A stretch of 64,000 nt of DNA from Solitalea canadensis DSM 3403 (GTDB lineage Bacteria; Bacteroidota; Bacteroidia; Sphingobacteriales; Sphingobacteriaceae), in assembly GCF_000242635.2 (NCBI RefSeq), contig NC_017770.1:1302001-1366000 (forward strand), given 5' to 3'. Positions 1-64,000 of this stretch are shown one piece after another (positions within the stretch are counted from its first letter, which is position 1; the number at the start of each line of letters is the position of its first letter). The notes below the pieces were generated by a model that searched no databases, was not told the origin of the DNA, and saw only the letters and a program-made list of their open reading frames with translations. Both the position numbers and the translations under genes were made by a program.

Positions 1-38
1 GTTTTTCTATTTAATTATTTACCTATTAGTAATCATTT

Positions 39-292
39 ATGATTAAATCAAATAGTGGATTAGATGCTGGCAAGGCTGGTAATGATCAACAACGCAAATA
101 AAAGACACTAAAGATGCTAAGATCAGGCAAGGAGAGAAAAATTATCCATTGAGTGAAGAGGAAAACCCTCAAAAGAAAAGGGAAGAAAGTGAGTTTCCCT
201 CAAAGGAGGATCCGGAAATTGTACCTGATAAAGATCAAAACAAAGAAGATATTAAAAATATAGATCCTGACCGAGATGAAAGAACCTTTTAA
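39..292 (+). pseudogene. Small, highly charged protein, apparently frameshifted
   Basis: An ATG at 39 opens a 20-codon frame that stops at 99-101. A different frame (86-292) then reads a Lys/Glu/Asp-rich peptide ending DPDRDERTF and stops at 290-292, just before a strong hairpin. The composition is coherent and hydrophilic, as in small stress-type proteins of Sphingobacteriales. One missing base near 98 would join the two parts. No family is recognised. It could also be non-coding. Confidence 0.3.
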
Positions 293-294
293 GC

Positions 295-325
295 AAAACG
301 CCGATAGCTGCTATCGGCGTTTTTA
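295..325. terminator. Bidirectional intrinsic terminator
   Basis: A stem of about 11 bp (AACGCCGATAG paired with CTATCGGCGTT, 3-nt loop) is flanked by A-tracts and T-tracts. It sits between the + strand small ORF and the convergent gene ending at 347, so it can serve both. Confidence 0.8.
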
Positions 326-346
326 GTAACAGATGATGTTTTAAAA

Positions 347-811
347 TTATTTTGTCGTATCCCTTAACCGCTTAATAGCATCATGGCCATGTTCAACACG
401 TTGTTTTTGGTTTACTAAAATGGTATTTGTTGCATGATCTAGATTAAGATCCTCATCATTTTCTACTTTTTTATAAGCATCTAAAGCCATATCCTCACCG
501 TATTCACAGTCCACCAACAGTGAATGTTTGTCGTTACCGGTAAATGCGGCTTTTACGTCCATCCACGTGCGGTAAAACTTGCCACCCATGGTGGTAGATT
601 CCTGCGGCTTACCGTTAATCTTGAAAATTTGATCGGAAAGCTCATTGATATTTTTAGAACTGTCGAATGCTAATTGTTGAAATAATGTTTTTAAATTTTC
701 GTCTGAAGTAAGCTCTATTGCTTTTTGATAGCCCTGAACACGATCGTTGTTAATTTTTAATAAATCGTTTAATGCAGAAACTACTAATGATTGATTTTTT
801 ACATTTTCCAT
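347..811 (-). CDS. PA2169-type four-helix-bundle protein (DUF2383-like)
   Basis: This 154-residue, soluble, all-helical protein resembles the DUF2383 / PA2169 ferritin-like family. It has an N-terminal ALNDLLKINNDRVQGYQKAIE helix and the segments FQQLAFDSSKNINEL and ALDAYKKVEND. Such proteins are often found among stress-response genes in Bacteroidota; their biochemical role is unclear. I chose the ATG at 811 (MENVKNQ) over the upstream in-frame start at 835 because AGGTAAG lies just before it and the family starts there. It is monocistronic and shares the terminator at 295-325. Confidence 0.8.
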   Translation of the reverse strand: MENVKNQSLVVSALNDLLKINNDRVQGYQKAIELTSDENLKTLFQQLAFDSSKNINELSDQIFKINGKPQESTTMGGKFYRTWMDVKAAFTGNDKHSLLVDCEYGEDMALDAYKKVENDEDLNLDHATNTILVNQKQRVEHGHDAIKRLRDTTK

Positions 812-975
812 GATCTTACCTAATAAGTTTAACAAATGATTGGTTTACTTAAAGAGTAGAAATATCATGCCTCTTAATAATCCTTGCTAATAGGTTGGTT
901 TGTAAATATAAATAGTTGTAATTCATGGTTTTAATTGCTCGAACTGTAGAATGTGTGGCAATAACAGGCCGGAAC

Positions 976-2214
976 TCAGGAATGAGTAAGTTTCACATTT
1001 TCAATCGGTTTGATTGATATGACACGACTCCGGTAAATCAGGTATAACCCAACGGTAATTAAAGCAATTAAACCTTCTGCCAATACCGCATAGCGAGGAC
1101 CGATATGCTGAGCAAGTAAACCAATTAATAAACTTCCAATAGGAATCATTCCTTGGTACGCCATCACAAAATAACTGATAGCCCGTGCCCTCATGGCTGG
1201 TATCGAGTGTGTCTGGATATAAGTATTAATGGACGAAGTTTGCGCCATCATGCCAACACCTGCAAGTGTCATGAAAAGAAGGGCCAGTGGTAACCATCCT
1301 GATAATGATAAGAATAATAAACTGACGCCTAATATAATACAGGCTGTAATCATAATTTTGATCAGGTTTTTACTTGATTTTAAGGTGGCCATATAAATGG
1401 CGCTTAAAATAGATCCTAACCCGGCGGCACTCTCAAACCAGCTGAAGGTTTTAGCATCTCCATTAAAAATGTCCTTCGCAAAAATGGGCATTAACGTATT
1501 AAATGGAATAACAAACAAACTGCTGATTGTAAGCATTAAGATCAGGCTGCTCAATTCTTTATCGCGTGAAACATATTTAAAACCTTCTTGTAATTCATCC
1601 CAGATACTGGCTTGTGAAGTAGTATGCGGTGTTAAAGATAGTTTCATCATGGATAAGCAAATTAATACAGGCAGATAACTGAAAAAGTTAATGGCAAAGC
1701 AGAAATCTTCACCCAATGTGCTTAAAATAATACCTGCAACAGCCGGACCTGCAATACGGGCAAAATTGGTCATTGTTGAATTCAATGCGATCGCATTTGG
1801 TAAGTCATCTTTATTATCAACCATGTCAACCATCATTGATTGCCTACAGGTAACATCAAATGCATTAATGATACCTTGTGCAAGACTGAGGAGTAGGATG
1901 GTTGGAATGTTGTAAAACTTAAAGAAGATAACAGCCGCTAATGCTCCGGCTTGCAGCATCGAAACAACTTGTGTGGTTATTAAAACTTTAAACCTGTTGT
2001 GACGATCAATATAACTTCCAGCGTAAGGGGATAAAATTAAAGATGGAATAAGGCTGGCAAACGTTACGATGCCCAATAATACAGCGGAACCCGTTAGGCG
2101 GTACACTAACCAGCTTACCGCTGTTTTTTGCATCCATGTTCCAATTAGTGATATAGATTGCCCATAAACAAAAAGCTTGAAATTACGGGATTTTAATGAT
2201 CGGAAAATACTCAT
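976..2214 (-). CDS. MFS transporter, EntS/MFS_3-like exporter
   Basis: This 412-residue protein has about 12 hydrophobic segments and looks like a drug/siderophore-type exporter of the major facilitator superfamily. The N-terminus FRSLKSRNFKLFVYGQSIS and the following GTWMQKTAVSWLVYRLTGS are typical of the MFS_3 (EntS-like) group, as is the loop SYIDRHNRFKVL after TM2. The substrate cannot be read from sequence. I chose the ATG at 2214 because the longer frame to 2238 begins with TTG. It is divergent from the LysR gene at 2344, with a 129-bp shared control region, so the LysR protein is the likely regulator. Confidence 0.88.
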   Translation of the reverse strand: MSIFRSLKSRNFKLFVYGQSISLIGTWMQKTAVSWLVYRLTGSAVLLGIVTFASLIPSLILSPYAGSYIDRHNRFKVLITTQVVSMLQAGALAAVIFFKFYNIPTILLLSLAQGIINAFDVTCRQSMMVDMVDNKDDLPNAIALNSTMTNFARIAGPAVAGIILSTLGEDFCFAINFFSYLPVLICLSMMKLSLTPHTTSQASIWDELQEGFKYVSRDKELSSLILMLTISSLFVIPFNTLMPIFAKDIFNGDAKTFSWFESAAGLGSILSAIYMATLKSSKNLIKIMITACIILGVSLLFLSLSGWLPLALLFMTLAGVGMMAQTSSINTYIQTHSIPAMRARAISYFVMAYQGMIPIGSLLIGLLAQHIGPRYAVLAEGLIALITVGLYLIYRSRVISIKPIENVKLTHS

Positions 2215-2343
2215 GTAGCTTTTATTTAGAATCGACAAGGCAGTTAAGAGATTCCTTAAATCTGACCTCTACAAATTTCAGCAATATGAATACATTTGTA
2301 AAATTAATTATTTTAATGATATTGATTGATAAAAACGATTGAT

Positions 2344-3219
2344 ATGGAATTGCGTCAATTAGAATATTTTGTGCATGCAGCCGAGAAGCTACACTTTACA
2401 GAAGCTGCTGCTGCAGCATTTATTACACAGTCAACCTTGTCACAGCAAATAAAAAACCTGGAAGAAGAACTAGGAATGTTGCTATTCGACAGAATAGGTA
2501 AACAAGTAAGGCTTACAGAAGCAGGACAAGTATTTCTTTCTCATGCAAAAAAAATACTGCTGAATGTAAAAAAAGCTAAGCAAGCCATAACCGACTTAAA
2601 TACATTGGTAACAGGGGAGCTTAAAATAGGAGTGTCTTATGTGTTTACTTCGCGAATTCTGCCATCATTAACGTCTTTTTCAGCAAAGTATCCCGGAATT
2701 AATATTCATTTAGAATATGGTCCTTCCGAAGAATTGGATAAAAAATTAAGAGCCTCAGAACTGGATCTTATTCTTGCATTTCATAACAAGGGAGTTGATG
2801 ATAACCTTGAACTTCAACCGCTCTTTAGGTCTAATATTGTGATGGTTGTTTCAAAGAAAAACAAACTATCGGAACTTAAATCGGTCACGCTTAAAGAACT
2901 TAGTCAGTTCGAACTCATTTTACCGGCTGCAGGGTTTAGCTCAAGAGAATTCATCAATGAGGTTTTTAAAAAGAATAAAATTCAACCCAAAATAAAAATG
3001 GATGTAAATGATATGCACGCCCTTTTATCCCTGTTGAAAAACAGTGATATGGTTGGCGTAATTAATGAAAAAGCATTGGGTGGATGGGATGAACTTTCGG
3101 CCGTTCCCATTGCGAATAAAAGCCTCACTCGCCAGTCATTTATTATCTGGCAAAAGGATGTTTACAGGAAAAAAGCAGCCTTGTTATTTGCAGAAGAGCT
3201 GCTTAACAAACAAGAGTAA
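2344..3219 (+). CDS. LysR-family transcriptional regulator
   Basis: This 291-residue protein has a classic LysR layout. An N-terminal winged HTH covers residues 1-60 (MELRQLEYFVHAAEKLHFTE, then LSQQIKNLEEELGMLLFDR). A linker helix follows, then a periplasmic-binding-like effector domain from about residue 90 (GELKIGVSYVFTSRILPSL). The ATG at 2344 gives the family-typical MELRQLEYF start; the frame upstream has only TTG. It is divergent from the MFS gene and probably controls it. Its stop is only 10 bp from the stop of the convergent LacI-type gene. The ligand is unknown. Confidence 0.92.
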   Translation: MELRQLEYFVHAAEKLHFTEAAAAAFITQSTLSQQIKNLEEELGMLLFDRIGKQVRLTEAGQVFLSHAKKILLNVKKAKQAITDLNTLVTGELKIGVSYVFTSRILPSLTSFSAKYPGINIHLEYGPSEELDKKLRASELDLILAFHNKGVDDNLELQPLFRSNIVMVVSKKNKLSELKSVTLKELSQFELILPAAGFSSREFINEVFKKNKIQPKIKMDVNDMHALLSLLKNSDMVGVINEKALGGWDELSAVPIANKSLTRQSFIIWQKDVYRKKAALLFAEELLNKQE

Positions 3220-3229
3220 GTTTAATACA

Positions 3230-4246
3230 TCAGATATGTGATGACTCCCTTTCAATAAGTATGGGTTCAAGCACTATTTGTTCAGGTGGATTATCATAAT
3301 AATGATGGTCTTTATTCAACTTCAAGAATAATTTTGCAGCTTCTTCACCCATTTTAACACTTTGCTGATCTATGGTGCTTAATGATGGTGATATATATGC
3401 GCCAAAAGCTTCGTTAGCAAAACCTATAACACGTATCTCATCCGGAACCTTGATATTGTATTCTTTTAACTGCTGCATTACTCCTAAAGCTGTATAATCT
3501 TCAAATGCAAACAATCCGTCAAAATCTATCTTTTTCTCGTGCAACTGCTTAATACAATCTCTGCCTAATTCAATGGAGGGTTTGCCATAAAAAATCAGCT
3601 CTTTTTCCAAAGGACGATTATATTGTTTAAGGGCATCTTTATATCCTTTAAAACGTTCTTTAAAGCTTTTGACATTTTGATCTGCTGATATGTGCACAAT
3701 TCGCTTACAGCCATTTTTTATTAGATGTTCAGCCGCTAAAAAGCCTCCCCGGTAATCATCAATTCTAACGGTGGGTACTCCTAATTCATCTACAGCCCGG
3801 TCAAATAATAGTAATGGAATATCATTCTTTTTGATCTCGTAATAATGTTGGAGATCTTTTGTGCCCATGGCAATAGAAGATATAATACCATCTACCCGCG
3901 ACTGAAGGAAAGTGTCAATTCCTTTCGTTTCATGATTAGAAGATTCGCTTGATTGATATAATAGAATCGTGTAACCATTTTCGTTCATTACTGTTTCAAT
4001 CCCTAAAATGATTGAATTAAAGAAGGTTGCACCCAAATTAGGAACCATTACACCAATAACATTAGAACGGCCGGAGCGAAGTGCTGAAGCCACTTTGTTT
4101 TGCTGGTAATTTAAACGTTTGGCTACTTCTCTAACAGCTTCTTTTGTGGCTGCACTTATAGAAGGATGATCATTTAAGGCACGGGCAACTGATGAGAATG
4201 TAATGTTAAGTTCCTTTGCTATGTCGTGAATCGTTACCTTTTTCAA
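3230..4246 (-). CDS. LacI-family transcriptional regulator
   Basis: This 338-residue protein begins with the LacI DNA-binding domain (VTIHDIAKELNITFSSVARAL, hinge helix near KVASALRSG) and continues into a type 1 periplasmic-binding effector domain (NVIGVMVPNLGATFFNSIILGI; FDRAVDELGVPTVRIDDYRGG; STIDQQSVKMGEEAAKLFL). Relatives in Bacteroidota usually control sugar-uptake operons. No sugar gene is adjacent here. The perfect palindrome at 4424-4439, about 180 bp upstream of its start, is a good operator candidate. The effector sugar cannot be inferred. Confidence 0.93.
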   Translation of the reverse strand: MKKVTIHDIAKELNITFSSVARALNDHPSISAATKEAVREVAKRLNYQQNKVASALRSGRSNVIGVMVPNLGATFFNSIILGIETVMNENGYTILLYQSSESSNHETKGIDTFLQSRVDGIISSIAMGTKDLQHYYEIKKNDIPLLLFDRAVDELGVPTVRIDDYRGGFLAAEHLIKNGCKRIVHISADQNVKSFKERFKGYKDALKQYNRPLEKELIFYGKPSIELGRDCIKQLHEKKIDFDGLFAFEDYTALGVMQQLKEYNIKVPDEIRVIGFANEAFGAYISPSLSTIDQQSVKMGEEAAKLFLKLNKDHHYYDNPPEQIVLEPILIERESSHI

Positions 4247-4423
4247 TTGCGGATAATCTAATTTGGTCAGAAAAACGGAAAGCGCATCTTTAGAAAAACT
4301 ACTCTAGAACACAAATCTCAAGGATGTAATAAGCCTCGGTTTTGTGTTTTTTTCAGTAGAGTAAATTTTTTTTGCAATAAAACTAAAGAAAAATTTTGTT
4401 TTAAAAAGTTTAAGTTTAATTTT

Positions 4424-4439
4424 ACGCCAACGTTGGCGT
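4424..4439. promoter_or_regulatory. 16-bp perfect palindrome, LacI-type operator candidate
   Basis: ACGCCAACGTTGGCGT is exactly self-complementary with a central CG, the usual form of LacI/PurR-family operators. It lies in the 805-bp gap upstream of the LacI-type gene and upstream of an ORF-less transcript-like segment. Autoregulation and control of a lost downstream operon are both possible. Confidence 0.6.
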
Positions 4440-4660
4440 TAATTGTGTACTTAACACTAAGGAGTAACTAAAAATGTCAATAGTCTGGGATAGCCTGATA
4501 ACATGTACAAGAGATTAAAAAAATCAAGATAAATAACCGTTGGATCCCCTCCGCGGTTGAGTAGAATAAGATTTACTGGCTGTTTTTCTATTCTACAAAA
4601 TATGTATAACTGGCTGTTATATATCTTTTAGAACCTGCAATAAATCTGCAGGTTTTTTTA
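4440..4660 (+). ncRNA. Putative ORF-less transcript downstream of the LacI-type operator
   Basis: After the palindrome comes AAGGAG (4459-4464), then a 14-codon ORF (4474-4518, MSIVWDSLITCTRD). Next is an 8-bp stem (GTAGAATA with TATTCTAC) and finally a terminator hairpin. There is no longer ORF. It may be a leader peptide plus attenuator whose operon has been lost, or a small RNA. The rest of the gap (4661-5051) is AT-rich and I see nothing else in it. Confidence 0.3.
4632..4660 (+). terminator. Intrinsic terminator with no gene upstream
   Basis: AACCTGCA and TGCAGGTT form an 8-bp stem with a 7-nt loop, followed by TTTTTTATTTT. No ORF longer than 14 codons precedes it on this strand after 4440. 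Confidence 0.65.
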
Positions 4661-5051
4661 TTTTGTAGCTTGTTCCATCTTTAGACGGTTAATCCGCTAA
4701 TTGTTGTAAGTTGTACGATAAAGATTAAAAAACACCTCTTTAGTTTTAGTTTTTTACTGCATAATTTCTTCCTGTTATTCAGTTTTCATTCTATCAAAAC
4801 TTCCATTTTAGCTCTGTTTTAGATTAAATTAATCGCTTATTATTTGCAAAGTTGACCTGTAAATACACTTAATTATTGTTCGAAAAGATCGTTTTACTAT
4901 TCAACTTGTTTCTAGTTTTTCAATGGCTCATTCAATAGATCTATCTTAATTGCTTAAAAATCAACTTTTTGATTGTTTTTATAATATTCATGGAAAATTG
5001 CTGTCCTTAAGTTGTTGATATACAGACTCTTTTACTGTCTATCTTTACCGC

Positions 5052-6047
5052 ATGAAAGAGGTAAAGTTTTATGTCACTTCTGATATAAGTTGGTATAGAG
5101 ATTTTTCAGTAAAAATTGGAAAAGCATTAGGCTCTTCAATTACCATTTTAAATAACACAATGGCACTTCCAAAGCCGGTGGGCGATGGCCGGTTTGAGTT
5201 CTTTGAATTGGAAGAAGGCTTAGGTATCCTTAAAACATATATTAACATAAAAGACTCAGTCAAATTCAAATTATTACCTCACCAATCAAATGATTACCTC
5301 ATTTTACACATTAATCTTCGACCTGGTAAATCTTATATAGTTGATGCAAAAAACAATAAGGTTCATATTGGAAAAAACTGGGATGGGGGAATATTTTGTT
5401 CAAGTTCGGGTGCACCGGTTGAAATAATACTACCCCACGATGAATGGGCTAAAAGTATAACATTGATTATACATCGAATATGGATGTTCAGACACCTAGG
5501 CACAACAAAAAATGAGTTTGAAAGCGACTTAAGCAATATTTTTTTTAGAAATGGTTGTTTACAGTGTTCTTTAGAACTGAATATAGATATACTAAAAATT
5601 GCTGAAGAAATTCAGTTTTCCAGTGTACCATCAGAATGGAAAAAAGTACAATTAAAAGGCCAGTCACTTAAACTGCTTTCTTATTACATGCTTGCGGTTT
5701 CTAATTACAGTAAGCACAAAAGGCTCGATTATAAAGATGTAATGAGAATTATTTCGTTGAAAGAAAAGATGCAGGAAACGGTTAATCAAATTTGGCCTAA
5801 AACAGAAGTAGCAGCCAAACAATGTATGATGAGCAGATCAAAGTTTTTACGGCTATTTAAAATTATTTATGATAGAAATTATTACGATTTATATCAGGAT
5901 ATACGAATGCAAAAAGCTGCTGAAATGCTGGAACGCGGCAGCTCTGTTGCCGAAACTAGCAGAGAGGTTGGTTTTGTAAATACAAGTCATTTTTCCAAAG
6001 TTTTTAAAGACCATTTTTTTATTGAACCAAGTCTTTACAAAAATTAA
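5052..6047 (+). CDS. AraC-family regulator A1 (type A of a tandem quartet)
   Basis: This 331-residue protein has a C-terminal AraC double-HTH domain (about 235-331: EVAAKQCMMSRSKFLRLFK, then MLERGSSVAETSREVGFVN and SHFSKVFKDHFFIEPSLYK). The N-terminal ~160 residues match no AraC sensor domain that I recognise but are shared by all four tandem paralogues (FEFFELEEGLGILKT; SNDYLILHINL; WMFRHLG). It is most like the regulator at 7271, sharing NYYDLYQ..RMQKAAE. The ATG at 5052 is the first in frame. It lies 34 bp before the next gene and is probably co-transcribed with it. Its likely targets are the 21-bp direct repeats found further downstream (inference). Confidence 0.88.
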   Translation: MKEVKFYVTSDISWYRDFSVKIGKALGSSITILNNTMALPKPVGDGRFEFFELEEGLGILKTYINIKDSVKFKLLPHQSNDYLILHINLRPGKSYIVDAKNNKVHIGKNWDGGIFCSSSGAPVEIILPHDEWAKSITLIIHRIWMFRHLGTTKNEFESDLSNIFFRNGCLQCSLELNIDILKIAEEIQFSSVPSEWKKVQLKGQSLKLLSYYMLAVSNYSKHKRLDYKDVMRIISLKEKMQETVNQIWPKTEVAAKQCMMSRSKFLRLFKIIYDRNYYDLYQDIRMQKAAEMLERGSSVAETSREVGFVNTSHFSKVFKDHFFIEPSLYKN

Positions 6048-6081
6048 CTGATAGTACACTAAATGCGGGAGATATTTTAAA

Positions 6082-7140
6082 ATGATTGAAGTTGAGTATT
6101 ACTTTAATAGTGATAAAACATGGTTTATTGATTTTGCAAACTCATTAACAGCTGCAGCTGGAATTGAAACATCAGTTGTTGATAATAAACTTCATGTATC
6201 ACCTTCACTTGGAGAGGGACATTTCGAGTTTTTGGAATTGGCAGAAGGATTAGGAATAGTACGTTCTGATTTTACATTTTATGAAGATTTGAAACTAATA
6301 CGAAACCCTGTAAAAGCCAATGATTATTTTTTGATACATTTTAGTTTAAGTTTAGATCAGGTTACCGTTTATGACGCGAAAGGGCAGCAGATAGACCTTG
6401 GGAATCATTTATCCAAATCGATTTTTTATTCTTCTTCAGGTTTAGGGACCGAAGTTTTGTTTCCAAGGAACAAAAGGATAAAACGTGTACTTATTTATGC
6501 TAGCAGATCCTGGATTTTAAAGCAAATCAAATTTTTTAATATTGAGCAATTGGGTGTTGAAAAAAACTATGTTCAAAATATCCCATTTCAAAGCACCTAT
6601 AATCTAGATATTAATAGTTATAATACTGCCAAAGAAATATTAGAGAAAAATATTCAGCATCCGATTCATTTATTATTCTTGAAAGGTGAAGTTTTAACAC
6701 TAATTTCTAATTTCTATAAAATGGCCAATGAGTCCATTGATCGGAAAAATCGATTGCTTTTAACTGAAGTTGAACGTATATCATCGATGGTAAATGAATT
6801 AATCTTAAAGATGAATATTCCCTGGCCAGAAATAGAAGTAATTGCTAAAAGTTGTCAAATGAGTAAAACAAAGTTTGCAATACTTTTTCAGGAGTTATAT
6901 AGCCTAAATTATTATTCATTCTATGTTAAAAAAAGAATTGAACATGCCTGTTCATTAATTTTAGATGGTACGTTAGTTTCTGAGGCAGGCTTAAGTGTAT
7001 GTTACACTAATCTTGGCCATTTTTCTAAGGTTTTCAAAAAACATGTAGGAGTAAGTCCAAGTAAAATGAATGGAAAATGCAATGCAAATTGCCAAAGCTT
7101 TTATCATTGTATGCGGGCATTGAAAAATCAAATCGATTGA
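6082..7140 (+). CDS. AraC-family regulator B1 (type B of a tandem quartet)
   Basis: This 352-residue protein has the same architecture as its neighbours. The N-terminal domain carries FEFLELAEGLGIVRSDFTF and NDYFLIHFSLS. The C-terminal AraC HTH carries AKSCQMSKTKFAILFQELY and AGLSVCYTNLGHFSKVFKKH. It groups with the regulator at 8292 (both have NYYS.Y and YTNLGHFSKV.K.H.GVSPS) rather than with its immediate neighbours. It carries an extra C-terminal tail of about 20 residues after the HTH, with three cysteines (KCNANCQSFYHC), absent from the other three. A cysteine replaces the usual glycine in SVCYTN. Ligand unknown. Confidence 0.87.
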   Translation: MIEVEYYFNSDKTWFIDFANSLTAAAGIETSVVDNKLHVSPSLGEGHFEFLELAEGLGIVRSDFTFYEDLKLIRNPVKANDYFLIHFSLSLDQVTVYDAKGQQIDLGNHLSKSIFYSSSGLGTEVLFPRNKRIKRVLIYASRSWILKQIKFFNIEQLGVEKNYVQNIPFQSTYNLDINSYNTAKEILEKNIQHPIHLLFLKGEVLTLISNFYKMANESIDRKNRLLLTEVERISSMVNELILKMNIPWPEIEVIAKSCQMSKTKFAILFQELYSLNYYSFYVKKRIEHACSLILDGTLVSEAGLSVCYTNLGHFSKVFKKHVGVSPSKMNGKCNANCQSFYHCMRALKNQID

Positions 7141-7270
7141 TGAAATCACATTTTTCAAAATTTGCACTCTTTTAAGTATTATTAATAATAAAGAATCATC
7201 CTTCTCTCGCCGGATTGTTCCTTTTGGTTTCTTTCTTTTCTTTCTTTTTCTTAACTTTTCTTTATCGAAA

Positions 7271-8272
7271 ATGAAAAATATGAAAGAGGTTGAGTGTAAT
7301 ATTACTACAGAGTTAAGTTGGTTAAAAGCTTATGCATCAAATCTTTCAAAGGCTTTTAATACTCCATTTAACCTGAAAGACAATAAAGTAATTTTTCCTG
7401 ACTCAGTTGGATCCGGAGAGATTGGTTTTTATGCTTTCGAAGATAATTTTGGATTGATTAGAACGAAGCTATACCTGAAAGAAAGTTTTATATTCATTCG
7501 AAATGCAGTTCTTTCAAACGATTATTCCTTAATTCATTATAATGTAAGTGCACGAAAAATCAGACTGCAAAAGCCCTCAGGCATCGAAGTTGATTATGGT
7601 AATGATTGGAATGCATCTATTCACTATTTATCTGCTGCCCATGCTGGCGGTTTTCTCTTTACAAAGGAATTGGGAATGGGTATAATAACATTGGTTATGC
7701 ACCGAACATGGATTCAGCGAAACTTAAGTAAGTATTTTGTTTCGGAAGGCGAGTTGTCGACTAAGTTTTTAGATAATGAGTCGGTTGATGGTTATTTACA
7801 TATTGATCTTGAATCAATGAAAATAGTAAAAAACATCTTGGCTCTTAATGACGATACAAATTGGTACGCATTTTTAATGGAGGGGTATGCCTATAAATTG
7901 CTTTCTATATTCATCAGGAGGATGATGAAGAAAGAGTTTGCCAAAGAAAAACTAAGCTATAAGGATGTGATTAGGGTAATCGACTTGAAAGAACAGTTGG
8001 AGCAAAAAATTGGTAGCCCATGGCCAAAAATCGAAATAGTTGCTGAATCATGTCATATGAGTAGATCCAAGTTTTTAAAAGTATTCAAAAGTGTTTTTGG
8101 TAAAAATTATTATGATTTGTACCAGGAATTACGGATGCAAAAGGCAGCGGAGTTGCTAATCAGTGGATTTTCAATCAGTGAAACTGCAAAAAGTGTTGGT
8201 ATTGTAAATCCAAGTCATTTCGCGAAAGAGTTTAAAGGATTTTTTTATATTGATCCAAGTAGTTATAAATAA
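7271..8272 (+). CDS. AraC-family regulator A2 (type A paralogue)
   Basis: This 333-residue paralogue of the regulator at 5052 has the sensor-like N-terminus (IGFYAFEDNFGLIRTKLYL; SNDYSLIHYNVS; HRTWIQRNL) and a C-terminal AraC HTH (AESCHMSRSKFLKVFKSVF; SETAKSVGIVNPSHFAKEFK). ATGs at 7271 and 7280 are both usable starts. A 130-bp gap separates it from the previous gene, so this second A-B pair may have its own promoter. A T/C-rich tract immediately upstream (about 7200-7265, TTTCTTTTCTTTCTTTTTC) is unusual for the region. Confidence 0.87.
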   Translation: MKNMKEVECNITTELSWLKAYASNLSKAFNTPFNLKDNKVIFPDSVGSGEIGFYAFEDNFGLIRTKLYLKESFIFIRNAVLSNDYSLIHYNVSARKIRLQKPSGIEVDYGNDWNASIHYLSAAHAGGFLFTKELGMGIITLVMHRTWIQRNLSKYFVSEGELSTKFLDNESVDGYLHIDLESMKIVKNILALNDDTNWYAFLMEGYAYKLLSIFIRRMMKKEFAKEKLSYKDVIRVIDLKEQLEQKIGSPWPKIEIVAESCHMSRSKFLKVFKSVFGKNYYDLYQELRMQKAAELLISGFSISETAKSVGIVNPSHFAKEFKGFFYIDPSSYK

Positions 8273-8291
8273 AATAGAAAGTTTTATAATT

Positions 8292-9287
8292 ATGCAGGAA
8301 ATAGAATTTTATTTTGGTACAGGGAAGAAATGGTTGTTTGATCTTATTGAAGCCATTCAAGAGAAAATTGGAAGTAAATTAGTGGTTACCAGTAATAATA
8401 ATATTATTACCTGGTCTACAAAATATAGAGAAGGTAAAGCAGAGTTTATTGAATTGGAAGAAGGTCTAGGTTTAGTCAGAGCCGACTATATGCTTAATGA
8501 AACGCTTACATTTAAGCATATTCCTTCAAAAAGTAACGATTATTTTTTTATTCATTTTAGCATCAGTCTTCATCAGCCGAATATTCACACTTCGGGCGAA
8601 ATCATTGAAATGGGCAATAATTTTGCCAATGCAATTGTCTATATGTCATCGGCAATATCGTTTAATATTGTTTTTCCTAAAGGCGAAAAAATAAGAACGA
8701 TAATTGTTACCGTTAGTAGAAACTGGATGCTAAATAAGATTTCATCCTTAAATATTTCTACAAAGGCCCCTTTGCCAGATTATCAAGAAAATAAACCATT
8801 TCAGGGAGCTTTTAACTTAGATTTAAACTGTTACAATATAGCTCAGGAATTACTGGATACTTATTATTGGGACCCTTCTCACACTTTATATATTAAGGGG
8901 ACTGTGATTAATTTGTTAGCTATTTTCTTTAATAATTTTAGCAACACACTCGGTAAAGAAGAGCGATTGTTTTTAAACGATGCGGAAAAAATAAAAAAGC
9001 AGATAGAATTATTACATGAAAATTTACATGAGCCGTGGCCAGATCTGAAAACAATTGGTGTAAATTGTAACATGGGCAAATCGAAGTTTATGTCGCTTTT
9101 TGCAAAAATTTACGGTATAAATTATTATTCATACTATTTACAAGTAAGAATGCAAAATGCCTATAATCTACTATTAAATGGATTATCGGTATCAGAGGCC
9201 GGAAGAAGTGTGGGATACACAAATTTAGGCCATTTTTCAAAAGTCTATAAAGAACATTTTGGCGTTTCTCCAAGCCTAATTTCCTAA
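8292..9287 (+). CDS. AraC-family regulator B2 (type B paralogue)
   Basis: This 331-residue paralogue of the regulator at 6082 has FIELEEGLGLVRADYML and NDYFFIHFSIS in the N-terminal domain. The C-terminal HTH reads GVNCNMGKSKFMSLFAKIY and AGRSVGYTNLGHFSKVYKEH. The frame is open back to 8250, overlapping the previous gene. I chose the ATG at 8292 because MQEIEFYFGTGKKW aligns with the starts of the other three proteins. The 19-bp gap to the upstream stop implies co-transcription with A2. The next gene downstream is the collagen-like protein, after 485 bp. Confidence 0.87.
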   Translation: MQEIEFYFGTGKKWLFDLIEAIQEKIGSKLVVTSNNNIITWSTKYREGKAEFIELEEGLGLVRADYMLNETLTFKHIPSKSNDYFFIHFSISLHQPNIHTSGEIIEMGNNFANAIVYMSSAISFNIVFPKGEKIRTIIVTVSRNWMLNKISSLNISTKAPLPDYQENKPFQGAFNLDLNCYNIAQELLDTYYWDPSHTLYIKGTVINLLAIFFNNFSNTLGKEERLFLNDAEKIKKQIELLHENLHEPWPDLKTIGVNCNMGKSKFMSLFAKIYGINYYSYYLQVRMQNAYNLLLNGLSVSEAGRSVGYTNLGHFSKVYKEHFGVSPSLIS

Positions 9288-9368
9288 CTCAATTAAAGGA
9301 ATAGAACACTTTTTATTCGCATAAAATCTCACAGCGTCTCAAATATGATTTTTGCATTTAAACGATTT

Positions 9369-9396
9369 GAGCGATAAAATAATCTTCTCGAATAGT
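9369..9396 (+). promoter_or_regulatory. 21-bp direct-repeat regulatory site, copy 1
   Basis: GAGCGATAAAAT at 9369 and GAATAGT at 9390 have half-site starts exactly 21 bp apart. The first half nearly repeats in the copies at 23660 (GAACAGTAAAAT) and 26792 (GAGGGATAAAAT). This is the distal of two copies in the 485-bp region between the AraC quartet and the collagen-like gene. Apart from these two sites and an inverted repeat (CTCAAAT 9338-9344 / ATTTGAG 9365-9371), I see nothing else in that gap. Confidence 0.6.
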
Positions 9397-9557
9397 CTGG
9401 TAGCATTATCAATCTCCTTCCTTTATTTAATCAGTTTAGTTGTTTTTAAGAATTATTAGTCCCTGTATTCGATTGAAGAACAGGTGGATATGTTTTGTTT
9501 GTGCACTTTATGTTTAGAGTCATTTTCAATGGAATGTCTAAAAAAAAGAAATTTTTT

Positions 9558-9585
9558 GAATGATTCGAACGTGTTTGCGAATAGT
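9558..9585 (+). promoter_or_regulatory. 21-bp direct-repeat regulatory site, copy 2
   Basis: GAATGAT at 9558 and GAATAGT at 9579 are 21 bp apart. A -7-like TAGCTTTT lies at 9601, 22 bp after the proximal half-site, which is where an activator overlapping the -33 position would act. The collagen-like ORF begins at 9773. Confidence 0.6.
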
Positions 9586-9772
9586 ATGGTAGCTACGAGT
9601 TAGCTTTTTTTGTAATGCTAAATGAAATTGAAATGAGTTGATAATTAATTAGTTAAAAACGAAGAGCTCTCAGTCTACTCAAATAGGATGGATGATTGGG
9701 TTCCAGGAAGTTAATGTCTTCAACATAACTTGAACCAAGATCCTTGATTTAAAATAATATACACTAAAATTT

Positions 9773-12700
9773 ATGACACCTTATTTAAAACGTGTTTTAC
9801 TCTCTATGCTATTTTCCGGGGTAATGCTGCTAGCTAAGGCGCAAAATGGAAATGTGGGAATTGGAACCACTACTCCTAACCAAGCTGCCGTGTTAGACGT
9901 AGTTGCTCCTAACAAGGGATTACTCATTCCACGAGTTTCACTTGCTAATATCAAGGATAGAGTAACTATTCCAAATCCTGTTGAAGCTTTATTAGTATAT
10001 AATACCAATAAAGACATTGCAAACGGAAATGGTTTAGGTTTTTATTATTGGAGTGGGCCAAATGGTTCGCCTGTAAATGAATGGATTTATTTAACGCCAA
10101 ACGGGACTTCTTCGTCCGCTGATGGATCAAAAATCTTTAATGGATCAGGCATTCCGTCCGTTACAATAGGTAAAAACAGTGATTTATATATTGACAATAA
10201 TTCAGGAAACTACTATCAAAAAGATAGTCGTGGGAATTGGAATTTAGCTGGTAACCTAAAAGGCCCTCAAGGCTTAAAAGGAGATCCGGGAGTGGTAGGT
10301 GTTCAGGGAATGGCAGGCACCAGTGGCACTCCGGGCACTCCAGGCACACCGGGAGGTCCCGGAGAAGGAGTTACCATTGTAACTAATGATTCAGGTACAT
10401 GGGTGTATAACCCAACCACCAATACATGGACTAATATTAACGGTGCTCAAGGCCCGCAAGGTGAGCAAGGTTTGGTGGGAGCACAAGGCCCGCAAGGTCC
10501 TCAAGGCTTAAAAGGAGATCCGGGAGTGGTAGGTGTTCAGGGTATGGCTGGCACCAGTGGCACTCCGGGTACTCCAGGCACACCGGGAGGTCCCGGAGAA
10601 GGAGTTACCATTGTAACTAATGATTCAGGTACATGGGTGTATAACCCAACCACCAATACATGGACTAATATCAATGGCGCTAAAGGCGACAAGGGCGATA
10701 AAGGAGAAATGGGTTATGCGGGAGGTAACGGCCAACCGGGTGCAGCAGGCTTAGATGGGTCGATCAATGTGTACGTAGATCAAACCACCAACACCGTTTA
10801 CGTACGTGATCCGAACAATCCGGATAACTGGATTCCGATTAACGGCGCTAAAGGTGCTAAAGGAGATAAGGGAGATAAAGGAGAAATGGGCTATGCGGGA
10901 GGTAACGGCCAACCGGGTGCAGCAGGCTTGGACGGATCGATCAACGTGTATGTAGATCAAACCACCAACACCGTTTACGTCCGTGACCCGAACAATCCGG
11001 ATAACTGGATTCCGATTAACGGCGCTAAAGGTGCTAAAGGAGATAAGGGTGACAAAGGAGAAATGGGCTATGCGGGAGGTAACGGCCAACCGGGTGCAGC
11101 AGGCTTGGACGGATCGATCAACGTGTATGTAGATCAAACTACTAATACCGTTTATGTACGTGACCCGAATAATCCGGATAACTGGATTCCGATTAACGGC
11201 GCCAAAGGAGATAAGGGTGATCCGGGAGTGGTAGGTGTTCAGGGAATGGCAGGCACCAGTGGCACTCCGGGTACTCCAGGCACACCGGGAGGTCCCGGAG
11301 AAGGAGTTACCATTGTAACTAATGATTCAGGTACATGGGTGTATAACCCAACCACCAATACATGGACTAATATTAACGGTGCACAAGGCCCGCAAGGTGA
11401 GCAAGGTTTGGTGGGAGCACAAGGCCCGCAAGGTCCTCAAGGCTTAAAAGGAGATCCGGGAGTGGTAGGTGTTCAGGGTATGGCTGGCACCAGTGGCACT
11501 CCGGGTACTCCAGGCACACCGGGAGGTCCCGGAGAAGGAGTTACCATTGTAACTAATGATTCAGGTACATGGGTGTACAACCCAACCACCAATACATGGA
11601 CTAATATCAATGGCGCTAAAGGCGACAAGGGCGATAAAGGAGAAATGGGTTATGCGGGAGGTAACGGCCAACCGGGTGCAGCAGGCTTAGATGGGTCGAT
11701 CAATGTGTACGTAGATCAAACCACCAACACCGTTTACGTACGTGATCCGAACAATCCGGATAACTGGATTCCGATTAACGGCGCTAAAGGTGCTAAAGGA
11801 GATAAGGGAGATAAAGGAGAAATGGGCTATGCGGGAGGTAACGGCCAACCGGGTGCAGCAGGCTTGGACGGATCGATCAACGTGTATGTAGATCAAACCA
11901 CCAACACCGTTTACGTCCGTGACCCGAACAATCCGGATAACTGGATTCCGATTAACGGCGCTAAAGGTGCTAAAGGAGATAAGGGTGACAAAGGAGAAAT
12001 GGGCTATGCGGGAGGTAACGGCCAACCGGGTGCAGCAGGCTTGGACGGATCGATCAACGTGTATGTAGATCAAACTACTAATACCGTTTATGTACGTGAC
12101 CCGAATAATCCGGATAACTGGATTCCGATTAACGGCGCCAAAGGAGATAAGGGTGATCCGGGAGTGGTAGGTGTTCAGGGAATGGCTGGCACCAGTGGCA
12201 CTCCGGGTACTCCAGGCACACCGGGAGGTCCCGGAGAAGGAGTTACCATTGTAACTAATGATTCAGGTACATGGGTGTATAACCCAACCACCAATACATG
12301 GACTAATATTAACGGTGCACAAGGCCCGCAAGGTCCTCAAGGCTTAAAAGGAGATCCGGGAGTGGTAGGTGTTCAGGGAATGGCAGGCACCAGTGGCACT
12401 CCGGGTACTCCAGGCACACCGGGAGGTCCCGGAGAAGGAGTTACCATTGTAACTAATGATTCAGGTACATGGGTGTATAACCCAACCACCAATACATGGA
12501 CTAATATTAACGGTGCTCAAGGCCCGCAAGGTGAGCAAGGTTTGGTGGGAGCACAAGGCCCGCAAGGTCCTCAAGGCTTAAAAGGAGATCCGGGAGTGGT
12601 AGGTGTTCAGGGAATGGCAGGCACCAGTGGCACTCCGGGTACTCCAGGCACACCGGGAGGTCCCGGAGAAGGAGTTACCATTGTAACTAATGATTCAGGT

Positions 12701-14863
12701 ACATGGGTGTACAACCCAACCACCAATACATGGACTAATATTAACGGTGCTCAAGGCCCGCAAGGTGAGCAAGGTTTGGTGGGAGCACAAGGCCCGCAAG
12801 GTCCTCAAGGCTTAAAAGGAGATCCGGGAGTGGTAGGTGTTCAGGGAATGGCAGGCACCAGTGGCACTCCGGGCACTCCGGGCACACCGGGAGGTCCCGG
12901 AGAAGGAGTTACCATTGTAACTAATGATTCAGGTACATGGGTGTATAACCCAACCTCCAATACATGGACCAAGATTAATGGTCCTCAGGGAGAACAAGGT
13001 CCGAAAGGTATTGATGGAACAAATGGATTAGATGGTAAAGGGATCAGTGGTACTAGCATTGATGTTAATGGTAATCTGATTATTACTTATACAGATGGAA
13101 CAACGACAGATGCCGGTAAAGTAGTTGGTCCGAAAGGTATTGATGGAACAAATGGATTAGATGGTAAAGGGATCAGTGGTACTAGCATTGATGTTAATGG
13201 TAATCTGATTATTACTTATACAGATGGTACAAAAACAGATGCCGGTAAAGTGATAGGACCACAGGGGCCACAAGGTGAACAAGGTCCGCAAGGTCCGGTA
13301 GGACCTCCACCAACAACAGGAGCGGGTACACTTTCTGGTGCTAATTTGATAACAGTTAGTGATGGCGCTAATGCAGTGTTTAAAAATAATACAATCAGTT
13401 TGACAGGAGGTTCAGATGGTCAGCTATTGCAGAGTGTTGGAACAACTCCAACATGGGTTGATGCCAATACTGTGGTAAAAGGTAATTCATCAGTAACCAG
13501 TCCTAAATCTACGGTAACAGTTACTGGTACAAACACAGTTCTTGGTGCTACAACAGTAGATATTACTCCTGGAAGTGGTAATACAATTATGACAACCGAC
13601 GGATCTGGTAATGTAGTATGGAGTACACAGGTTCCAATAGCGATTACTGGTAATAACTCGGTAAGTAGTCCGAATGCCACTATCAATGTATCAGGAACCA
13701 ATACTGTGTTAGGCGCTACTACCGTGGATATTAAGCCAGGAGCAAATAACACTATGATGATGACTAATAATAGTGGTGTAGTAACCTGGGTAGATCCGGC
13801 AACTGTTAACACCAAAGGAGATAACCTCGGTAACCACGTTGCTACTCAGAATTTAAACATGAGCGGTAACAACATAAATAATATTGCCAAAGCCAGTACT
13901 GTAAATCTTTCTGTTAGTAACGGTGCTGCTATGGGCAAGGTAGCTGTATCAGATGCTACAGGTAATATTATCTGGACAGACGCAACTGCATTACAGACGG
14001 TGGATTGGAAATTAAATGGTAATAAGAACGGAGCAGTTAAAACATTGGGGACAACGGATAATTATGATCTGCCGTTAATAACCAATAATATAGAAAGAGT
14101 CAGATTAATAACTCCTGTAACAGCTTCTGATACAGCAGAATTTAAGTTAGGTTCTGGTTCCGGTAAATACACTCGTTTATCCTTTGGCAATTTTTCTACT
14201 TCAACACCATCTGTATCACATATACGTCTCTTCAGTGGAGCATATGAGAGTATTTACGGCTTTGGAGTATCAAGCGGTCAACTTAATTATAGTTCTGGTC
14301 AGGGGTCGCACGTGTTTTATACCGGACCGTATAATGCATTATCACAAAAAATGATAATTACAAATTCAGGAAAGGTAGGAATAGGAACTTCAAATCCATC
14401 TGAATTATTAGATGTTGCAGGAGATGCTAAAATAGCTAATAAAATTACGACTCAATATGCTGCGATAACCAAAGGCTTTAATGGAGTGGGAGCAAACACA
14501 GGTTCTGTGGCAACATCTGCAGACGCAAATGGTAATGTGATTTGGAAGAATTCTCAGGATCTTGTTTTGGTAAAATATGTAAAACGAATCTCTGCCAATT
14601 ATACCGTCGACTTTGCAATCGATGATGTGATATTGGTTGATGCATCCAACGGAAGCGTGTCTGTGGGAATTCCAACAACAGGGGCAGTATCCGGCAGAGT
14701 ACTTACCATTAAACGTGTTGATACTTCTTCAAATTCTGTAATTATTGATTTTACTGCAGGATTCGTGGACGAAACTGATCACCTAATCAGTGTAGGGCAA
14801 AAGATAACCTACCAGATTATCGCTGAGAGTTCAACCAAATGGCAAACTATTTCAAGATTCTAA
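9773..14863 (+). CDS. Very large collagen-like secreted repeat protein
   Basis: This 1696-residue protein has a signal peptide (MTPYLKRVLLSMLFSGVMLLAKAQ) and an N-terminal head (VGIGTTTPNQAAVLDVVAP, NKGLLIPRVSLANIKD) shared with the next three genes. A long collagen-like Gly-X-Y region runs from about residue 165 to 1180. The C-terminal part repeats the NIERVRL / GIGTSNPSELLDV theme and ends in a beta-rich domain. The collagen region is built from two cassettes. A (GVVGVQGMAGTSGTPGTPGT, then a W-rich NDSGTWVYNPTTNTW insert) occurs 8 times. B (GDKGDKGEMGYAGGNGQPGA, then INVYVDQTTNTVYV) occurs 6 times. The order is A2B3A2B3A4, followed by two GKGISGTSIDVNGN units. It probably forms trimeric surface fibres. 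No T9SS sorting domain is obvious at its C-terminus, so the export route is open. Two 21-bp direct-repeat sites lie upstream. Confidence 0.9.
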   Translation: MTPYLKRVLLSMLFSGVMLLAKAQNGNVGIGTTTPNQAAVLDVVAPNKGLLIPRVSLANIKDRVTIPNPVEALLVYNTNKDIANGNGLGFYYWSGPNGSPVNEWIYLTPNGTSSSADGSKIFNGSGIPSVTIGKNSDLYIDNNSGNYYQKDSRGNWNLAGNLKGPQGLKGDPGVVGVQGMAGTSGTPGTPGTPGGPGEGVTIVTNDSGTWVYNPTTNTWTNINGAQGPQGEQGLVGAQGPQGPQGLKGDPGVVGVQGMAGTSGTPGTPGTPGGPGEGVTIVTNDSGTWVYNPTTNTWTNINGAKGDKGDKGEMGYAGGNGQPGAAGLDGSINVYVDQTTNTVYVRDPNNPDNWIPINGAKGAKGDKGDKGEMGYAGGNGQPGAAGLDGSINVYVDQTTNTVYVRDPNNPDNWIPINGAKGAKGDKGDKGEMGYAGGNGQPGAAGLDGSINVYVDQTTNTVYVRDPNNPDNWIPINGAKGDKGDPGVVGVQGMAGTSGTPGTPGTPGGPGEGVTIVTNDSGTWVYNPTTNTWTNINGAQGPQGEQGLVGAQGPQGPQGLKGDPGVVGVQGMAGTSGTPGTPGTPGGPGEGVTIVTNDSGTWVYNPTTNTWTNINGAKGDKGDKGEMGYAGGNGQPGAAGLDGSINVYVDQTTNTVYVRDPNNPDNWIPINGAKGAKGDKGDKGEMGYAGGNGQPGAAGLDGSINVYVDQTTNTVYVRDPNNPDNWIPINGAKGAKGDKGDKGEMGYAGGNGQPGAAGLDGSINVYVDQTTNTVYVRDPNNPDNWIPINGAKGDKGDPGVVGVQGMAGTSGTPGTPGTPGGPGEGVTIVTNDSGTWVYNPTTNTWTNINGAQGPQGPQGLKGDPGVVGVQGMAGTSGTPGTPGTPGGPGEGVTIVTNDSGTWVYNPTTNTWTNINGAQGPQGEQGLVGAQGPQGPQGLKGDPGVVGVQGMAGTSGTPGTPGTPGGPGEGVTIVTNDSGTWVYNPTTNTWTNINGAQGPQGEQGLVGAQGPQGPQGLKGDPGVVGVQGMAGTSGTPGTPGTPGGPGEGVTIVTNDSGTWVYNPTSNTWTKINGPQGEQGPKGIDGTNGLDGKGISGTSIDVNGNLIITYTDGTTTDAGKVVGPKGIDGTNGLDGKGISGTSIDVNGNLIITYTDGTKTDAGKVIGPQGPQGEQGPQGPVGPPPTTGAGTLSGANLITVSDGANAVFKNNTISLTGGSDGQLLQSVGTTPTWVDANTVVKGNSSVTSPKSTVTVTGTNTVLGATTVDITPGSGNTIMTTDGSGNVVWSTQVPIAITGNNSVSSPNATINVSGTNTVLGATTVDIKPGANNTMMMTNNSGVVTWVDPATVNTKGDNLGNHVATQNLNMSGNNINNIAKASTVNLSVSNGAAMGKVAVSDATGNIIWTDATALQTVDWKLNGNKNGAVKTLGTTDNYDLPLITNNIERVRLITPVTASDTAEFKLGSGSGKYTRLSFGNFSTSTPSVSHIRLFSGAYESIYGFGVSSGQLNYSSGQGSHVFYTGPYNALSQKMIITNSGKVGIGTSNPSELLDVAGDAKIANKITTQYAAITKGFNGVGANTGSVATSADANGNVIWKNSQDLVLVKYVKRISANYTVDFAIDDVILVDASNGSVSVGIPTTGAVSGRVLTIKRVDTSSNSVIIDFTAGFVDETDHLISVGQKITYQIIAESSTKWQTISRF
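10283..12154 (+). repeat. 936-bp intragenic tandem duplication
   Basis: 10283-11218 and 11219-12154 are near-identical head-to-tail copies (A-A-B-B-B cassette sets), differing at only a few positions that I noticed. Landmarks such as GATCCGGGAGTGG recur at 10283, 10517, 11219, 11453 and 12155, exactly 936 bp apart in corresponding positions. Beyond 12154 there are four more A cassettes, with steps of 198, 234 and 234 bp. The length is a multiple of 3, so gain or loss of a copy keeps the frame. Confidence 0.9.
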
Positions 14864-14875
14864 ACTAAGCTGATT

Positions 14876-14909
14876 GAAGTGATTGCTTAGTTGTAATCGC
14901 TTCTTTTTT
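14876..14909 (+). terminator. Intrinsic terminator after the collagen-like gene
   Basis: GAAGTGATT pairs with AATCGCTTC (one G-U), with a 10-nt loop, followed by TTTTTT. It may insulate the collagen-like gene or attenuate read-through into the downstream genes. Confidence 0.65.
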
Positions 14910-14942
14910 AGATAATTAAAATTGTTTATTTAATAGAGAAGA

Positions 14943-16040
14943 ATGAAAATACTGCTTAAGGTAACGGTTTTTGTATTGAGTTTAGCATATAGCAGCTCGT
15001 CACTTGCTCAGGTGGGTATGGTTGCAAATAATCCGGATAAATCGGCTGTGTTGGACATGAGAGCTACTTCAAACCAAGGACTTTTAATTCCAAATGTAAA
15101 TCTCAAAAGTACTACCGACAAAACGATAATTACGAATCCTGTACAAAGTTTGTTGGTTTACAATACGAATGCTGCGATAATAGGGGATGGTGCAGAAGGA
15201 GAAGGTTTTTATTTCTGGGATACCAATAGATGGGTTAAGCTGATCGCAACTAATGATACTATTGGATGGGGTTTATCGGGTAATGGGAATGTTAATTCTG
15301 ATGTTCATTTTGTTGGTACGACTGATTCAAAGGATTGGATAGTTAAGACAAATAATACGGAAAGACTGCGTGTGCTTGCCGAAGGTAATATAGGTATAGG
15401 CACAAATGCACCAATCAATTCACTTCATGTTAAATCGAATTCAGATCCTGTAAGGTTAGAAGGTTTGGCAACCTCAACCGATCCATCTGACATAACACTT
15501 GTGGCTGATGGAAACGGTGTTGTTCGTAAGGCTAAGGCCGGTGCATCTTATGTGGCCTTTCTCCAATCAGCTGTTCCCCAAACTTATAAAATTACTTCAT
15601 TTGGAGCCAGTTCTGCAACCAATTCTGATCCAATTACATTTACCAATGATGAGGTAAAGGTAAATACTATTGGTTCCTGGGATGGCTCTTCAGTGTTTAC
15701 AGTTAATGAGAATGGTTTATATGAAGTCTATGCCAGTGCTAATTTTATCAGTGTAAATGGACCTGATGCCGATTTGAATATATCTCTTGAATTACAACAA
15801 GAGACTGGTAATGGATGGCAAACTGTTTTAGGAGCAAGGACAATATACTCTAAAAGTTGGGCCAACCTGACAATCAGCTGCCCCTTGGGAGGAATAGTAA
15901 GTTTAACTGCAGGAACAAAACTAAAACTTGTTATTCATAGAATGGGTGGAGGTATTGTTACTGGTGGCAAAGTAGGAGCTGATTGTGGTGTGCATGGTGT
16001 TACTTTTTCGAAGGTGCTGAAACTTAATAAAATAGGATAA
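14943..16040 (+). CDS. Secreted protein with tail-fibre-like head and C1q/TNF-like C-terminus, paralogue 1
   Basis: This 365-residue protein has a signal peptide (ending SSSLAQ) and the shared head (VGMVANNPDKSAVLDMRATS, QGLLIPNVNL, GFYFWDTNRWVKL). A middle repeat follows (DWIVKTNNTERLRVLAEGNI, GIGTNAP), resembling modules common in Bacteroidota fibre proteins. The last ~150 residues (FTVNENGLYEVYASANFI, LNISLELQQETGNGWQTVLG, GTKLKLVIHRMGG) have the strand pattern of a C1q/TNF-like jelly roll. That assignment is by pattern only. It sits downstream of the collagen-like gene, after a terminator, and has two close paralogues following. Confidence 0.8.
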   Translation: MKILLKVTVFVLSLAYSSSSLAQVGMVANNPDKSAVLDMRATSNQGLLIPNVNLKSTTDKTIITNPVQSLLVYNTNAAIIGDGAEGEGFYFWDTNRWVKLIATNDTIGWGLSGNGNVNSDVHFVGTTDSKDWIVKTNNTERLRVLAEGNIGIGTNAPINSLHVKSNSDPVRLEGLATSTDPSDITLVADGNGVVRKAKAGASYVAFLQSAVPQTYKITSFGASSATNSDPITFTNDEVKVNTIGSWDGSSVFTVNENGLYEVYASANFISVNGPDADLNISLELQQETGNGWQTVLGARTIYSKSWANLTISCPLGGIVSLTAGTKLKLVIHRMGGGIVTGGKVGADCGVHGVTFSKVLKLNKIG

Positions 16041-16129
16041 CGGCATAGAGAAGCAAATTAAAATTGCTTCAGGATGAGCCAAATTAAAGCTAAAAGATGT
16101 TCACACTTAAATTCAATAGTACAAGGTAT

Positions 16130-17248
16130 ATGAAATTTACATATGGTATAAGACTGGCAATATTATTCTTTTTTATTAATACTGCTGCTTTTGCCCAGGT
16201 CGGAATGATTTCAAATACACCGGACAGATCTGCTGCATTAGATTTGAAAGCAACTAACAAACAAGGCGTATTGATTCCTCAGGTAAATCTTAATAGTACT
16301 ACGCATAAATCAGTGATTGCAGGAGGTGCACCGGTCAAAAGCTTGTTAGTCTATAATACTAATTCCGGAATTACGGGAAAAGGTGCCGCCGGTGAGGGGT
16401 TCTATTATTGGGATGCAACCATGTGGCAAAAACTGGTTACTCCGGCTGATACAACCGTTTGGAGTTTATATGGTAACAGTAATACAGATCCTTCAGTAAA
16501 TTTTATCGGTACAACAAATTCAAATGATTGGATTGTGAAAACCAATAATATTGAAAGAATGCGTGTAAATGCCAATGGTAATATTGGTATGGGTGATAGT
16601 GATAATGATATTACAAATACATTGGATGTAAAAGCGCCTGCACTTCCTGTTCGGTTCGAGACATTATCGATAACCAATGCTTCTAATGCTATACCTCTTG
16701 TAGTAAATGCTTCCGGTGTTGTAAAGAAGGCTGCTGTGGGTCTTCCTCATGTAGCCTATTTGCAATCATCAACAATACAGAATCTTTCGTTTGATGCTTT
16801 TAGTATGTATTCTGGATGGTATTCTCCTGCTGTATTGAGTTTTGTAACAGGAGATATTCTCCTGAATAATATAGGCACCTGGAATGTAGCAGATAATTCA
16901 TTAACAGTGACTAATGCAGGAGAGTATGATGTAACCGGAGCCTTTAATTTTTATACAGGTTCTACAGGTGGTCCAATGGCTATTAATGTAGTGATTCAAG
17001 CGTACAATACTTCTACAAGTACATGGGATGATGTGGTGGGAAGCAGAGCCATGTACAATACTAATGGGCATACACAAACTTGCAGTGTATCCGGAGTTGG
17101 GGTGTTATTAAATGGGAACACAAAAATCAGATTTGTTGCGTACAGGGGGGCAAAATTCTACGCTGTGAATAATGATGTGAAAGCGAATGTAGATCCTGCC
17201 AATGGTATCACTTATTCTAAATATTTAAAAGTTGCCCGAATACGATAA
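16130..17248 (+). CDS. Secreted protein with tail-fibre-like head and C1q/TNF-like C-terminus, paralogue 2
   Basis: This 372-residue protein has a signal peptide (MKFTYGIRLAILFFFINTAA), then VGMISNTPDRSAALDLKATN, QGVLIPQVNL, DWIVKTNNIERMRVNANGNI, and the putative jelly-roll C-terminus (LTVTNAGEYDVTGAFNFYTG, WDDVVGSRAMYNTN, GNTKIRFVAYRG). I prefer the ATG at 16130, preceded by ACAAGG, to the in-frame ATG at 16097, because it puts the signal peptide at the N-terminus. A 7-bp hairpin (GAAGCAA/TTGCTTC, about 16054-16074) lies between it and the previous gene. Confidence 0.8.
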   Translation: MKFTYGIRLAILFFFINTAAFAQVGMISNTPDRSAALDLKATNKQGVLIPQVNLNSTTHKSVIAGGAPVKSLLVYNTNSGITGKGAAGEGFYYWDATMWQKLVTPADTTVWSLYGNSNTDPSVNFIGTTNSNDWIVKTNNIERMRVNANGNIGMGDSDNDITNTLDVKAPALPVRFETLSITNASNAIPLVVNASGVVKKAAVGLPHVAYLQSSTIQNLSFDAFSMYSGWYSPAVLSFVTGDILLNNIGTWNVADNSLTVTNAGEYDVTGAFNFYTGSTGGPMAINVVIQAYNTSTSTWDDVVGSRAMYNTNGHTQTCSVSGVGVLLNGNTKIRFVAYRGAKFYAVNNDVKANVDPANGITYSKYLKVARIR

Positions 17249-17304
17249 TTGGAAACACGGATTTTAATTAAAAATGTAGTTGCAGCCTCTTAAATCTTGT
17301 TAAC

Positions 17305-18390
17305 ATGAAAAAAACGTTCATTTTATTAATATCCTTTATATTGTTAATCCACACTGGTTTTGCACAAGTTGGAGTAACCACCAATACACCTGATAAATCC
17401 GCTGCATTAGATATGAAAGCAATGTCGGATAAAGGTATTTTGTTGCCTAATGTTAATATCACTAAAGTGTCAGATCCGGCTCCGGTACTAGGTAATGCGC
17501 CCGTGCAGGGTTTATGGATCTACAATAACAATACAGCTGTTATCGGAACTTACTTAGGCATATCAACCAAGGGATTTTACTATTGGCAACAGAACCGTTG
17601 GAACAAAATGGCGACACCTTTAGATACAACAGGGTGGGGTAGACTAGGTAATATAGAAACAAATCCTTCGATTCATTTTATTGGTACCAGGGATGCTGCT
17701 GATTGGGTGGTGAAGACAAATAATACTGAAAGAATGCGCGTAACAGCTGCAGGTAATGTTGGGATTGGAACAAGTAATCCAACCAATCAGTTACATGTGA
17801 AAGCTGCTAGTGTGCGTTTTGAAAACCTTGAGTTAACAACAAATGATACAGATGCAGGTCTGGTGGTCGATAATATGGGTGTTGTAAAACTGTCCATATG
17901 GGGTAGTGCATACTTTCAATCTTCTGATGTTCAGGATTTACCATCATCAGCATTTAGTGCAATAAGTAATCCAGCGATTATTGATTTTTCTTCATCAGAT
18001 ATGCTTTTGAATACCATTGGTACCTGGAACGATTCTGATAATACCTTCAATGTTTTCTTTTCAGGAACTTACGAAATAACGGCAGAGGCAAATTTTTATG
18101 TTCAAACTGTTTCGGATGAAACAATGGGGATAAGCCTCGTTTTGCAAAAATGGAATGGAACTGCCTGGGTGAATGTCATTGGTAACAGAGATCAATATGA
18201 AGTAAACTGGTCAGGTAAAATATCTGGAGTTTATTTAACAGGTGTTCTTGCTCTTAATGATAATACTAAGCTTCGATTGGTAATTCAAAGAACAGAGGGG
18301 GGTACAGCTTCCGGAAATATAAAGATCATGAGTGATCAATCAACCGGGATTCAATATTCAAAGTTTTTCAGAATTATAAAAGTAAGTTGA
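17305..18390 (+). CDS. Secreted protein with tail-fibre-like head and C1q/TNF-like C-terminus, paralogue 3
   Basis: This 361-residue protein has a signal peptide (MKKTFILLISFILLIHTGFA) and the same module order as the two preceding genes: VGVTTNTPDKSAALDMKAMS, GILLPNVNI, DWVVKTNNTERMRVTAAGNV, GIGTSNPTNQLHVKA. The C-terminal domain carries FNVFFSGTYEITAEANFYV, LQKWNGTAWVNVIGNR and DNTKLRLVIQRTEG. The three C-termini are much more divergent than the heads, as expected if the head is a common assembly module and the C-terminus a variable binding domain (inference). Confidence 0.8.
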   Translation: MKKTFILLISFILLIHTGFAQVGVTTNTPDKSAALDMKAMSDKGILLPNVNITKVSDPAPVLGNAPVQGLWIYNNNTAVIGTYLGISTKGFYYWQQNRWNKMATPLDTTGWGRLGNIETNPSIHFIGTRDAADWVVKTNNTERMRVTAAGNVGIGTSNPTNQLHVKAASVRFENLELTTNDTDAGLVVDNMGVVKLSIWGSAYFQSSDVQDLPSSAFSAISNPAIIDFSSSDMLLNTIGTWNDSDNTFNVFFSGTYEITAEANFYVQTVSDETMGISLVLQKWNGTAWVNVIGNRDQYEVNWSGKISGVYLTGVLALNDNTKLRLVIQRTEGGTASGNIKIMSDQSTGIQYSKFFRIIKVS

Positions 18391-18436
18391 TCAGGAATCT
18401 ATCTGGTTGCGACAATTGAAAGCTAATTCATTAAAA

Positions 18437-19651
18437 ATGAAAACAAAACTAAAATACTTAGTAGCTGTATTAGGGAGCCTTGGTATTATTAACCATGTCT
18501 CGGCACAGTTATATATTGATAACATATTTACCACCTTGCCGCAATCAAAGGTATTTGTAGATGGAGATGTGATATACGCTGGAAATACTTCACAAAACAT
18601 ATCCCATCAAGGTGATTTAGAAATAAAAGGCAACTGGTATAATAATTCATCTAACGATTTGAAAGTATTTACCGATGCATCCACGGGAAAAATTATTCTT
18701 AGTGGAGCTATACAAACATTTAACGGCTTAGTTACCCGTTTTCCTGATTTACTGCTTTCAGGATCAGATAAAAAGGTCCAAAATACTTCTATTGAAATAA
18801 CTCATTTACTTGAACTTACCGATAAAGAATTGGACGTAAATGGTCATACAGCATTTGTATTATCAACCAATGTTGATGCGATGAGACAAACAACCGGTTA
18901 TATAAATACCAGTACATCAAAGGAAGGTTTTTTAATACGTTCAATGGATAATAGCTCCTCGTATCTGTTTCCATTAGGTAATAAAACAGACGGAGTATAT
19001 CGTTATCGTCCCTTGCAGGTTAAAGCTGATAAGGCAGGTAATATAGGTTGTCAGTTTCAAAATTATCGTGCTGATAGAGACTATTACAATACTGAAGACA
19101 CAAAAGAAGGGGTTAAAGGTGTCAATGAACACTTCTATCATGGTCTGATGACACAGGATGCTGATAACAAAGTAACGCTGAGTGTTCCATTTAATACTGT
19201 GGTTGATGGTGCATTTGAAAATATAACGGAATGGGATGAAGAAGCTCGAAAATGGGGCCTAGTAAAAACAACTAATCCTTCGTCTTCCAACTTTCGTACC
19301 ACTACGGTTAACTTAAACACAGCAGAAAAGCTAAGTATAACCAACTCAGAAGTTTTGCCAATTGCTTTAGCAGGTCAATTTATGCCAGATCTGTTTATTC
19401 CGAATGTATTTACCCCAAATGCCGATCAAAACAATGATGACTTTGTGGTCAGGGGGTTAAAAGAAAATTACCCTGAAAATGAATTGGTAATAATTAACAG
19501 GTGGGGAAATGAAGTATTTAAAGCCACTAACTATCAGAACGATTGGAATGGTAGTGATTTGCACGAAGGGGTGTATTTCTATATTCTGAAAGTTAAACCC
19601 AAAAATGGCGGGACAAAATCCTTCACAGGATATGTACATATAATACGATAA
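18437..19651 (+). CDS. T9SS cargo protein with type B (gliding-motility-associated) C-terminal domain
   Basis: This 404-residue protein has a signal peptide (MKTKLKYLVAVLGSLGIINH, cleaved near VSAQ) and a beta-rich central region. Its last ~85 residues are typical of the CHU_C type B sorting domain: LFIPNVFTPNADQNNDDFVV, then LVIINRWGNEVFKATNYQ, NDWNGSDLHEGVYFYILKV, and a final SFTGYVHIIR. The domain directs export through the type IX system. I chose the ATG at 18437 over 18407 because the signal peptide starts there. It is followed after 4 bp by a PorP/SprF gene, the usual partner of type B cargo. Confidence 0.9.
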   Translation: MKTKLKYLVAVLGSLGIINHVSAQLYIDNIFTTLPQSKVFVDGDVIYAGNTSQNISHQGDLEIKGNWYNNSSNDLKVFTDASTGKIILSGAIQTFNGLVTRFPDLLLSGSDKKVQNTSIEITHLLELTDKELDVNGHTAFVLSTNVDAMRQTTGYINTSTSKEGFLIRSMDNSSSYLFPLGNKTDGVYRYRPLQVKADKAGNIGCQFQNYRADRDYYNTEDTKEGVKGVNEHFYHGLMTQDADNKVTLSVPFNTVVDGAFENITEWDEEARKWGLVKTTNPSSSNFRTTTVNLNTAEKLSITNSEVLPIALAGQFMPDLFIPNVFTPNADQNNDDFVVRGLKENYPENELVIINRWGNEVFKATNYQNDWNGSDLHEGVYFYILKVKPKNGGTKSFTGYVHIIR

Positions 19652-19655
19652 GGAA

Positions 19656-20633
19656 ATGAAAGAAATTAAAATAGTAATGGTTGTTGCTCTGATGCTTTTG
19701 CTAAGAAGTCCTATATGGGCTCAGCAAAATGCCCAGTTTAGTCAGTACATGTTTAATGGCTTATACATAAACCCGGCTTATGCCGGATATAAAGAGCAAT
19801 TATATGCCCATTCATTCTATCGTATGCAGTGGGTTGGATTTCCTGGTGCTCCTAAAACCTTCACAATTGGAGTAGATGGTACTGCCAATAATGATAAAAT
19901 GGGTTTGGGTTTAATTTTAGCGAATGATAAAATCGGATCTGCAAATTCAACTTCGGCCATGTTTAATTATGCATACAAAATACAAACAGGTGAAGATGCA
20001 AAGCTGAGTTTTGGTTTGGCGGCCGGAGCCAAAAATTATATGATTAAAGGACGTGATTTGCAAAGTACTGTTGAGTATGATCCGTCTGTTCCTGATGAAA
20101 ATCTTTCAGCTTGGTTACCGGATGTAAATGCCGGGATTTATTATAGTTCAGATCGTTTATATGCCGGATTATCTGTAATGAACCTGCTATCATCCTATAT
20201 AAATATAGATGCGGATAAGCGAAATTATGTTCCTAAACAAGCCCGTCATTATTTTTTAACAGCTGGAGCTCTATTTCACTTAAATGAATCATTGAGTTTA
20301 AAACCTTCATTTTTAATTAAAGAAGAGTTTAAAGGCCCTACCAATATGGATTTGAATGCTATGCTGTTGATTAATGATCGCATCTGGTTAGGAGGCTCTT
20401 ATCGTACAGGAATAAACATCTGGAAGAAGAATAACTTGCAAAGCAATTTGTTAAAACAGGATGCCTTTGCCTTTCTAGCTGAAGTATATCCAACAGAACG
20501 CTTACGCATCGGTTATTCATTTGATTATGATATGACAACATTACGGACATATAATAATGGAAGTCACGAGATTTCGTTAGGATACTATTTTACCAGTTCA
20601 AAAGTACGATTGTTATCACCTCGTTACTTCTAA
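19656..20633 (+). CDS. PorP/SprF-family type IX secretion outer-membrane protein
   Basis: This 325-residue protein has a signal peptide (ending PIWAQ) and the PorP/SprF signature AQFSQYMFNGLYINPAYAGY near the mature N-terminus, followed by alternating beta strands (YRMQWVGFPGAPKTFTIGVD, GLGLILANDKIG) and a C-terminal strand ending in Phe. Family members are outer-membrane barrels that dock type B cargo to the T9SS translocon; SprF is needed for SprB in Flavobacterium. The 4-bp spacing from the upstream cargo gene and 16 bp to the OmpA gene show one operon. Confidence 0.94.
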   Translation: MKEIKIVMVVALMLLLRSPIWAQQNAQFSQYMFNGLYINPAYAGYKEQLYAHSFYRMQWVGFPGAPKTFTIGVDGTANNDKMGLGLILANDKIGSANSTSAMFNYAYKIQTGEDAKLSFGLAAGAKNYMIKGRDLQSTVEYDPSVPDENLSAWLPDVNAGIYYSSDRLYAGLSVMNLLSSYINIDADKRNYVPKQARHYFLTAGALFHLNESLSLKPSFLIKEEFKGPTNMDLNAMLLINDRIWLGGSYRTGINIWKKNNLQSNLLKQDAFAFLAEVYPTERLRIGYSFDYDMTTLRTYNNGSHEISLGYYFTSSKVRLLSPRYF

Positions 20634-20649
20634 TCGACCCCACTTTATT

Positions 20650-22608
20650 ATGAAAAAATACATATTGATATTGACAGGATTGATTTTAATAAGTCAATCC
20701 ACATTAGCGCAAACAGGAAAATCGAAAGGAGATGAGCAATATCAACTTTACAATTATTCTAAGGCAGTAGTTTACTACCAAGATGCTTATAAGGATAAAA
20801 AAAGTTACTACTTGGCACACCAGATAGCCAGTTGTTATCATTTTATGAACGACTATAAATTTGCTGAATCCTGGTTTGCCGAATCCGTTGGCTATCAGGA
20901 TCATAGTCTGGAAGATGAGTTGCACTATGCAGAAGCTTTGCGGAATAACTCAAAATATGGAGAGGCTAAACAAGTATATACAACCTATGCCAAGAAGAAA
21001 AACGTAAGCTACGACGACCAAGTGATTTGGATAGGTTCCTGTGACTCGGCTTTGGTATGGATGAAAGTTCCGGAACCTTACAATGTAGTTAATCAGACTG
21101 GGGTAAATTCTCTTGGCTCGGATTGGGGATTGGTGAAGTATAAAGATCAGTTGGTTTTCTGCTCAGACGATAAGGCCAAGGTGAAAATTAGCAATGTGAA
21201 CCCATTCTTATCATTGGATATTGTGCATAAAAGTCTTGATAAAGAAACCTATGGGTGGACCGGCAGAGGTTATCTGAATATTTTCACCACCAATGATGGT
21301 GACAGTGCCATTCATCCGTTGTTTAAAGATGAGGACAAACGTACCTATCATATTGGATCACCTTGTTTTAACGCAACTGGAGATGAAGTGTTTTATACTG
21401 TAACCCGTTTAGTTAAAAATCCGAAAAATAACTTTCTGGTAAATAAAGCTTATACGGTTAAATTGGAGATATTCTCACGCACCCGTTCGGCTGGAGATTG
21501 GAGTAAACCGGTTGCCTTTCCATACAACAATGCATTAGAATATTCTGTTGGTGATCCGTACATAACCCCTAATGGTAAGTATCTGTATTTTAGCTCGGAT
21601 ATGCCAGGCGGATTAGGAGGGACTGATATTTACTATTGTAAACGCAATTTAGATGGAGGTTGGGATGCCCCTCAAAACCTGGGAGTGGTTATTAATACTG
21701 CTGGTAATGAACGTTTTCCACGCTTTTCTGCCGACGATACATTCTATTTTTCGTCGGATGGCCGGATAGGCATGGGAGGGTTGGATATCTATGCCGCCCA
21801 AACAACTGATAAAGGCTTTGGACGACCAGTGTCGCTAAAGTACCCGATCAATTCGCCACAGGATGATTTTGCCATTTGGTTTACTGGCGATTATACAGGT
21901 TATTTATCTTCAAACCGGGACGGTGGCTTAGGGGATGATGATATTTATTTGTTTAGCTTAAAAGATATTAAGATCCGTTTGGAAGGTATAGTGGTAGATA
22001 AAAAAAGTGGACTACCACTGGAAAATGCTGTTGTTGTTCTGCAGAATGTAAGAACAGGGGAACAGTATAAATATGTAAGTGGTAAGGACGGAAAGTTTGC
22101 CTTTGAGCTAGGTCCTAAAAGTAATTATAAGATACTTGCCAGTAAAACTGATTACATGTCGGTTGGTAAAGAAGGAATTACCACAGAGGGTATCAACGAG
22201 TCTTGTACGCTAAAAGAAAGATTGGAATTGGCTTTAGATCGTATCACTAAAGATCCTATCAGAATTGAGAATATCTATTACAACTTCGATAAATGGGATT
22301 TAAGAGCCGATGCGCTTGTTGAATTGGACAAGTTGGTGAAATTGTTGAAAGAGAATCCAACGATAGAGATTGAGTTAGGTTCACATACCGACTCAAGAGG
22401 TAACGACAATTACAACCTGAAACTTTCTCAGCGTCGTGCCGAATCAGTTGTAAATTACCTGATCAAGAATGGAATAGATAAAGGTCGTTTGGTAGCCAAA
22501 GGTTACGGTGAAACTCAATTAATAAACAAATGTTCGAATGGTGTAAAATGTTCAGAAGCTGAACACCAGGCCAACAGAAGAACTGAGTTTATAATTGTAA
22601 GATATTAA
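20650..22608 (+). CDS. PorE-like OmpA-family T9SS protein (TPR, beta-propeller, CRD, OmpA)
   Basis: This 652-residue protein has a signal peptide and then TPR-like helices (about 25-130: YQLYNYSKAVVYYQDAYKDK, DYKFAESWFAESV). PD40/WD40-type propeller repeats follow (about 150-430: GKYLYFSSDMPGGLGGTDIY, RFPRFSADDTFYFSSDG, GYLSSNRDGGLGDDDIYLF). A carboxypeptidase-regulatory-like domain covers about 445-520 (LEGIVVDKKSGLPLENAVVV). A C-terminal OmpA peptidoglycan-binding domain ends the protein (YYNFDKWDLRADALVELDKL, NYNLKLSQRRAESVVNYL). This domain order matches PorE of Porphyromonas. It probably anchors the locus-specific T9SS machinery to peptidoglycan. It is the last gene of the operon. Confidence 0.92.
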   Translation: MKKYILILTGLILISQSTLAQTGKSKGDEQYQLYNYSKAVVYYQDAYKDKKSYYLAHQIASCYHFMNDYKFAESWFAESVGYQDHSLEDELHYAEALRNNSKYGEAKQVYTTYAKKKNVSYDDQVIWIGSCDSALVWMKVPEPYNVVNQTGVNSLGSDWGLVKYKDQLVFCSDDKAKVKISNVNPFLSLDIVHKSLDKETYGWTGRGYLNIFTTNDGDSAIHPLFKDEDKRTYHIGSPCFNATGDEVFYTVTRLVKNPKNNFLVNKAYTVKLEIFSRTRSAGDWSKPVAFPYNNALEYSVGDPYITPNGKYLYFSSDMPGGLGGTDIYYCKRNLDGGWDAPQNLGVVINTAGNERFPRFSADDTFYFSSDGRIGMGGLDIYAAQTTDKGFGRPVSLKYPINSPQDDFAIWFTGDYTGYLSSNRDGGLGDDDIYLFSLKDIKIRLEGIVVDKKSGLPLENAVVVLQNVRTGEQYKYVSGKDGKFAFELGPKSNYKILASKTDYMSVGKEGITTEGINESCTLKERLELALDRITKDPIRIENIYYNFDKWDLRADALVELDKLVKLLKENPTIEIELGSHTDSRGNDNYNLKLSQRRAESVVNYLIKNGIDKGRLVAKGYGETQLINKCSNGVKCSEAEHQANRRTEFIIVRY

Positions 22609-22631
22609 TTCGTATCTATCTATATTAAATG

Positions 22632-22665
22632 ATCCGGAGCAGACTTCTGCTTCCGGATTTTCTGT
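22632..22665 (+). terminator. Intrinsic terminator of the T9SS operon
   Basis: ATCCGG-AGCAG pairs with CTGCT-TCCGGAT (one bulge), followed by TTTCTGTTTT, 24 bp after the OmpA-family stop codon. Confidence 0.8.
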
Positions 22666-22692
22666 TTTATTAGGGGTATTCAACTTCCAATT

Positions 22693-22956
22693 TTAATGCT
22701 TAATAATTTCCAATGCTTCACCTATGTCAATTCTCTTGAGAAGGGCTTCAATGTGATAATTATAAAGCTTAAGTTTTTTGAGTAGTTCAGATAAATTAAT
22801 TTCTGAAGAAAGAAATAAATGTGAGATCTGATCAATTGGGGTGAGGTAAGCAATCTGATTGTTTTTGTTACTATTTAGGTACTGCTGTATGCAGCCTAAA
22901 ATAATGCTCCTGCCTTCTAACAGTGCATTTAAAAGTTCTAATTGAGCGTTTGTCAT
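22693..22956 (-). CDS. Small helical protein of unknown function
   Basis: 87 residues, predicted largely helical, Leu/Ile-rich (NAQLELLNALLEGRSIILGC; LSELLKKLKLYNYHIEALLK). There is no signal peptide and no recognised family. It is transcribed toward the terminator of the preceding operon and has an ATG start. A small DNA-free regulator or structural protein are both possible. I call it coding from its regular composition and isolated position. Confidence 0.5.
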   Translation of the reverse strand: MTNAQLELLNALLEGRSIILGCIQQYLNSNKNNQIAYLTPIDQISHLFLSSEINLSELLKKLKLYNYHIEALLKRIDIGEALEIIKH

Positions 22957-23039
22957 AAAGATAATGCTTAGGTTAATGCCCAGTTGTTAAATCGTTCTTA
23001 AAATTCTTGCGAATTGAAACCTAATAAAATTAATACAGG

Positions 23040-23061
23040 TATAACTATGCCAATAGTTATA
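23040..23061. promoter_or_regulatory. 9-bp-arm inverted repeat upstream of the HTH gene
   Basis: TATAACTAT and ATAGTTATA form perfect arms around a 4-bp centre, and part of the arm (GGTATAAC) recurs just after. It lies 150 bp before the HTH gene at 23211 and 84 bp from the start of the divergent small gene, so it could be an operator for either. Confidence 0.4.
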
Positions 23062-23210
23062 GGTATAACATTAGCTCATAAACTAATCAAAGAACTGATT
23101 TAAAAAGTACATCAATGATGTTGTGTTTTTATTGCTTTATTGTATTGTATTTTTAACTATACTACATTTTATGTTTTAAAATTAATTCATTTTTCTGGCA
23201 AAATTGTGAC

Positions 23211-23573
23211 ATGTTGAAAAATAGAGGTGAAATATTAGAAAGAGTGGTGCGTCAATCGAACATGTCTGTTGTGGCAATAGCACGTCAAATGGGAGTAGAA
23301 CGCTCAACGGTTTATCGACATTTTACACTACCTGATTTAGATGCTGGTTTAATACTTAGATATTCAAAGGTTTTAAAGCATGATTTTACAGAAGAGTTTC
23401 CAGAATTATTTTCTGATTTAAAGTCCATCATAAATGAGCCCGATCCAAGTTATGGTATTACCAAAAGTTATGGGGAATTATTAAATGAAAGAGATTACTG
23501 GAAAGATAAATACATTACACTTTTAGAACGTTATAATGAGCTAATTATTAAAACGTTTTCTAATAAACATTAG
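23211..23573 (+). CDS. Helix-turn-helix DNA-binding protein
   Basis: This 120-residue protein has an N-terminal HTH (about 8-50: ILERVVRQSNMSVVAIARQM, GVERSTVYRHFTLPDLD) followed by HDFTEEFPEL and a charged coiled-coil C-terminus (LLNERDYWKDKYITLLERYN). The same layout (HTH, HDFS.EFPEL, coiled coil) is common in small Bacteroidota regulators, probably homodimers. It is monocistronic. Targets are unknown; the inverted repeat at 23040-23061 is a candidate self-operator. Confidence 0.8.
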   Translation: MLKNRGEILERVVRQSNMSVVAIARQMGVERSTVYRHFTLPDLDAGLILRYSKVLKHDFTEEFPELFSDLKSIINEPDPSYGITKSYGELLNERDYWKDKYITLLERYNELIIKTFSNKH

Positions 23574-23659
23574 CCATGTCCATTTGTTAAATATCCAATC
23601 ACTATACTAGAATTAGATAAAAAAATGCCATTTATCAATTTTTACAGTTTGATCAAATT

Positions 23660-23687
23660 GAACAGTAAAATACCTTTTTCGAATAGT
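23660..23687 (+). promoter_or_regulatory. 21-bp direct-repeat regulatory site, copy 3 (best match)
   Basis: GAACAGTAAAAT at 23660 and GAATAGTAAAAT at 23681 agree at 11 of 12 positions and are exactly 21 bp apart. A -7-like TAGATTTC follows at 23700. The only thing downstream before the next gene is the structured element at 23716-23822. Confidence 0.7.
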
Positions 23688-23715
23688 AAAATTCAGTTTT
23701 AGATTTCATATTTAT

Positions 23716-23822
23716 ATAGTTGTCCGCTTGAGCTCAAAGAGGTTTCAACTATCTATTTAATGTTTTTGCGCAAGGTTTATTTATTTAAAAAGCTGCTTTG
23801 ACCCTAGCAGCTTTTTATTTTT
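23716..23822 (+). ncRNA. Putative structured small RNA with its own terminator
   Basis: No ORF is present. ATAGTTG (23716-23722) pairs with CAACTAT (23746-23752), enclosing the palindrome TTGAGCTCAA (23728-23737). The element ends in a strong terminator: AAAGCTGCT / AGCAGCTTT with TTTTATTTTTT (about 23787-23822). It is preceded by the direct-repeat site at 23660 and a -7-like box at 23700, which makes an independent transcript likely. Confidence 0.45.
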
Positions 23823-23901
23823 TAGTCAAGTTGTGGTAATTGTAAGAGTTATAAGAACTAGCTGTTTACTATAATTCTATTGTTTACCGAATGCACAAAT
23901 T

Positions 23902-23929
23902 GAGTATTTTTTTGTTCGATGTGAATAGT
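23902..23929 (+). promoter_or_regulatory. 21-bp direct-repeat regulatory site, copy 4 (upstream of sigma factor)
   Basis: GAGTATT at 23902 and GAATAGT at 23923 are 21 bp apart. A -7-like TATCTTTC lies at 23942, 19 bp after the proximal half-site, the same distance as in copy 3. The next gene is the ECF sigma factor. Confidence 0.55.
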
Positions 23930-24047
23930 CGTTGTTTTTAATATCTTTCATTTTTGTAACGCGATTTAAGCTTTAAGTCAGTGTTACAGATAGTTATTGC
24001 ATTTAAGCTTTAGGATATCGCATTTAATGAAAAGTGGGAGAGTTACA

Positions 24048-24620
24048 ATGCAATCATTAGAAGAAGATTTCAAGATCATAGAAGATATAAAAAACGGCGA
24101 TACAAATAAATATAAAATATTGGTTGAGAAATATGAAAGAGGACTTTTCTTTCACATTTATAAAAAAGTATTAGATAGAGATATCGCAGAAGAGTTAACG
24201 CATGAATGTTTTATCAAAGCATTTTGCAATCTGACTAAGTACAAACCGTTATTCAATTTTAACACATGGTTATACACTATTGCAACGAATCATTCATTAG
24301 ACTACCTAAAAAAAGAAAAGAAGTTTCGTGCTAAATATTCGTTTCAATCACTTGCAGAAGAGTCTTTTGGAATAACGGAATTCGCTACCAATACTAATAA
24401 TCCGGAACTATCATTAATTAAGAAACAATACTCAACCTTCATCCGCGAATCACTTTTTAAACTTCCGGAAATGTACAGCATTCCTTTACGTCTTCGATTC
24501 ATTAAAGAATATACCTATGATGAAATATGTGCTGAACTAAACCTTAGTATGGTAATCGTTAAATCAAGAATTTTTAGAGGAAAAAGATTACTTCAGGAAA
24601 AATTAGCCTGTTTGTCTTAG
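24048..24620 (+). CDS. RNA polymerase sigma-70 factor, ECF subfamily
   Basis: This 190-residue protein has sigma region 2 (about 10-80: DTNKYKILVEKYERGLFFHI, DIAEELTHECFIKAF, FNTWLYTIATNHSLDYL) and region 4 (about 120-185: LPEMYSIPLRLRFIKEYTYD, EICAELNLSMVIVKSRIFRG). The frame continues upstream to a TTG at 23997. ATG 24048, preceded by GGGAG, and ATG 24027 are the plausible starts. No anti-sigma gene follows; the next gene encodes a small lipoprotein. A 21-bp direct-repeat site upstream suggests AraC-type control. Confidence 0.9.
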   Translation: MQSLEEDFKIIEDIKNGDTNKYKILVEKYERGLFFHIYKKVLDRDIAEELTHECFIKAFCNLTKYKPLFNFNTWLYTIATNHSLDYLKKEKKFRAKYSFQSLAEESFGITEFATNTNNPELSLIKKQYSTFIRESLFKLPEMYSIPLRLRFIKEYTYDEICAELNLSMVIVKSRIFRGKRLLQEKLACLS

Positions 24621-24624
24621 CTAT

Positions 24625-25035
24625 ATGTTTTGTCCTTCAATAGCTACTATCAAGGTTAACCTGATTGGTTGGCTATTATGTGTTTTATTTAGTTGCAATA
24701 ATCATTCATCATTACAGGATACCCACAATGAATCGCAAAGATCAGAATGGTGTGGTACCTATGTTGGAGTTATTACTGAAGAGAGAGGACTCGTTCGGAT
24801 TAAGTTGAAACTAAGATCTAACGGATATTACACAATGGAGCAGAAGGATGTTAAAGTTAATGCCAATTGCATTATTACTTCATATGTGTGGAAAGTTGTT
24901 GATAGTAACAAAACAGTTCATCTATATAAAACTGACGATACTGAATTAAGCCGAATAAGTTATATAGATAGTTCAAAAATCGAAATCTCCTTTAACAAAG
25001 ATGATAAAAGATATTTTCTTTATAAGAAACCTTAA
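24625..25035 (+). CDS. Small lipoprotein, NlpE-like pattern
   Basis: This 136-residue protein has a hydrophobic N-terminus ending in a lipobox-like LFSC (Cys near residue 24). The mature part (WCGTYVGVITEERGLVRIKL, LRSNGYYTMEQ) resembles the small beta-barrel fold of NlpE-type lipoproteins, but key CXXC residues are lacking, so the family is uncertain. It starts 4 bp after the sigma-factor stop, so it is co-transcribed and may act in the same envelope response (inference). Confidence 0.65.
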   Translation: MFCPSIATIKVNLIGWLLCVLFSCNNHSSLQDTHNESQRSEWCGTYVGVITEERGLVRIKLKLRSNGYYTMEQKDVKVNANCIITSYVWKVVDSNKTVHLYKTDDTELSRISYIDSSKIEISFNKDDKRYFLYKKP

Positions 25036-25194
25036 TCCTTATTATCTAATTCAACTCTAACTTAAAATCAAACAAGAGTTTAAGTCTGCATAAGAAAAAT
25101 CAAAAAACACTATTCTGGTTATAAAATGTCACATTCGAACAATCAAATTACTTCTTGTTTACCCTTATTAACTTAAAAAAATCTGCTATGTATT

Positions 25195-25341
25195 AAGTTC
25201 AATAATTTTCTAAATTATTTTTATAGCACTTGCGTATATACCGAAGGCCGTTGTGTTTATAAAGTAGGGTCGAAAGAATGCTGGGTTATCAATGATAATT
25301 GTTACAGAATAGGAAAAGCTTTAAATGGTTTTATGGTTTGA
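25195..25341 (+). other. Possible Cys-rich mini-ORF without a standard start
   Basis: The frame from the AAG at 25195 (open back to a CTG at 25183) encodes about 48 residues with four cysteines (STCVYTEGRCVYKVGSKECW, INDNCYRIGK), stopping at 25339-25341. There is no ATG/GTG/TTG at its start. It may be a relic or chance. Otherwise the 445-bp gap 25036-25480 holds only the direct-repeat site at 25398. Confidence 0.15.
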
Positions 25342-25397
25342 AAACCGGTGAATAATGAAATTAATAAGACTTTCTTATGTTTAAAAATGAACAATTT

Positions 25398-25425
25398 GAG
25401 CTGTTTTTTAATTTTTTCGAATACT
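25398..25425 (+). promoter_or_regulatory. 21-bp direct-repeat regulatory site, copy 5 (upstream of beta-barrel gene)
   Basis: GAGCTGT at 25398 and GAATACT at 25419 are 21 bp apart. This is the weakest copy (GAATACT instead of GAATAGT), but it keeps the TTTTTCGAAT context seen at 23681. The beta-barrel gene starts at 25481. Confidence 0.45.
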
Positions 25426-25480
25426 GTACTTGTTTAAATAAATGTTGATTTGTGTATAATATTTATCTAAATAAAGTAAT

Positions 25481-26095
25481 ATGAAAAAAATGTTAATCGC
25501 AGTGGGACTAGTGTTTTTTGGTTTTGCTGCAAGTGCTCAGGTATCAAAAGGGACAGTAACAGTAGGTGGTAATGTTGGATTTGGAACTTCGAAAACAAAA
25601 GATGCAGACGATAAAAGCACCACGTTTTCTATTCAACCTCAAGTTGGTTATTTTCTCAGCGATAAATTAGAAGGTTATATAAAGCTTGGATATGTGAATG
25701 ATTCAAATCAAGAAATGCAAGGTACTGTTTTAGGTAAAAAGAACACTGATCAGTTTGGTGGAGGTGTCGGATTAAGAAGATACTTCATGGTGAGTGATAA
25801 TGTAGCAATTTTTGCTGGTCCGGAACTGAGTTACTATTCAGGTTCAACCAAATTTGAACCCAAAGGAGGAAGCTCAGAAAAGCTTTATAATACAAATACC
25901 TTTAATGCAAATATCAATGCAGGAGTGGGAGTGTTTTTTACCAAAAATATAGGCTTAGTAGCCGGTTTGGGAGTTCTAAGTTTTGAGTCAGAAACTCATA
26001 AACCTAATGGTGGTGGTGACAAATCTACCAACACTTCATTTAATTTACTTGCCAATAATGCTCCATTTGCACTAGGAATTGTATTCCATTTTTAA
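25481..26095 (+). CDS. Outer-membrane beta-barrel protein
   Basis: This 204-residue protein has a signal peptide (MKKMLIAVGLVFFGFAASAQ). Its alternating amphipathic strands and glycine-rich turns (TVTVGGNVGFGTSKTKDADD, FSIQPQVGYFLSDKLEGYIK, FGGGVGLRRYFMVSDNVAIF) end in a C-terminal aromatic strand (FALGIVFHF), as in 8-strand OmpW/OmpX-like barrels. Function is unknown. It is monocistronic, with a direct-repeat site 56 bp upstream of the start. Confidence 0.85.
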   Translation: MKKMLIAVGLVFFGFAASAQVSKGTVTVGGNVGFGTSKTKDADDKSTTFSIQPQVGYFLSDKLEGYIKLGYVNDSNQEMQGTVLGKKNTDQFGGGVGLRRYFMVSDNVAIFAGPELSYYSGSTKFEPKGGSSEKLYNTNTFNANINAGVGVFFTKNIGLVAGLGVLSFESETHKPNGGGDKSTNTSFNLLANNAPFALGIVFHF

Positions 26096-26145
26096 AAACG
26101 AATAATAAGAAACTGAATGTTCCTTTAGGTTATATTTTGCACACG

Positions 26146-26178
26146 ACCCTCGGTGTTCTTAAATGTCGAGGGTTATTT
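26146..26178 (+). terminator. Probable terminator of the beta-barrel gene
   Basis: ACCCTCG (26146-26152) pairs with CGAGGGT (26167-26173) across a 14-nt loop. The T-tract is short (TATTTA), so termination may be partial. Confidence 0.45.
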
Positions 26179-26222
26179 ACAAGAATGTTTTATTCAAAAA
26201 TTACAAATAATAAAAAAATATC

Positions 26223-26405
26223 ATGGAAAAATTTAATGCTTTAAAAGCCCTTATTGTTTCGACTGAAGAAGATGCTTTTAAATTCTACACAAATGGTAAC
26301 GGTGCGGCTGGAACACGAGTTAGAAAGGCAATGATGGAGGTTAAAAAACTTGCACAGGAAATCAGAAATGAAGTGACTGAAGTTAAGCACAAGAGTAAAG
26401 CCTAA
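26223..26405 (+). CDS. Histone H1-like (Hc1-type) nucleoid protein
   Basis: This 60-residue basic helical protein (EKFNALKALIVSTEEDAFKF, GTRVRKAMMEVKKLAQEIRN, ending VKHKSKA) matches the short histone H1-like proteins common in Bacteroidota. They are thought to bind DNA through their Lys/Arg-rich helices. It is monocistronic, with a strong terminator after it. Confidence 0.85.
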   Translation: MEKFNALKALIVSTEEDAFKFYTNGNGAAGTRVRKAMMEVKKLAQEIRNEVTEVKHKSKA

Positions 26406-26428
26406 GATTTCGAATAATAATCATAGTG

Positions 26429-26466
26429 CGCCCGGTATTAGTTAAATGATAATGCCGGGCTTTTTC
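26429..26466 (+). terminator. Intrinsic terminator of the histone-like gene
   Basis: GCCCGGTATTA pairs with TAATGCCGGGC (one G-U), with a 10-nt loop, followed by TTTTTC. Confidence 0.85.
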
Positions 26467-26540
26467 TTTACTGTGTTCTTGAAATCATTAGTAGTTAATG
26501 CTTTGTTTTATAATAATTAGATGAAAAAATGAATCAAATT

Positions 26541-26568
26541 GACTATTGTTTTAACTATTACGAATAGT
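26541..26568 (+). promoter_or_regulatory. 21-bp direct-repeat regulatory site, copy 6
   Basis: GACTATT at 26541 and GAATAGT at 26562 are 21 bp apart. Downstream there is no gene, only the structured element at 26641-26717. Confidence 0.55.
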
Positions 26569-26640
26569 ACTTAAGCTAAGATAAGTATTTATTTATAGTG
26601 ATTTAATTGCGCGGTATGCAAATAAATTAAGTTTTTGTTC

Positions 26641-26717
26641 TTCTCTATTTTTCTTTAGAGAAGGCAATTGGTCTCATGTGGGGACGCCCATTTTAATTGG
26701 GGTCCCCACTTTTTTTG
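26641..26717 (+). ncRNA. Putative structured small RNA with strong terminator
   Basis: Two hairpins and no ORF. TTCTCTA/TAGAGAA lies at about 26641-26663. A G-C-rich terminator, GTGGGGAC / GTCCCCAC with an inner CCC/GGG, lies at 26678-26710 and is followed by TTTTTTT. The previous gene already has its own terminator at 26429-26466, so this one needs another transcript. The 5' end is probably near 26590, after the direct-repeat site. Confidence 0.45.
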
Positions 26718-26791
26718 AAACCTATTATCTCTAATAAATTATCACCTCATCAAAAAAAAGCTTTTTTCTGATTTTGTGTCTTGGACTTTTT

Positions 26792-26819
26792 GAGGGATAA
26801 AATGTGTTATTTGAATAGT
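26792..26819 (+). promoter_or_regulatory. 21-bp direct-repeat regulatory site, copy 7
   Basis: GAGGGATAAAAT at 26792 and GAATAGT at 26813 are 21 bp apart. The 12-bp distal half differs from that of copy 1 (GAGCGATAAAAT) at one base, although the sites are 17 kb apart. Downstream is the structured element ending at 27108. Confidence 0.6.
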
Positions 26820-27009
26820 ATTCTGAATGTTTATAAAGAACTTATTTTAAAACTAAAGTAATTTGGCAATTTTTTACTTTCTCTAGTAAAATTAAGTATG
26901 GCCGAATTGAGTATTTATTTGTCTTTTAGGGTTAGAGGAATTAAGATCCTTATTTAATATTTGTAATACCAATTTGTTTTAAAGAGAGCGTAGAACAATT
27001 TTGGATTTA

Positions 27010-27108
27010 TTTTGGTTCCTTCGGTATGAACCGCCCGGTTAAATTACTAGAAGGTTTGGTTTAATTGTTAACAAAGACCGTTTCATTTATGAAACGGTCT
27101 TATTTTTG
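27010..27108 (+). ncRNA. Putative structured small RNA with strong terminator
   Basis: GGTTC/GAACC forms a hairpin at about 27015-27033. The element ends in a perfect 11-bp terminator stem, AGACCGTTTCA / TGAAACGGTCT (27075-27100), followed by TATTTTT. No ORF lies between the direct-repeat site at 26792 and this terminator. The 5' end is uncertain. Confidence 0.4.
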
Positions 27109-27165
27109 CTATCTAATTGTTACTTAAGGAATCTATTAGTACAATAAATTAACTTTAAAGTTTCC

Positions 27166-27173
27166 TATATTTG
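27166..27173 (+). promoter_or_regulatory. TANNTTTG -7 promoter box
   Basis: TATATTTG matches the Bacteroidota -7 consensus exactly. It lies 5 bp before a short ORF (27178), implying either a leaderless message or transcription of an RNA from about 27180. No clear -33 element is visible. Confidence 0.45.
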
Positions 27174-27177
27174 TAAT

Positions 27178-27339
27178 ATGTTCACACCAAGAGACATATC
27201 GTTATATTCTGTATTTTCACATGCCTATATGGTGAAAAAGGGAATTGGTGTGGCTAATTCCACGGGTAACACTTCCTTACGGAAAGAGATTGTTAATAAA
27301 CTTCCTTTCTTTTCTGCCAACAAAGACTTTAATAAGTAG
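27178..27339 (+). CDS. Small 53-residue protein, unknown
   Basis: The ATG at 27178 opens a 53-codon frame (MFTPRDISLYSVFSHAYMVK, ending FFSANKDFNK). It is polar with no signal peptide and no recognised family. A perfect -7 box lies 5 bp upstream. A GC-rich hairpin (GCCCCGAATCC / GGGTTCGGGGGC, about 27338-27385) follows the stop. It could be a real small protein, a leaderless message, or a structured RNA. The remaining gap to 27558 shows nothing else. Confidence 0.35.
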   Translation: MFTPRDISLYSVFSHAYMVKKGIGVANSTGNTSLRKEIVNKLPFFSANKDFNK

Positions 27340-27558
27340 CCCCGAATCCGCTTCAAGATATTAACATAATTGGGTTCGGGGGCATTTGCTAACCGGCCGC
27401 ATAAAATCGCTTTAATATTTTAGCTGCAAAATATCAGCTTAAGCAGTACAACTTCCGGTCTATCAAGTAAATGCATACGATCCATTATCTGAAGCATCCA
27501 AAGCAGTATATCAGATAAAAATAAATACACATAATGTTTAATTAAATTATGAATTAGT

Positions 27559-27930
27559 ATGAAAAATTTAATTTCAATTACAGAAAAAGATCAGCGTTTG
27601 TTACTAGATGCACTAAATAAAAGTACAATGCCTTCTCATAATAGACAGAAGTTGGAAGATGAGTTGAAGAATGCCAAAATTTATAAGGAAAGCGAATTGC
27701 CGGTTGATGTTATTTGCCTTAATTCTGAAATAGAACTTTTGGAAGTTGATAATGAGAAGAAAATGAAAATAAAATTAGTTTTACCTAATGAAGCTGATAT
27801 GAAAACGCAAAAAGTTTCGGTATTAGCTCCAATAGGAATTGCCTTGATTGGCTATAGAAAAGGTGATATGGTGGACTGGGAAATGCCAAATGGCCTAAAG
27901 AAATTCCAAATATTAGATGTTGCCAATTAA
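27559..27930 (+). CDS. Rnk/GreA-GreB C-terminal-domain protein
   Basis: This 123-residue protein has a short N-terminal helical arm (TEKDQRLLLDALNKSTMPSH) and the GreA/GreB C-terminal FKBP-like domain (VICLNSEIELLEVDNEKKMK, VSVLAPIGIALIGYRKGDMV). Like Rnk, it lacks the long acidic coiled coil that enters the RNA polymerase secondary channel, so it probably binds polymerase without cleavage stimulation (family knowledge). It is convergent with another Gre-like gene. Confidence 0.85.
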   Translation: MKNLISITEKDQRLLLDALNKSTMPSHNRQKLEDELKNAKIYKESELPVDVICLNSEIELLEVDNEKKMKIKLVLPNEADMKTQKVSVLAPIGIALIGYRKGDMVDWEMPNGLKKFQILDVAN

Positions 27931-27968
27931 TGGATGATTGCATCAATTTTCAATAAAAATCAAATGAG

Positions 27969-27996
27969 AAAGCCTGGTTAGTCCAGGCTTTTCTTA
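27969..27996. terminator. Convergent terminator between two Gre-like genes
   Basis: AAAGCCTGG pairs with CCAGGCTTT (5-nt loop), followed by TCTTATTAT. The A-rich left flank lets it serve the gene on the opposite strand as well. Confidence 0.7.
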
Positions 27997-28449
27997 TTAT
28001 AAGAGTTCATTTACTTGGTAATCCTTCCCATTAAATCTGATCGAATCTCCTCTCTTTAATTTTAATAGTTTATTTCCTATAGGGGATACAGGAGAAACAG
28101 CAAAATATATTGTTCCATCAATGTCTATGGCTCCAGCACTTATGGATAGGTAGAAATTGCCATTGTTGGTGATAACAAGGCTCCCGTTTTGGGCAACTGT
28201 TGATTGTTGTTGAGGATCAATAAGCGATAATGCTTGTTTTAACTTTAATGCCTCATTTAATTGTGCCGTATTGCGGTCAATTTCTTGCTGCATCATTTCA
28301 CGGGTAGTTTCGTATTTATCACCTGCACTGCTTTTGGTGTCGTCAGAAGCGGCCTCTTTTGCTGATGCAATTGCATTTTCAATGGTTTTTACTCGTTGGT
28401 CAATATAAAATTGACAAGCTTCGTATATGTGCTGTTTTATTGTATTCAT
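27997..28449 (-). CDS. GreA/GreB-like elongation-factor-type protein with N-terminal coiled coil
   Basis: This 150-residue protein has an N-terminal helical hairpin (about 1-75: YIDQRVKTIENAIASAKEAA, then YETTREMMQQEIDRNTAQLN) and a C-terminal Gre-like domain (LSISAGAIDIDGTIYFAVSP, SPIGNKLLKLKRGDSIRFNG). The Bacteroidota family is often mislabelled 3-oxoacyl-ACP synthase. The acidic tip of the hairpin (EAASDDTKSSAGDKYE) could act in the polymerase secondary channel (inference). Confidence 0.8.
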   Translation of the reverse strand: MNTIKQHIYEACQFYIDQRVKTIENAIASAKEAASDDTKSSAGDKYETTREMMQQEIDRNTAQLNEALKLKQALSLIDPQQQSTVAQNGSLVITNNGNFYLSISAGAIDIDGTIYFAVSPVSPIGNKLLKLKRGDSIRFNGKDYQVNELL

Positions 28450-28620
28450 GAATTACAAAGAAACGAATTGAAACTTATTTGTTCTATTTTGATTATTCAC
28501 CGATTAAAATTCTAGTTCTACCGATAGAATATATGTTTTAGGCTGAAATTGGTTTTTATGAGTAACGGTTTGTCTATTTTTATCTAATCAATTCAATTCA
28601 ATTCAATAGTTAATATAAAG

Positions 28621-29541
28621 ATGGCATTACAAACAATTTTAGGGGCTGGAGGAGCAATAGGATCAGCATTAGCCAAAGAACTTCATAAATATACCAGCGA
28701 TATAAGATTGGTAAGCAGAAATCCTAAAAAGGTGAATCAGTTTGATGAACTTTTTCCAGCAGATCTTTCAGATCCGAAACAGGTTGATATTGCGATTGAG
28801 GGTTCGGCTGTTGTTTACCTGGTTGTTGGATTTGAATACTCAATAAAAGTATGGCAGGAAAAGTGGCCTGTATTAATGCAAAATGTTATTGAATCATGCA
28901 AAAAACACAATGCTCGTTTGGTGTTCTTTGATAACATTTATATGTATGATAGGGAGTTTCTGAATAAAATGACTGAAGATACTCCAATTCGCCCTACAAG
29001 CAAGAAAGGGGAGGTACGAGCTAAAGTTGTACAAATGCTTACGAATGAAATCCAATCCGGAAATTTGACTGCTTTAATTGCTCGGTCTGCAGATTTTATT
29101 GGAACTAAGAATAGCGTTTTGGTTGAAATGGTTTATAAGAATTTGAAAAAGGGGAAAAGTGCCAATTGGTTTGCAGATGCTAATAAATCGCACTCTTTTA
29201 CCTTTGTTGATGATGCAGCAAAGGGTACAGCTTTATTAGGAAATACACCAGATGCATATGGTGAAGTTTGGCATTTACCGACCGATAAGCATGCGCTAAC
29301 AGGAAAGCAATGGGTCGAATTGTTTGCAGATGAGCTGCATGTTAAGCCTAAGCTGATGGTTATGTCAACTTGGATGATGGGGATTTTAGGGTTGTTCGTT
29401 CCAATTTTGAAGGAGTTTAAGGAGATGGTGTATCAATATGATCGTGATTATGTTTTCGATAGTTCCAAATTTAACACTCGTTTCAATTTTACGCCGACTA
29501 CTCCTCAGGCTGCTGTAAAAGCTATTGCTGAAGCCATGTAA
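28621..29541 (+). CDS. NAD(P)-dependent epimerase/dehydratase-family protein
   Basis: This 306-residue Rossmann-fold protein has an N-terminal dinucleotide-binding motif GAGGAIGSALAKEL (G8-x-x-G-x-x-G type) and then RLVSRNPKKV. An FFDNIYMYDRE region takes the place of the short-chain YxxxK motif, and SFTFVDDAAKG occurs near residue 195. It resembles extended/atypical SDR proteins of the NmrA/epimerase group. The substrate is unknown. It stands alone, and its 3' end abuts the long tandem-repeat array. Confidence 0.85.
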   Translation: MALQTILGAGGAIGSALAKELHKYTSDIRLVSRNPKKVNQFDELFPADLSDPKQVDIAIEGSAVVYLVVGFEYSIKVWQEKWPVLMQNVIESCKKHNARLVFFDNIYMYDREFLNKMTEDTPIRPTSKKGEVRAKVVQMLTNEIQSGNLTALIARSADFIGTKNSVLVEMVYKNLKKGKSANWFADANKSHSFTFVDDAAKGTALLGNTPDAYGEVWHLPTDKHALTGKQWVELFADELHVKPKLMVMSTWMMGILGLFVPILKEFKEMVYQYDRDYVFDSSKFNTRFNFTPTTPQAAVKAIAEAM

Positions 29542-29544
29542 TTT

Positions 29545-30775
29545 TATAATAAACCATATAAGACAGATAAGATCATTTAAGAAAAACTTATATCATTTAT
29601 ATGCCTTGCATGGTTCATAAATAATAAACCATATAAGACAGATAAGATCATTTAAGAAAAACTTATATCATTTATATGCCTTGCATGGTTCATAAATAAT
29701 AAACCATATAAGACATATAAGGTCATTTAAGAAAAACTTATATTATTTATAAGCCTTGCATGATTCATAAATAATTAAACCATATAAGACAGATAAGATC
29801 ATTTAAGAAAAACTTATATCATTTATATGCCTTGCATGGTTCATAAATAATAAACCATATAAGACAGATAAGATCATTTAAGAAAAACTTATATCATTTA
29901 TATGCCTTGCATGGTTCATAAATAATAAACCATATAAGACAGATAAGATAAGATCATTTAAGAAAAACTTATATCATTTATATGCCTTGCATGGTTCATA
30001 AATAATAAACCATATAAGACATATAAGGTCATTTAAGAAAAACTTATATTATTTATAAGCCTTGCATGATTCATAAATAATTAAACCATATAAGACAGAT
30101 AAGATCATTTAAGAAAAACTTATATCATTTATATGCCTTGCATGGTTCATAAATAATAAACCATATAAGACAGATAAGATCATTTAAGAAAAACTTATAT
30201 CATTTATATGCCTTGCATGGTTCATAAATAATCAACCATATAAGACATATAAGGTCATTTAAGAAAAAAACTTATATGTTTCTTATATGCCTTATATGGT
30301 TCATAAATAATCAACCATATAAGAGATATAAGATCATTTAAGAAAAAAAACTTATATGTTTCTTATATGCCTTATATGGTTCATAAATAATCAACCATAT
30401 AAGAGTTATAAGATTATTTAAGAAAAAACTTATATGCTTCTTATATGCCTTATATGGTTCATAAATAATCAGCCATATAAGAGATATAAGATTATTTAAG
30501 AAAAAACTTATATGCTTCTTATATGCCTTATATGGTTCATAAATAATCAGCCATATAAGAGATATAAGATTATTTAAGAAAAAAACTTATCTGTTTCTTA
30601 TATGCCTTATATGGTTCAGAAATAATCAACCATATAAGATATATAAGATCATATAAGAAAAAAACTTATATGTTTCTTATATGCCTTATATGGTTCAGAA
30701 TAATCAACCATATAAGAGATATAAGATCATTTAAGAAAAAACTTATATGTTTCTTATATGCCTTATATGGTTTAA
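29545..30775. repeat. 16-copy tandem array of a 75-80 bp dyad-containing repeat
   Basis: Units start at about 29551, 29626, 29701, 29777, 29852, 29927, 30007, 30083, 30158, 30233, 30312, 30392, 30470, 30548, 30627 and 30705. Each carries CCATATAAGA near its left end and CTTATATG near its right end, so it can fold into a hairpin. There are two zones. Copies 1-10 (75-76 bp) end CCTTGCATGGTT. The later copies (78-80 bp) end CCTTATATGGTT, restoring full dyad symmetry with AACCATATAAG. A variant unit (AGACATATAAGG...) recurs at 29701 and 30007, indicating a 306-bp block duplication. The array fills the space between two convergent 3' ends. There are no unique spacers. Confidence 0.95.
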
Positions 30776-30779
30776 AATA

Positions 30780-33700
30780 CTACTCCTCCCAGCTGGCTGA
30801 AATAATACTGCCGTATTCTTCAGTGTTTTTAACCTGGAGATAAGTAGCAATTTCTTGTTGCATATCATCGACGTGAGATATTAAGCCAACAATTCGATTT
30901 TCTTTACGGAGCGATTTCAGAGTTTCGAATACATGATGCAATGAATCTTTGTCCAAAGAACCGAAGCCTTCATCCAGGAAAAAGAAATTTTGATTACCCT
31001 GGTTAAATTGTTGAATGTTATCAGCTAAAGCTAATGCAAGCGATAATGCCGCCTGAAATGTTTGTCCACCTGAAAGGGTTTTTACAGAACGAACCTGACC
31101 ATTATTTAGATTGTCCCTTATGATAAAACTTTCCGTTTCTTCATTAAGTTCAAGCGACAGCTGGTTTCGGCTAAATTTCATAAATCGTTCATTAGCGGCA
31201 AAACATAAGTTTCGGAGGTATACAACCGAGATAAAGCGTTCAAAACCATTAGCTTTAAATAAACGATCAAGGATGTCCAATTGAGATTTTCGGTCTTCAA
31301 GCTGTTGTTTATCTTTTACTAGTTGAGAAATACGGGCAAGCGCTTTTTTGCCATTTTCAATACTCACTTTAAGTTCCGCAAACTGAGCAGAGGTATGATT
31401 TAACAGATCCGATAAAGTACCTAATTCTGTCTCAAGCTGTAAATACAACATTTCATTGTAAGTTTTTTGAGCTATTGACTGTTCAATGTTTTTTACACGT
31501 TCTTCAGCAACTGCAATATTTTTTTTAAACTCACTTATTTCAATTCTAAATGACGCTATATCAATATTTTTTAATAGTGTTTTTAGTACCTCATCCTCCG
31601 ATAAGTTATCCGACTTTAATAAACCTGAAAAGCTTTCCTGTTTTTCGACAAGTAAAACTTTGATACTTGTAATTTGTCCACTAATGTTTTCTATAGCACC
31701 TGCAAATTGATTAATCTCTCTGCTTTTTACTTCTGACCGTTTGATTAGAGCATCTAGTTCTTGTTGAGCATCATTTAACCTATCTATTAGAAATCTAGAC
31801 TCATTTTTTAGTTCTTCTGCTGTTTTAGATTCAAAATCACTTTCATTTAGAACATCAAGATTGCTAACCAATGTATTGATTGCACCCTTACTTTCAGCTA
31901 GATCGTTCTTGAGTTTTATAACCCCATTTTCATATTTTTTTAAATCCTCGTTAGCCAGGTTAAATTGTTGATCGAGTAGAGTCTGCTCTTTATCAATTTG
32001 GTCCCTTTGCAGTTCCCAATCTTTGATAGAGGCTCTCATTTCATTTATTTGTTCAGGTCTATCAGGTGAGAAATTATCATAATTAAAAGATTGCTTATGT
32101 AGCGTTACTGCTTTTTCTTTCTCATCAACAACCAAGGCAATTTCATTTTCCTGAGAAATGATATGCTCTGTGCCCTGTTGATAGCCATTTGTCTCAATTA
32201 TTAACGCATTTAATGATTTGATTTGATTGTCAATTGTTTTCAAATCAGTATCCATCGATGCCAAAGCCTCGGTACTATGATGTGAAGCATATAAATTCGG
32301 ATGATGAGTAGATCCACAAAGTGGACAATTATCTCCTTCTAGCAAATTTTGGGCAAACTCAGCCAGTTTTTCAAAACTTTTAACTTCGAGCTGTTGGCTC
32401 AGTACTGATGTTTTATGCGTGTCTAGTTTTTTAATTTCATTTTGAAGAGAAGTCTTAAACGGTTCAATCTCCAATGGGAATTCCAATTTATGAACAGCTA
32501 GCTTTTGTGCAAAAGTTTCAGTCAAATAGGCTCTTTCGGCTTTTCGCTGTGCAAGTTGTGAGTTGATATTACTAAGGTCAGCTGATAGCTGTAGATGTTT
32601 ACCGAACCAATCGGTTAAATTGGCAAGTAATTCATGATTAGGTTTTCGTTCGTTTAACTTAGAGCGATTCGCTAATAAGGAGTCTTTTTTGTCTTTCAGC
32701 CCCTCAACTTCTTGCTGCTTATTATGAATAAGAGCTTCACCCTTTGAAATTCGTTCCTGAAGTACTTGTTCATTGGTTCTTAATTCTTTTAGCTGGGCAA
32801 TCGCTACTAATTCAGCGGCCTTTTTGAGCTGCTGATCTTTATTGTCTAAAGTTTGTTTTAAAACAGCTTCTCTTGCTGTTAATTGAGATAATTCTTGTTT
32901 ATGAATTTCTTGTTTTTGTTGATTGATTTTTAGCTGGTCATTAAGGTTGTTCAGTTCATGCTGTAAGCGTGTTTGCTCTTCAACAATAGCAAGGTAACGT
33001 TCTTTTGTACGTTCGAAATGCAGTAAATCTTTTTCTTTTTGAACTATTGTACTTTGTTGATCGACTAATAATGAAAGCTCTTTTCCTCTAAGAGTCAGCT
33101 CTTCCAATCGTTGTTTAAGTTCAACAAGCTCTTTCAGTACTAACTCTTTTTGTTTTTTCTCCAACTCAATCTTTTCCTTTTCGGCAGATAGAACAGTAAG
33201 TTGATTCTCTTTTTCTTGCAATTCTTCTTCAGAAATGGAACCTAAGCCAGTAAGTTCACCCTCTAAATAGGTTAATTGTGCCTTAACTTTATAGATCTTC
33301 TCTCTAGTTGTTTGCGCATAATCAAATTTATCGAGATTGAAAAGCTCCTTCATCATTTTGGTCCGCTCGGCCGGACCCAACTGGATAAACTCCTGGAACT
33401 TTCCTTGTGGAATTATCACCGTACGTTTAAAATTCTCATAAGAAATACCAATCACTTTTGATGCATCAGCAGATTCAAGTGGTTCCCAGTCGTTATTTTT
33501 CCATTGGTAAGCTTGTCGTTCAGGAGTGGGTACAAGTTGAAAGTTTTTGGTACTTCGTTTACTTTTTACAGTAAAACGATACAATAGCTGTTCAATTCCC
33601 GCTTTAAACTGAAAATCGATTAACATGGAATTAGAACGCATGTTCATCATGTTATAGGAACGGTTTTCCCGATTGTTCATCCGTTCAATATCTCCATAAA

Positions 33701-33860
33701 GAGCAAAAGTAATGGCCTCTAAAATGGTTGACTTTCCACTTCCCACTGCACCGAAAATGCCGAACAAATGATCTTGAGTTAATTTTTCAAAATCTACCAC
33801 ATGTTCATCTGCGTCTCTATATGAATAAATGCCTTTTAATGTTAATCGTACCGGAAGCAT
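30780..33860 (-). CDS. sbcC: Exonuclease SbcCD subunit C
   Basis: This 1026-residue SMC-like ATPase is the ATPase half of the SbcCD nuclease, which opens hairpins and processes DNA ends. The N-terminal Walker A reads GAVGSGKSTILEAITFALYG (about 36-55), with the Q-loop segment IIPQGKFQEF. Two long coiled coils flank a zinc hook near residue 510 (CPLCGSTHHP). The C-terminal signature is TLSGGQTFQAALSLALALAD and Walker B is FFFLDEGFGSLD. It lies 82 bp downstream of sbcD in the same direction. Its stop directly abuts an array of potentially hairpin-forming repeats, the kind of structure SbcCD cleaves. Confidence 0.95.
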   Translation of the reverse strand: MLPVRLTLKGIYSYRDADEHVVDFEKLTQDHLFGIFGAVGSGKSTILEAITFALYGDIERMNNRENRSYNMMNMRSNSMLIDFQFKAGIEQLLYRFTVKSKRSTKNFQLVPTPERQAYQWKNNDWEPLESADASKVIGISYENFKRTVIIPQGKFQEFIQLGPAERTKMMKELFNLDKFDYAQTTREKIYKVKAQLTYLEGELTGLGSISEEELQEKENQLTVLSAEKEKIELEKKQKELVLKELVELKQRLEELTLRGKELSLLVDQQSTIVQKEKDLLHFERTKERYLAIVEEQTRLQHELNNLNDQLKINQQKQEIHKQELSQLTAREAVLKQTLDNKDQQLKKAAELVAIAQLKELRTNEQVLQERISKGEALIHNKQQEVEGLKDKKDSLLANRSKLNERKPNHELLANLTDWFGKHLQLSADLSNINSQLAQRKAERAYLTETFAQKLAVHKLEFPLEIEPFKTSLQNEIKKLDTHKTSVLSQQLEVKSFEKLAEFAQNLLEGDNCPLCGSTHHPNLYASHHSTEALASMDTDLKTIDNQIKSLNALIIETNGYQQGTEHIISQENEIALVVDEKEKAVTLHKQSFNYDNFSPDRPEQINEMRASIKDWELQRDQIDKEQTLLDQQFNLANEDLKKYENGVIKLKNDLAESKGAINTLVSNLDVLNESDFESKTAEELKNESRFLIDRLNDAQQELDALIKRSEVKSREINQFAGAIENISGQITSIKVLLVEKQESFSGLLKSDNLSEDEVLKTLLKNIDIASFRIEISEFKKNIAVAEERVKNIEQSIAQKTYNEMLYLQLETELGTLSDLLNHTSAQFAELKVSIENGKKALARISQLVKDKQQLEDRKSQLDILDRLFKANGFERFISVVYLRNLCFAANERFMKFSRNQLSLELNEETESFIIRDNLNNGQVRSVKTLSGGQTFQAALSLALALADNIQQFNQGNQNFFFLDEGFGSLDKDSLHHVFETLKSLRKENRIVGLISHVDDMQQEIATYLQVKNTEEYGSIISASWEE

Positions 33861-33942
33861 TAGTAGCTGGTTGTTTTAGTGATAATAGTTAATTGATCAT
33901 GGTTCATGGTTCATAGATCATGGTTTGATGACTATAAATCAT

Positions 33943-35163
33943 TTAGTTATCTGTCATGATTTCTCTGAATAGTGCCATTAACTCAGGTGAAGGGGCTTGA
34001 TCTTTATTTTCGGATTTGAAGTATTCCACAAAGAGATCTTCAGGTTTCATGTTAAGATCTATTTGTCGTGATGACGAACCGCCACTAGTATTTTTAAATT
34101 TAATTTCTGGAATAATATTGATGATTCCTTCGTGTGTTTTATTCAGTCTTCGGCGTTCTTCAGCAGTCAGATAAGTGTCGGAAACAATGGTTACTTCCAC
34201 TAATGCATCTTGGTTGTTTAGTAACCATTCTACAGCGTTATCAATTGAGTCAAATTTTGATCGCAATAAACGTTTCCCTTTTTGTAAGGGAATATTGGTT
34301 CTTTTAACCTCTTTACCAGCCTCAGCGTCAATTAATACAACAAACTTCTGTTGGTTGCTCTCATTAAAACTATAAGCAAGGGGAGAACTGCAATATACGA
34401 TCGGATAAGGTCTTTTGTCAATTGTATGTCTCCTATGCAGGTGTCCTAATGCTACATATTGAAGTTCGGTAGGAAGATTTTCAGAATAAATAACCTGGGC
34501 GTTCCCTACAGCTAAAATAGATTTCTCATCATCAGGTTCTTCCGGTAACTCTTCTCCCTTTTTTGCAATGTATAGGTGGGCCGCTAAAAAATTCACCCCT
34601 TCATTATCCATGTATTTGGATGCAAGCTGCTGCCAATGCTCTTGCAAAAGCTGTCGAAGTGTTTCTTCAGGATTATCGTTACCTAAATATTTTCTTAAAC
34701 GAATTTCATTGGCATAAGGCGTTAATAGCATACGAAGAGGCGCAGTATGTCCTGGAAGTTTAAATTCTGCAAATCCTGCTTCCGACCGGATTAACTCAAG
34801 TCCTGTTTCCAGTTTAAAAGGATGAATTACCGCATTGGGGTAGCCTACAAACACGATCCCGCATTCACGCGCCAACGGATCAGGCGTATTGATACGGTCG
34901 GGAGAGTCGTGATTACCTGCAATAGCAATAACTAACGTTTTACCGTTATTCGATAAACGTTTAAGCGTTTTATAGAGTAATTCTATTGATTCAACTGGCG
35001 GATTAATTGTGTCAAATAGATCGCCGGCAACAATAACAACATCTACCTGCTCATTTTTGGCAATTTCACAGATCTCATCCATTACCTCCACTTGTTCAGG
35101 GTGGCGGGCAACAAAATCTAAACGCTTGCCGAGATGCCAGTCGGCTGTATGAAGTATTTTCAT
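33943..35163 (-). CDS. sbcD: Exonuclease SbcCD subunit D
   Basis: This 406-residue calcineurin-like phosphoesterase is the nuclease half of SbcCD. Metal-binding motifs are in order: MKILHTADWHLGKRL (1-15), VVIVAGDLFD, IAGNHDSPDR, and the later LAAHLYI and ALGHLHRRH. I chose the ATG at 35163 because the longer frame starts with TTG and family members begin MKILHTADWH. It is first in the sbcDC operon. The 82-bp gap to sbcC contains short ATGGTTCAT repeats. Confidence 0.95.
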   Translation of the reverse strand: MKILHTADWHLGKRLDFVARHPEQVEVMDEICEIAKNEQVDVVIVAGDLFDTINPPVESIELLYKTLKRLSNNGKTLVIAIAGNHDSPDRINTPDPLARECGIVFVGYPNAVIHPFKLETGLELIRSEAGFAEFKLPGHTAPLRMLLTPYANEIRLRKYLGNDNPEETLRQLLQEHWQQLASKYMDNEGVNFLAAHLYIAKKGEELPEEPDDEKSILAVGNAQVIYSENLPTELQYVALGHLHRRHTIDKRPYPIVYCSSPLAYSFNESNQQKFVVLIDAEAGKEVKRTNIPLQKGKRLLRSKFDSIDNAVEWLLNNQDALVEVTIVSDTYLTAEERRRLNKTHEGIINIIPEIKFKNTSGGSSSRQIDLNMKPEDLFVEYFKSENKDQAPSPELMALFREIMTDN

Positions 35164-35487
35164 TGAATACAGTTTCAAATTGCGAGTTTCCTATTTAATT
35201 TTTAGCAAATCAAGTAATGTTGGTAAACTGATTTTTGGATGTGGTTTAAATTCCCCATTATTGGTCTATTTGCCTCAAGAAAAAATAGATGGTTTGAATG
35301 CTAATTGCAATACGATAAAAAAGTATGAATTATATAGGCATTAGTAAAGTGCTGTTAACTAATAAATTAAGATTCAATTATTTACCAGTAATTAAAATTT
35401 TATATTTAAAAGTTAATTTTTTTGCCTTTCATCTATCTCCTTTGGCATTTTATTGGCATTTTTGCAGCCGAATAAAAAATATAAGGG
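35164..35487. other. Intergenic region between sbcD and a small beta-barrel gene
   Basis: 324 bp of AT-rich DNA must hold divergent promoters. A CATTTTTG box at 35457-35464 is one mismatch from the TANNTTTG -7 consensus and could drive the + strand gene at 35488. The short frames across this stretch look like chance. Confidence 0.3.
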
Positions 35488-35961
35488 ATGAAAAAATTAT
35501 TGTCGTTAACAATTATTGCGATTTTGTTTACAGTTGCATCTGCTAAAGCACAAAGTTATACAACTGCTTTAGGAGGTCGTTTAGGAAGTGAAAGTGGAAT
35601 CACATTAAAACATTTTGTGAAATCAAACGGTGCTTTAGAAGGAATTTTAGGTTTTGATAATCATAGCTGGGATTTAACTGGTTTATATGAAGTACATGGA
35701 AACGCATTCAGAGAGCCAGGGTTAGATTGGTTTGTAGGTGGTGGTGCTCACATTGGTTCTTACCGTTATAAGTATAACCATAATTATTATGAAAATGAAG
35801 TAAACTTTGGTTTAGATGGTATTTTAGGCTTAGAGTACACATTCAGTGGTGCGCCAATCAATATTGGTATCGACTGGAAACCGGAATTGAATTTCACTGG
35901 TTATGAGGGTTTTTATCCTGATAACTTTGCATTGTCTATTCGTTTTACATTTGGACGATAG
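35488..35961 (+). CDS. Small outer-membrane beta-barrel protein
   Basis: This 157-residue protein has a signal peptide (MKKLLSLTIIAILFTVASAK) and a mature part of alternating strands (TTALGGRLGSESGITLKHFV, EGILGFDNHSWDLTGLYEVH, DWFVGGGAHIGSYRY, INIGIDWKPELNFTGY) ending ALSIRFTFGR. This is typical of 8-strand outer-membrane barrels in Bacteroidota. AAGGG precedes the ATG. It is monocistronic with a good terminator. No function can be assigned. Confidence 0.85.
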   Translation: MKKLLSLTIIAILFTVASAKAQSYTTALGGRLGSESGITLKHFVKSNGALEGILGFDNHSWDLTGLYEVHGNAFREPGLDWFVGGGAHIGSYRYKYNHNYYENEVNFGLDGILGLEYTFSGAPINIGIDWKPELNFTGYEGFYPDNFALSIRFTFGR

Positions 35962-35982
35962 TTTATATAAGTTAAGTAAGAA

Positions 35983-36014
35983 GAGCCGCTTGAGAAATCA
36001 AAGCGGCTTTTTTT
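35983..36014 (+). terminator. Intrinsic terminator
   Basis: AGCCGCTT pairs with AAGCGGCT (about 8-nt loop), followed by TTTTTTT, 22 bp after the stop of the beta-barrel gene. Confidence 0.85.
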
Positions 36015-36150
36015 GTGGGAATGATTTATGCGCTGATTTGATCATTTTTATACTGAAATCAGTAGGTTTGGTAATGAAACGTATCGTCATAAACGTTTTA
36101 CACGTTATACTGTTATAATATTATATTTTAGCCACTCAAATAACTAATTA

Positions 36151-37260
36151 ATGAAAAATTTACTATGGATGGCCGCTGCTATGCTTGCAGTTACGGCATG
36201 TAATAAAGGCGGAAACGGATTCAAAATTGAAGGTGATATAAAAGGGTTAAACGATAACAAGAATGTATACCTGATTGCCACTAATTTTGAAGCTCAAAAA
36301 TATGACACGCTATCTAAAGCAGTTAGTAAAGGCGGCAAATTTACATTAGAAGGAAAATTAGAAGCACCAGATTTTTGTGCAATAGTAATTGAAGGAGAAC
36401 GTAGTGGAAGCGAATTAATGGTTGAAAATGCTAAAATCGACATTAAAGGTAGTGTTGATAGTTTGCATAAGTTAACTGTTACAGGCTCAAAATCAAACGA
36501 TGAGTTTAAGAAAGCAGAGGAAATGCTGAAGAAAAGCACCGATAAGATGCAAGCTATCCAGCAGAAAGCAATGATGATGGGACAACAACCGGATGAACAT
36601 CAGATGCAAGCTTTGCAAATTGAGTATATGGCTATTCAAAGCCAAATGCAAAAAGATATCCAATCATATGCTGTTAATAACCCGGGATCGTTTGTAGCGC
36701 CTGTTTTATTGGTTAATACGAATCAAACATTTGACCCGGCAGTGTTCCTGCCGATCTATAATAAGTTTACTGAAGAGGTAAAGAAAACCCCTACGGCAAA
36801 GTATTTGAAATCAAAGTTAGATCGTGAAACAAAGACAGCTGTAGGACAAAAAGCTCCTGAATTAAAAGCAAAAACTCCTGAAGGAAAAGAACTTTCATTA
36901 ACGGAGGCAAGAGGTAAAGTGACGCTGATTGATTTCTGGGCATCATGGTGCGGACCTTGTCGTGCAGAAAATCCTAATGTGGTAAAGGTATATGAGAAAT
37001 ACCATGCGCAAGGATTTAACATTTTGGGCGTTTCTTTAGATAAAGAAGAAGGAGCCTGGAAAAAAGCCATTGCAGATGATAAACTTACCTGGAGTCATAT
37101 TTCGGATTTGAAATTCTGGCAGTCTCCTTTGGCAAAGGAATATAATGTAGAGGCTATTCCTTATTCGGTTTTATTGGATAAGAATGGTGTTATTGTGGCA
37201 AAAAACTTGCGTGGTGAAGAGTTAGAGAAAAAAGTTGCTGAGTTAATGGCACAAAATTAA
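36151..37260 (+). CDS. TlpA/ResA-like thioredoxin-fold lipoprotein with DUF4369-type N-terminus
   Basis: This 369-residue protein has a lipoprotein signal (lipobox AVTAC, Cys17). Its N-terminal beta-rich domain resembles DUF4369 (FKIEGDIKGLNDNKNVYLIA), and a helical linker carries MMMGQQPDEHQMQALQIEY. The C-terminal thioredoxin domain has FWASWCGPCRAENPNVVKVY (active CGPC near residues 267-270) and the cis-Pro region VEAIPYSVLLDKNG. Such proteins reduce periplasmic disulfides, for example during cytochrome c maturation. It is the first of a tandem pair, 30 bp before its paralogue. Confidence 0.93.
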   Translation: MKNLLWMAAAMLAVTACNKGGNGFKIEGDIKGLNDNKNVYLIATNFEAQKYDTLSKAVSKGGKFTLEGKLEAPDFCAIVIEGERSGSELMVENAKIDIKGSVDSLHKLTVTGSKSNDEFKKAEEMLKKSTDKMQAIQQKAMMMGQQPDEHQMQALQIEYMAIQSQMQKDIQSYAVNNPGSFVAPVLLVNTNQTFDPAVFLPIYNKFTEEVKKTPTAKYLKSKLDRETKTAVGQKAPELKAKTPEGKELSLTEARGKVTLIDFWASWCGPCRAENPNVVKVYEKYHAQGFNILGVSLDKEEGAWKKAIADDKLTWSHISDLKFWQSPLAKEYNVEAIPYSVLLDKNGVIVAKNLRGEELEKKVAELMAQN

Positions 37261-37290
37261 GTTGAAATTTAACCCTTAAAATAAACCCAA

Positions 37291-38415
37291 ATGAAAAAGT
37301 TAATTCTAGTTGGAGCATTAGCTTTGCCACTTTTAGCTGGCAATGTATATGCTCAGTCAAAAACCGGTTTTACTCTTACCGGTGAGTTGGCAAATTTAGA
37401 GAATGGGAAAACGGTTTTCTTGTTGAGCAGAAATATGACGACCGGAAAATCTGATACTTTAGCAAAAGCAGTATCAGCAGCAGCTAAGTTTACCTTAAAA
37501 GGATCAGTAGCTAGTCCTGATCTCTATTTTTTAGGAATCCAGGATACTCGTGGCGGGGTGCCAGTTTTTTTAGAGAATAATGCGCTAACATTAAAAGGTG
37601 ATGTTAAAGACCTTAAAAATGCAGTGATTACCGGCTCGAAATCACAAGATGACTATACTGCTTATGGGAAAGAAGTGAAAGGGATCAGTGAAAAACAAGC
37701 TGCTTTAGAAACTGAATATGTTCAGGCCCGAAAAGACGGCGATAAAGCAAAAATGGAAGAGATTGGAAATAAATATGATGCATTAGATGCTGAGAAAGGA
37801 AAAGTTACTGAAGCCTTTGCATCATCTCATACTCAATCGGTGGTTGCTCCATTTCTTTTACTACAAAATGTAAATGATGATAATGCTGCTGCTTTCGGTG
37901 CAATTTATGATAAATTTGCAGCGAATGTAAAAGCTACTTCATCAGGAAAAGCACTTAAAGGACGTTTAGAGCTAATGGCTAAAACAGCTGTTGGTCAGCA
38001 AGCGCCTTTATTTGCAGGTAAAACCCCTGAAGGAACAGAACTTTCATTAAAACAAGTGTTAAGCTCAGGTAAATACACAATGATTGATTTCTGGGCATCA
38101 TGGTGTGGTCCTTGTCGTGCTGAAAACCCAAATGTGGTTAAATTGTACGAAAAATATCATGCTAAAGGCTTTAACATTTTAGGTGTTTCACTAGACAGAG
38201 ACGGCGAAAAATGGAAAAAAGCAATTGCTGATGATAAGTTAACCTGGGGTCATATTTCAGATTTGAAATACTGGCAATCAGAATATGCAGCTATGTATGG
38301 CGTACAAGGTATTCCGGCTACGTTTTTATTAGATGCTAATGGCAAAATCGTTGGTAAAAACCTTCGTGGAGAAGAGCTAGCTAAGAAATTAGAAGAATTG
38401 CTGGGAGCAATGTAA
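37291..38415 (+). CDS. TlpA/ResA-like thioredoxin-fold protein, tandem paralogue
   Basis: This 374-residue paralogue of the preceding gene has the same DUF4369-like plus thioredoxin layout (FWASWCGPCRAENPNVVKLY; VQGIPATFLLDANG). Its N-terminus is a cleavable signal peptide (NVYAQ) rather than a lipobox, so the pair differs in location: one lipid-anchored, one soluble periplasmic. The C-terminal 120 residues are nearly identical between the two, while the N-terminal domains have diverged. Confidence 0.93.
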   Translation: MKKLILVGALALPLLAGNVYAQSKTGFTLTGELANLENGKTVFLLSRNMTTGKSDTLAKAVSAAAKFTLKGSVASPDLYFLGIQDTRGGVPVFLENNALTLKGDVKDLKNAVITGSKSQDDYTAYGKEVKGISEKQAALETEYVQARKDGDKAKMEEIGNKYDALDAEKGKVTEAFASSHTQSVVAPFLLLQNVNDDNAAAFGAIYDKFAANVKATSSGKALKGRLELMAKTAVGQQAPLFAGKTPEGTELSLKQVLSSGKYTMIDFWASWCGPCRAENPNVVKLYEKYHAKGFNILGVSLDRDGEKWKKAIADDKLTWGHISDLKYWQSEYAAMYGVQGIPATFLLDANGKIVGKNLRGEELAKKLEELLGAM

Positions 38416-38446
38416 AATATTAAAGATAAACCTTATTGAAGTCAAT

Positions 38447-38488
38447 AACCCGTCGGGCTACCAAAAGCCAGGCGGGTTTGTTTTTTTT
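38447..38488 (+). terminator. Intrinsic terminator of the thioredoxin pair
   Basis: AACCCG/CGGGTT with an inner GGCT/AGCC forms an interrupted stem, followed by TGTTTTTTTT. Confidence 0.7.
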
Positions 38489-38628
38489 ATAATTACTCAA
38501 GATGCCAGTATACAAACAAAGCCTTTCGTCTTTCTCAATCTAATGACATTTTCTGTCGCCCAATAACTTGTGGTTTTTCAAACTATCTTTCTCTATATTA
38601 GGCATTCAACCAGTTATCAGCCAATTGT

Positions 38629-39714
38629 ATGGAGAAGTTATTGATCGATCAGGATATTACCACAGCGGCTACTTTACCGGCTTCATTTTATAAAAGCATT
38701 GAATACTTTGAACTTTCAAAAGAAAAAGTATTTGCAAATAGCTGGCAATTAATTGAAGCTGCGGGCAATGTGCAGCAAGCGGAAGATGTGTTTCCGTTCA
38801 ATTTACTTCCCGGTTTTTTAAATGAGCCATTGGTGTTGATCCGAGATCATTCTTCCACACTTAATTGCTTTAGTAATGTGTGTACGCATCGGGGTAATTT
38901 ATTAGTCCATCATCCAGGTAAATACCGAAAGCTTACCTGTAACTATCATGGACGAAGATTTAATATCGATGGAAGATTTGAATCGATGCCTGAATTTTCA
39001 GAAGCAAAAGATTTTCCAAGAGCTTGTGAAGATCTTCACAAGGTTGCTGCTATCGAATGGAATGGCTTTCCTTTTATTTCGCTTCAACCTGAATTCGATT
39101 TTAATAATGTGTTGAGCATTATGGATGAGCGGGTAGGTTTTATGCCAATCGATCAGTTTGAATTCCGTTCAGAGCTTTCGCGTGAATATTTGGTAAATGC
39201 TAACTGGGCCCTGTATTGTGATAACTACCTCGAAGGTTTTCATGTTCCTTATGTTCACCCCGACCTCAACAAAGTGCTGGACTACAAACAGTATAAAACC
39301 ATTTTGTACGACTACTGTAACTTGCAGGTTGGAGTAGGAGATGATGCCGAAGAATGCTTCGATTTGCGCGAAAATCATGTTGATTATGGAAATAAAATAG
39401 CGGCCTATTATTACTGGATATTCCCTAATATGATGTTTAATTTTTATCCGTGGGGATTGAGTATCAATATTGTAAAACCACTTTCGATTAAGCAATGCAA
39501 GGTTACTTTCCTTACGTATATGTATGATGAGTCTAAGTATGACAAAGGAGCCGGAGCATTATTGGATAAGGTGGAAAGAGAAGATGAGTTTGTGGTTGAA
39601 AATGTACAGCGAGGCATTAATTCACGTTTTTATACATCAGGAAGGTTTTCACCAACACGTGAAAAAGGTGTGCATCATTTCCATCAATTACTTAGTAAGT
39701 TCTTCAATAGATAA
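38629..39714 (+). CDS. Rieske-type ring-hydroxylating oxygenase alpha subunit (SRPBCC)
   Basis: This 361-residue protein has an N-terminal Rieske [2Fe-2S] domain with Cys85-x-His87 and Cys104-x2-His107 (VCTHRGNLLVHH, LTCNYHGRRFNIDG). The C-terminal catalytic SRPBCC domain has the mononuclear-iron segment NWALYCDNYLEGFHVPYVHP. It resembles choline/carnitine monooxygenase-type and general aromatic oxygenases. No reductase or substrate genes are adjacent, so the substrate is open. Its 3' end overlaps the convergent permease gene by 27 bp. Confidence 0.88.
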   Translation: MEKLLIDQDITTAATLPASFYKSIEYFELSKEKVFANSWQLIEAAGNVQQAEDVFPFNLLPGFLNEPLVLIRDHSSTLNCFSNVCTHRGNLLVHHPGKYRKLTCNYHGRRFNIDGRFESMPEFSEAKDFPRACEDLHKVAAIEWNGFPFISLQPEFDFNNVLSIMDERVGFMPIDQFEFRSELSREYLVNANWALYCDNYLEGFHVPYVHPDLNKVLDYKQYKTILYDYCNLQVGVGDDAEECFDLRENHVDYGNKIAAYYYWIFPNMMFNFYPWGLSINIVKPLSIKQCKVTFLTYMYDESKYDKGAGALLDKVEREDEFVVENVQRGINSRFYTSGRFSPTREKGVHHFHQLLSKFFNR

Positions 39715-41004
39715 ACTTTTTCGGTAACCCCAAAAGTAAAAAGGCAGACCAAGGGCCAATAAAAGCAACCCATATAAAATGGTTTTTGGTCCTGTGCCGA
39801 TAATAGCCCCAATCGAAAAGATCAGCGCAAATGCAGAAATAAAAATTAGCTGCTTATGGTTACGCCAGGTAATCGCAATGCCACGCTTTTTAAGTATAAT
39901 CAATTCAGCTACTGAACAAAAAGCATAAGGAATTAATGTTGATAAAGTCGACAGCAGGATCATGTTTTGGAATTGCTGTTGCAGTGTTGCAGAATAATTG
40001 AAAAAGATCAGCAAGGTGGTTAACACACTTGAAACGATCAACCCACTGATCGGAGTCTGGTTTTTCGTTGTTCTTAAGAAAAAGGGAGGAAATACTTTTT
40101 CATTTGCCGCTGCCCACGCAACCTGTCCCTGCAATAAAATCCATCCGTTTAAAGTGCCTAAGCAAGCAATGGCAGCCGTTGCGGCAATTACATAGTAAAA
40201 TGTTTGTCCCCACATAGCGTTAGCAGCATCAGAAAATGGCGAAGCTGAATTAATAATAATATGGTGAGGAAGAATGCCAATAACAGCTGTACACGATAAT
40301 ACAAAAACAACTGCAGAGATCAATGTTCCGGTAATTGTAGCTCGCGGAATGTTCTTTTCAGGGTTTCGGATATGTGCTGCTGGAATTGTTGCCGATTCAA
40401 TCCCTAAAAACGACCACAAAGTTAAGGCCGCAGTTTCAAAAAATACATCGGGAAATTTTAGATCAAGTGGTCTGATGAAGAAGTTTTCAGGCTTAAAATA
40501 TAGGAAACCGACTGTGCCGATAAGCAGAATTGGCAACAGTTTGAAAATGGTGGTAATTAGTTGAAACCTGGCTGCTTTTTGTACGCCCCGAATGTTTAAC
40601 CAGGTTAATAACCATACGGTAATGATAGAGCAAATAGCTGCGATTACAGGTGATTTACCCAGTATAGGGAAGAATGGTGAAAGGTTAGACACAAAAGCGA
40701 TTACAATGGCTGCATTGCCGGTCCAAACGCAAATCCAGTATCCCCAAGCTACAAAAAAGCCGGTTGTTTTTCCGAAAGCTTGTTGTGTGTAAGCATACGG
40801 ACCGCCAGTTATGGGCATTAATCTACTTAAGCGGGCAAAAACGGTAGCCAGCAAAATAGCTCCAATGGTTGAAATTAACCAGCCCCATAAACTGAAATAA
40901 CCGAAAACAGCGAGCGACGTTGGCAGTAGGAAAATACCGGAGCCAATCATATTACCCGTTACGAGAGCAGTTGCTTGCAGAAAACCGATTTTTTTATCCG
41001 ACAT
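39688..41004 (-). CDS. APC-family amino-acid permease/antiporter
   Basis: This 438-residue protein has about 12 transmembrane segments. The N-terminal unwound-helix motif reads LVTGNMIGSGIFLLPTSLA (the GxG of the APC superfamily). MPITGGPYAYTQQAFGKTTG follows TM2, and SFLGIESATIPAAHIRNPEK lies around TM6. It resembles the AdiC/PotE-like amino acid-polyamine branch. The substrate is not readable. Its 3' end lies inside the Rieske oxygenase gene on the other strand. Confidence 0.9.
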   Translation of the reverse strand: MSDKKIGFLQATALVTGNMIGSGIFLLPTSLAVFGYFSLWGWLISTIGAILLATVFARLSRLMPITGGPYAYTQQAFGKTTGFFVAWGYWICVWTGNAAIVIAFVSNLSPFFPILGKSPVIAAICSIITVWLLTWLNIRGVQKAARFQLITTIFKLLPILLIGTVGFLYFKPENFFIRPLDLKFPDVFFETAALTLWSFLGIESATIPAAHIRNPEKNIPRATITGTLISAVVFVLSCTAVIGILPHHIIINSASPFSDAANAMWGQTFYYVIAATAAIACLGTLNGWILLQGQVAWAAANEKVFPPFFLRTTKNQTPISGLIVSSVLTTLLIFFNYSATLQQQFQNMILLSTLSTLIPYAFCSVAELIILKKRGIAITWRNHKQLIFISAFALIFSIGAIIGTGPKTILYGLLLLALGLPFYFWGYRKSLSIEELTK

Positions 41005-41061
41005 CGAAGATACTTTGATTTCAAGATGAAGAATAATTTACAGTTTTCAAAATCCGGCTTC

Positions 41062-42420
41062 TTAGTGTACTTCGGCAGCAGTAATTGGCGGATTGGTTTT
41101 TAACGGTGCATCTATGAAGTTCTTTTTGCCGATCAGTTCAAATAATAAGTAAGCTGCCAGTAATGTGTATTCGATGCCTGTTATCCATAGATTTTCTTTA
41201 AATGGAGTAGTGGTATACGCAATATAAGTTAATGGAATTAAGCAGCTCCAAATAAGCGGAAAACGGTAATTGGTAAATAGACTTAAAGCCAATAAAGCGA
41301 TGCAATACCATGGAAAAACTGCGGGCGACAATAACAGGAATGCAAATAAGGCCCACATCATGCGGGTTGGGAGCATTTCGCGTTTTTTCGAGGTGAAAAA
41401 AGTAAGGTAAAACATGGCTGCGATGAATATTCCACCGATGATTTTTCCGATCAATAACAGGTTAATACTTCCGGTAATTTTTGTCTGAATTGCTTTAATA
41501 AGGTAAAAGAAACTGGCGTTAAACGTTAACTTTTCATAATAAAGGTGAAATGTTTCTACAATATGTCTCAACTGATCGATGTTATAAACAAACGGCAATG
41601 AAAAAATAACGGCCGCAACTAAGCCTAAAAAGGCTATATCAAACGATTTTCTGAATCCAAAAGGACGTAATAATAACGGAATAAAGAGAGCTGGAAGTAG
41701 TTTTATACAAAAAGCCATCGCCATAAATAAACTGGCTATCAATGTGCGGTTGATGGTTAACAGATAGATCACCAACAAGGTAAAGAATATCATTCCTGCT
41801 TCAAAATGAAGGTTTCCGCAGAATTCCACAATGCATAATGGGTTTAAGGCATAAATAGCGATCCTATTTCGTGGAAGTTTGAATTGCTTTAATAAGGAGG
41901 CAATCATTCCCAAAGTACCTAACTCAAATAGCAAAATCGTAGCCTTCATCACTAACACACTTTTATAAATATCATTCGGAAATATGCTACAGGCTATTCC
42001 AAAGATCGACTGGCAAAAGGGTGGATAGATGGAGTAATAATTGGGCGAATTAAGCTTACTGTATAGTTCGGGTGTGATGCCCTGTAATTGAACTCCTGCC
42101 GCCAAATAACTGGCCGGACGGTGGGCAAACGGGTCAAAACCCAGCGTTAAAAGCTGTCCGTCCCACACGAAACGATAAAAATCATTAGTTAAATTTGGCA
42201 AAGCGAAAATAACCGCTACTCGTAGAATAAAGCCACTCCATAAATTGATCTTATAATTGTCTTCGTCATTGTAAAAACGCAGGATCGCAAAATAAGCTGC
42301 GAAAGAAGCGATGAACAATGAAATGAGCTGAGTACTATTCTCTCTTTGGGTAAAATAACAGAGAATGATTAGCAGTAACAATAAGATTAAATGAAGTGAG
42401 TAGGGTATCGCTTTTTTCAT
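41062..42420 (-). CDS. GT-C-type integral-membrane glycosyltransferase (GT87/DUF2029-like)
   Basis: This 452-residue protein has about 11-12 hydrophobic segments. A loop after TM2-3 reads NDFYRFVWDGQLLTLGFDPF, the DFYRxxWDG pattern of polyprenyl-phosphate-dependent mannosyltransferases. YYSIYPPFCQSIF follows, and FCIKLLPALFIPLLLRPF comes later. It probably transfers a sugar from a lipid carrier on the outer face of the inner membrane. It lies 57 bp downstream of no partner gene and shares a divergent promoter region with the gene at 42497. Confidence 0.82.
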   Translation of the reverse strand: MKKAIPYSLHLILLLLLIILCYFTQRENSTQLISLFIASFAAYFAILRFYNDEDNYKINLWSGFILRVAVIFALPNLTNDFYRFVWDGQLLTLGFDPFAHRPASYLAAGVQLQGITPELYSKLNSPNYYSIYPPFCQSIFGIACSIFPNDIYKSVLVMKATILLFELGTLGMIASLLKQFKLPRNRIAIYALNPLCIVEFCGNLHFEAGMIFFTLLVIYLLTINRTLIASLFMAMAFCIKLLPALFIPLLLRPFGFRKSFDIAFLGLVAAVIFSLPFVYNIDQLRHIVETFHLYYEKLTFNASFFYLIKAIQTKITGSINLLLIGKIIGGIFIAAMFYLTFFTSKKREMLPTRMMWALFAFLLLSPAVFPWYCIALLALSLFTNYRFPLIWSCLIPLTYIAYTTTPFKENLWITGIEYTLLAAYLLFELIGKKNFIDAPLKTNPPITAAEVH

Positions 42421-42496
42421 TAATGCAAAATTAGTACATACTTTGTGTTTTCGTACGAAAGTAGTGGGATCACTTGAAAATATAATTTAAAACAGC

Positions 42497-43297
42497 ATGC
42501 ATTCAAAGCAATTTACTGACCAAATGAACCGGATTGTTGAAATTAATTATCCACCAAAGAGAATTATTTCATTAGTGCCTTCTCAAACGGAATTGCTGTT
42601 TGATCTCGGTTTAGCTGAGGAAGTGATCGGAATAACGAAGTTTTGCATTCACCCGCATGATAAGTTTAAATCTACTACTAAAATAGGAGGTACTAAAACG
42701 CTGAATTTTGAGCAGATCAAAGAGTTGTCGCCAGATCTGATCATTGGTAACAAGGAGGAAAATGAACAGAATCAGATGGAAGAGTTGATGAGACTTTTTC
42801 CGGTATGGATGAGCGATATTAAAACGCTGGATGATTCATTGCAGATGATTGGAATGGTAGGAGAGTTAGTAGGCCGAAATGAGGAGGCGCAAAAACTACA
42901 AAGCGAAATTAAGGCAGGATTTCAACAGCTCTCGGAACTAACGACAAAAATGGAACGCAATCCTTCTGTTGCCTATTTTATTTGGAAGGATCCGTACATG
43001 GCGGCAGGCGACGAAACTTTCATAAATGACATGCTTAATCGCTGCGGAATGAAAAATATTTTTTCTGGTCGGGGCCGATACCCGGAAACCAGTTTAGAAG
43101 AGCTTCAACATTTGTCGCCGGAGCTTGTTTTGCTTTCTTCTGAACCGTATCCATTTAAGGATAAGCATGTTGCGGAAATGCGGAATTTGATACCGTCAGC
43201 ACAGATTTTGTTAGTCGACGGCGAATACTTCAGTTGGTATGGAAGTCGGATAAAAGGGGCACCAAAATATTTTAAAAATATTTTCACTTTTTTTTAG
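42497..43297 (+). CDS. Helical-backbone metal-receptor (BtuF/cobalamin-binding-like) protein
   Basis: This 266-residue protein has the PF01497-type fold: RIISLVPSQTELLFDLGLAE at the start, IGGTKTLNFEQIKELSPDLI in the first lobe, and PSVAYFIWKDPYMAAGDETF, DMLNRCGMKNIF in the second. There is no signal peptide or lipobox, unlike BtuF of ABC importers, so it may be cytoplasmic or use another route. No permease or ATPase is adjacent. An alternative start is the Met at residue 11. tRNA-Leu follows 54 bp later. Confidence 0.87.
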   Translation: MHSKQFTDQMNRIVEINYPPKRIISLVPSQTELLFDLGLAEEVIGITKFCIHPHDKFKSTTKIGGTKTLNFEQIKELSPDLIIGNKEENEQNQMEELMRLFPVWMSDIKTLDDSLQMIGMVGELVGRNEEAQKLQSEIKAGFQQLSELTTKMERNPSVAYFIWKDPYMAAGDETFINDMLNRCGMKNIFSGRGRYPETSLEELQHLSPELVLLSSEPYPFKDKHVAEMRNLIPSAQILLVDGEYFSWYGSRIKGAPKYFKNIFTFF

Positions 43298-43315
43298 GAA
43301 TGTAAAATATTTTTC

Positions 43316-43323
43316 TACTTTTG
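43316..43323 (+). promoter_or_regulatory. TANNTTTG promoter box of tRNA-Leu
   Basis: TACTTTTG matches the Bacteroidota -7 consensus 28 bp before the mature tRNA 5' end. The following GCAGTCCCGAAAC resembles the GCGCTCCCAAATT after the matching box at 60142. Confidence 0.6.
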
Positions 43324-43351
43324 CAGTCCCGAAACAATGATACACGGGAAC

Positions 43352-43433
43352 GCGGAAGTGGCGTAATTGGTAGCCGCACCAGACTTAGGATCTGGCGCCG
43401 CGAGGCGTGGGGGTTCGAGTCCCTTCTTCCGCA
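43352..43433 (+). tRNA. tRNA-Leu, anticodon TAG
   Basis: The 82-nt class II tRNA has acceptor stem GCGGAAG / CTTCCGC, anticodon stem CCAGA/TCTGG with loop CTTAGGA (anticodon TAG), a long variable arm CGCCGCGAGGCG, and T-loop TTCGAGT. The discriminator is A and the 3' CCA is not encoded. It is followed by a strong terminator and an island, and is the likely integration target. Confidence 0.97.
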
Positions 43434-43445
43434 CAGGAAAATAAA

Positions 43446-43480
43446 AAGCAGTCCCGGTTAAACCGGGACTGCTTTTTTGT
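43446..43480 (+). terminator. tRNA-Leu terminator (left copy of a duplicated terminator)
   Basis: AGCAGTCCCGGTT pairs with AACCGGGACTGCT, followed by TTTTTG. The same hairpin with flanking GGAAAATAAAA recurs at 50133-50181. Confidence 0.9.
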
Positions 43481-43544
43481 TTTTGGGGTTATTAGTCAAA
43501 TTCTACCGGGTCAAGTTTAGTGGATCAGGTCCAAAATCTGTGGA

Positions 43545-44375
43545 CTAAGCATATAATTTAGCCAGCCTGAAAAGGAAAAAATTCACATTTCCCACACCCC
43601 TGTATTGAGCTCTGAACGCTTTGATCTTGGCATTGAACGATTCGGCAGAAGCATTGGTGCTTTTGTTATCAAAGTAGTTAAGAATGTGTTGATGGTGATT
43701 AATAATTGTTCTGGAGAGGGTATTGAAAGACTTGAATCCCGATTGTTCCACCAGTTCGTTCCATTTGGCCAATCTTGCAAAAGCATATAATTTATCTGTG
43801 GTAGTACTAAAGATCCAGGATAGTTTTTGAGTGAGTTCATAGGCTTTTCTTAGATCGGGGTATTTTTCAAATAACAGGCCGGCCCTCTGGGCCTGTTCGG
43901 CAGTCCAGTTATCCTCTTTTTTATACAAGAGGTACCTGCTTCTGGCCAGCAGCTGCTTGAGCGTATCTCCATTGGAGAGAACCGGAGGGCAGTAGGTTAC
44001 TTGGGCTGTTTTAGCATCTTCTATTGCTTGATTTTCTGCATCGATTGCTTGCCAGCGGTATTTAATTCTTATCTCCTGCAAGGCTTCTGTGGCCAACTGC
44101 TGCACATGAAACCGATCGATCACCCGGGTGGCATTGGGAAAACACTTCTTGGCAATCAGGCTCATGTTGCCCGCCAGGTCCAGGGTTATTTCCTGTACCT
44201 TATTGCGTTGTTTCAGCGATAGCTTTTGCAGCAAAGGGATGATCGTTTCCGACTTGGTGCCTTCCATAATGGCCACTAAAGTTCCTGCCTTCCCTTTTGC
44301 TTGCTTGTTGGTCACCACCGTATAGAGTTCTCCGTGAGACAGCGAGGTTTCATCAATCGATAGAAAAGGTCCCAT
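43545..44375 (-). CDS. ISAon1/ISL3-type transposase, catalytic part
   Basis: This 276-residue DDE transposase segment has FLSIDETSLSHGELYTVVTN (first Asp), ITLDLAGNMSLIAKKCFPNA (second Asp), RVIDRFHVQQLATEAL and a C-terminal STNASAESFNAKIKAFRAQY (Glu). The open frame reaches up to 44537 without a usable start and includes GSFYGVNGKKLQRYYRDKL, which belongs to the same family. Translation may therefore depend on frameshifting from the upstream ORF, or the copy may be broken. The first ATG is at 44375. Confidence 0.85.
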   Translation of the reverse strand: MGPFLSIDETSLSHGELYTVVTNKQAKGKAGTLVAIMEGTKSETIIPLLQKLSLKQRNKVQEITLDLAGNMSLIAKKCFPNATRVIDRFHVQQLATEALQEIRIKYRWQAIDAENQAIEDAKTAQVTYCPPVLSNGDTLKQLLARSRYLLYKKEDNWTAEQAQRAGLLFEKYPDLRKAYELTQKLSWIFSTTTDKLYAFARLAKWNELVEQSGFKSFNTLSRTIINHHQHILNYFDNKSTNASAESFNAKIKAFRAQYRGVGNVNFFLFRLAKLYA

Positions 44376-44508
44376 ATTCTGTTCAAAAACAAGTCCCTTG
44401 CGAGCATTCTCTTTGTGTTCCCAAAGGGAGTAGTCACTGAGTTTATCCCGATAATAGCGCTGTAGTTTCTTTCCGTTAACACCATAAAATGAACCGATCG
44501 TTTGCAGG

Positions 44509-44895
44509 CTATGTGCCTTGGTATCGGCTGATAGCTTTTAAAAAAGCGGCAAAATCCTGGGTGATTCGCGTTCCCTTGGCCACTACCTCCCAGTTACGGA
44601 AAACCACTTTATTGCTATCTAAATTCAGCCATCGGCGACGCTTCACGTGCAAGAACACCTCCCGGCCACGGAGGGGAAAATCCTGTAAAATCACTTCATC
44701 GAAAAAACCTTTGGATTGCAGCCGGTTGGACTGGTACTCCAGGGGAATACTATTGAGTTCTTCCAGGTAAATATGAATGGAGTTGGCCTGCGTTTTATGG
44801 TCAACCAGTTTGAAATAATCTGAAACACCTTCGGGAATAACCAAGTGAAGAAGGGCTTGAAAGGAATCGTGCATTATTCTTTTTTTGATCCACAA
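44509..44895 (-). CDS. ISAon1-type transposase N-terminal region protein
   Basis: This 128-residue protein (HDSFQALLHLVIPEGVSDYF; SKGFFDEVILQDFPLRGREV; ending FLKAISRYQGT) corresponds to the separately annotated N-terminal, DNA-binding region of ISAon1-type elements. Its 3' end overlaps the catalytic frame by about 29 bp. Moving between frames needs a +1 (or -2) shift in the overlap, so programmed frameshifting is possible but no canonical slippery site is evident. Confidence 0.75.
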   Translation of the reverse strand: MWIKKRIMHDSFQALLHLVIPEGVSDYFKLVDHKTQANSIHIYLEELNSIPLEYQSNRLQSKGFFDEVILQDFPLRGREVFLHVKRRRWLNLDSNKVVFRNWEVVAKGTRITQDFAAFLKAISRYQGT

Positions 44896-44905
44896 AAATC
44901 AGCTT

Positions 44906-45127
44906 TTAGCCTAAACTCCACAACTTTTGTTCCTGTTCCAGTTTAGTTTTAATAAATTCCGAAAAATCATCCAGGTGCTTAACTATTGTGTCGATTTCAT
45001 TTTTGTTAATCGCATTTACTCCAATAGCTTCAATTGAAATTTTGGGTAGCAAAATATTTTTCTCAAGGATGTTGTACTCTACGCTTAGCTTTACTTGAGG
45101 GATTTCTGAGGTTAGTTTGTCTTTCAT
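44906..45127 (-). CDS. Small protein truncated by the IS element
   Basis: 73 residues (MKDKLTSEIPQVKLSVEYNI; KNEIDTIVKHLDDFSEFIKT). No family is recognised. The last codons (WSLG, stop) come from the right end of the IS, so the native C-terminus is lost. It is divergent from the LexA-like repressor, with operator-like repeats between, so it was probably repressed by it. Its position recalls the small first gene of a mobile-element lytic/excision operon (inference). Confidence 0.5.
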   Translation of the reverse strand: MKDKLTSEIPQVKLSVEYNILEKNILLPKISIEAIGVNAINKNEIDTIVKHLDDFSEFIKTKLEQEQKLWSLG

Positions 45128-45199
45128 AACTGGTGGATAATATTTGTACTTAGGTAGGGATGTAGTATATTACCTGCTTCTAAATAATTGCTAATACAA

Positions 45200-45240
45200 A
45201 TGTAAGTATAATATTTACACTGTCAATAATGTACTTACAT
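45200..45240. promoter_or_regulatory. Operator-like inverted repeat in the repressor control region
   Basis: ATGTAAGTA (45200-45208) and TACTTACAT (45232-45240) are exact inverted arms, centres 32 bp apart (three helical turns). A third similar half-site, TGTACTTAG, lies near 45146. This is the layout expected of a phage-type repressor that represses both its own gene and the divergent one. Confidence 0.55.
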
Positions 45241-45244
45241 ATTT

Positions 45245-45982
45245 TTGAAAAACATTGTGTATCAGGGAGAAAAATTTAAAAGGTATCTGGAAAGAAATCG
45301 CATACCGAAAACCAAAGCTGCAAAGGACTTAAAAATATCAAGACAAAGCCTTTATCAATGGTTTGAAAGTAACGAGCTTGAACGTTCTACCGTCAATAAA
45401 ATATTAACTACATATAACGAAACTGAAGAGAAAATCTTTGGTATTATTTCAAGTACATTAAATAGTACTCAGAAGACATATAACATAGAGCTTGTAGATA
45501 AAGGAAATACATTTATTAATATTGGAAATAACCAGTACTTGGTGATTATTCCGTTAATAGAAGGATCAGAGCATAAAACTTATCCTCAAAAATTCACTGA
45601 TGAGAAATATTTGTCTGAATTGCCAAAACATGCATTAGTTGTAAATCAGTTAAATGATCAGAGATTTACCGCCTTTAGTGTAATTGGGAATAGTATGGAT
45701 GATGGCTCTAAAGAATCTATAACAGAAGGGGATATTGTTACGGGGCGTGAAATACAACAAAGCTTGTGGACAAGCAGATTTCACATCCATAAATTTAAAG
45801 ATTACATCATCGTGCATAAAGAACGTATTTTAATTAAACGCATTATTGCCCACGATGTTGATGCTGGAATAATAACATGTAAATCATTAAGTCCGGATAA
45901 AAACATCTATCCGGATTTTGATATAAAACTTGAGGAAGTGTCGCAAATATTTAATGTAGTGTCAGTGACCAATCCGCGTTAA
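45245..45982 (+). CDS. LexA/S24-family phage-type repressor
   Basis: This 245-residue protein has an N-terminal HTH (about 18-55: RIPKTKAAKDLKISRQSLYQ, WFESNELERSTVNKIL). Its C-terminal S24 autoprotease/dimerisation domain has the Ser-Lys dyad (GNSMDDGS, Ser150; ILIKRI, Lys198). Such repressors keep mobile elements silent and self-cleave upon the SOS response. The start is TTG at 45245 or GTG at 45257; no ATG is close. It is the best evidence that the DNA right of tRNA-Leu is a former integrative element. Confidence 0.85.
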   Translation: MKNIVYQGEKFKRYLERNRIPKTKAAKDLKISRQSLYQWFESNELERSTVNKILTTYNETEEKIFGIISSTLNSTQKTYNIELVDKGNTFINIGNNQYLVIIPLIEGSEHKTYPQKFTDEKYLSELPKHALVVNQLNDQRFTAFSVIGNSMDDGSKESITEGDIVTGREIQQSLWTSRFHIHKFKDYIIVHKERILIKRIIAHDVDAGIITCKSLSPDKNIYPDFDIKLEEVSQIFNVVSVTNPR

Positions 45983-46011
45983 CAGAAATTCAATTTACGC
46001 AACCAAAAACT

Positions 46012-46395
46012 GTGAAAAAAAATCTACTTACTGCAATTGTATTAGTACCTACTTTGTTCGTTTCGTGCTGTAAAGAGGTGCAGGAAGAAACTAGAGTTGA
46101 AGACATGAGATTACAGGCATTTATTGTGTCCCAGAACTTTTGCTCGAACAGGTTGAATGCACCTTCTACTGCTGATTTTCCTATGGATACATCTTATTCG
46201 AAAATTCAGTATTTAGGTGATAGTGTATTTGTGATAAACTCTTATGTTGATTCTCAAAATTCGTTTGGAGCAATGCTTAGAGCAAATTATGACTGCAGAC
46301 TAAAATTTGTCGTTGAAGAGTGGCAATTATTGAACTTTGAGTTAATTGAGAATTCAATTGATAAGAATGTAGTACCAGTGACGAATATGCGTTAA
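46012..46395 (+). CDS. Small lipoprotein, unknown function
   Basis: This 127-residue protein starts with GTG at 46012. Its signal ends in a lipobox-like VSCC (Cys about 19-20). The mature domain carries NFCSNRLNAPSTADFPMDTS, INSYVDSQNSFGAMLRANYD, a pattern I have seen in small proteins of mobile elements and phages but cannot name. It lies 29 bp after the repressor gene, same strand, probably co-transcribed. Confidence 0.65.
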   Translation: MKKNLLTAIVLVPTLFVSCCKEVQEETRVEDMRLQAFIVSQNFCSNRLNAPSTADFPMDTSYSKIQYLGDSVFVINSYVDSQNSFGAMLRANYDCRLKFVVEEWQLLNFELIENSIDKNVVPVTNMR

Positions 46396-46444
46396 GTGAT
46401 ATTTATGTAAAACAATTTTATAAACATACTAACTACCTAAAATT

Positions 46445-46735
46445 ATGTGGACATCAGAAAGAATTGACGAATTCTCAAAGTCGTTTGGGCACAAACCATT
46501 TAGTACAAAATCTGAAATGAAAGAATTGCCTAATTTGCTTAAAGCAGATGAGCAATTATTAGGCTTACTTGAAGGAAATCTGAAAGAAATTCATGGCCGT
46601 AATGTTGCAGGGCAGGGCCTTGTAATAGTTACTGACAAACGGGTTATTTTTTTTAGAAAGAGTTTTATAGGAACTGTTACGAAAGAAGAAACGCCAATAA
46701 GTAAATATCATCAGCCTCCTTTAGGAAAGGACTAA
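46445..46735 (+). CDS. PH-domain protein, N-terminal half of a frameshifted PH-SHOCT gene
   Basis: 96 residues. It begins a bacterial PH domain (YokE-like: LLKADEQLLGLLEGNLKEIH, GQGLVIVTDKRVIFFRK) and ends with an out-of-character tail (KYHQPPLGKD). Reading the next frame from 46711 gives SSASFRKGLMMSTITITTSN, which is the natural continuation of the PH domain and runs directly into the next ORF. One missing base near 46707-46711 therefore splits the gene. It is probably inactive as a full protein. Confidence 0.7.
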   Translation: MWTSERIDEFSKSFGHKPFSTKSEMKELPNLLKADEQLLGLLEGNLKEIHGRNVAGQGLVIVTDKRVIFFRKSFIGTVTKEETPISKYHQPPLGKD

Positions 46736-46986
46736 TGATGTCTACCATAACCATTACAACATCAAATAATGAATCAACAGTAGAAACAGCGGATAAAGCA
46801 CTTGCTCAAAAAGTTGTTGATGTAATTCAAAATGGAATCCACGGTTTTAACACTCCATCAAATACAACAAATATTCAACCTGAAGATAACTTGTCTAAGA
46901 TTGAAAAGCTATTTGAACTAAAAGAAAAAGGCGTTTTAACCGAAGAAGAGTTCATTCAGCAAAAAAGCAAACTTTTGAATCAATAA
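46735..46986 (+). CDS. SHOCT-domain protein, C-terminal half of a frameshifted PH-SHOCT gene
   Basis: 83 residues. It carries the end of the PH domain (STITITTSNNESTVETADKA, LAQKVVDVI) and a C-terminal SHOCT motif (LSKIEKLFELKEKGVLTEEE, FIQQKSKLL). Its ATG overlaps the upstream stop (TAATG), so it could be re-initiated by translational coupling. It is more likely the remains of one ~180-residue PH-SHOCT protein. Confidence 0.7.
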   Translation: MMSTITITTSNNESTVETADKALAQKVVDVIQNGIHGFNTPSNTTNIQPEDNLSKIEKLFELKEKGVLTEEEFIQQKSKLLNQ

Positions 46987-46988
46987 CA

Positions 46989-47783
46989 ATGACTGAAGAA
47001 ATAGACCCATCATACTTCTTTTTTGATTTACCAATTTACCAACCTATTATAATTACCAATAGATATGATTTTGTCGATAAATTAATCAAAGGATTTATGG
47101 ATTGTTTTGAAGGCTATGATCCAAATGAGAAAAGAGATTCGACGTTTGAAATTTATCAGTCAGTATTGACATTAAAATCACATATGGACTTATTGGACTT
47201 TGGTGGGCATTTTACAACGATAGTAGCTTGTAAAAGAACAGGAGCTCTTTTCTTTTTTAGTATTTTTTGGAATCCTGAAAAAGGAGAGTTGATGAAAACT
47301 GGCCAGTATCCATCTATTGCAGATTTTCATATTCATGAAGTGAAACAATATTCAAAAGTTCTTTCAAAAGAGAGATTGAAAGAGTTTACAAAGGCAATAG
47401 GGCTGGCGGCGAATGGGGTTGGTATAGGTTCTTTTGTGTATTTAAGGAGAATTTTTGAGTATTTAATTAATGAGGCTTATGGTGAGGCTAAAGCTAAAGA
47501 TCCTTCAATCGAGGGGCCCTATCAAAGAGGGAGAATGGATGATAAGATAAACTTATTGAAGGATTATCTTCCCGATTTTTTAGTAACAAATAAGAGCTTG
47601 TATTCAATTTTAAGTTTGGGTGTTCATGAATTAAGTGAAGAGGATTGCCTTAAACATTTCGATTCTCTTAGAGTTGGGATAGAGTTAATTTTGGATGAGA
47701 AGGTTGATACGTTAAAAAAACAAGAAAAGATTGCTGAAGCACAGAAAAAAATCAGTACAATTTTAGGGCTGGTTAAGAAATAG
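46989..47783 (+). CDS. Conserved hypothetical protein with DUF4145/HEPN-like C-terminal half
   Basis: This 264-residue soluble protein starts 2 bp after the SHOCT gene. The N-terminal half is unrecognised (YEGYDP-type acidic loop; LDFGGHFTTIVACKRTGALF). The C-terminal half (GSFVYLRRIFEYLINEAYGE, MDDKINLLKDYLPDFLVTNK, SLYSILSLGVHELSEEDCLK) is helical with a conserved Arg and a late His. It recalls DUF4145/HEPN-like domains often found beside defence ATPases. The assignment is by pattern only. Confidence 0.6.
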   Translation: MTEEIDPSYFFFDLPIYQPIIITNRYDFVDKLIKGFMDCFEGYDPNEKRDSTFEIYQSVLTLKSHMDLLDFGGHFTTIVACKRTGALFFFSIFWNPEKGELMKTGQYPSIADFHIHEVKQYSKVLSKERLKEFTKAIGLAANGVGIGSFVYLRRIFEYLINEAYGEAKAKDPSIEGPYQRGRMDDKINLLKDYLPDFLVTNKSLYSILSLGVHELSEEDCLKHFDSLRVGIELILDEKVDTLKKQEKIAEAQKKISTILGLVKK

Positions 47784-47811
47784 CTTAGACTATTTTTACT
47801 AATTTAATAAT

Positions 47812-48174
47812 ATGAACAACGAATGAGGCAATAGACTTAAACTCTTTCGAACCAAAAAAGAGCTTTCTCTTGCAGAGTTAGGAGAACTTATAGGGAAAAA
47901 TAAATCTCAAGTTTCTAAGTATGAGAATGGAAGTTTATTAGTACCTCTAGATGTAGTTCAATACCTTCATCAACATAGAGATATGAGTTATGAGTGGTTC
48001 TTTGATGTGAAGGGAAGAATGAAAGTAACCATGGAAGAAAAGAAGAACAAAAAAGGACTTATAACAGATATTACAGAATTAGAAGCAAAGCATGTAGTGC
48101 TAGAAGCTAAAGTAAAGAACCTTGAACTTATTCTTAAAAAGCTATATGCTGATTTTTATGCAAAACAGAAATAA
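47812..48174 (+). pseudogene. XRE-family HTH regulator with an in-frame TGA at codon 5
   Basis: From the ATG at 47812 the frame reads MNNE, TGA (47824-47826), then without further stops a full XRE regulator: HTH (LKLFRTKKELSLAELGELIG, KNKSQVSKYENGS) and a C-terminal coiled coil (ITELEAKHVVLEAKVKNLEL) ending at 48174. A single C-to-T change (CGA to TGA) would explain it. The next ATG (47983) lies beyond the HTH, so no DNA-binding product is expected unless the TGA is read through. Confidence 0.75.
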
Positions 48175-48207
48175 ACATTTACCTATTTATTATTCCCTGA
48201 AACCGTA

Positions 48208-49938
48208 ATGATTGAAAAAATAATTATTGAAAGATTTAAGAATATTTCTAAGGTTGAGTTGCCTCTATCTAATATTAATATTCTTATAGGGGCTAATAAT
48301 GCTGGCAAGAGTTCCATTCTTCAAAGTATTCAATTTGCAGTCTCTATTGCTCAAACAACCTCATTAGATGAATTCAAGGAAGCTAGATGGAAATTTGGTA
48401 AGTTGTCAACCTCATTGACTGCGAATCAAATTATATATACACCTATTAGAGATATCTACTCACTTGGCCATGGTGGAACCTTATCGCAAAATGAAGGTAA
48501 AGCGATAAAAGTTACGTTTATCGAAAAGGATACACAAAATAGAGCAACCTTCTTTTTGAGAAAAGGAAGGAATAAGAACTTACATACTACGATTGAAGGT
48601 CAGGTTTTAGGGCAACAAATTCGAGACTTAGATAACCCATATTCAATATATGTTCCAGGTTTATCTGGCATACCACCATTTGAGGAATTAAGAAGCGAAG
48701 GTATAGTAAGAAGAATGGCAGCCAAAGGAGATGCAAATAATGTTTTTCGGAATATTTTGTGGCTTTTAAAACAGAATGAAATAAAATGGGCTTCCTTTCT
48801 AAAAGATTTTAATGATATTTTTCCAGATCTCTCGATCTCGATTACTTTTGATAAATTGAAAGATGAATATTTAAATGCCTCAATAAAACGAGATGAAAAA
48901 GATATTCCTATCGATGCTTTTGGCACAGGGGTCTTACAGATAATACAAACTTTAGCATACATCCATTTGTATAAGCCTAAATTACTCATTTTAGATGAAC
49001 CTGATAGTCATTTACATCCCAGTAATCAACGTGTGTTGGCAGAAAAACTTAACGAAATATCTTCAATACTTAAAGTTCAAATTATCATAAGTACACATTC
49101 TCGACATTTACTAGATGCTTTTAAGGAATATGCAACTGTTAATTGGATCTCAAATGGAGCAATTAATAATCATCCATATGATTTTATTAAGGTATTGCTC
49201 GAAATAGGAGCATTGGATAAAGGTGATATTCTTAATAATGGGAATCTCAAATGTGTTGTGTTGACGGAGGATACAAAGACAAATAAACTTAAAGCGATAT
49301 TAAAATCAAATAATTTTCTTCTTGAGGAAACGCAGATCTGGGCATATGACGGATGTTCAAAAATTGACACAGCCATAGTTCTTGCTGCTTTTATTAAGTC
49401 TAAAGCACCTGGGACAACAGTTCTGATTCACAGAGACAGGGACTATCTTTCAGATGATGATTGTCAAAAACTAATAGATAAAGCGACAAAAGCTAATTTA
49501 AAGCTTTTTCTTACAGTTGGAACAGATATTGAATCACATTTTTTAGATGCAAGGCATATACAGACCTTATATCCAGATCTATCAATTGAAGAAATAAATA
49601 GATTTATAGATGAAGCGACCGATCACTGCTCAACTAAATCTATTGAGTCATTTGTTAATTACATGACAAATAAGGGTTTGCAAGAGCAATATTCGGGTGG
49701 AAAGAGATTAAATGCTGGTGAAATTGCAACAACTTGTCTAACCGATTATAATGCTGATAAACTAAAATTTAGACATGGAAAAGCAGTTTATAAAGTATTT
49801 AGCAATAATTTTTTTCAGGGCAGAAACCAAAAGGATTTGATAGTAGGTTCACAATTTTTAGAAGTAAATGAATTAAGCCAAATTTCAAGGCAAATTTGGC
49901 CAGTTGCAGTAGCTGCTACCAAGACGCTTCAGACATAA
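48208..49938 (+). CDS. OLD-like AAA ATPase with C-terminal TOPRIM-type domain, putative anti-phage protein
   Basis: This 576-residue protein has an N-terminal ABC/SMC-type ATPase: Walker A IGANNAGKSSILQ (about 28-36), Walker B LLILDEPDSHLHPSN (about 259-273) and H-loop ISTHSRHLLDAF (about 294-305). The signature region is weak (IDAFGTGVLQIIQ). After residue 345 comes a TOPRIM-like segment: Glu354 in CVVLTEDTKTNK, Asp410/Asp412 in VLIHRDRDYLSDDD, and a DIESHFL motif near 447. This resembles OLD nucleases and PARIS/DUF4435-type effectors. No Gabija GajB-type helicase is nearby. It is the last gene of the island. Confidence 0.82.
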   Translation: MIEKIIIERFKNISKVELPLSNINILIGANNAGKSSILQSIQFAVSIAQTTSLDEFKEARWKFGKLSTSLTANQIIYTPIRDIYSLGHGGTLSQNEGKAIKVTFIEKDTQNRATFFLRKGRNKNLHTTIEGQVLGQQIRDLDNPYSIYVPGLSGIPPFEELRSEGIVRRMAAKGDANNVFRNILWLLKQNEIKWASFLKDFNDIFPDLSISITFDKLKDEYLNASIKRDEKDIPIDAFGTGVLQIIQTLAYIHLYKPKLLILDEPDSHLHPSNQRVLAEKLNEISSILKVQIIISTHSRHLLDAFKEYATVNWISNGAINNHPYDFIKVLLEIGALDKGDILNNGNLKCVVLTEDTKTNKLKAILKSNNFLLEETQIWAYDGCSKIDTAIVLAAFIKSKAPGTTVLIHRDRDYLSDDDCQKLIDKATKANLKLFLTVGTDIESHFLDARHIQTLYPDLSIEEINRFIDEATDHCSTKSIESFVNYMTNKGLQEQYSGGKRLNAGEIATTCLTDYNADKLKFRHGKAVYKVFSNNFFQGRNQKDLIVGSQFLEVNELSQISRQIWPVAVAATKTLQT

Positions 49939-50103
49939 TTAGTCATAAAAAAAATGATGGAAGACTTGCTAATCAAGTTTAAAATCTAGGATTCATTTTA
50001 ATAAAACGGACACAAGTTGGACACAAATTGAATAAATAGTGAAAAATCCAAAAGTAAATATGCCTTAATGGTATCAAAAAAAGGGTTTTTCTTTTGAATA
50101 GGT

Positions 50104-50181
50104 GCGGAAGAAGGGATTCTGACTTCCACACTGGAAAATAAAAAAAGCAGTCCCGGTTAAACCGGGACTGCTTTTTTGTTT
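50104..50181 (+). pseudogene. Deleted tRNA-Leu copy plus duplicated tRNA terminator
   Basis: GCGGAAG (the tRNA 5' acceptor strand) is followed at once by GGGATTCTGACTTCCACAC, which resembles the T-arm and 3' acceptor strand (GGGTTCGAGTCCC...TTCCGCAC). After it come GGAAAATAAAA and the same terminator hairpin as at 43446-43480. It can be read as a tRNA-Leu gene with its middle deleted, marking the right boundary of the island. The rest of the gap 49939-50333 shows no gene. A conserved 5' leader of the lipoprotein operon occupies about 50240-50333. Confidence 0.6.
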
Positions 50182-50333
50182 GGAGTCACCAAGAGGATAC
50201 CAAAACATCTTATTAGGGAATATGTTAAGAAATAATTATTATCTTTAAGTAGCTGTAATTTAATGTTTTAAATATAAAAAAGAATTAGTCTATCTATTTA
50301 TTCAATTACGTTTTCTTTAAAAATCTATTCACA

Positions 50334-51188
50334 ATGAAAAACTATACTCTCTATCTATTAATTCTATGTCTTGCTGCCATTGGATGCCAGAAAGACATAG
50401 GTGAACCTGATGCTGATCTAACAACTAAAAAAGACAAAGATTGTAAATGTAAAAAGGAACGCTACCTGCCATTAGTTTATAAACAGAGATCGGATTCTAT
50501 ATCTTTTTATTACAAGGATGATTTAGGCAATTTAGACCGAATAATTTGGGGGCGAGATGAATGGAGGTTTACGTACAATGGAAATAAAGAGGTTGATAAC
50601 ATTAAATACTATTTTATAAATCAATTGTATGCAGAATATAGGTTTTCTTATAGTAACAAAAAAGCATGTGCTTTTACTGAAATCGGCTATGTCGGTAACT
50701 ACGTAGTAGATTATAAAATAAAGCGACAAAATGGACGATTAAGCGAGATATATATCAAATATGATCATAATGGAATATTCAATGATACTGCATGGTTTCA
50801 TTATGATGCAAACAATGTGCTGGATCGTTACTTCGTTGGTGGACGCAATAACTATGACAAAGCGCGCTTAATTTTTAGTTTTACCACTAATGCTAACAAG
50901 TATTGGGCAAATGATATTAAAAGCAAAGAGTTGCTGTTCCTAACCGGTGTAAGAGATACACCTTGGATATTTTCAGTTGAAAATGACATAACAAATCTTT
51001 TTATAAGTGATCATCGTACAACCGAACCAGAAAGTATAGGAGAATCTTATCACAACACCATCTATAATCCATCCGGCTATCCATCATATTTTCTTAAAAA
51101 GATAGTCTATGAGAGTGATATCTCGGGAACAAGGGAGTATAGTACAGATGTTAATATTACCTATAAGAAAGTTAATTCTAATCACTAA
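50334..51188 (+). CDS. Lipoprotein paralogue 1 of an expanded tandem family
   Basis: 284 residues. The family layout starts with a signal with lipobox (AAIGC, Cys18), then QKDIGEPDADL, a CKCK motif (Cys37, Cys39) and YLPL. A divergent body of beta-hairpin-like Tyr/Asn-rich repeats follows (DDLGNLDRIIWGRDEWRFTY), reminiscent of RHS/YD-type strands. The conserved late motif NKYWANDIKSKELLFLTGV precedes a C-terminal HNTIYNPSGYPSY element. No known family is recognised. It is first of a five-gene run (50334-54530). Confidence 0.8.
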   Translation: MKNYTLYLLILCLAAIGCQKDIGEPDADLTTKKDKDCKCKKERYLPLVYKQRSDSISFYYKDDLGNLDRIIWGRDEWRFTYNGNKEVDNIKYYFINQLYAEYRFSYSNKKACAFTEIGYVGNYVVDYKIKRQNGRLSEIYIKYDHNGIFNDTAWFHYDANNVLDRYFVGGRNNYDKARLIFSFTTNANKYWANDIKSKELLFLTGVRDTPWIFSVENDITNLFISDHRTTEPESIGESYHNTIYNPSGYPSYFLKKIVYESDISGTREYSTDVNITYKKVNSNH

Positions 51189-51192
51189 AACT

Positions 51193-52095
51193 ATGAAAAC
51201 TTACGCTCTCTATCTGCTAATGCTATGTTTCGCTGTCATTGGATGTCAGAAAGATATAGGTGAAGATGAAATTCAATCAAAAGTAAAGGAAAACAAATGC
51301 TGTAAATGTAAGGATGTGCTTTTTTTACCGGAAGAACTCAATGTTACTGAAAGGTATGTAAGATATGGAGACACATTAACCTATGGTGTTGAGCATTATA
51401 AATTTACTTATGAAAATGATCAAGGAGATCTAAGGTCGATTATTTTAACTTATCCGGATGGTAAGAAGGATACAACATTATTTAAATATAAAAATGGCTT
51501 GTTAGATACGGTTATAGTTCTTAATACGGGACCTAACGAACTCAGCACCATTTCAAAGTTTACTTTTATAAACAATCAGATTGATACGCGGGAAGAATTT
51601 AGTTGGGATAATCAAAATACTCCTTCAAGTGATGGTACTTGGACATTTACCTGGAATGGTAATAAACTTAGTTCGTCTTTTTATAATTTTTTGGGGAAGT
51701 TACTGTTTGAATATGATCAGGATACTATTAAATCAGTTAAAACAGAAAAGACACCGGGTTATGAGTGGGCGTATGAAACTTCTTGGGGTGATAGGTATTA
51801 CACCTCCAATGGAAAAAACTATTGGGCTAAAAATATTAACAACAAGGAGATTTTACAATATCGGGTACCGTTCATGGCAATTCCAAGTGAATTTGATATA
51901 ACTAAAGTTGTAGCTATCATTGACAATACATATCCCAGTACACCACCTCAAAGAACAGAAGTTTATCAGTATGATAATAAGTACAATGATGCTTGTTATC
52001 CAATAGAAATTAACGAAACTCATACAGGTAGAGACGACTTTCCGTGGATAAAGCAAACCATAAAGATTAAGTACAAAAAAGTCCCATTGCATTAA
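51193..52095 (+). CDS. Lipoprotein paralogue 2
   Basis: 300 residues. The frame is open from 51109, inside the previous gene. I chose the ATG at 51193 because it starts the family leader (MKTYALYLLMLCFAVIGCQK). The cysteine pair is extended here (NKCCKCKDVLFLP). The body has FTYENDQGDLRSIILTYPDG, and the late motif is NYWAKNINNKEILQYRV. It lies 4 bp after paralogue 1. Confidence 0.8.
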   Translation: MKTYALYLLMLCFAVIGCQKDIGEDEIQSKVKENKCCKCKDVLFLPEELNVTERYVRYGDTLTYGVEHYKFTYENDQGDLRSIILTYPDGKKDTTLFKYKNGLLDTVIVLNTGPNELSTISKFTFINNQIDTREEFSWDNQNTPSSDGTWTFTWNGNKLSSSFYNFLGKLLFEYDQDTIKSVKTEKTPGYEWAYETSWGDRYYTSNGKNYWAKNINNKEILQYRVPFMAIPSEFDITKVVAIIDNTYPSTPPQRTEVYQYDNKYNDACYPIEINETHTGRDDFPWIKQTIKIKYKKVPLH

Positions 52096-52114
52096 TCACT
52101 AAAATCTACTCACA

Positions 52115-52978
52115 ATGAAAAACTATGCTCTCTATCTACTAATGCTATGTCTCGCTGTCATTGGATGCCAGAAAGATATAGGTGAAAATGAGGCTGATTT
52201 AACAATCAAGAAAGATAATCACTGCAAATGTAAGGTGTTGTACATTCCATTCATGGGTGAGCCAAAGTATGACACAGTGATAGTCCCTTTAGACAATGGA
52301 GGTAAGAAGTATCTAATAAATCAAGGTCGAATAATTAAGATTTATAACAAATTTAATCGGCCTGTACGTTGGGAGTATTGGGATTTATTGAAATATAATT
52401 TGGATCAAGAATGGGACTTTTATTATACAAATAACCAAATTTCCAGTTATAAGACTGCAAAATATTGGTATTCCTTGTATGATGAACTTACTATTGACAG
52501 AATTGATTATAAAGTAGTAAGAGATAAGGATAAACTAAAACATATTTATAGGAAATATAGTAGTTCTCGCGATAACACCACTATTGAGGATACTGTTTCA
52601 CTTACTTATTACCCGGATAACTCTATCAAATCCTATCGCATGTATGCTGGAGCCTATTCATCTCAAAGTGAGACCTTTATAAATAATGATAAGAATTATT
52701 TCGCTAAGGATATCGAAGAATTAGAGTTAGCATTTTTAACCGGCTTAGAGTACCGTCCATATTACTTGCCTACACACAAAGATATTTCTTCTTCAGTTTA
52801 TTATAATGCACAAACTACGGAGCCCTATACTCATTTTATTCGATACATTGATAAAGAATATAATGAAGCCGGCTACCCAATATTTTACCGGGAAGAAGTA
52901 GAAATTCATGAATTGGTTGATGAATATACTATGACTTTCGAAAAATCAATAACCTACAGAAAGGTTGTAAAGAAGTAA
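52115..52978 (+). CDS. Lipoprotein paralogue 3
   Basis: 287 residues. The leader is MKNYALYLLMLCLAVIGCQK, then DIGENEADLT and a CKCKVLYIP motif. The body is among the most divergent of the set. The late motif is weakly kept (NYFAKDIEELELAFLTGL), followed by YNEAGYPIFYREEVE. Its first ~100 bp are nearly identical in DNA to those of paralogues 2 and 5, while the remainder is not. Confidence 0.8.
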   Translation: MKNYALYLLMLCLAVIGCQKDIGENEADLTIKKDNHCKCKVLYIPFMGEPKYDTVIVPLDNGGKKYLINQGRIIKIYNKFNRPVRWEYWDLLKYNLDQEWDFYYTNNQISSYKTAKYWYSLYDELTIDRIDYKVVRDKDKLKHIYRKYSSSRDNTTIEDTVSLTYYPDNSIKSYRMYAGAYSSQSETFINNDKNYFAKDIEELELAFLTGLEYRPYYLPTHKDISSSVYYNAQTTEPYTHFIRYIDKEYNEAGYPIFYREEVEIHELVDEYTMTFEKSITYRKVVKK

Positions 52979-53023
52979 AGGCAAAGAGTAATTAAATATG
53001 AAATCTTAATAACCACAAACTCT

Positions 53024-53629
53024 ATGAAAAACTATGATGGCTATTTGCGATATGAATATTTAATCACCTACCAAAATAATAGAATTTATAAATGTACTAA
53101 GTATGAATGGGTGAGTGGGGGACGTAAGTTTCAGCTTGAATGGACTTTAAATTGGAATAAAGATGCATTAAGTGAGGTTAGTGAAACAAATATTTTGGGG
53201 CCGAGTTATAGTTCCCTGCAGAAATATCAATATCTTAAACCTAAAGAACCCAACCAGCTAACCAGTTGGAATGTAATACATCCATGGTCTACTATTAATG
53301 TTTTGTATAATACAAACGAGAAAAACTACTGGGCGAAAGATATCAGGAATAAGGAATTGTATTTTTTGATATTCTCTGACCCTTCAGGAAATGTTGACTT
53401 TGATCAAATAATTCCCTCGCAAAAGGAAATCAATTATAGAGAATCTTTCAGACGCTCCATAGATGATAATTATGATACAATTCGTGTACTCGAGGCAGCA
53501 TACAATGAACATAACTATCCTGTTCGTACAGTTAAGGAGATTTCCCATCGTTGGGAGGGTGATGGATGGGATTATTATAAATACAATTACATTACAAAAA
53601 CATTCTATGAAAAAATAATTGTCAAATAA
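53024..53629 (+). pseudogene. Lipoprotein paralogue 4, internally deleted (no signal peptide)
   Basis: 201 residues. The first bases (ATGAAAAACTATG) match the family leader exactly. The reading frame then jumps straight into mid-body sequence (YEYLITYQNNRIYKCTKYEW), so the signal, lipobox and CKCK are absent. The rest is intact family sequence (NEKNYWAKDIRNKELYFLIF; YNEHNYPVRTVKEI) and resembles paralogue 5. This looks like a deletion between leader and body. The product, if made, would stay in the cytoplasm. Confidence 0.7.
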
Positions 53630-53645
53630 TAATATAACTATCCCT

Positions 53646-54530
53646 ATGAAAAATTATGCTCTCTATCTACTAATGCTATGTCTCGCTGTCATTGGATGCC
53701 AGAAAGATATAGGTGAACCTGATGCTGATCTAACAGCTAAGAAAGACAAGGGTTGTAAGTGTAAGGTGCTGTATTTACCTGTTACCCTAATAAGAGACCC
53801 TCTAACAGGCGACGCCACTCATGATAGTACGGTTTTTAAGTATTGTGATAAATACGGTAACTTAAGTTCAATCAAGAATTATGATATCGATTATAGGTGG
53901 CGTATAGATTCCGCCATACAATATTACTTCTTCTATAATAAGAAAAAAGAGGTTTCAAAAGTGGAATGCTATTATAAGAATAAAATCTACTTTACCATAT
54001 TAGTTGAATATAAGGCAGATAAAATTTACAAATGTACCAGGTATTCAAACGATAATGCTGTAACTAACGAATGGATTTTCATTTGGAATAAGGACGTATT
54101 AAAAGAAATTAAGAATGCTACCACTTTGACTACGATTTACAACTTTGAGTATAAAAATCCTGATGATCCGGCTGAATTAGTACACTGGACTGTAGGTGAG
54201 AGTAGTACCGGAATTGAGTATTCAAATAAAAATTATTGGGCCAAAGACATTAAAAACAAGGAATTGTTATTTGTAATTGGTTTAAGACAATCGTTTCTGC
54301 CAATAAAAAAAGAAGTGCTTAATAGTGACTATTACTCCGGTGAATCTAACTGGACTAGTATGGCTGAAACTATCCGTTTAATTAGTGCAGATTATAATGA
54401 GGCAGATTACCCAACACGATCCTTTTATGAAGATATTCTTTATTATTATGGGGATATCTATTCTAGTGGAGAGCATCAGGATGTTTCATTTACTACTAAA
54501 GTCAAGTACGAAAAGGTAATTATTAAATAA
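53646..54530 (+). CDS. Lipoprotein paralogue 5
   Basis: 294 residues. I chose the ATG at 53646 because it starts the family leader (MKNYALYLLMLCLAVIGCQK); the frame is open from 53619. It has DIGEPDADLTAKKDKGCKCK and a body with KYGNLSSIKNYDIDYRW. KADKIYKCTRYSNDN parallels paralogue 4. The late motif is NKNYWAKDIKNKELLFVIGL. It is the last gene of the first run. Confidence 0.8.
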   Translation: MKNYALYLLMLCLAVIGCQKDIGEPDADLTAKKDKGCKCKVLYLPVTLIRDPLTGDATHDSTVFKYCDKYGNLSSIKNYDIDYRWRIDSAIQYYFFYNKKKEVSKVECYYKNKIYFTILVEYKADKIYKCTRYSNDNAVTNEWIFIWNKDVLKEIKNATTLTTIYNFEYKNPDDPAELVHWTVGESSTGIEYSNKNYWAKDIKNKELLFVIGLRQSFLPIKKEVLNSDYYSGESNWTSMAETIRLISADYNEADYPTRSFYEDILYYYGDIYSSGEHQDVSFTTKVKYEKVIIK

Positions 54531-54717
54531 TCTTATGAAAGCGCTCTTTAACTGCAGACTCTATTCTGTCATATCACCTTGGAAGGTTGGTTTAATATAA
54601 ATCTGAGAATTAAACCAATTACAAAATCATTATATTTAAGTAGTTGCTAATTAATGAATTAAAGCTAAGAGTTCGTCTATCTATTTATTCTATAACATTT
54701 TCTTTAATCTACTCGAA

Positions 54718-55557
54718 ATGAAAAATTATGCGCTCTATCTACTAATTCTATGTCTTGCTGTCACCGGATGTCAGAAAGATATAGCCGAAAATGAAGTTGA
54801 TCTAACAGCTAAAAAAGACAAAAACTGTAAATGTAAAAAGGAGCGTTATTTACCCGTAATGATACTTGAAAAGAGTTTAGACTTTCTTGCAACGGATACT
54901 GTTCGAATCAAATATCATGACAAAAAAGGCAATATTTCATGTGTAACCTCCAGCCAAAGAAAAGGTGCTATTAAATTTCATTATAACAACAATAACGAAC
55001 TTCAAAGAGTGGATTATTATGATGACGGGTACTTTTTAATTACTAATAAAGATGGAAAACTAGATAAATGTTCTTATTATAGATCAGATAGTCCCTCGAC
55101 CCCTTATTTTGATTTAATTTTTAATTCCTCTGAAAGTGATACATTGACTGTTTTGGAAAGGTATGATGACGATACGGAATATAAACCGCGGTATTTTCTT
55201 TATACTGATGTTAATCTTCCCCAAGCATTGACCTTTAGTTACACCTACAGCTCATCAGAATATGCTTATAATATAGTGAGTAACAATAAAAATAACTGGG
55301 CAAAAGACGTAAATAATAAAGAACTTTTATTTTATATCAGCATCTCTGGATTATACATTTTCCCTACCCAAAATAATATTTCTGAGTTGCAACGATATGA
55401 TTTTATATTTTATAAGCAGTCTACCTATTCTAATTTTCAATATAACGATGCAAATTATCCAGTCTTCTTTAATCGTCTATTAGTAATAGCAACCGATATT
55501 GATGAGCAATATTTTAACGATCAATTTAAGATTTATTATGAGAAAGTAAACAACTAA
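54718..55557 (+). CDS. Lipoprotein paralogue 6, start of second run
   Basis: 279 residues with leader MKNYALYLLILCLAVTGCQK, then KNCKCKKERYLPVMILEKSL. The body is RIKYHDKKGNISCVTSSQRK and the late motif NNWAKDVNNKELLFYISI. It has its own 5' leader: the ~100 bp upstream (about 54630-54717, with TCTATCTATTTATTC) resemble those upstream of paralogue 1 at 50240-50333, so the promoter/leader was duplicated with the gene. Confidence 0.8.
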   Translation: MKNYALYLLILCLAVTGCQKDIAENEVDLTAKKDKNCKCKKERYLPVMILEKSLDFLATDTVRIKYHDKKGNISCVTSSQRKGAIKFHYNNNNELQRVDYYDDGYFLITNKDGKLDKCSYYRSDSPSTPYFDLIFNSSESDTLTVLERYDDDTEYKPRYFLYTDVNLPQALTFSYTYSSSEYAYNIVSNNKNNWAKDVNNKELLFYISISGLYIFPTQNNISELQRYDFIFYKQSTYSNFQYNDANYPVFFNRLLVIATDIDEQYFNDQFKIYYEKVNN

Positions 55558-55561
55558 AACT

Positions 55562-56413
55562 ATGAAAACACACACGCTCTACCTACTAATTCTATGTTTT
55601 TCTTTCATTGGATGTCAGAAAGATATAGGTGAAACTGACGCTGAATTGGCAGCAAAAAAAGAAAAGGATTGTAAATGTAAAAAGGAACGGTATTTACCCG
55701 TGATGATAGTTGACAGCAGTTTAGATTATACTATTCCTGTTGTTGATACATTTCGTATCAAATACCATGACAACAAAGGCAATATTTCTTGCATAACTTC
55801 AAGCAGAAGTAAAGCCTCTATCAAATTTCATTATAACAGCAGTAATGAACTTCAACGTATAGATTATTATAATTACGGATATTTAATAATAACCAATAAA
55901 AACGGAAAACTTGATAAATGCTCTTTTTATAGCTCTATTATCCCAAGTGCCAATAATTTTGATTTAATTTTTAATTCCTCTGACAGTGACACCCTGACTG
56001 TTTTGGAAAGATTCTACTTCAGTGGTTTAGAATATAAAACGCGTTATTTTCTTTATGAGGATGTTAGCCTCCCTAAGGCATTGACTTCTACTTACTCTAA
56101 TGACAAGCCATATGCAGACAGATATTCTTTGTTAAGTAACAGTAAAAATAACTGGGCAAAGGACATAAATAATAAAGAACTTTTGTTTTATCTCGACATT
56201 TCAGAATTAAAGGTTTTTCCTACGCAGAACAATTTCTCCGCGGTAACTCGCAATTATTTATTAACTCAATATGATTATGATTATACTGATTTTCAATATA
56301 ATAATGCAAATTACCCTGTGTTCTTTAATAGGTTAGAGGTAGAAAGAAGTGATATGTATGATCTAACTTATAGGAATCAGTATAAAATATTTTATCAAAA
56401 AGTAAGTGAGTAA
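55562..56413 (+). CDS. Lipoprotein paralogue 7
   Basis: 283 residues, with its ATG 4 bp after paralogue 6. It is closely similar to it throughout (KERYLPVMIVDSSLDY; RIKYHDNKGNISCITSSRSK; LIFNSSDSDTLTVLERF; NNWAKDINNKELLFYLDI), so this pair is the most recent duplication in the array. The lipobox is SFIGC. Confidence 0.8.
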   Translation: MKTHTLYLLILCFSFIGCQKDIGETDAELAAKKEKDCKCKKERYLPVMIVDSSLDYTIPVVDTFRIKYHDNKGNISCITSSRSKASIKFHYNSSNELQRIDYYNYGYLIITNKNGKLDKCSFYSSIIPSANNFDLIFNSSDSDTLTVLERFYFSGLEYKTRYFLYEDVSLPKALTSTYSNDKPYADRYSLLSNSKNNWAKDINNKELLFYLDISELKVFPTQNNFSAVTRNYLLTQYDYDYTDFQYNNANYPVFFNRLEVERSDMYDLTYRNQYKIFYQKVSE

Positions 56414-57061
56414 AAGCTGTAAGATTTTTTCAAGTTGGATTTCACTAAAAGATATAAAATGAAAAGCCCTGCGGGGTGCAGGGCCTTCAAACAATTAAAC
56501 CAAACCGTCTTTAATATTTTTGAACCTTCAGATCTTTAACAATCCAGGTTATTGTTAACTAAACTATGCTTCACCAATTGGTCTATTATCAATCGGGAGT
56601 TATCTGTTATTATCAACCTTTTTGCCAGAATTTCAACTTTTGCTCCACTATCAACCTTTCTCCAGATTAATAGCTCTTTTTCTTAGCTCGATTTAACTTT
56701 GTTTATTTATTATTAAGCATTGACAGTGAGTTGTTTGTGATCAATAGAGTCGCCACTACTTCAAGAAAATTTGTAGGAACAACGTTTAAAATTAGGTGGA
56801 TTGTTAATTCTTTTTAGGACGATTATTTCAATCTTGTAGTCAGTAGGTTGTATACTAATTGAGTCAGTATTGTATACATTTTTTGCTTATTAGTTTGTTT
56901 TGATGATTTACAACGAGTTATAATAAGCATAGGTTATGTTCTTAAATAAATAGTTAATAATCATATTAGTTACCGAGGTCGTTTGATTCCCGAAATTGCG
57001 AATTAAGATGTCGCTATTTACTGCCAAGGCTCCAATAATAATACAATACGTTTAGTACTAT

Positions 57062-57090
57062 AAAGTGCACACAAATTGTGCACTTTTATA
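57062..57090. terminator. Orphan bidirectional terminator-like hairpin
   Basis: AAAGTGCACA and TGTGCACTTT form a perfect 10-bp stem with a 5-nt loop, flanked by TTTATA. No gene lies within 600 bp upstream or 340 bp downstream on the + strand. Confidence 0.55.
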
Positions 57091-57154
57091 AATATTGGTA
57101 CTGTAATTAGTAATTCATTTATTGTATAATCATTTGATAGTTAACCAGTTTAAT

Positions 57155-57183
57155 GGCATGAAAATTGTATACAATTTAATGCC
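57155..57183. promoter_or_regulatory. Extended palindrome (operator or hairpin)
   Basis: AAATTGTATACAATTT (57162-57177) is a perfect 16-bp palindrome. GGCAT (57155-57159) and ATGCC (57179-57183) extend the symmetry outward, with a one-base offset. It is a candidate operator for a dimeric regulator. The inner half-site also appears near 56870. Confidence 0.4.
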
Positions 57184-57427
57184 AGTCATTTATTACGAAG
57201 GACATACCATTTGTTAACTTACACACCCTGCACTCCCTGGCGGGGATTTTTTTTGAATAGAGCACATGTTTAAAAGCCTGATCTGTTAAGGTTATGCTTA
57301 CATCTACCTATGATTTAGATTGTAGTACTTTTCTTCTCCATTATAAAATTCGCCAATAAAAACTATCTTGATTTTTATAATACATCTATAAAACAACAAA
57401 TCTTCTCTGACTGTGGGTACATTCAAA

Positions 57428-57859
57428 ATGAAATCAGGTATCAAAACTATTCTGGTCGTTAGCATATTGTTAACAGTTTTAATGGCGTTTCATAACAAAG
57501 AAACGAGCATCGAAAGTCCAATACATCAGCTTCGGATTTATCAGGTTCCTAAAGAAAATAGAATGGTTTTTCATGAGCGTTTCAGAGACCATGCTCACCG
57601 GATAATGAAAAAATATGGGTTTAACATCGTTTCAATATGGGAGTCGAATTTTAACAACAAAGTTGAGTTTGTTTACCTGTTGGAATGGAAGGACAAAAAA
57701 ACCATGGAAAATGCCTGGAAAAACTTCATGGCAGATCAGGAATGGAAAGATATCAAAAAAGAATCGAGTAAAATACATGGAACTTTTGTTGAAAATATAG
57801 AAGACCGTACGCTCATGCTAACCGATTATTCGCCTCAAAAGAAATTACTGAAGGAGTGA
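57428..57859 (+). CDS. NIPSNAP-family protein with N-terminal signal/anchor
   Basis: This 143-residue protein has a hydrophobic N-terminus (KTILVVSILLTVLMAFHNKE) and then a NIPSNAP-type ferredoxin-like domain (IHQLRIYQVPKENRMVFHER, HRIMKKYGFNIVSIWESNFN, KVEFVYLLEWKDKKTMENAW). The biochemical role of the family is not established. The ATG at 57428 is preferred to a GTG at 57413. It is monocistronic. Confidence 0.85.
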   Translation: MKSGIKTILVVSILLTVLMAFHNKETSIESPIHQLRIYQVPKENRMVFHERFRDHAHRIMKKYGFNIVSIWESNFNNKVEFVYLLEWKDKKTMENAWKNFMADQEWKDIKKESSKIHGTFVENIEDRTLMLTDYSPQKKLLKE

Positions 57860-57875
57860 TCATAATAGCAAGATA

Positions 57876-57905
57876 AAAAGCAGTACCAATTGGACTGCTT
57901 TTATA
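57876..57905 (+). terminator. Intrinsic terminator of the NIPSNAP gene
   Basis: AAAGCAGT and ACTGCTTT form an 8-bp stem with a 9-nt loop, followed by TATACTTTA. Confidence 0.65.
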
Positions 57906-57973
57906 CTTTATTAGATGGCTACTTTTTGGCAGAAATTTAATATGGAGGTCTAACTATTTATTCAAAATTATAA

Positions 57974-58825
57974 TTACTTATTGACTTTTATGTATGAAAC
58001 ACATTGTTGGCTTTCCTCAACCCATTGTTCCATTTCATCAGATACTCGGTATGTTTTACCGTAAGTTAAAGGGTAGTTAGCTTCATTATATTGTTGGTCA
58101 TGATAAGTACTTTCAAAGAAGTTTTGACCATATTCTGTAAATTCGTACTTAAGGATACTTGAAATGTCGTTACTTGCGGGTACAATCTTTGGACTTGAAT
58201 CTATCAATGCTAAAAAGATAATCTCTTTATTCTTAATATCTTTTGCCCAATATTTATATTCCGAGCTTTTATAGCTAAATGAATAACCGGCAGTAAGCTC
58301 TTTCTGATTGGGATCATAAAACTCGTAGCCTGCTATAGAATTATCGGAGTTATAGGAGAAAATAATGGAATCTCTATTCGTAATTTGACTGTCTTCTACT
58401 CGTCGGATAACTAGATTCTTTATTTTATCTCCATCCCATCTTATTGTATAATTATCTACGGTGTATCCTCCGGAATAATTTTTAGTCAGTTTGGTTAATT
58501 TATTCCCTGTGTATGTTAATTCATAATTATCATACAAAACGCCGTCGTCGTCCATCCATTGAAGTTTTTCTATACGATTGTTATTTCCATAAATGAAATG
58601 CACTTTCATATAAGTGTTTTCTACAATCGTAGCTAAATTTCCAGTACTATCCTTATAGGTAAAACTATATTTTGCCTCGCTATAAGTCTTTGGCAAATAA
58701 ATAGTGGGACATTTATTACAATGGTCCTTCTTTTTTTCAGACGATAAAGGTGATTCATCTGTATCTTTTTGACAAGCCATAATTAGCATAGTCAATAGGA
58801 TTGAATAGATAGAGAGCGTTTTCAT
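57974..58825 (-). CDS. Lipoprotein paralogue 8, divergent copy on the opposite strand
   Basis: 283 residues. It has the same layout as the array at 50334-56413: lipobox MLIMAC, QKDTDESPLSSEKKKDHCNK with a C-x2-C pair (CNKC) in place of CKCK, then YLPKTYSEAKYSFTYKDSTG. The body repeats (ELTYTGNKLTKLTKNYSGGY), and the late motif is KYWAKDIKNKEIIFLALI with QQYNEANYPLTY. It is the most diverged member and lacks the near-identical leader DNA, so it may be the ancestral or an old copy. Confidence 0.8.
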   Translation of the reverse strand: MKTLSIYSILLTMLIMACQKDTDESPLSSEKKKDHCNKCPTIYLPKTYSEAKYSFTYKDSTGNLATIVENTYMKVHFIYGNNNRIEKLQWMDDDGVLYDNYELTYTGNKLTKLTKNYSGGYTVDNYTIRWDGDKIKNLVIRRVEDSQITNRDSIIFSYNSDNSIAGYEFYDPNQKELTAGYSFSYKSSEYKYWAKDIKNKEIIFLALIDSSPKIVPASNDISSILKYEFTEYGQNFFESTYHDQQYNEANYPLTYGKTYRVSDEMEQWVEESQQCVSYIKVNK

Positions 58826-58994
58826 AGGTTTTAATTTTAAAGTGTTGAATCTCAGCTACATAAAGTTAATATTAATTAGTAATATAAAAAACTGCTGACA
58901 GCCTTTATGGCTATTTTTTGTTTTGATGTTATTTATAAACCTAACAACATCCAATCAAATTAACCGTTAATAGAGTTCAATACATTTGAAAACT

Positions 58995-59573
58995 ATGAAT
59001 AACAAAGTCAATATTCTGAACACCGAAATACTTTCCGACAACTGGTATATACTTAAAAAGATAACTTATGAGTATGCCCAAAAAGACGGGAAAACCCAAG
59101 TCCAATCCAGAGAAGCTTACGATAGAGGTAATGGAGCCACCATTTTATTGTATAATCGGCCACAAAAAACTGTTATCCTAACCAGGCAGTTTAGGTTGCC
59201 GACATTTATAAATGGTAACCATTCGGGATTATTAATTGAGGCTTGTGCAGGTTTGCTTGATAAAGATAATCCGGAAGATTGTATAAGACGAGAAACGGAA
59301 GAAGAAACCGGTTATAAAATTTCAGATGTTCGGAAAATCTTCGAGGCCTATATGTCACCAGGCTCAGTTACAGAAATATTGCATTTTTTTATTGCTGAGT
59401 ACTCCAAAGAGATGAAAGTAACCGATGGAGGAGGAGTAGAGCATGAAGGAGAAAATATTGAAGTTTTAGAAATTACTATCGATGAAGCGATGAAGATGAT
59501 TGCTTCCGGCGAAATTAAAGACGGAAAAACAATTATGCTTCTTCAATATATAAAATTGAATAACCTTTTATGA
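58995..59573 (+). CDS. nudK: NUDIX hydrolase, NudK-like (GDP-mannose pyrophosphatase type)
   Basis: This 192-residue protein has a Nudix box with GLLDKDNPEDCIRRETEEET-GY (GX5EX7REUXEEXGU type) near residues 83-106, preceded by RQFRLPTFINGNHSGLLIEA. AYMSPGSVTEILHFFIAEYS follows, as in NudK/ADP-sugar pyrophosphatases that cleave nucleotide sugars. The ATG at 58995 is preferred to a TTG at 58986. It overlaps the DinB gene by 4 bp (ATGA), so they are co-translated. Confidence 0.87.
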   Translation: MNNKVNILNTEILSDNWYILKKITYEYAQKDGKTQVQSREAYDRGNGATILLYNRPQKTVILTRQFRLPTFINGNHSGLLIEACAGLLDKDNPEDCIRRETEEETGYKISDVRKIFEAYMSPGSVTEILHFFIAEYSKEMKVTDGGGVEHEGENIEVLEITIDEAMKMIASGEIKDGKTIMLLQYIKLNNLL

Positions 59574-60058
59574 CGGTAAAAAATACTCGAACGGGTGCAG
59601 TAGGAGCATTGATGGATATTTATGAAGCGGCTATTTCAAAACTCAAGACCGTTATTGAAGATATTCCCGACGATTATTTAACTGTAATCCTTGATCCAAG
59701 TACTACCGACGAGAGTTGCAAAACAATTCAGGCAATATTAACTCATGTTGTAAGTTCGGGTTATGGTTATGCAACCAGTATTCATAATTTAAAAGGACAT
59801 AACGCTAAACGTCCGGATAAAAGTTTTCACTTAACGATTGCTGAGTACACAGAAGAGTTGAACAATGTGTTTGCCTATACAGAGAACGTTTTTAAAGAAA
59901 TTTCAGATGATGAATTGGAACAATTTGATGATTCCTTAAAGATAAAAGCAGGCTGGGGACAACTTTACGACATTGAACAAATGACAGAACATGCTATTGT
60001 TCACATTCTGCGTCATACACGACAAATCGCGAGAATAAAAGAGCAAAAGTTGAAATAG
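59570..60058 (+). CDS. DinB-family four-helix protein
   Basis: This 162-residue helical protein has the metal-site histidines of the DinB/YfiT superfamily: TIQAILTHVVSSGYGYATSI (first His), and the C-terminal EQMTEHAIVHILRHTRQIAR with two more. Members are metal-dependent thiol-transferase-like or damage-inducible proteins; the reaction here is unknown. It is translationally coupled to the NUDIX gene. Confidence 0.82.
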   Translation: MTVKNTRTGAVGALMDIYEAAISKLKTVIEDIPDDYLTVILDPSTTDESCKTIQAILTHVVSSGYGYATSIHNLKGHNAKRPDKSFHLTIAEYTEELNNVFAYTENVFKEISDDELEQFDDSLKIKAGWGQLYDIEQMTEHAIVHILRHTRQIARIKEQKLK

Positions 60059-60141
60059 ATTATGTCAGCTTGTTGATTGGTTCGTAGAGCCATCTCTAAT
60101 GTACATTTTTAAAATATTTAGGAAAAAATAAATAAAAAACT

Positions 60142-60210
60142 TAGCTTTGCGCTCCCAAATTGGAGGCAGATGCGAGAGAAAGCGGTGAGGTATAATCCTT
60201 TCTTCCGCAC
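60142..60210 (+). pseudogene. tRNA-Leu-like relic with intact promoter box, upstream of tig
   Basis: TAGCTTTG (60142-60149) is a perfect TANNTTTG box, followed by GCGCTCCCAAATT, similar to the leader of tRNA-Leu (GCAGTCCCGAAAC). Then comes a degenerate tRNA-like stretch with a D-loop-like AAATTGGAGGCAGATGCGAG and a 3' end GGTATAATCCTTTCTTCCGC, close to the T-arm and acceptor 3' strand of tRNA-Leu. No intact cloverleaf forms. The box may now serve tig. A hairpin ATCCTCCGC/GCGGGGGAT follows (60217-60237). Confidence 0.45.
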
Positions 60211-60307
60211 TGAATTATCCTCCGCCTAGCGGGGGATTCTTAATTTAAAGTAATTAGTAATTGTTAAAGTGCTTAGCCAATAGGTGGCTAAAAATTCTTT
60301 TATAAAG

Positions 60308-61654
60308 ATGAATATCACCCAAGAAAAAATCAACGACTTAGGTTCTGTAATTACCATTAACATTCAACCTGCTGACTATAAAGCGAAAGTTGAAAAGGCA
60401 ATTAAAGATCAAAGTAAAAAAGCTCGTATTCCGGGCTTCCGTCCAGGTATGGTTCCTGCTGCTCACATCAAAAAAATGTACGGTAAAAGCATTTTGTTAG
60501 ATGAGATCAATAACCTGCTTTCTGACTCGTTGAACAACTATATCTCTGATAACAAATTAGAAGTTTTAGGTCAGCCTCTTCCAAAAGTTGATCAGGATAG
60601 AGATTACAAATGGGATTTCGAAGATACGTTTGAGTTTAGTTATGAAGTAGGTTTAGCACCTGACTTTAAAGCTGATTTCTCATCAAAAGATAAATTCACC
60701 AAATACAAAATTTCTGCTGACGAGGAAACCATCAAAAGCCGTATGGAAAGCTTACAACGCGCTTACGGTAAAATGACCAATCCGGAAAAATCAGCAGAAG
60801 GTGATAGTATCTATGGCGAATTAGTTCAATTAGCTGAAGATGGTTTCGTACTAGAAGGCGGCATCAGCCACACTACTTCAGTTCGTATTGAATTAGTTGA
60901 AGATGCTAAAATCAAAAAATCATTGATCGGCTTGAAAAAAGACGATGTTGTTTCTTTTGATATTCAAAAAGCCTACAAAAATAACGCAACGTTAATTCAC
61001 AACTTATTAAACATTTCGGAAGAAGAAGCTGCTGAAGTAAAAGGTAACTTCCAGTTAACTGTTAAAAACGTTAACCGTTTAGAAGCTGCTGAATTAAACG
61101 AAGAGTTTTTCAATAAAGTGTTCCCTGATGGTAGCGTAACTTCTGCAGATACTTTTAAAGAGTATGTGGTTAAAGAGATCGAAAGCCAAATGCAAATGAA
61201 CGCTGATCGTAAATTATCAAACGATATTTACGAGTACGCTGTAGATAAGATCAAATTTGATCTTCCTAGTGATTTCTTGAAACGTTGGTTAAAAGCGACA
61301 AACGAGAAATTAACTGACGAAGAATTAGAGAAAGACTATGCAGGTTTTGAGAAAAACTTAAAATGGACGTTGATCGAAAACAAAGTAGTTCAGTCAAACA
61401 ACATCGAAATCAAACCTGAAGAAGTAATTGCTTTAGCAAAAGAGCGTATTGCTGCTCAGTTTGCGATGTACAGCCCGACTCCACTTTCAGATGTACAATT
61501 AAATGAGTATACCCAAAACTTCATCTCTGATCGTGAGCGTGCCACTCAAATGTACAATGAAGTACGTAGCAACAGAGTTTTTGAATTCTTAAAAAACACT
61601 GTTGAAACAAAAGAAAAAGCAATTGACTACAAATCGTTCTTAGAATTAAAGTAA
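60308..61654 (+). CDS. tig: Trigger factor
   Basis: This 448-residue ribosome-associated chaperone starts MNITQEKINDLGSVITINIQ. The ribosome-binding signature is present (KKARIPGFRPGMVPAAHIKK, near residues 38-57). A diverged central peptidyl-prolyl isomerase-like region (AEGDSIYGELVQLAEDGFVL) follows, and a helical C-terminal cradle. I chose the ATG at 60308; the longer frame begins with GTG at 60284. It lies upstream of clpP and clpX, the conserved order, with a terminator between tig and clpP. Confidence 0.93.
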   Translation: MNITQEKINDLGSVITINIQPADYKAKVEKAIKDQSKKARIPGFRPGMVPAAHIKKMYGKSILLDEINNLLSDSLNNYISDNKLEVLGQPLPKVDQDRDYKWDFEDTFEFSYEVGLAPDFKADFSSKDKFTKYKISADEETIKSRMESLQRAYGKMTNPEKSAEGDSIYGELVQLAEDGFVLEGGISHTTSVRIELVEDAKIKKSLIGLKKDDVVSFDIQKAYKNNATLIHNLLNISEEEAAEVKGNFQLTVKNVNRLEAAELNEEFFNKVFPDGSVTSADTFKEYVVKEIESQMQMNADRKLSNDIYEYAVDKIKFDLPSDFLKRWLKATNEKLTDEELEKDYAGFEKNLKWTLIENKVVQSNNIEIKPEEVIALAKERIAAQFAMYSPTPLSDVQLNEYTQNFISDRERATQMYNEVRSNRVFEFLKNTVETKEKAIDYKSFLELK

Positions 61655-61694
61655 GTCGGTTTGATAAAATAGTCAAATTGTCATAATATTTAAG

Positions 61695-61730
61695 AAGTCT
61701 GTCATGTAAATGGCAGACTTTCTTTTTTTA
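61695..61730 (+). terminator. Intrinsic terminator after tig
   Basis: AAGTCTGTC pairs with GGCAGACTT (one G-U), with an 8-nt loop, followed by TCTTTTTTT. Confidence 0.8.
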
Positions 61731-61937
61731 CGTATTCAACAAAAAAACTTCAAAAAATATTAATAGAAACATCACAAAACAGATAACCAATATTTTACAG
61801 CGCTTAATGATGAATACTGTACTGTCAGCTATTTTTTGTGTATGATATTTGATTATCTTCGTTTTGAAAGGAAAATTACGCTTTTAAAAAACCTATCGTG
61901 AAATTCCCTGTATTTATTAAAAAGAAAGAAGTAACAC

Positions 61938-62645
61938 ATGAAAGACAGAATCGATAAAAACGAATTTCGTAAATACGCTGTAAAACATCATCGTATTAAT
62001 AGTTTGGCTGTTGATGGTTTTATCTCTCGTGTAGAGAATCGTAAGCTGCCAACTAACATCACTCCATACATTATTGAAGAACGTCCGATGAATGTAGCAT
62101 CGATGGACGTGTTCTCTCGTTTGATGATGGATCGTATTATTTTCTTAGGTGACCCGATTTATGATGTAACAGCTAACATTGTTCAGGCACAATTGTTATT
62201 TTTGCAGTCTGTAGATGCAAAGCGTGATATTCAATTATACCTGAATAGTCCTGGAGGTTCTGTGTATGCGGGTTTAGGTATTTATGATACCATGCAATTT
62301 GTTGAACCGGATGTTGCTACCATCTGTACAGGTATGGCTGCATCAATGGGTGCTGTTTTATTGTGTGCTGGTGCTGCAGGAAAACGTGCAGGTTTAGCAC
62401 ATTCACGCGTAATGATTCACCAGCCAATGGGCGGTGCAGAAGGTCAGGCTTCTGATATTGAAATTACTGCTCGTGAGATCGGTAAATTGAAAAAAGAATT
62501 ATACGAGATCATTGCACGTCATAGTAGTCAAACATACGAGAAAGTATGGGAATGCTCTGACCGTGATTACTGGATGATTGCTGATGAAGCAAAAGCATTT
62601 GGAATGATTGACGAAGTATTGACTTCGAACAGAGATACAAAATAA
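61938..62645 (+). CDS. clpP: ATP-dependent Clp protease proteolytic subunit
   Basis: This 235-residue serine peptidase forms the Clp barrel with ClpX. The catalytic triad is visible as Ser136 (GMAASMGAVLL), His161 (SRVMIHQPMGG) and Asp210 (WECSDRDYWM), with the family YLNSPGGSVYAGLGIYDTMQ segment. The N-terminus is about 30 residues longer than in E. coli ClpP, usual for this phylum. AAGAAAGAAG precedes the ATG. Its own promoter must lie in the 200 bp after the tig terminator. Confidence 0.95.
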   Translation: MKDRIDKNEFRKYAVKHHRINSLAVDGFISRVENRKLPTNITPYIIEERPMNVASMDVFSRLMMDRIIFLGDPIYDVTANIVQAQLLFLQSVDAKRDIQLYLNSPGGSVYAGLGIYDTMQFVEPDVATICTGMAASMGAVLLCAGAAGKRAGLAHSRVMIHQPMGGAEGQASDIEITAREIGKLKKELYEIIARHSSQTYEKVWECSDRDYWMIADEAKAFGMIDEVLTSNRDTK

Positions 62646-62654
62646 TTATAAAAC

Positions 62655-62720
62655 GATCTCAGAAAGTATAATGATGATTATAGCTAAGGCTATCAATCAT
62701 CATTGTGCTTTTCTGATATC
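62655..62720. other. Long imperfect hairpin between clpP and clpX
   Basis: GATCTCAGAAAG...AATGATGATT...TAGC on the left pairs with the right arm (GCTATCAATCATCATT...CTTTTCTGATATC) over about 30 bp with small bulges. There is no poly-T after it and clpX begins 12 bp later, so it looks like a processing or stability element rather than a terminator. Confidence 0.6.
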
Positions 62721-62732
62721 TAAATTTAGGTG

Positions 62733-63974
62733 ATGAGTAAGAATCAAAAAGATGTACGGTGTTCTTTCTGTGGCGCATCAAAACAAGATGTAATGCTAAT
62801 GATTGCCGGAATCGACGGACATATCTGTGATCGTTGTTTAGAGCAGGGATACCAGATATTGAACGAAGAAACTGCGCAAAATAAAGCAAAGAAAACCCAG
62901 CTTGAACTCAATCTTGTAAAACCATTAGAGATTAAAAAGCATCTTGACCAATATGTGATCGGTCAGGATGATGCAAAACGTGTGCTTTCAGTTGCGGTTT
63001 ATAACCACTATAAACGTTTAAACCAAAAAATTGAAAAGGATGAGGTTGAGATTGAAAAATCTAACATCCTGATGGTGGGAGAAACAGGTACAGGTAAAAC
63101 ATTATTGGCAAAAACAATTGCTAAAATTCTGCATGTTCCTTTTTGTATTTGCGATGCTACGGTATTAACTGAAGCCGGATATGTAGGGGAGGACGTAGAA
63201 AGTATTCTTACCCGATTACTACAAGCAGCAGACTATGATGTAGCAGCAGCTGAACGTGGTATCGTGTATATTGATGAAGTAGATAAAATTGCTCGTAAAA
63301 GTGATAACCCATCGATCACTCGTGACGTTTCAGGTGAAGGTGTACAACAGGCATTATTGAAGATTTTGGAAGGAACAGTAGTGAATGTGCCACCTCAAGG
63401 CGGTCGCAAACACCCTGACCAAAAAATGATTGCTGTTAACACCAGTAATATATTGTTTATCTGTGGTGGAGCATTTGACGGTATTGAAAAGAAAATCGGT
63501 AATCGTCTTCAAACGCAGGCTATCGGTTATGGTACGAATAAACATGCCGAAAAGATCGATAAAAACAATATGCTGCAGTATATAACGCCAAAAGATTTGA
63601 AAAGCTTTGGATTGATTCCTGAGTTGATCGGTCGTGTTCCGGTGCTTACTTACCTGAACCCATTAGATCGTGATACCTTGTTATCAATTTTGGTTGAACC
63701 TAAAAACTCATTGATCAAACAGTATATTAAATTGTTCTCTTACGAGGGAATCAGACTGGAATTTGATCAGGATGTTTTAGAGTATATCGTTGATAAGGCT
63801 ATGGAATTTAAATTAGGCGCCCGCGGTTTAAGATCGATATGTGAAGCGATTATGATCGATCACATGTTTGAACTTCCATCACAATCTGATGTAAAAGAAC
63901 TTTCCATTTCGTTGGATTATGCTAAGGAAAAATTCGAAAAGTCGGCCAGCATGAAGAATTTAAAGGTCGCTTAG
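62733..63974 (+). CDS. clpX: ATP-dependent Clp protease ATP-binding subunit ClpX
   Basis: This 413-residue AAA+ unfoldase has an N-terminal C4 zinc finger ([11 protein letters not shown] ... HICDRC), Walker [16 protein letters not shown], the pore-loop region [20 protein letters not shown], Walker [14 protein letters not shown] and the sensor/arginine-finger segment [15 protein letters not shown]. The gene is complete. The ATG at 62733 is preferred to a GTG at 62730. It is co-oriented with clpP, 87 bp downstream, separated by a long hairpin. Confidence 0.96.
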
Positions 63975-64000
63975 TAAATAAAAGTATACAGTTTTAAAAG

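Follow-up and report, generated by a model that had tools for sequence, protein, structure and literature searches.

Positive autoregulation is common, though not universal, among ECF sigma factors, and a co-transcribed anti-sigma factor is a frequent but not a defining companion. The ECF (group IV) proteins are defined by having sigma2 and sigma4 domains only, joined by a linker of under about 50 residues, and their textbook promoter boxes are AAC at -35 and CGT at -10 (PMC8103513). In enterobacteria, RpoE (sigma-E) is an envelope-linked ECF whose regulon includes sRNAs, namely, MicA and RybB (PMC1804206), as we propose for the system described here. The Bacteroidota provide several points of comparison. 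Flavobacterium psychrophilum SM6 represents ECF-type promoters that precede an ECF gene, T9SS genes, and one regulatory RNA, Rfp11 (PMC9723704), and the ECF SigP of Porphyromonas gingivalis controls secretion genes (PMC4800418). BatR of Bacteroides thetaiotaomicron is a terminator-ended sRNA that acts on surface genes, which is also the role proposed for the candidate RNAs below (PMC10861873). According to a 2020 paper, not one of B. thetaiotaomicron's alternative ECFs had a known recognition motif at that time (PMC7366714). Among the papers listed by literature searches on ECF promoters, AraC binding sites, and sRNAs under ECF control, we recognized none that describes the ECF or the motif reported here.

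Our starting point is an element that occurs seven times in the window, by which we mean the whole 64-kb stretch of DNA that was analyzed. The first-pass annotation had described seven pairs of boxes spaced 21 bp apart, and re-reading the sequence confirmed both the positions and the spacing of all seven. The second box carries GAATAGT in six of them and GAATACT in the one at 25419. The putative targets are those named at that stage: the collagen-like gene (two sites), the ECF gene, the beta-barrel gene, and three units without a sizeable ORF. When the seven window sites were aligned with seven further sites of the same genome, the 14 sequences gave ACAAWTTGA-N18-CGAATAGT, a single asymmetric unit with a -35/-10-like layout, in which the T content of the 18-base spacer is higher near the second box (63% vs 42%). 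We consider it likely, with a probability of about 0.8, that these sites are promoters for an ECF sigma factor whose gene spans 23997-24620 and which would govern an accessory, autoregulated regulon of surface or membrane proteins and candidate sRNAs. ACAAWTTGA would act as the -35 region and CGAATAGT as the -10 region, with transcription starting about 7 nt downstream of CGAATAGT. The window sites, with their E values from a profile scan, are the following.

9362-9396, + strand: site 1, ACGATTTGA-N18-CGAATAGT, upstream of the collagen-like gene (E 2.9e-6)
9551-9585, + strand: site 2, the weakest of the seven, upstream of the collagen-like gene (E 0.003; leave-one-out, 6 bits)
23653-23687, + strand: site 3, putative promoter of candidate sRNA A (E 1.1e-6)
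23895-23929, + strand: site 4, putative promoter of the ECF sigma gene, predicted autoregulation (E 4.3e-5)
25391-25425, + strand: site 5, putative promoter of the beta-barrel gene (E 4.7e-6)
26534-26568, + strand: site 6, putative promoter of candidate sRNA B (E 6.1e-5)
26785-26819, + strand: site 7, putative promoter of candidate sRNA C (E 4.3e-5)

Do these sites form one set? On the + strand of the window, TTGA-N19-GAATAST occurs seven times; elsewhere in the 8-39 range of gaps, matches are absent from 8 through 27, and the gaps 28, 32, 34, and 38 have a single match each. The minus strand has single matches at gaps 17, 19, 21, 27, and 29, and GAATAGT alone is found 18 times in the window, 11 of them on the + strand. 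A genome-wide comparison of spacings, proposed in the first-pass annotation, also singles out the 19-base gap: among the 100 places listed of 129 matches, it accounts for 25 (the window sites being 7 of these), and each of eight other gaps accounts for 5 to 14. The 129 places are those of TTGA-N15-23-GAATAST across the genome, compared with 114 for the backward control. Only the best matches to the extended form are enriched. When no more than one mismatch is allowed, the extended element is present at 10 places in the genome of 5.2 Mb, compared with 0 for the reversed control, and at three places in 59 relatives pooled, one in each of three genomes (reversed control, 8). When three mismatches are allowed in the genome count, the motif is not commoner than its reverse (68 vs 72), and the short form with one mismatch (36) falls below its reverse (63); exact matches number seven for the short form and five for a form one base longer. 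Since loose thresholds give no excess, weak candidates should not be believed.

The profile scan, run with strict filters and with up to 110 candidates scored per genome, returned 16 sites of the source genome at E ≤ 0.005, of which 14 had trained the model and 2 had not. At this threshold there were none in the 59 relatives, where the best E was 0.0054; at E ≤ 1, a match was present in 53 of the 60 genomes. The two untrained sites are 3457887 (E 1.5e-4, 24.6 bits) and 2017678 (E 2.7e-4, 23.8 bits), the latter being paralogous to a training site and having a spacer one base shorter. Because the ACAAW extension was picked with the window sites and four sites of loci L063 and L064 already in view, independent support comes from sites 830470 and 5092334, whose upstream bases played no part in that choice, and from the profile hit at 3457887. 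All 16 profile sites, including the seven of the window that had been described as intergenic, avoid ORFs of at least 100 aa and face a transcription unit. Among control strand positions, about 12.5% are free of such ORFs (54951/440508, a slight underestimate since the ends are left out). Altogether, the fixed spacing, the enrichment here relative to the 59 relatives, and the placement support the view that the sites belong to one regulon.

The first-pass annotation had proposed such a regulon and had assigned it to AraC-type proteins. The regulon is supported, as a fixed-spacing element that is enriched and lies outside ORFs of at least 100 aa, but AraC binding to a direct repeat is not, given that the halves differ and the layout is that of a promoter. 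Similar halves would be expected of a direct-repeat operator but are not required of a promoter. At the 21-bp offset, identity between the halves is 36% (80/224) with the GA columns left out, so the element lacks the two similar, same-orientation half-sites expected of an AraC operator. With GA included, identity rises to 42%, which is equaled at offset 26 and nearly so at offset 12 (40%). The proteins concerned are encoded directly upstream of sites 1 and 2.

5052-9287, + strand: four tandem AraC-family paralogues (Pfam; a search with one paralogue recovers it and its three neighbors)

We regard it as highly improbable that these AraC-family proteins switch on the targets by recognizing the element as a direct repeat with a 21-bp period. 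Their proximity to sites 1 and 2 would suit such a role, as would the period of 21 bp, which corresponds to two helical turns. There is also a weak site on the minus strand (4911-4879, E 0.0125) in the divergent region before the AraC genes, but it points away from the cluster. No AraC gene is the target of any of the 16 profile sites (E ≤ 0.005), and the self-site belongs to the ECF gene rather than to an AraC gene. The dissimilar halves, the promoter-like layout, and the short transcription units that directly follow the element argue in the same direction. In three congeners, the AraC paralogue query returned nothing at E ≤ 1e-15, and neither the paralogues nor the sites were seen. This shared pattern would suit an AraC reader too, but because the AraC genes are missing from the congeners along with the sites, co-occurrence cannot separate an ECF from an AraC reader. 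It is the asymmetry of the halves and the position of the self-site that led us to disfavor the AraC direct repeat.

The ECF sigma factor is the preferred reader, and its gene lies among the sites.

23997-24620, + strand: ECF sigma factor, starting at TTG 23997 or at a later ATG (Pfam Sigma70_r2, 4.4e-11; Sigma70_r4_2, 1.3e-8)

Its product has Sigma70_r2 at residues 42-109 and Sigma70_r4_2 at 153-199, with no region 3 reported by Pfam, and by these domains it is an ECF (group IV) protein. Site 4 precedes the gene, whose first possible start codon is 60 nt past the predicted transcription start, an arrangement that would provide positive autoregulation. The boxes, ACAAWTTGA and CGAATAGT, are not the classical (and no longer defining) AAC and CGT, although the -10 box does start with CG. 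No anti-sigma factor was recognized beside the ECF gene, and the next gene has no Pfam family at E 0.1. We dropped a comparison based on the sigma-A -7 box: a strict box is found downstream of 0 of 15 sites, but it is rare among control genes as well (2 of 23), which makes its absence uninformative.

We also compared this ECF with those of other genomes. The best matches among 398 other family genomes are 38 to 40% identical, and in a class sample, which overlaps the family sample, none of the other 394 genomes has a match at E ≤ 1e-34. A search of named genomes, from which records near the source genome were possibly left out, gave two matches, 26% and 28% identical. The ECF query has matches in 59 of 59 relatives, which does not imply orthology to the window's ECF or to a second ECF of the source genome at 2669816; with at most one mismatch allowed, the element has no match in 56 of the 59. 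An ECF without a close match in the genomes searched, together with an element enriched in this genome among those searched, fits the window's ECF as the reader. It seems quite unlikely that the sites are instead promoters of another ECF of the same genome, with the ECF at 23997 being just one target in a cascade. ECF regulons can overlap (PMC9723704), but 5 of the 16 sites fall within 3 kb of the 23997 gene, which encodes the ECF that lacks a close match elsewhere. Another ECF of the genome, G000:C1:2669816 (37% identical, with Pfam sigma domains), has no site in the surrounding 5 kb.

Nine sites reach a gene without a terminator in between. The ECF would transcribe its own gene together with the adjacent lipoprotein-like gene, and it would also transcribe the collagen-like, small outer-membrane barrel, RHS-repeat, and DUF5684 genes, as well as others. 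The putative targets in the window and at other loci of the genome are listed here.

9773-14863, + strand: collagen-like protein, putatively controlled by both site 1 and site 2 (Pfam Collagen, 1.4e-62)
24625-25035, + strand: lipoprotein-like protein of 136 aa, adjoining the ECF gene (lipobox-like LFSC by eye; no Pfam family at E 0.1)
25481-26095, + strand: outer-membrane beta-barrel protein (Pfam OMP_b-brl)
Locus L063: RHS-repeat protein (Pfam RHS_repeat, 3.9e-6)
Locus L064: 661-aa protein (no Pfam family at E 0.01; by eye, it resembles the N-terminal portion of an RHS-like protein)
Locus L173: TPR-repeat protein, a site target
Locus L169: DUF5684 protein, a site target
Locus L178: 180-aa protein without a Pfam family, a site target

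The distance from the predicted transcription start to the first ORF is 48 to 62 nt for the ECF, barrel, DUF5684, and L178 genes. At L063 and L173, the mechanical ORFs begin at +4 and -5 of the predicted start, so the true start codon must be later. The RHS-like label of the L064 gene is our reading by eye, which Pfam does not support at the threshold above. An NlpE-like identity had been suspected by eye for the lipoprotein-like gene but was not supported, this gene likewise being without a Pfam family. A structure model of the lipoprotein-like protein is unusable (mean pLDDT, 43). PorP/SprF, CHU_C, and Hc1 proteins are also encoded, from which we take the source genome to be one of the Bacteroidota.

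The remaining outputs appear to be RNAs. Seven of the 16 sites head a terminator-ended stretch without a same-strand ORF of at least 50 aa, compared with 261 of 3000 random free positions, which were drawn from control loci that include the site regions. These seven have the organization of sigma-E-type sRNA genes, with a putative sigma promoter and an intrinsic terminator. The terminators lie 108 to 280 nt past the predicted start, in the units that begin at 23695, 26576, and 26827 and in those of L063, L064, L170, and L173. The ECF would drive about seven small terminator-ended RNAs, which would presumably be both made and stable. Three of the candidates are in the window, with predicted starts.

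23695-23825, + strand: candidate sRNA A, with an intrinsic terminator (12-bp stem and T run) and a 25-aa ORF that overlaps only its 5' end
26576-26717, + strand: candidate sRNA B, with a strong terminator (fold z -5.8 with the terminator)
26827-27107, + strand: candidate sRNA C, whose 3' part resembles L170 3371-3542, with TAGAAGGTTTGGTTTAATT in common

ORFs of at least 20 aa are few in the three window units, at 20 to 26 aa. The L170 unit has a 57-aa ORF on the opposite strand. The first-pass annotation had called the window units structured elements, and structure is indeed present, but refolding with the terminator removed and comparison with shuffles place it mainly in the terminator hairpins. 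Among the seven stretches treated in this way, L170 (z -3.2) and L173 (z -2.4) beat the shuffles and 26576-26677 is marginal (z -1.85); the stretches of A, C, D, and E without terminators are no better than shuffles. Unit C and the L170 unit have a 3' domain in common, with a mean column identity of 78%; in this comparison of two sequences only, both partners differ in 6 of 29 predicted pairs, and 4 of these 6 pairs belong to the terminator. Rfam scans (up to E 5 for window positions 23600-27200 and E 2 for seven loci) matched no candidate sRNA at the gathering level, finding one tRNA in the window and two in L064. The remaining matches were below the cutoffs; among them, just two were to Bacteroides sRNA families, both far under the threshold: BTnc231 over unit B (18.2 bits vs a cutoff of 80.4; E 1.8) and BTnc060 in L169 (30.5 bits vs a cutoff of 228.9). 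A congener match to RNA D sits within a 672-aa ORF and was taken as chance.

The RNA units and the genes are arranged together. Six pairs of sites in the same orientation account for 12 of the 16, with spacings of 189, 242, 251, 198, 209, and 254 bp. In five pairs a terminated RNA follows the first site, and in five a gene follows the second. The proposed module would consist of a site, an RNA, and a terminator, followed about 200 to 250 bp on by a second site and its gene. Likeness within pairs is 42 to 68%, compared with a mean of 61% over other sites. In general, then, belonging to a pair does not make two sites more similar, and the pairs do not resemble fresh duplications of one site. Judging from their sequences, the L063 and L064 modules have a common origin: both retain the same RNA core, terminator, and second box, and most of the linker is not retained. 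One-base gaps inside the L063/L064 RNA speak against coding. In the L063 copy, the first box has altered bases and the spacer is 17 bases (one shorter), and the module precedes an ORF that apparently lacks its N-terminal part, so this module may be decaying.

The same arrangement raises the question of whether the terminated units are sRNAs at all. They could be attenuated leaders of the next gene, each with a conditional terminator; in the five pairs whose second site is followed by a gene, transcripts running past the terminator from the first site would contribute to the expression of that gene. We find this doubtful, since a complete second promoter past the terminator in the pairs would bypass attenuation, and since unit C precedes something different from what the similar L170 unit precedes. 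If the units are instead sRNAs, they may act in trans on envelope mRNAs, by analogy with the sRNAs of enterobacterial sigma-E. It is tempting to go further and suppose that the ECF was recently acquired or is lineage-specific, and that each surface gene is paired with a sigma-driven sRNA that silences competing surface products, but this is a speculative suggestion that we hold loosely.

How does the proposed regulon compare with the described systems? In SM6, the -10 box is CGT and the ECF is paired with an anti-sigma factor, whereas the element here has CGAATAGT (PMC9723704). SigP differs in its two-component input and in its motif, for which C(T)AAA(G/C/T)A(T)A(C)T(A/G)A has been suggested, and the part of the SigP report used here mentions no sRNA output (PMC4800418). 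The promoter of BatR has a -7 box (PMC10861873). Unlike RpoE, the system here has other boxes, no recognized adjacent anti-sigma factor, and a host in another phylum, and it combines about seven putative sRNA promoters among 16 sites with tandem sRNA-gene modules (PMC1804206). The source genome holds 26 matches to the ECF query, the query itself included, and for one of these ECFs, a likely promoter and 16 candidate start sites can now be named from sequence. If our reading is correct, nearly half of the regulon's outputs are small RNAs, and the Bacteroidota would have a counterpart of the sigma-E/sRNA envelope circuit.

The surroundings of the AraC cluster, the less likely candidate reader of the ACAAWTTGA-N18 element, and of the collagen-like gene behind two of its sites include the following features (window coordinates):

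4912-4873 (-), weak match to the element (profile E 0.0125), between the AraC cluster and a divergent gene
5052-9287 (+), four AraC-family paralogues in tandem
9389-9402 and 9578-9591, CGAATAGTnTGGTAGC, the bases 3' of the candidate -10 box, which both collagen-gene sites have in common

The AraC-family paralogues are 27-36% identical to the third one, and none was found in three congeners in a search with one paralogue (E ≤ 1e-15). The weak copy is oriented away from these genes, toward an ORF-poor stretch. Base composition differs along the region: G+C content is 47-50% over 10001-14000 in the collagen-like gene, versus 31-33% in the vicinity of the AraC genes and of the ECF gene.

Two other loci of the same genome contain the following, in local coordinates:

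L064, 3134-3964 (-), ISL3-type transposase ORF (Pfam 2.6e-60), immediately 5' of the sRNA-gene module
L169, 3471-4977 (-), three DUF5684 paralogues in tandem, with a site present only at the middle one

At a further locus, L172, a strong terminator lies ∼110 nt beyond a weak site (E 0.010 with the profile; 3215-3060, -). This unit may be an eighth sRNA, or its terminator may be one common to convergent genes. Several candidate sRNAs (the units at 26576 and 26827 and those of L170, L173, and L172) have a GAAGG either ahead of the terminator region or inside it, often within a hairpin's 3' arm, a pattern recognized post hoc. In Rfam, the Bacteroides sRNA BTnc231 gives a chance-level match (18.2 bits versus a cut-off of 80.4; E 1.8) at window 26584-26712, an extent that coincides almost exactly with candidate sRNA B, the terminator-ended unit at 26576-26717 (+).
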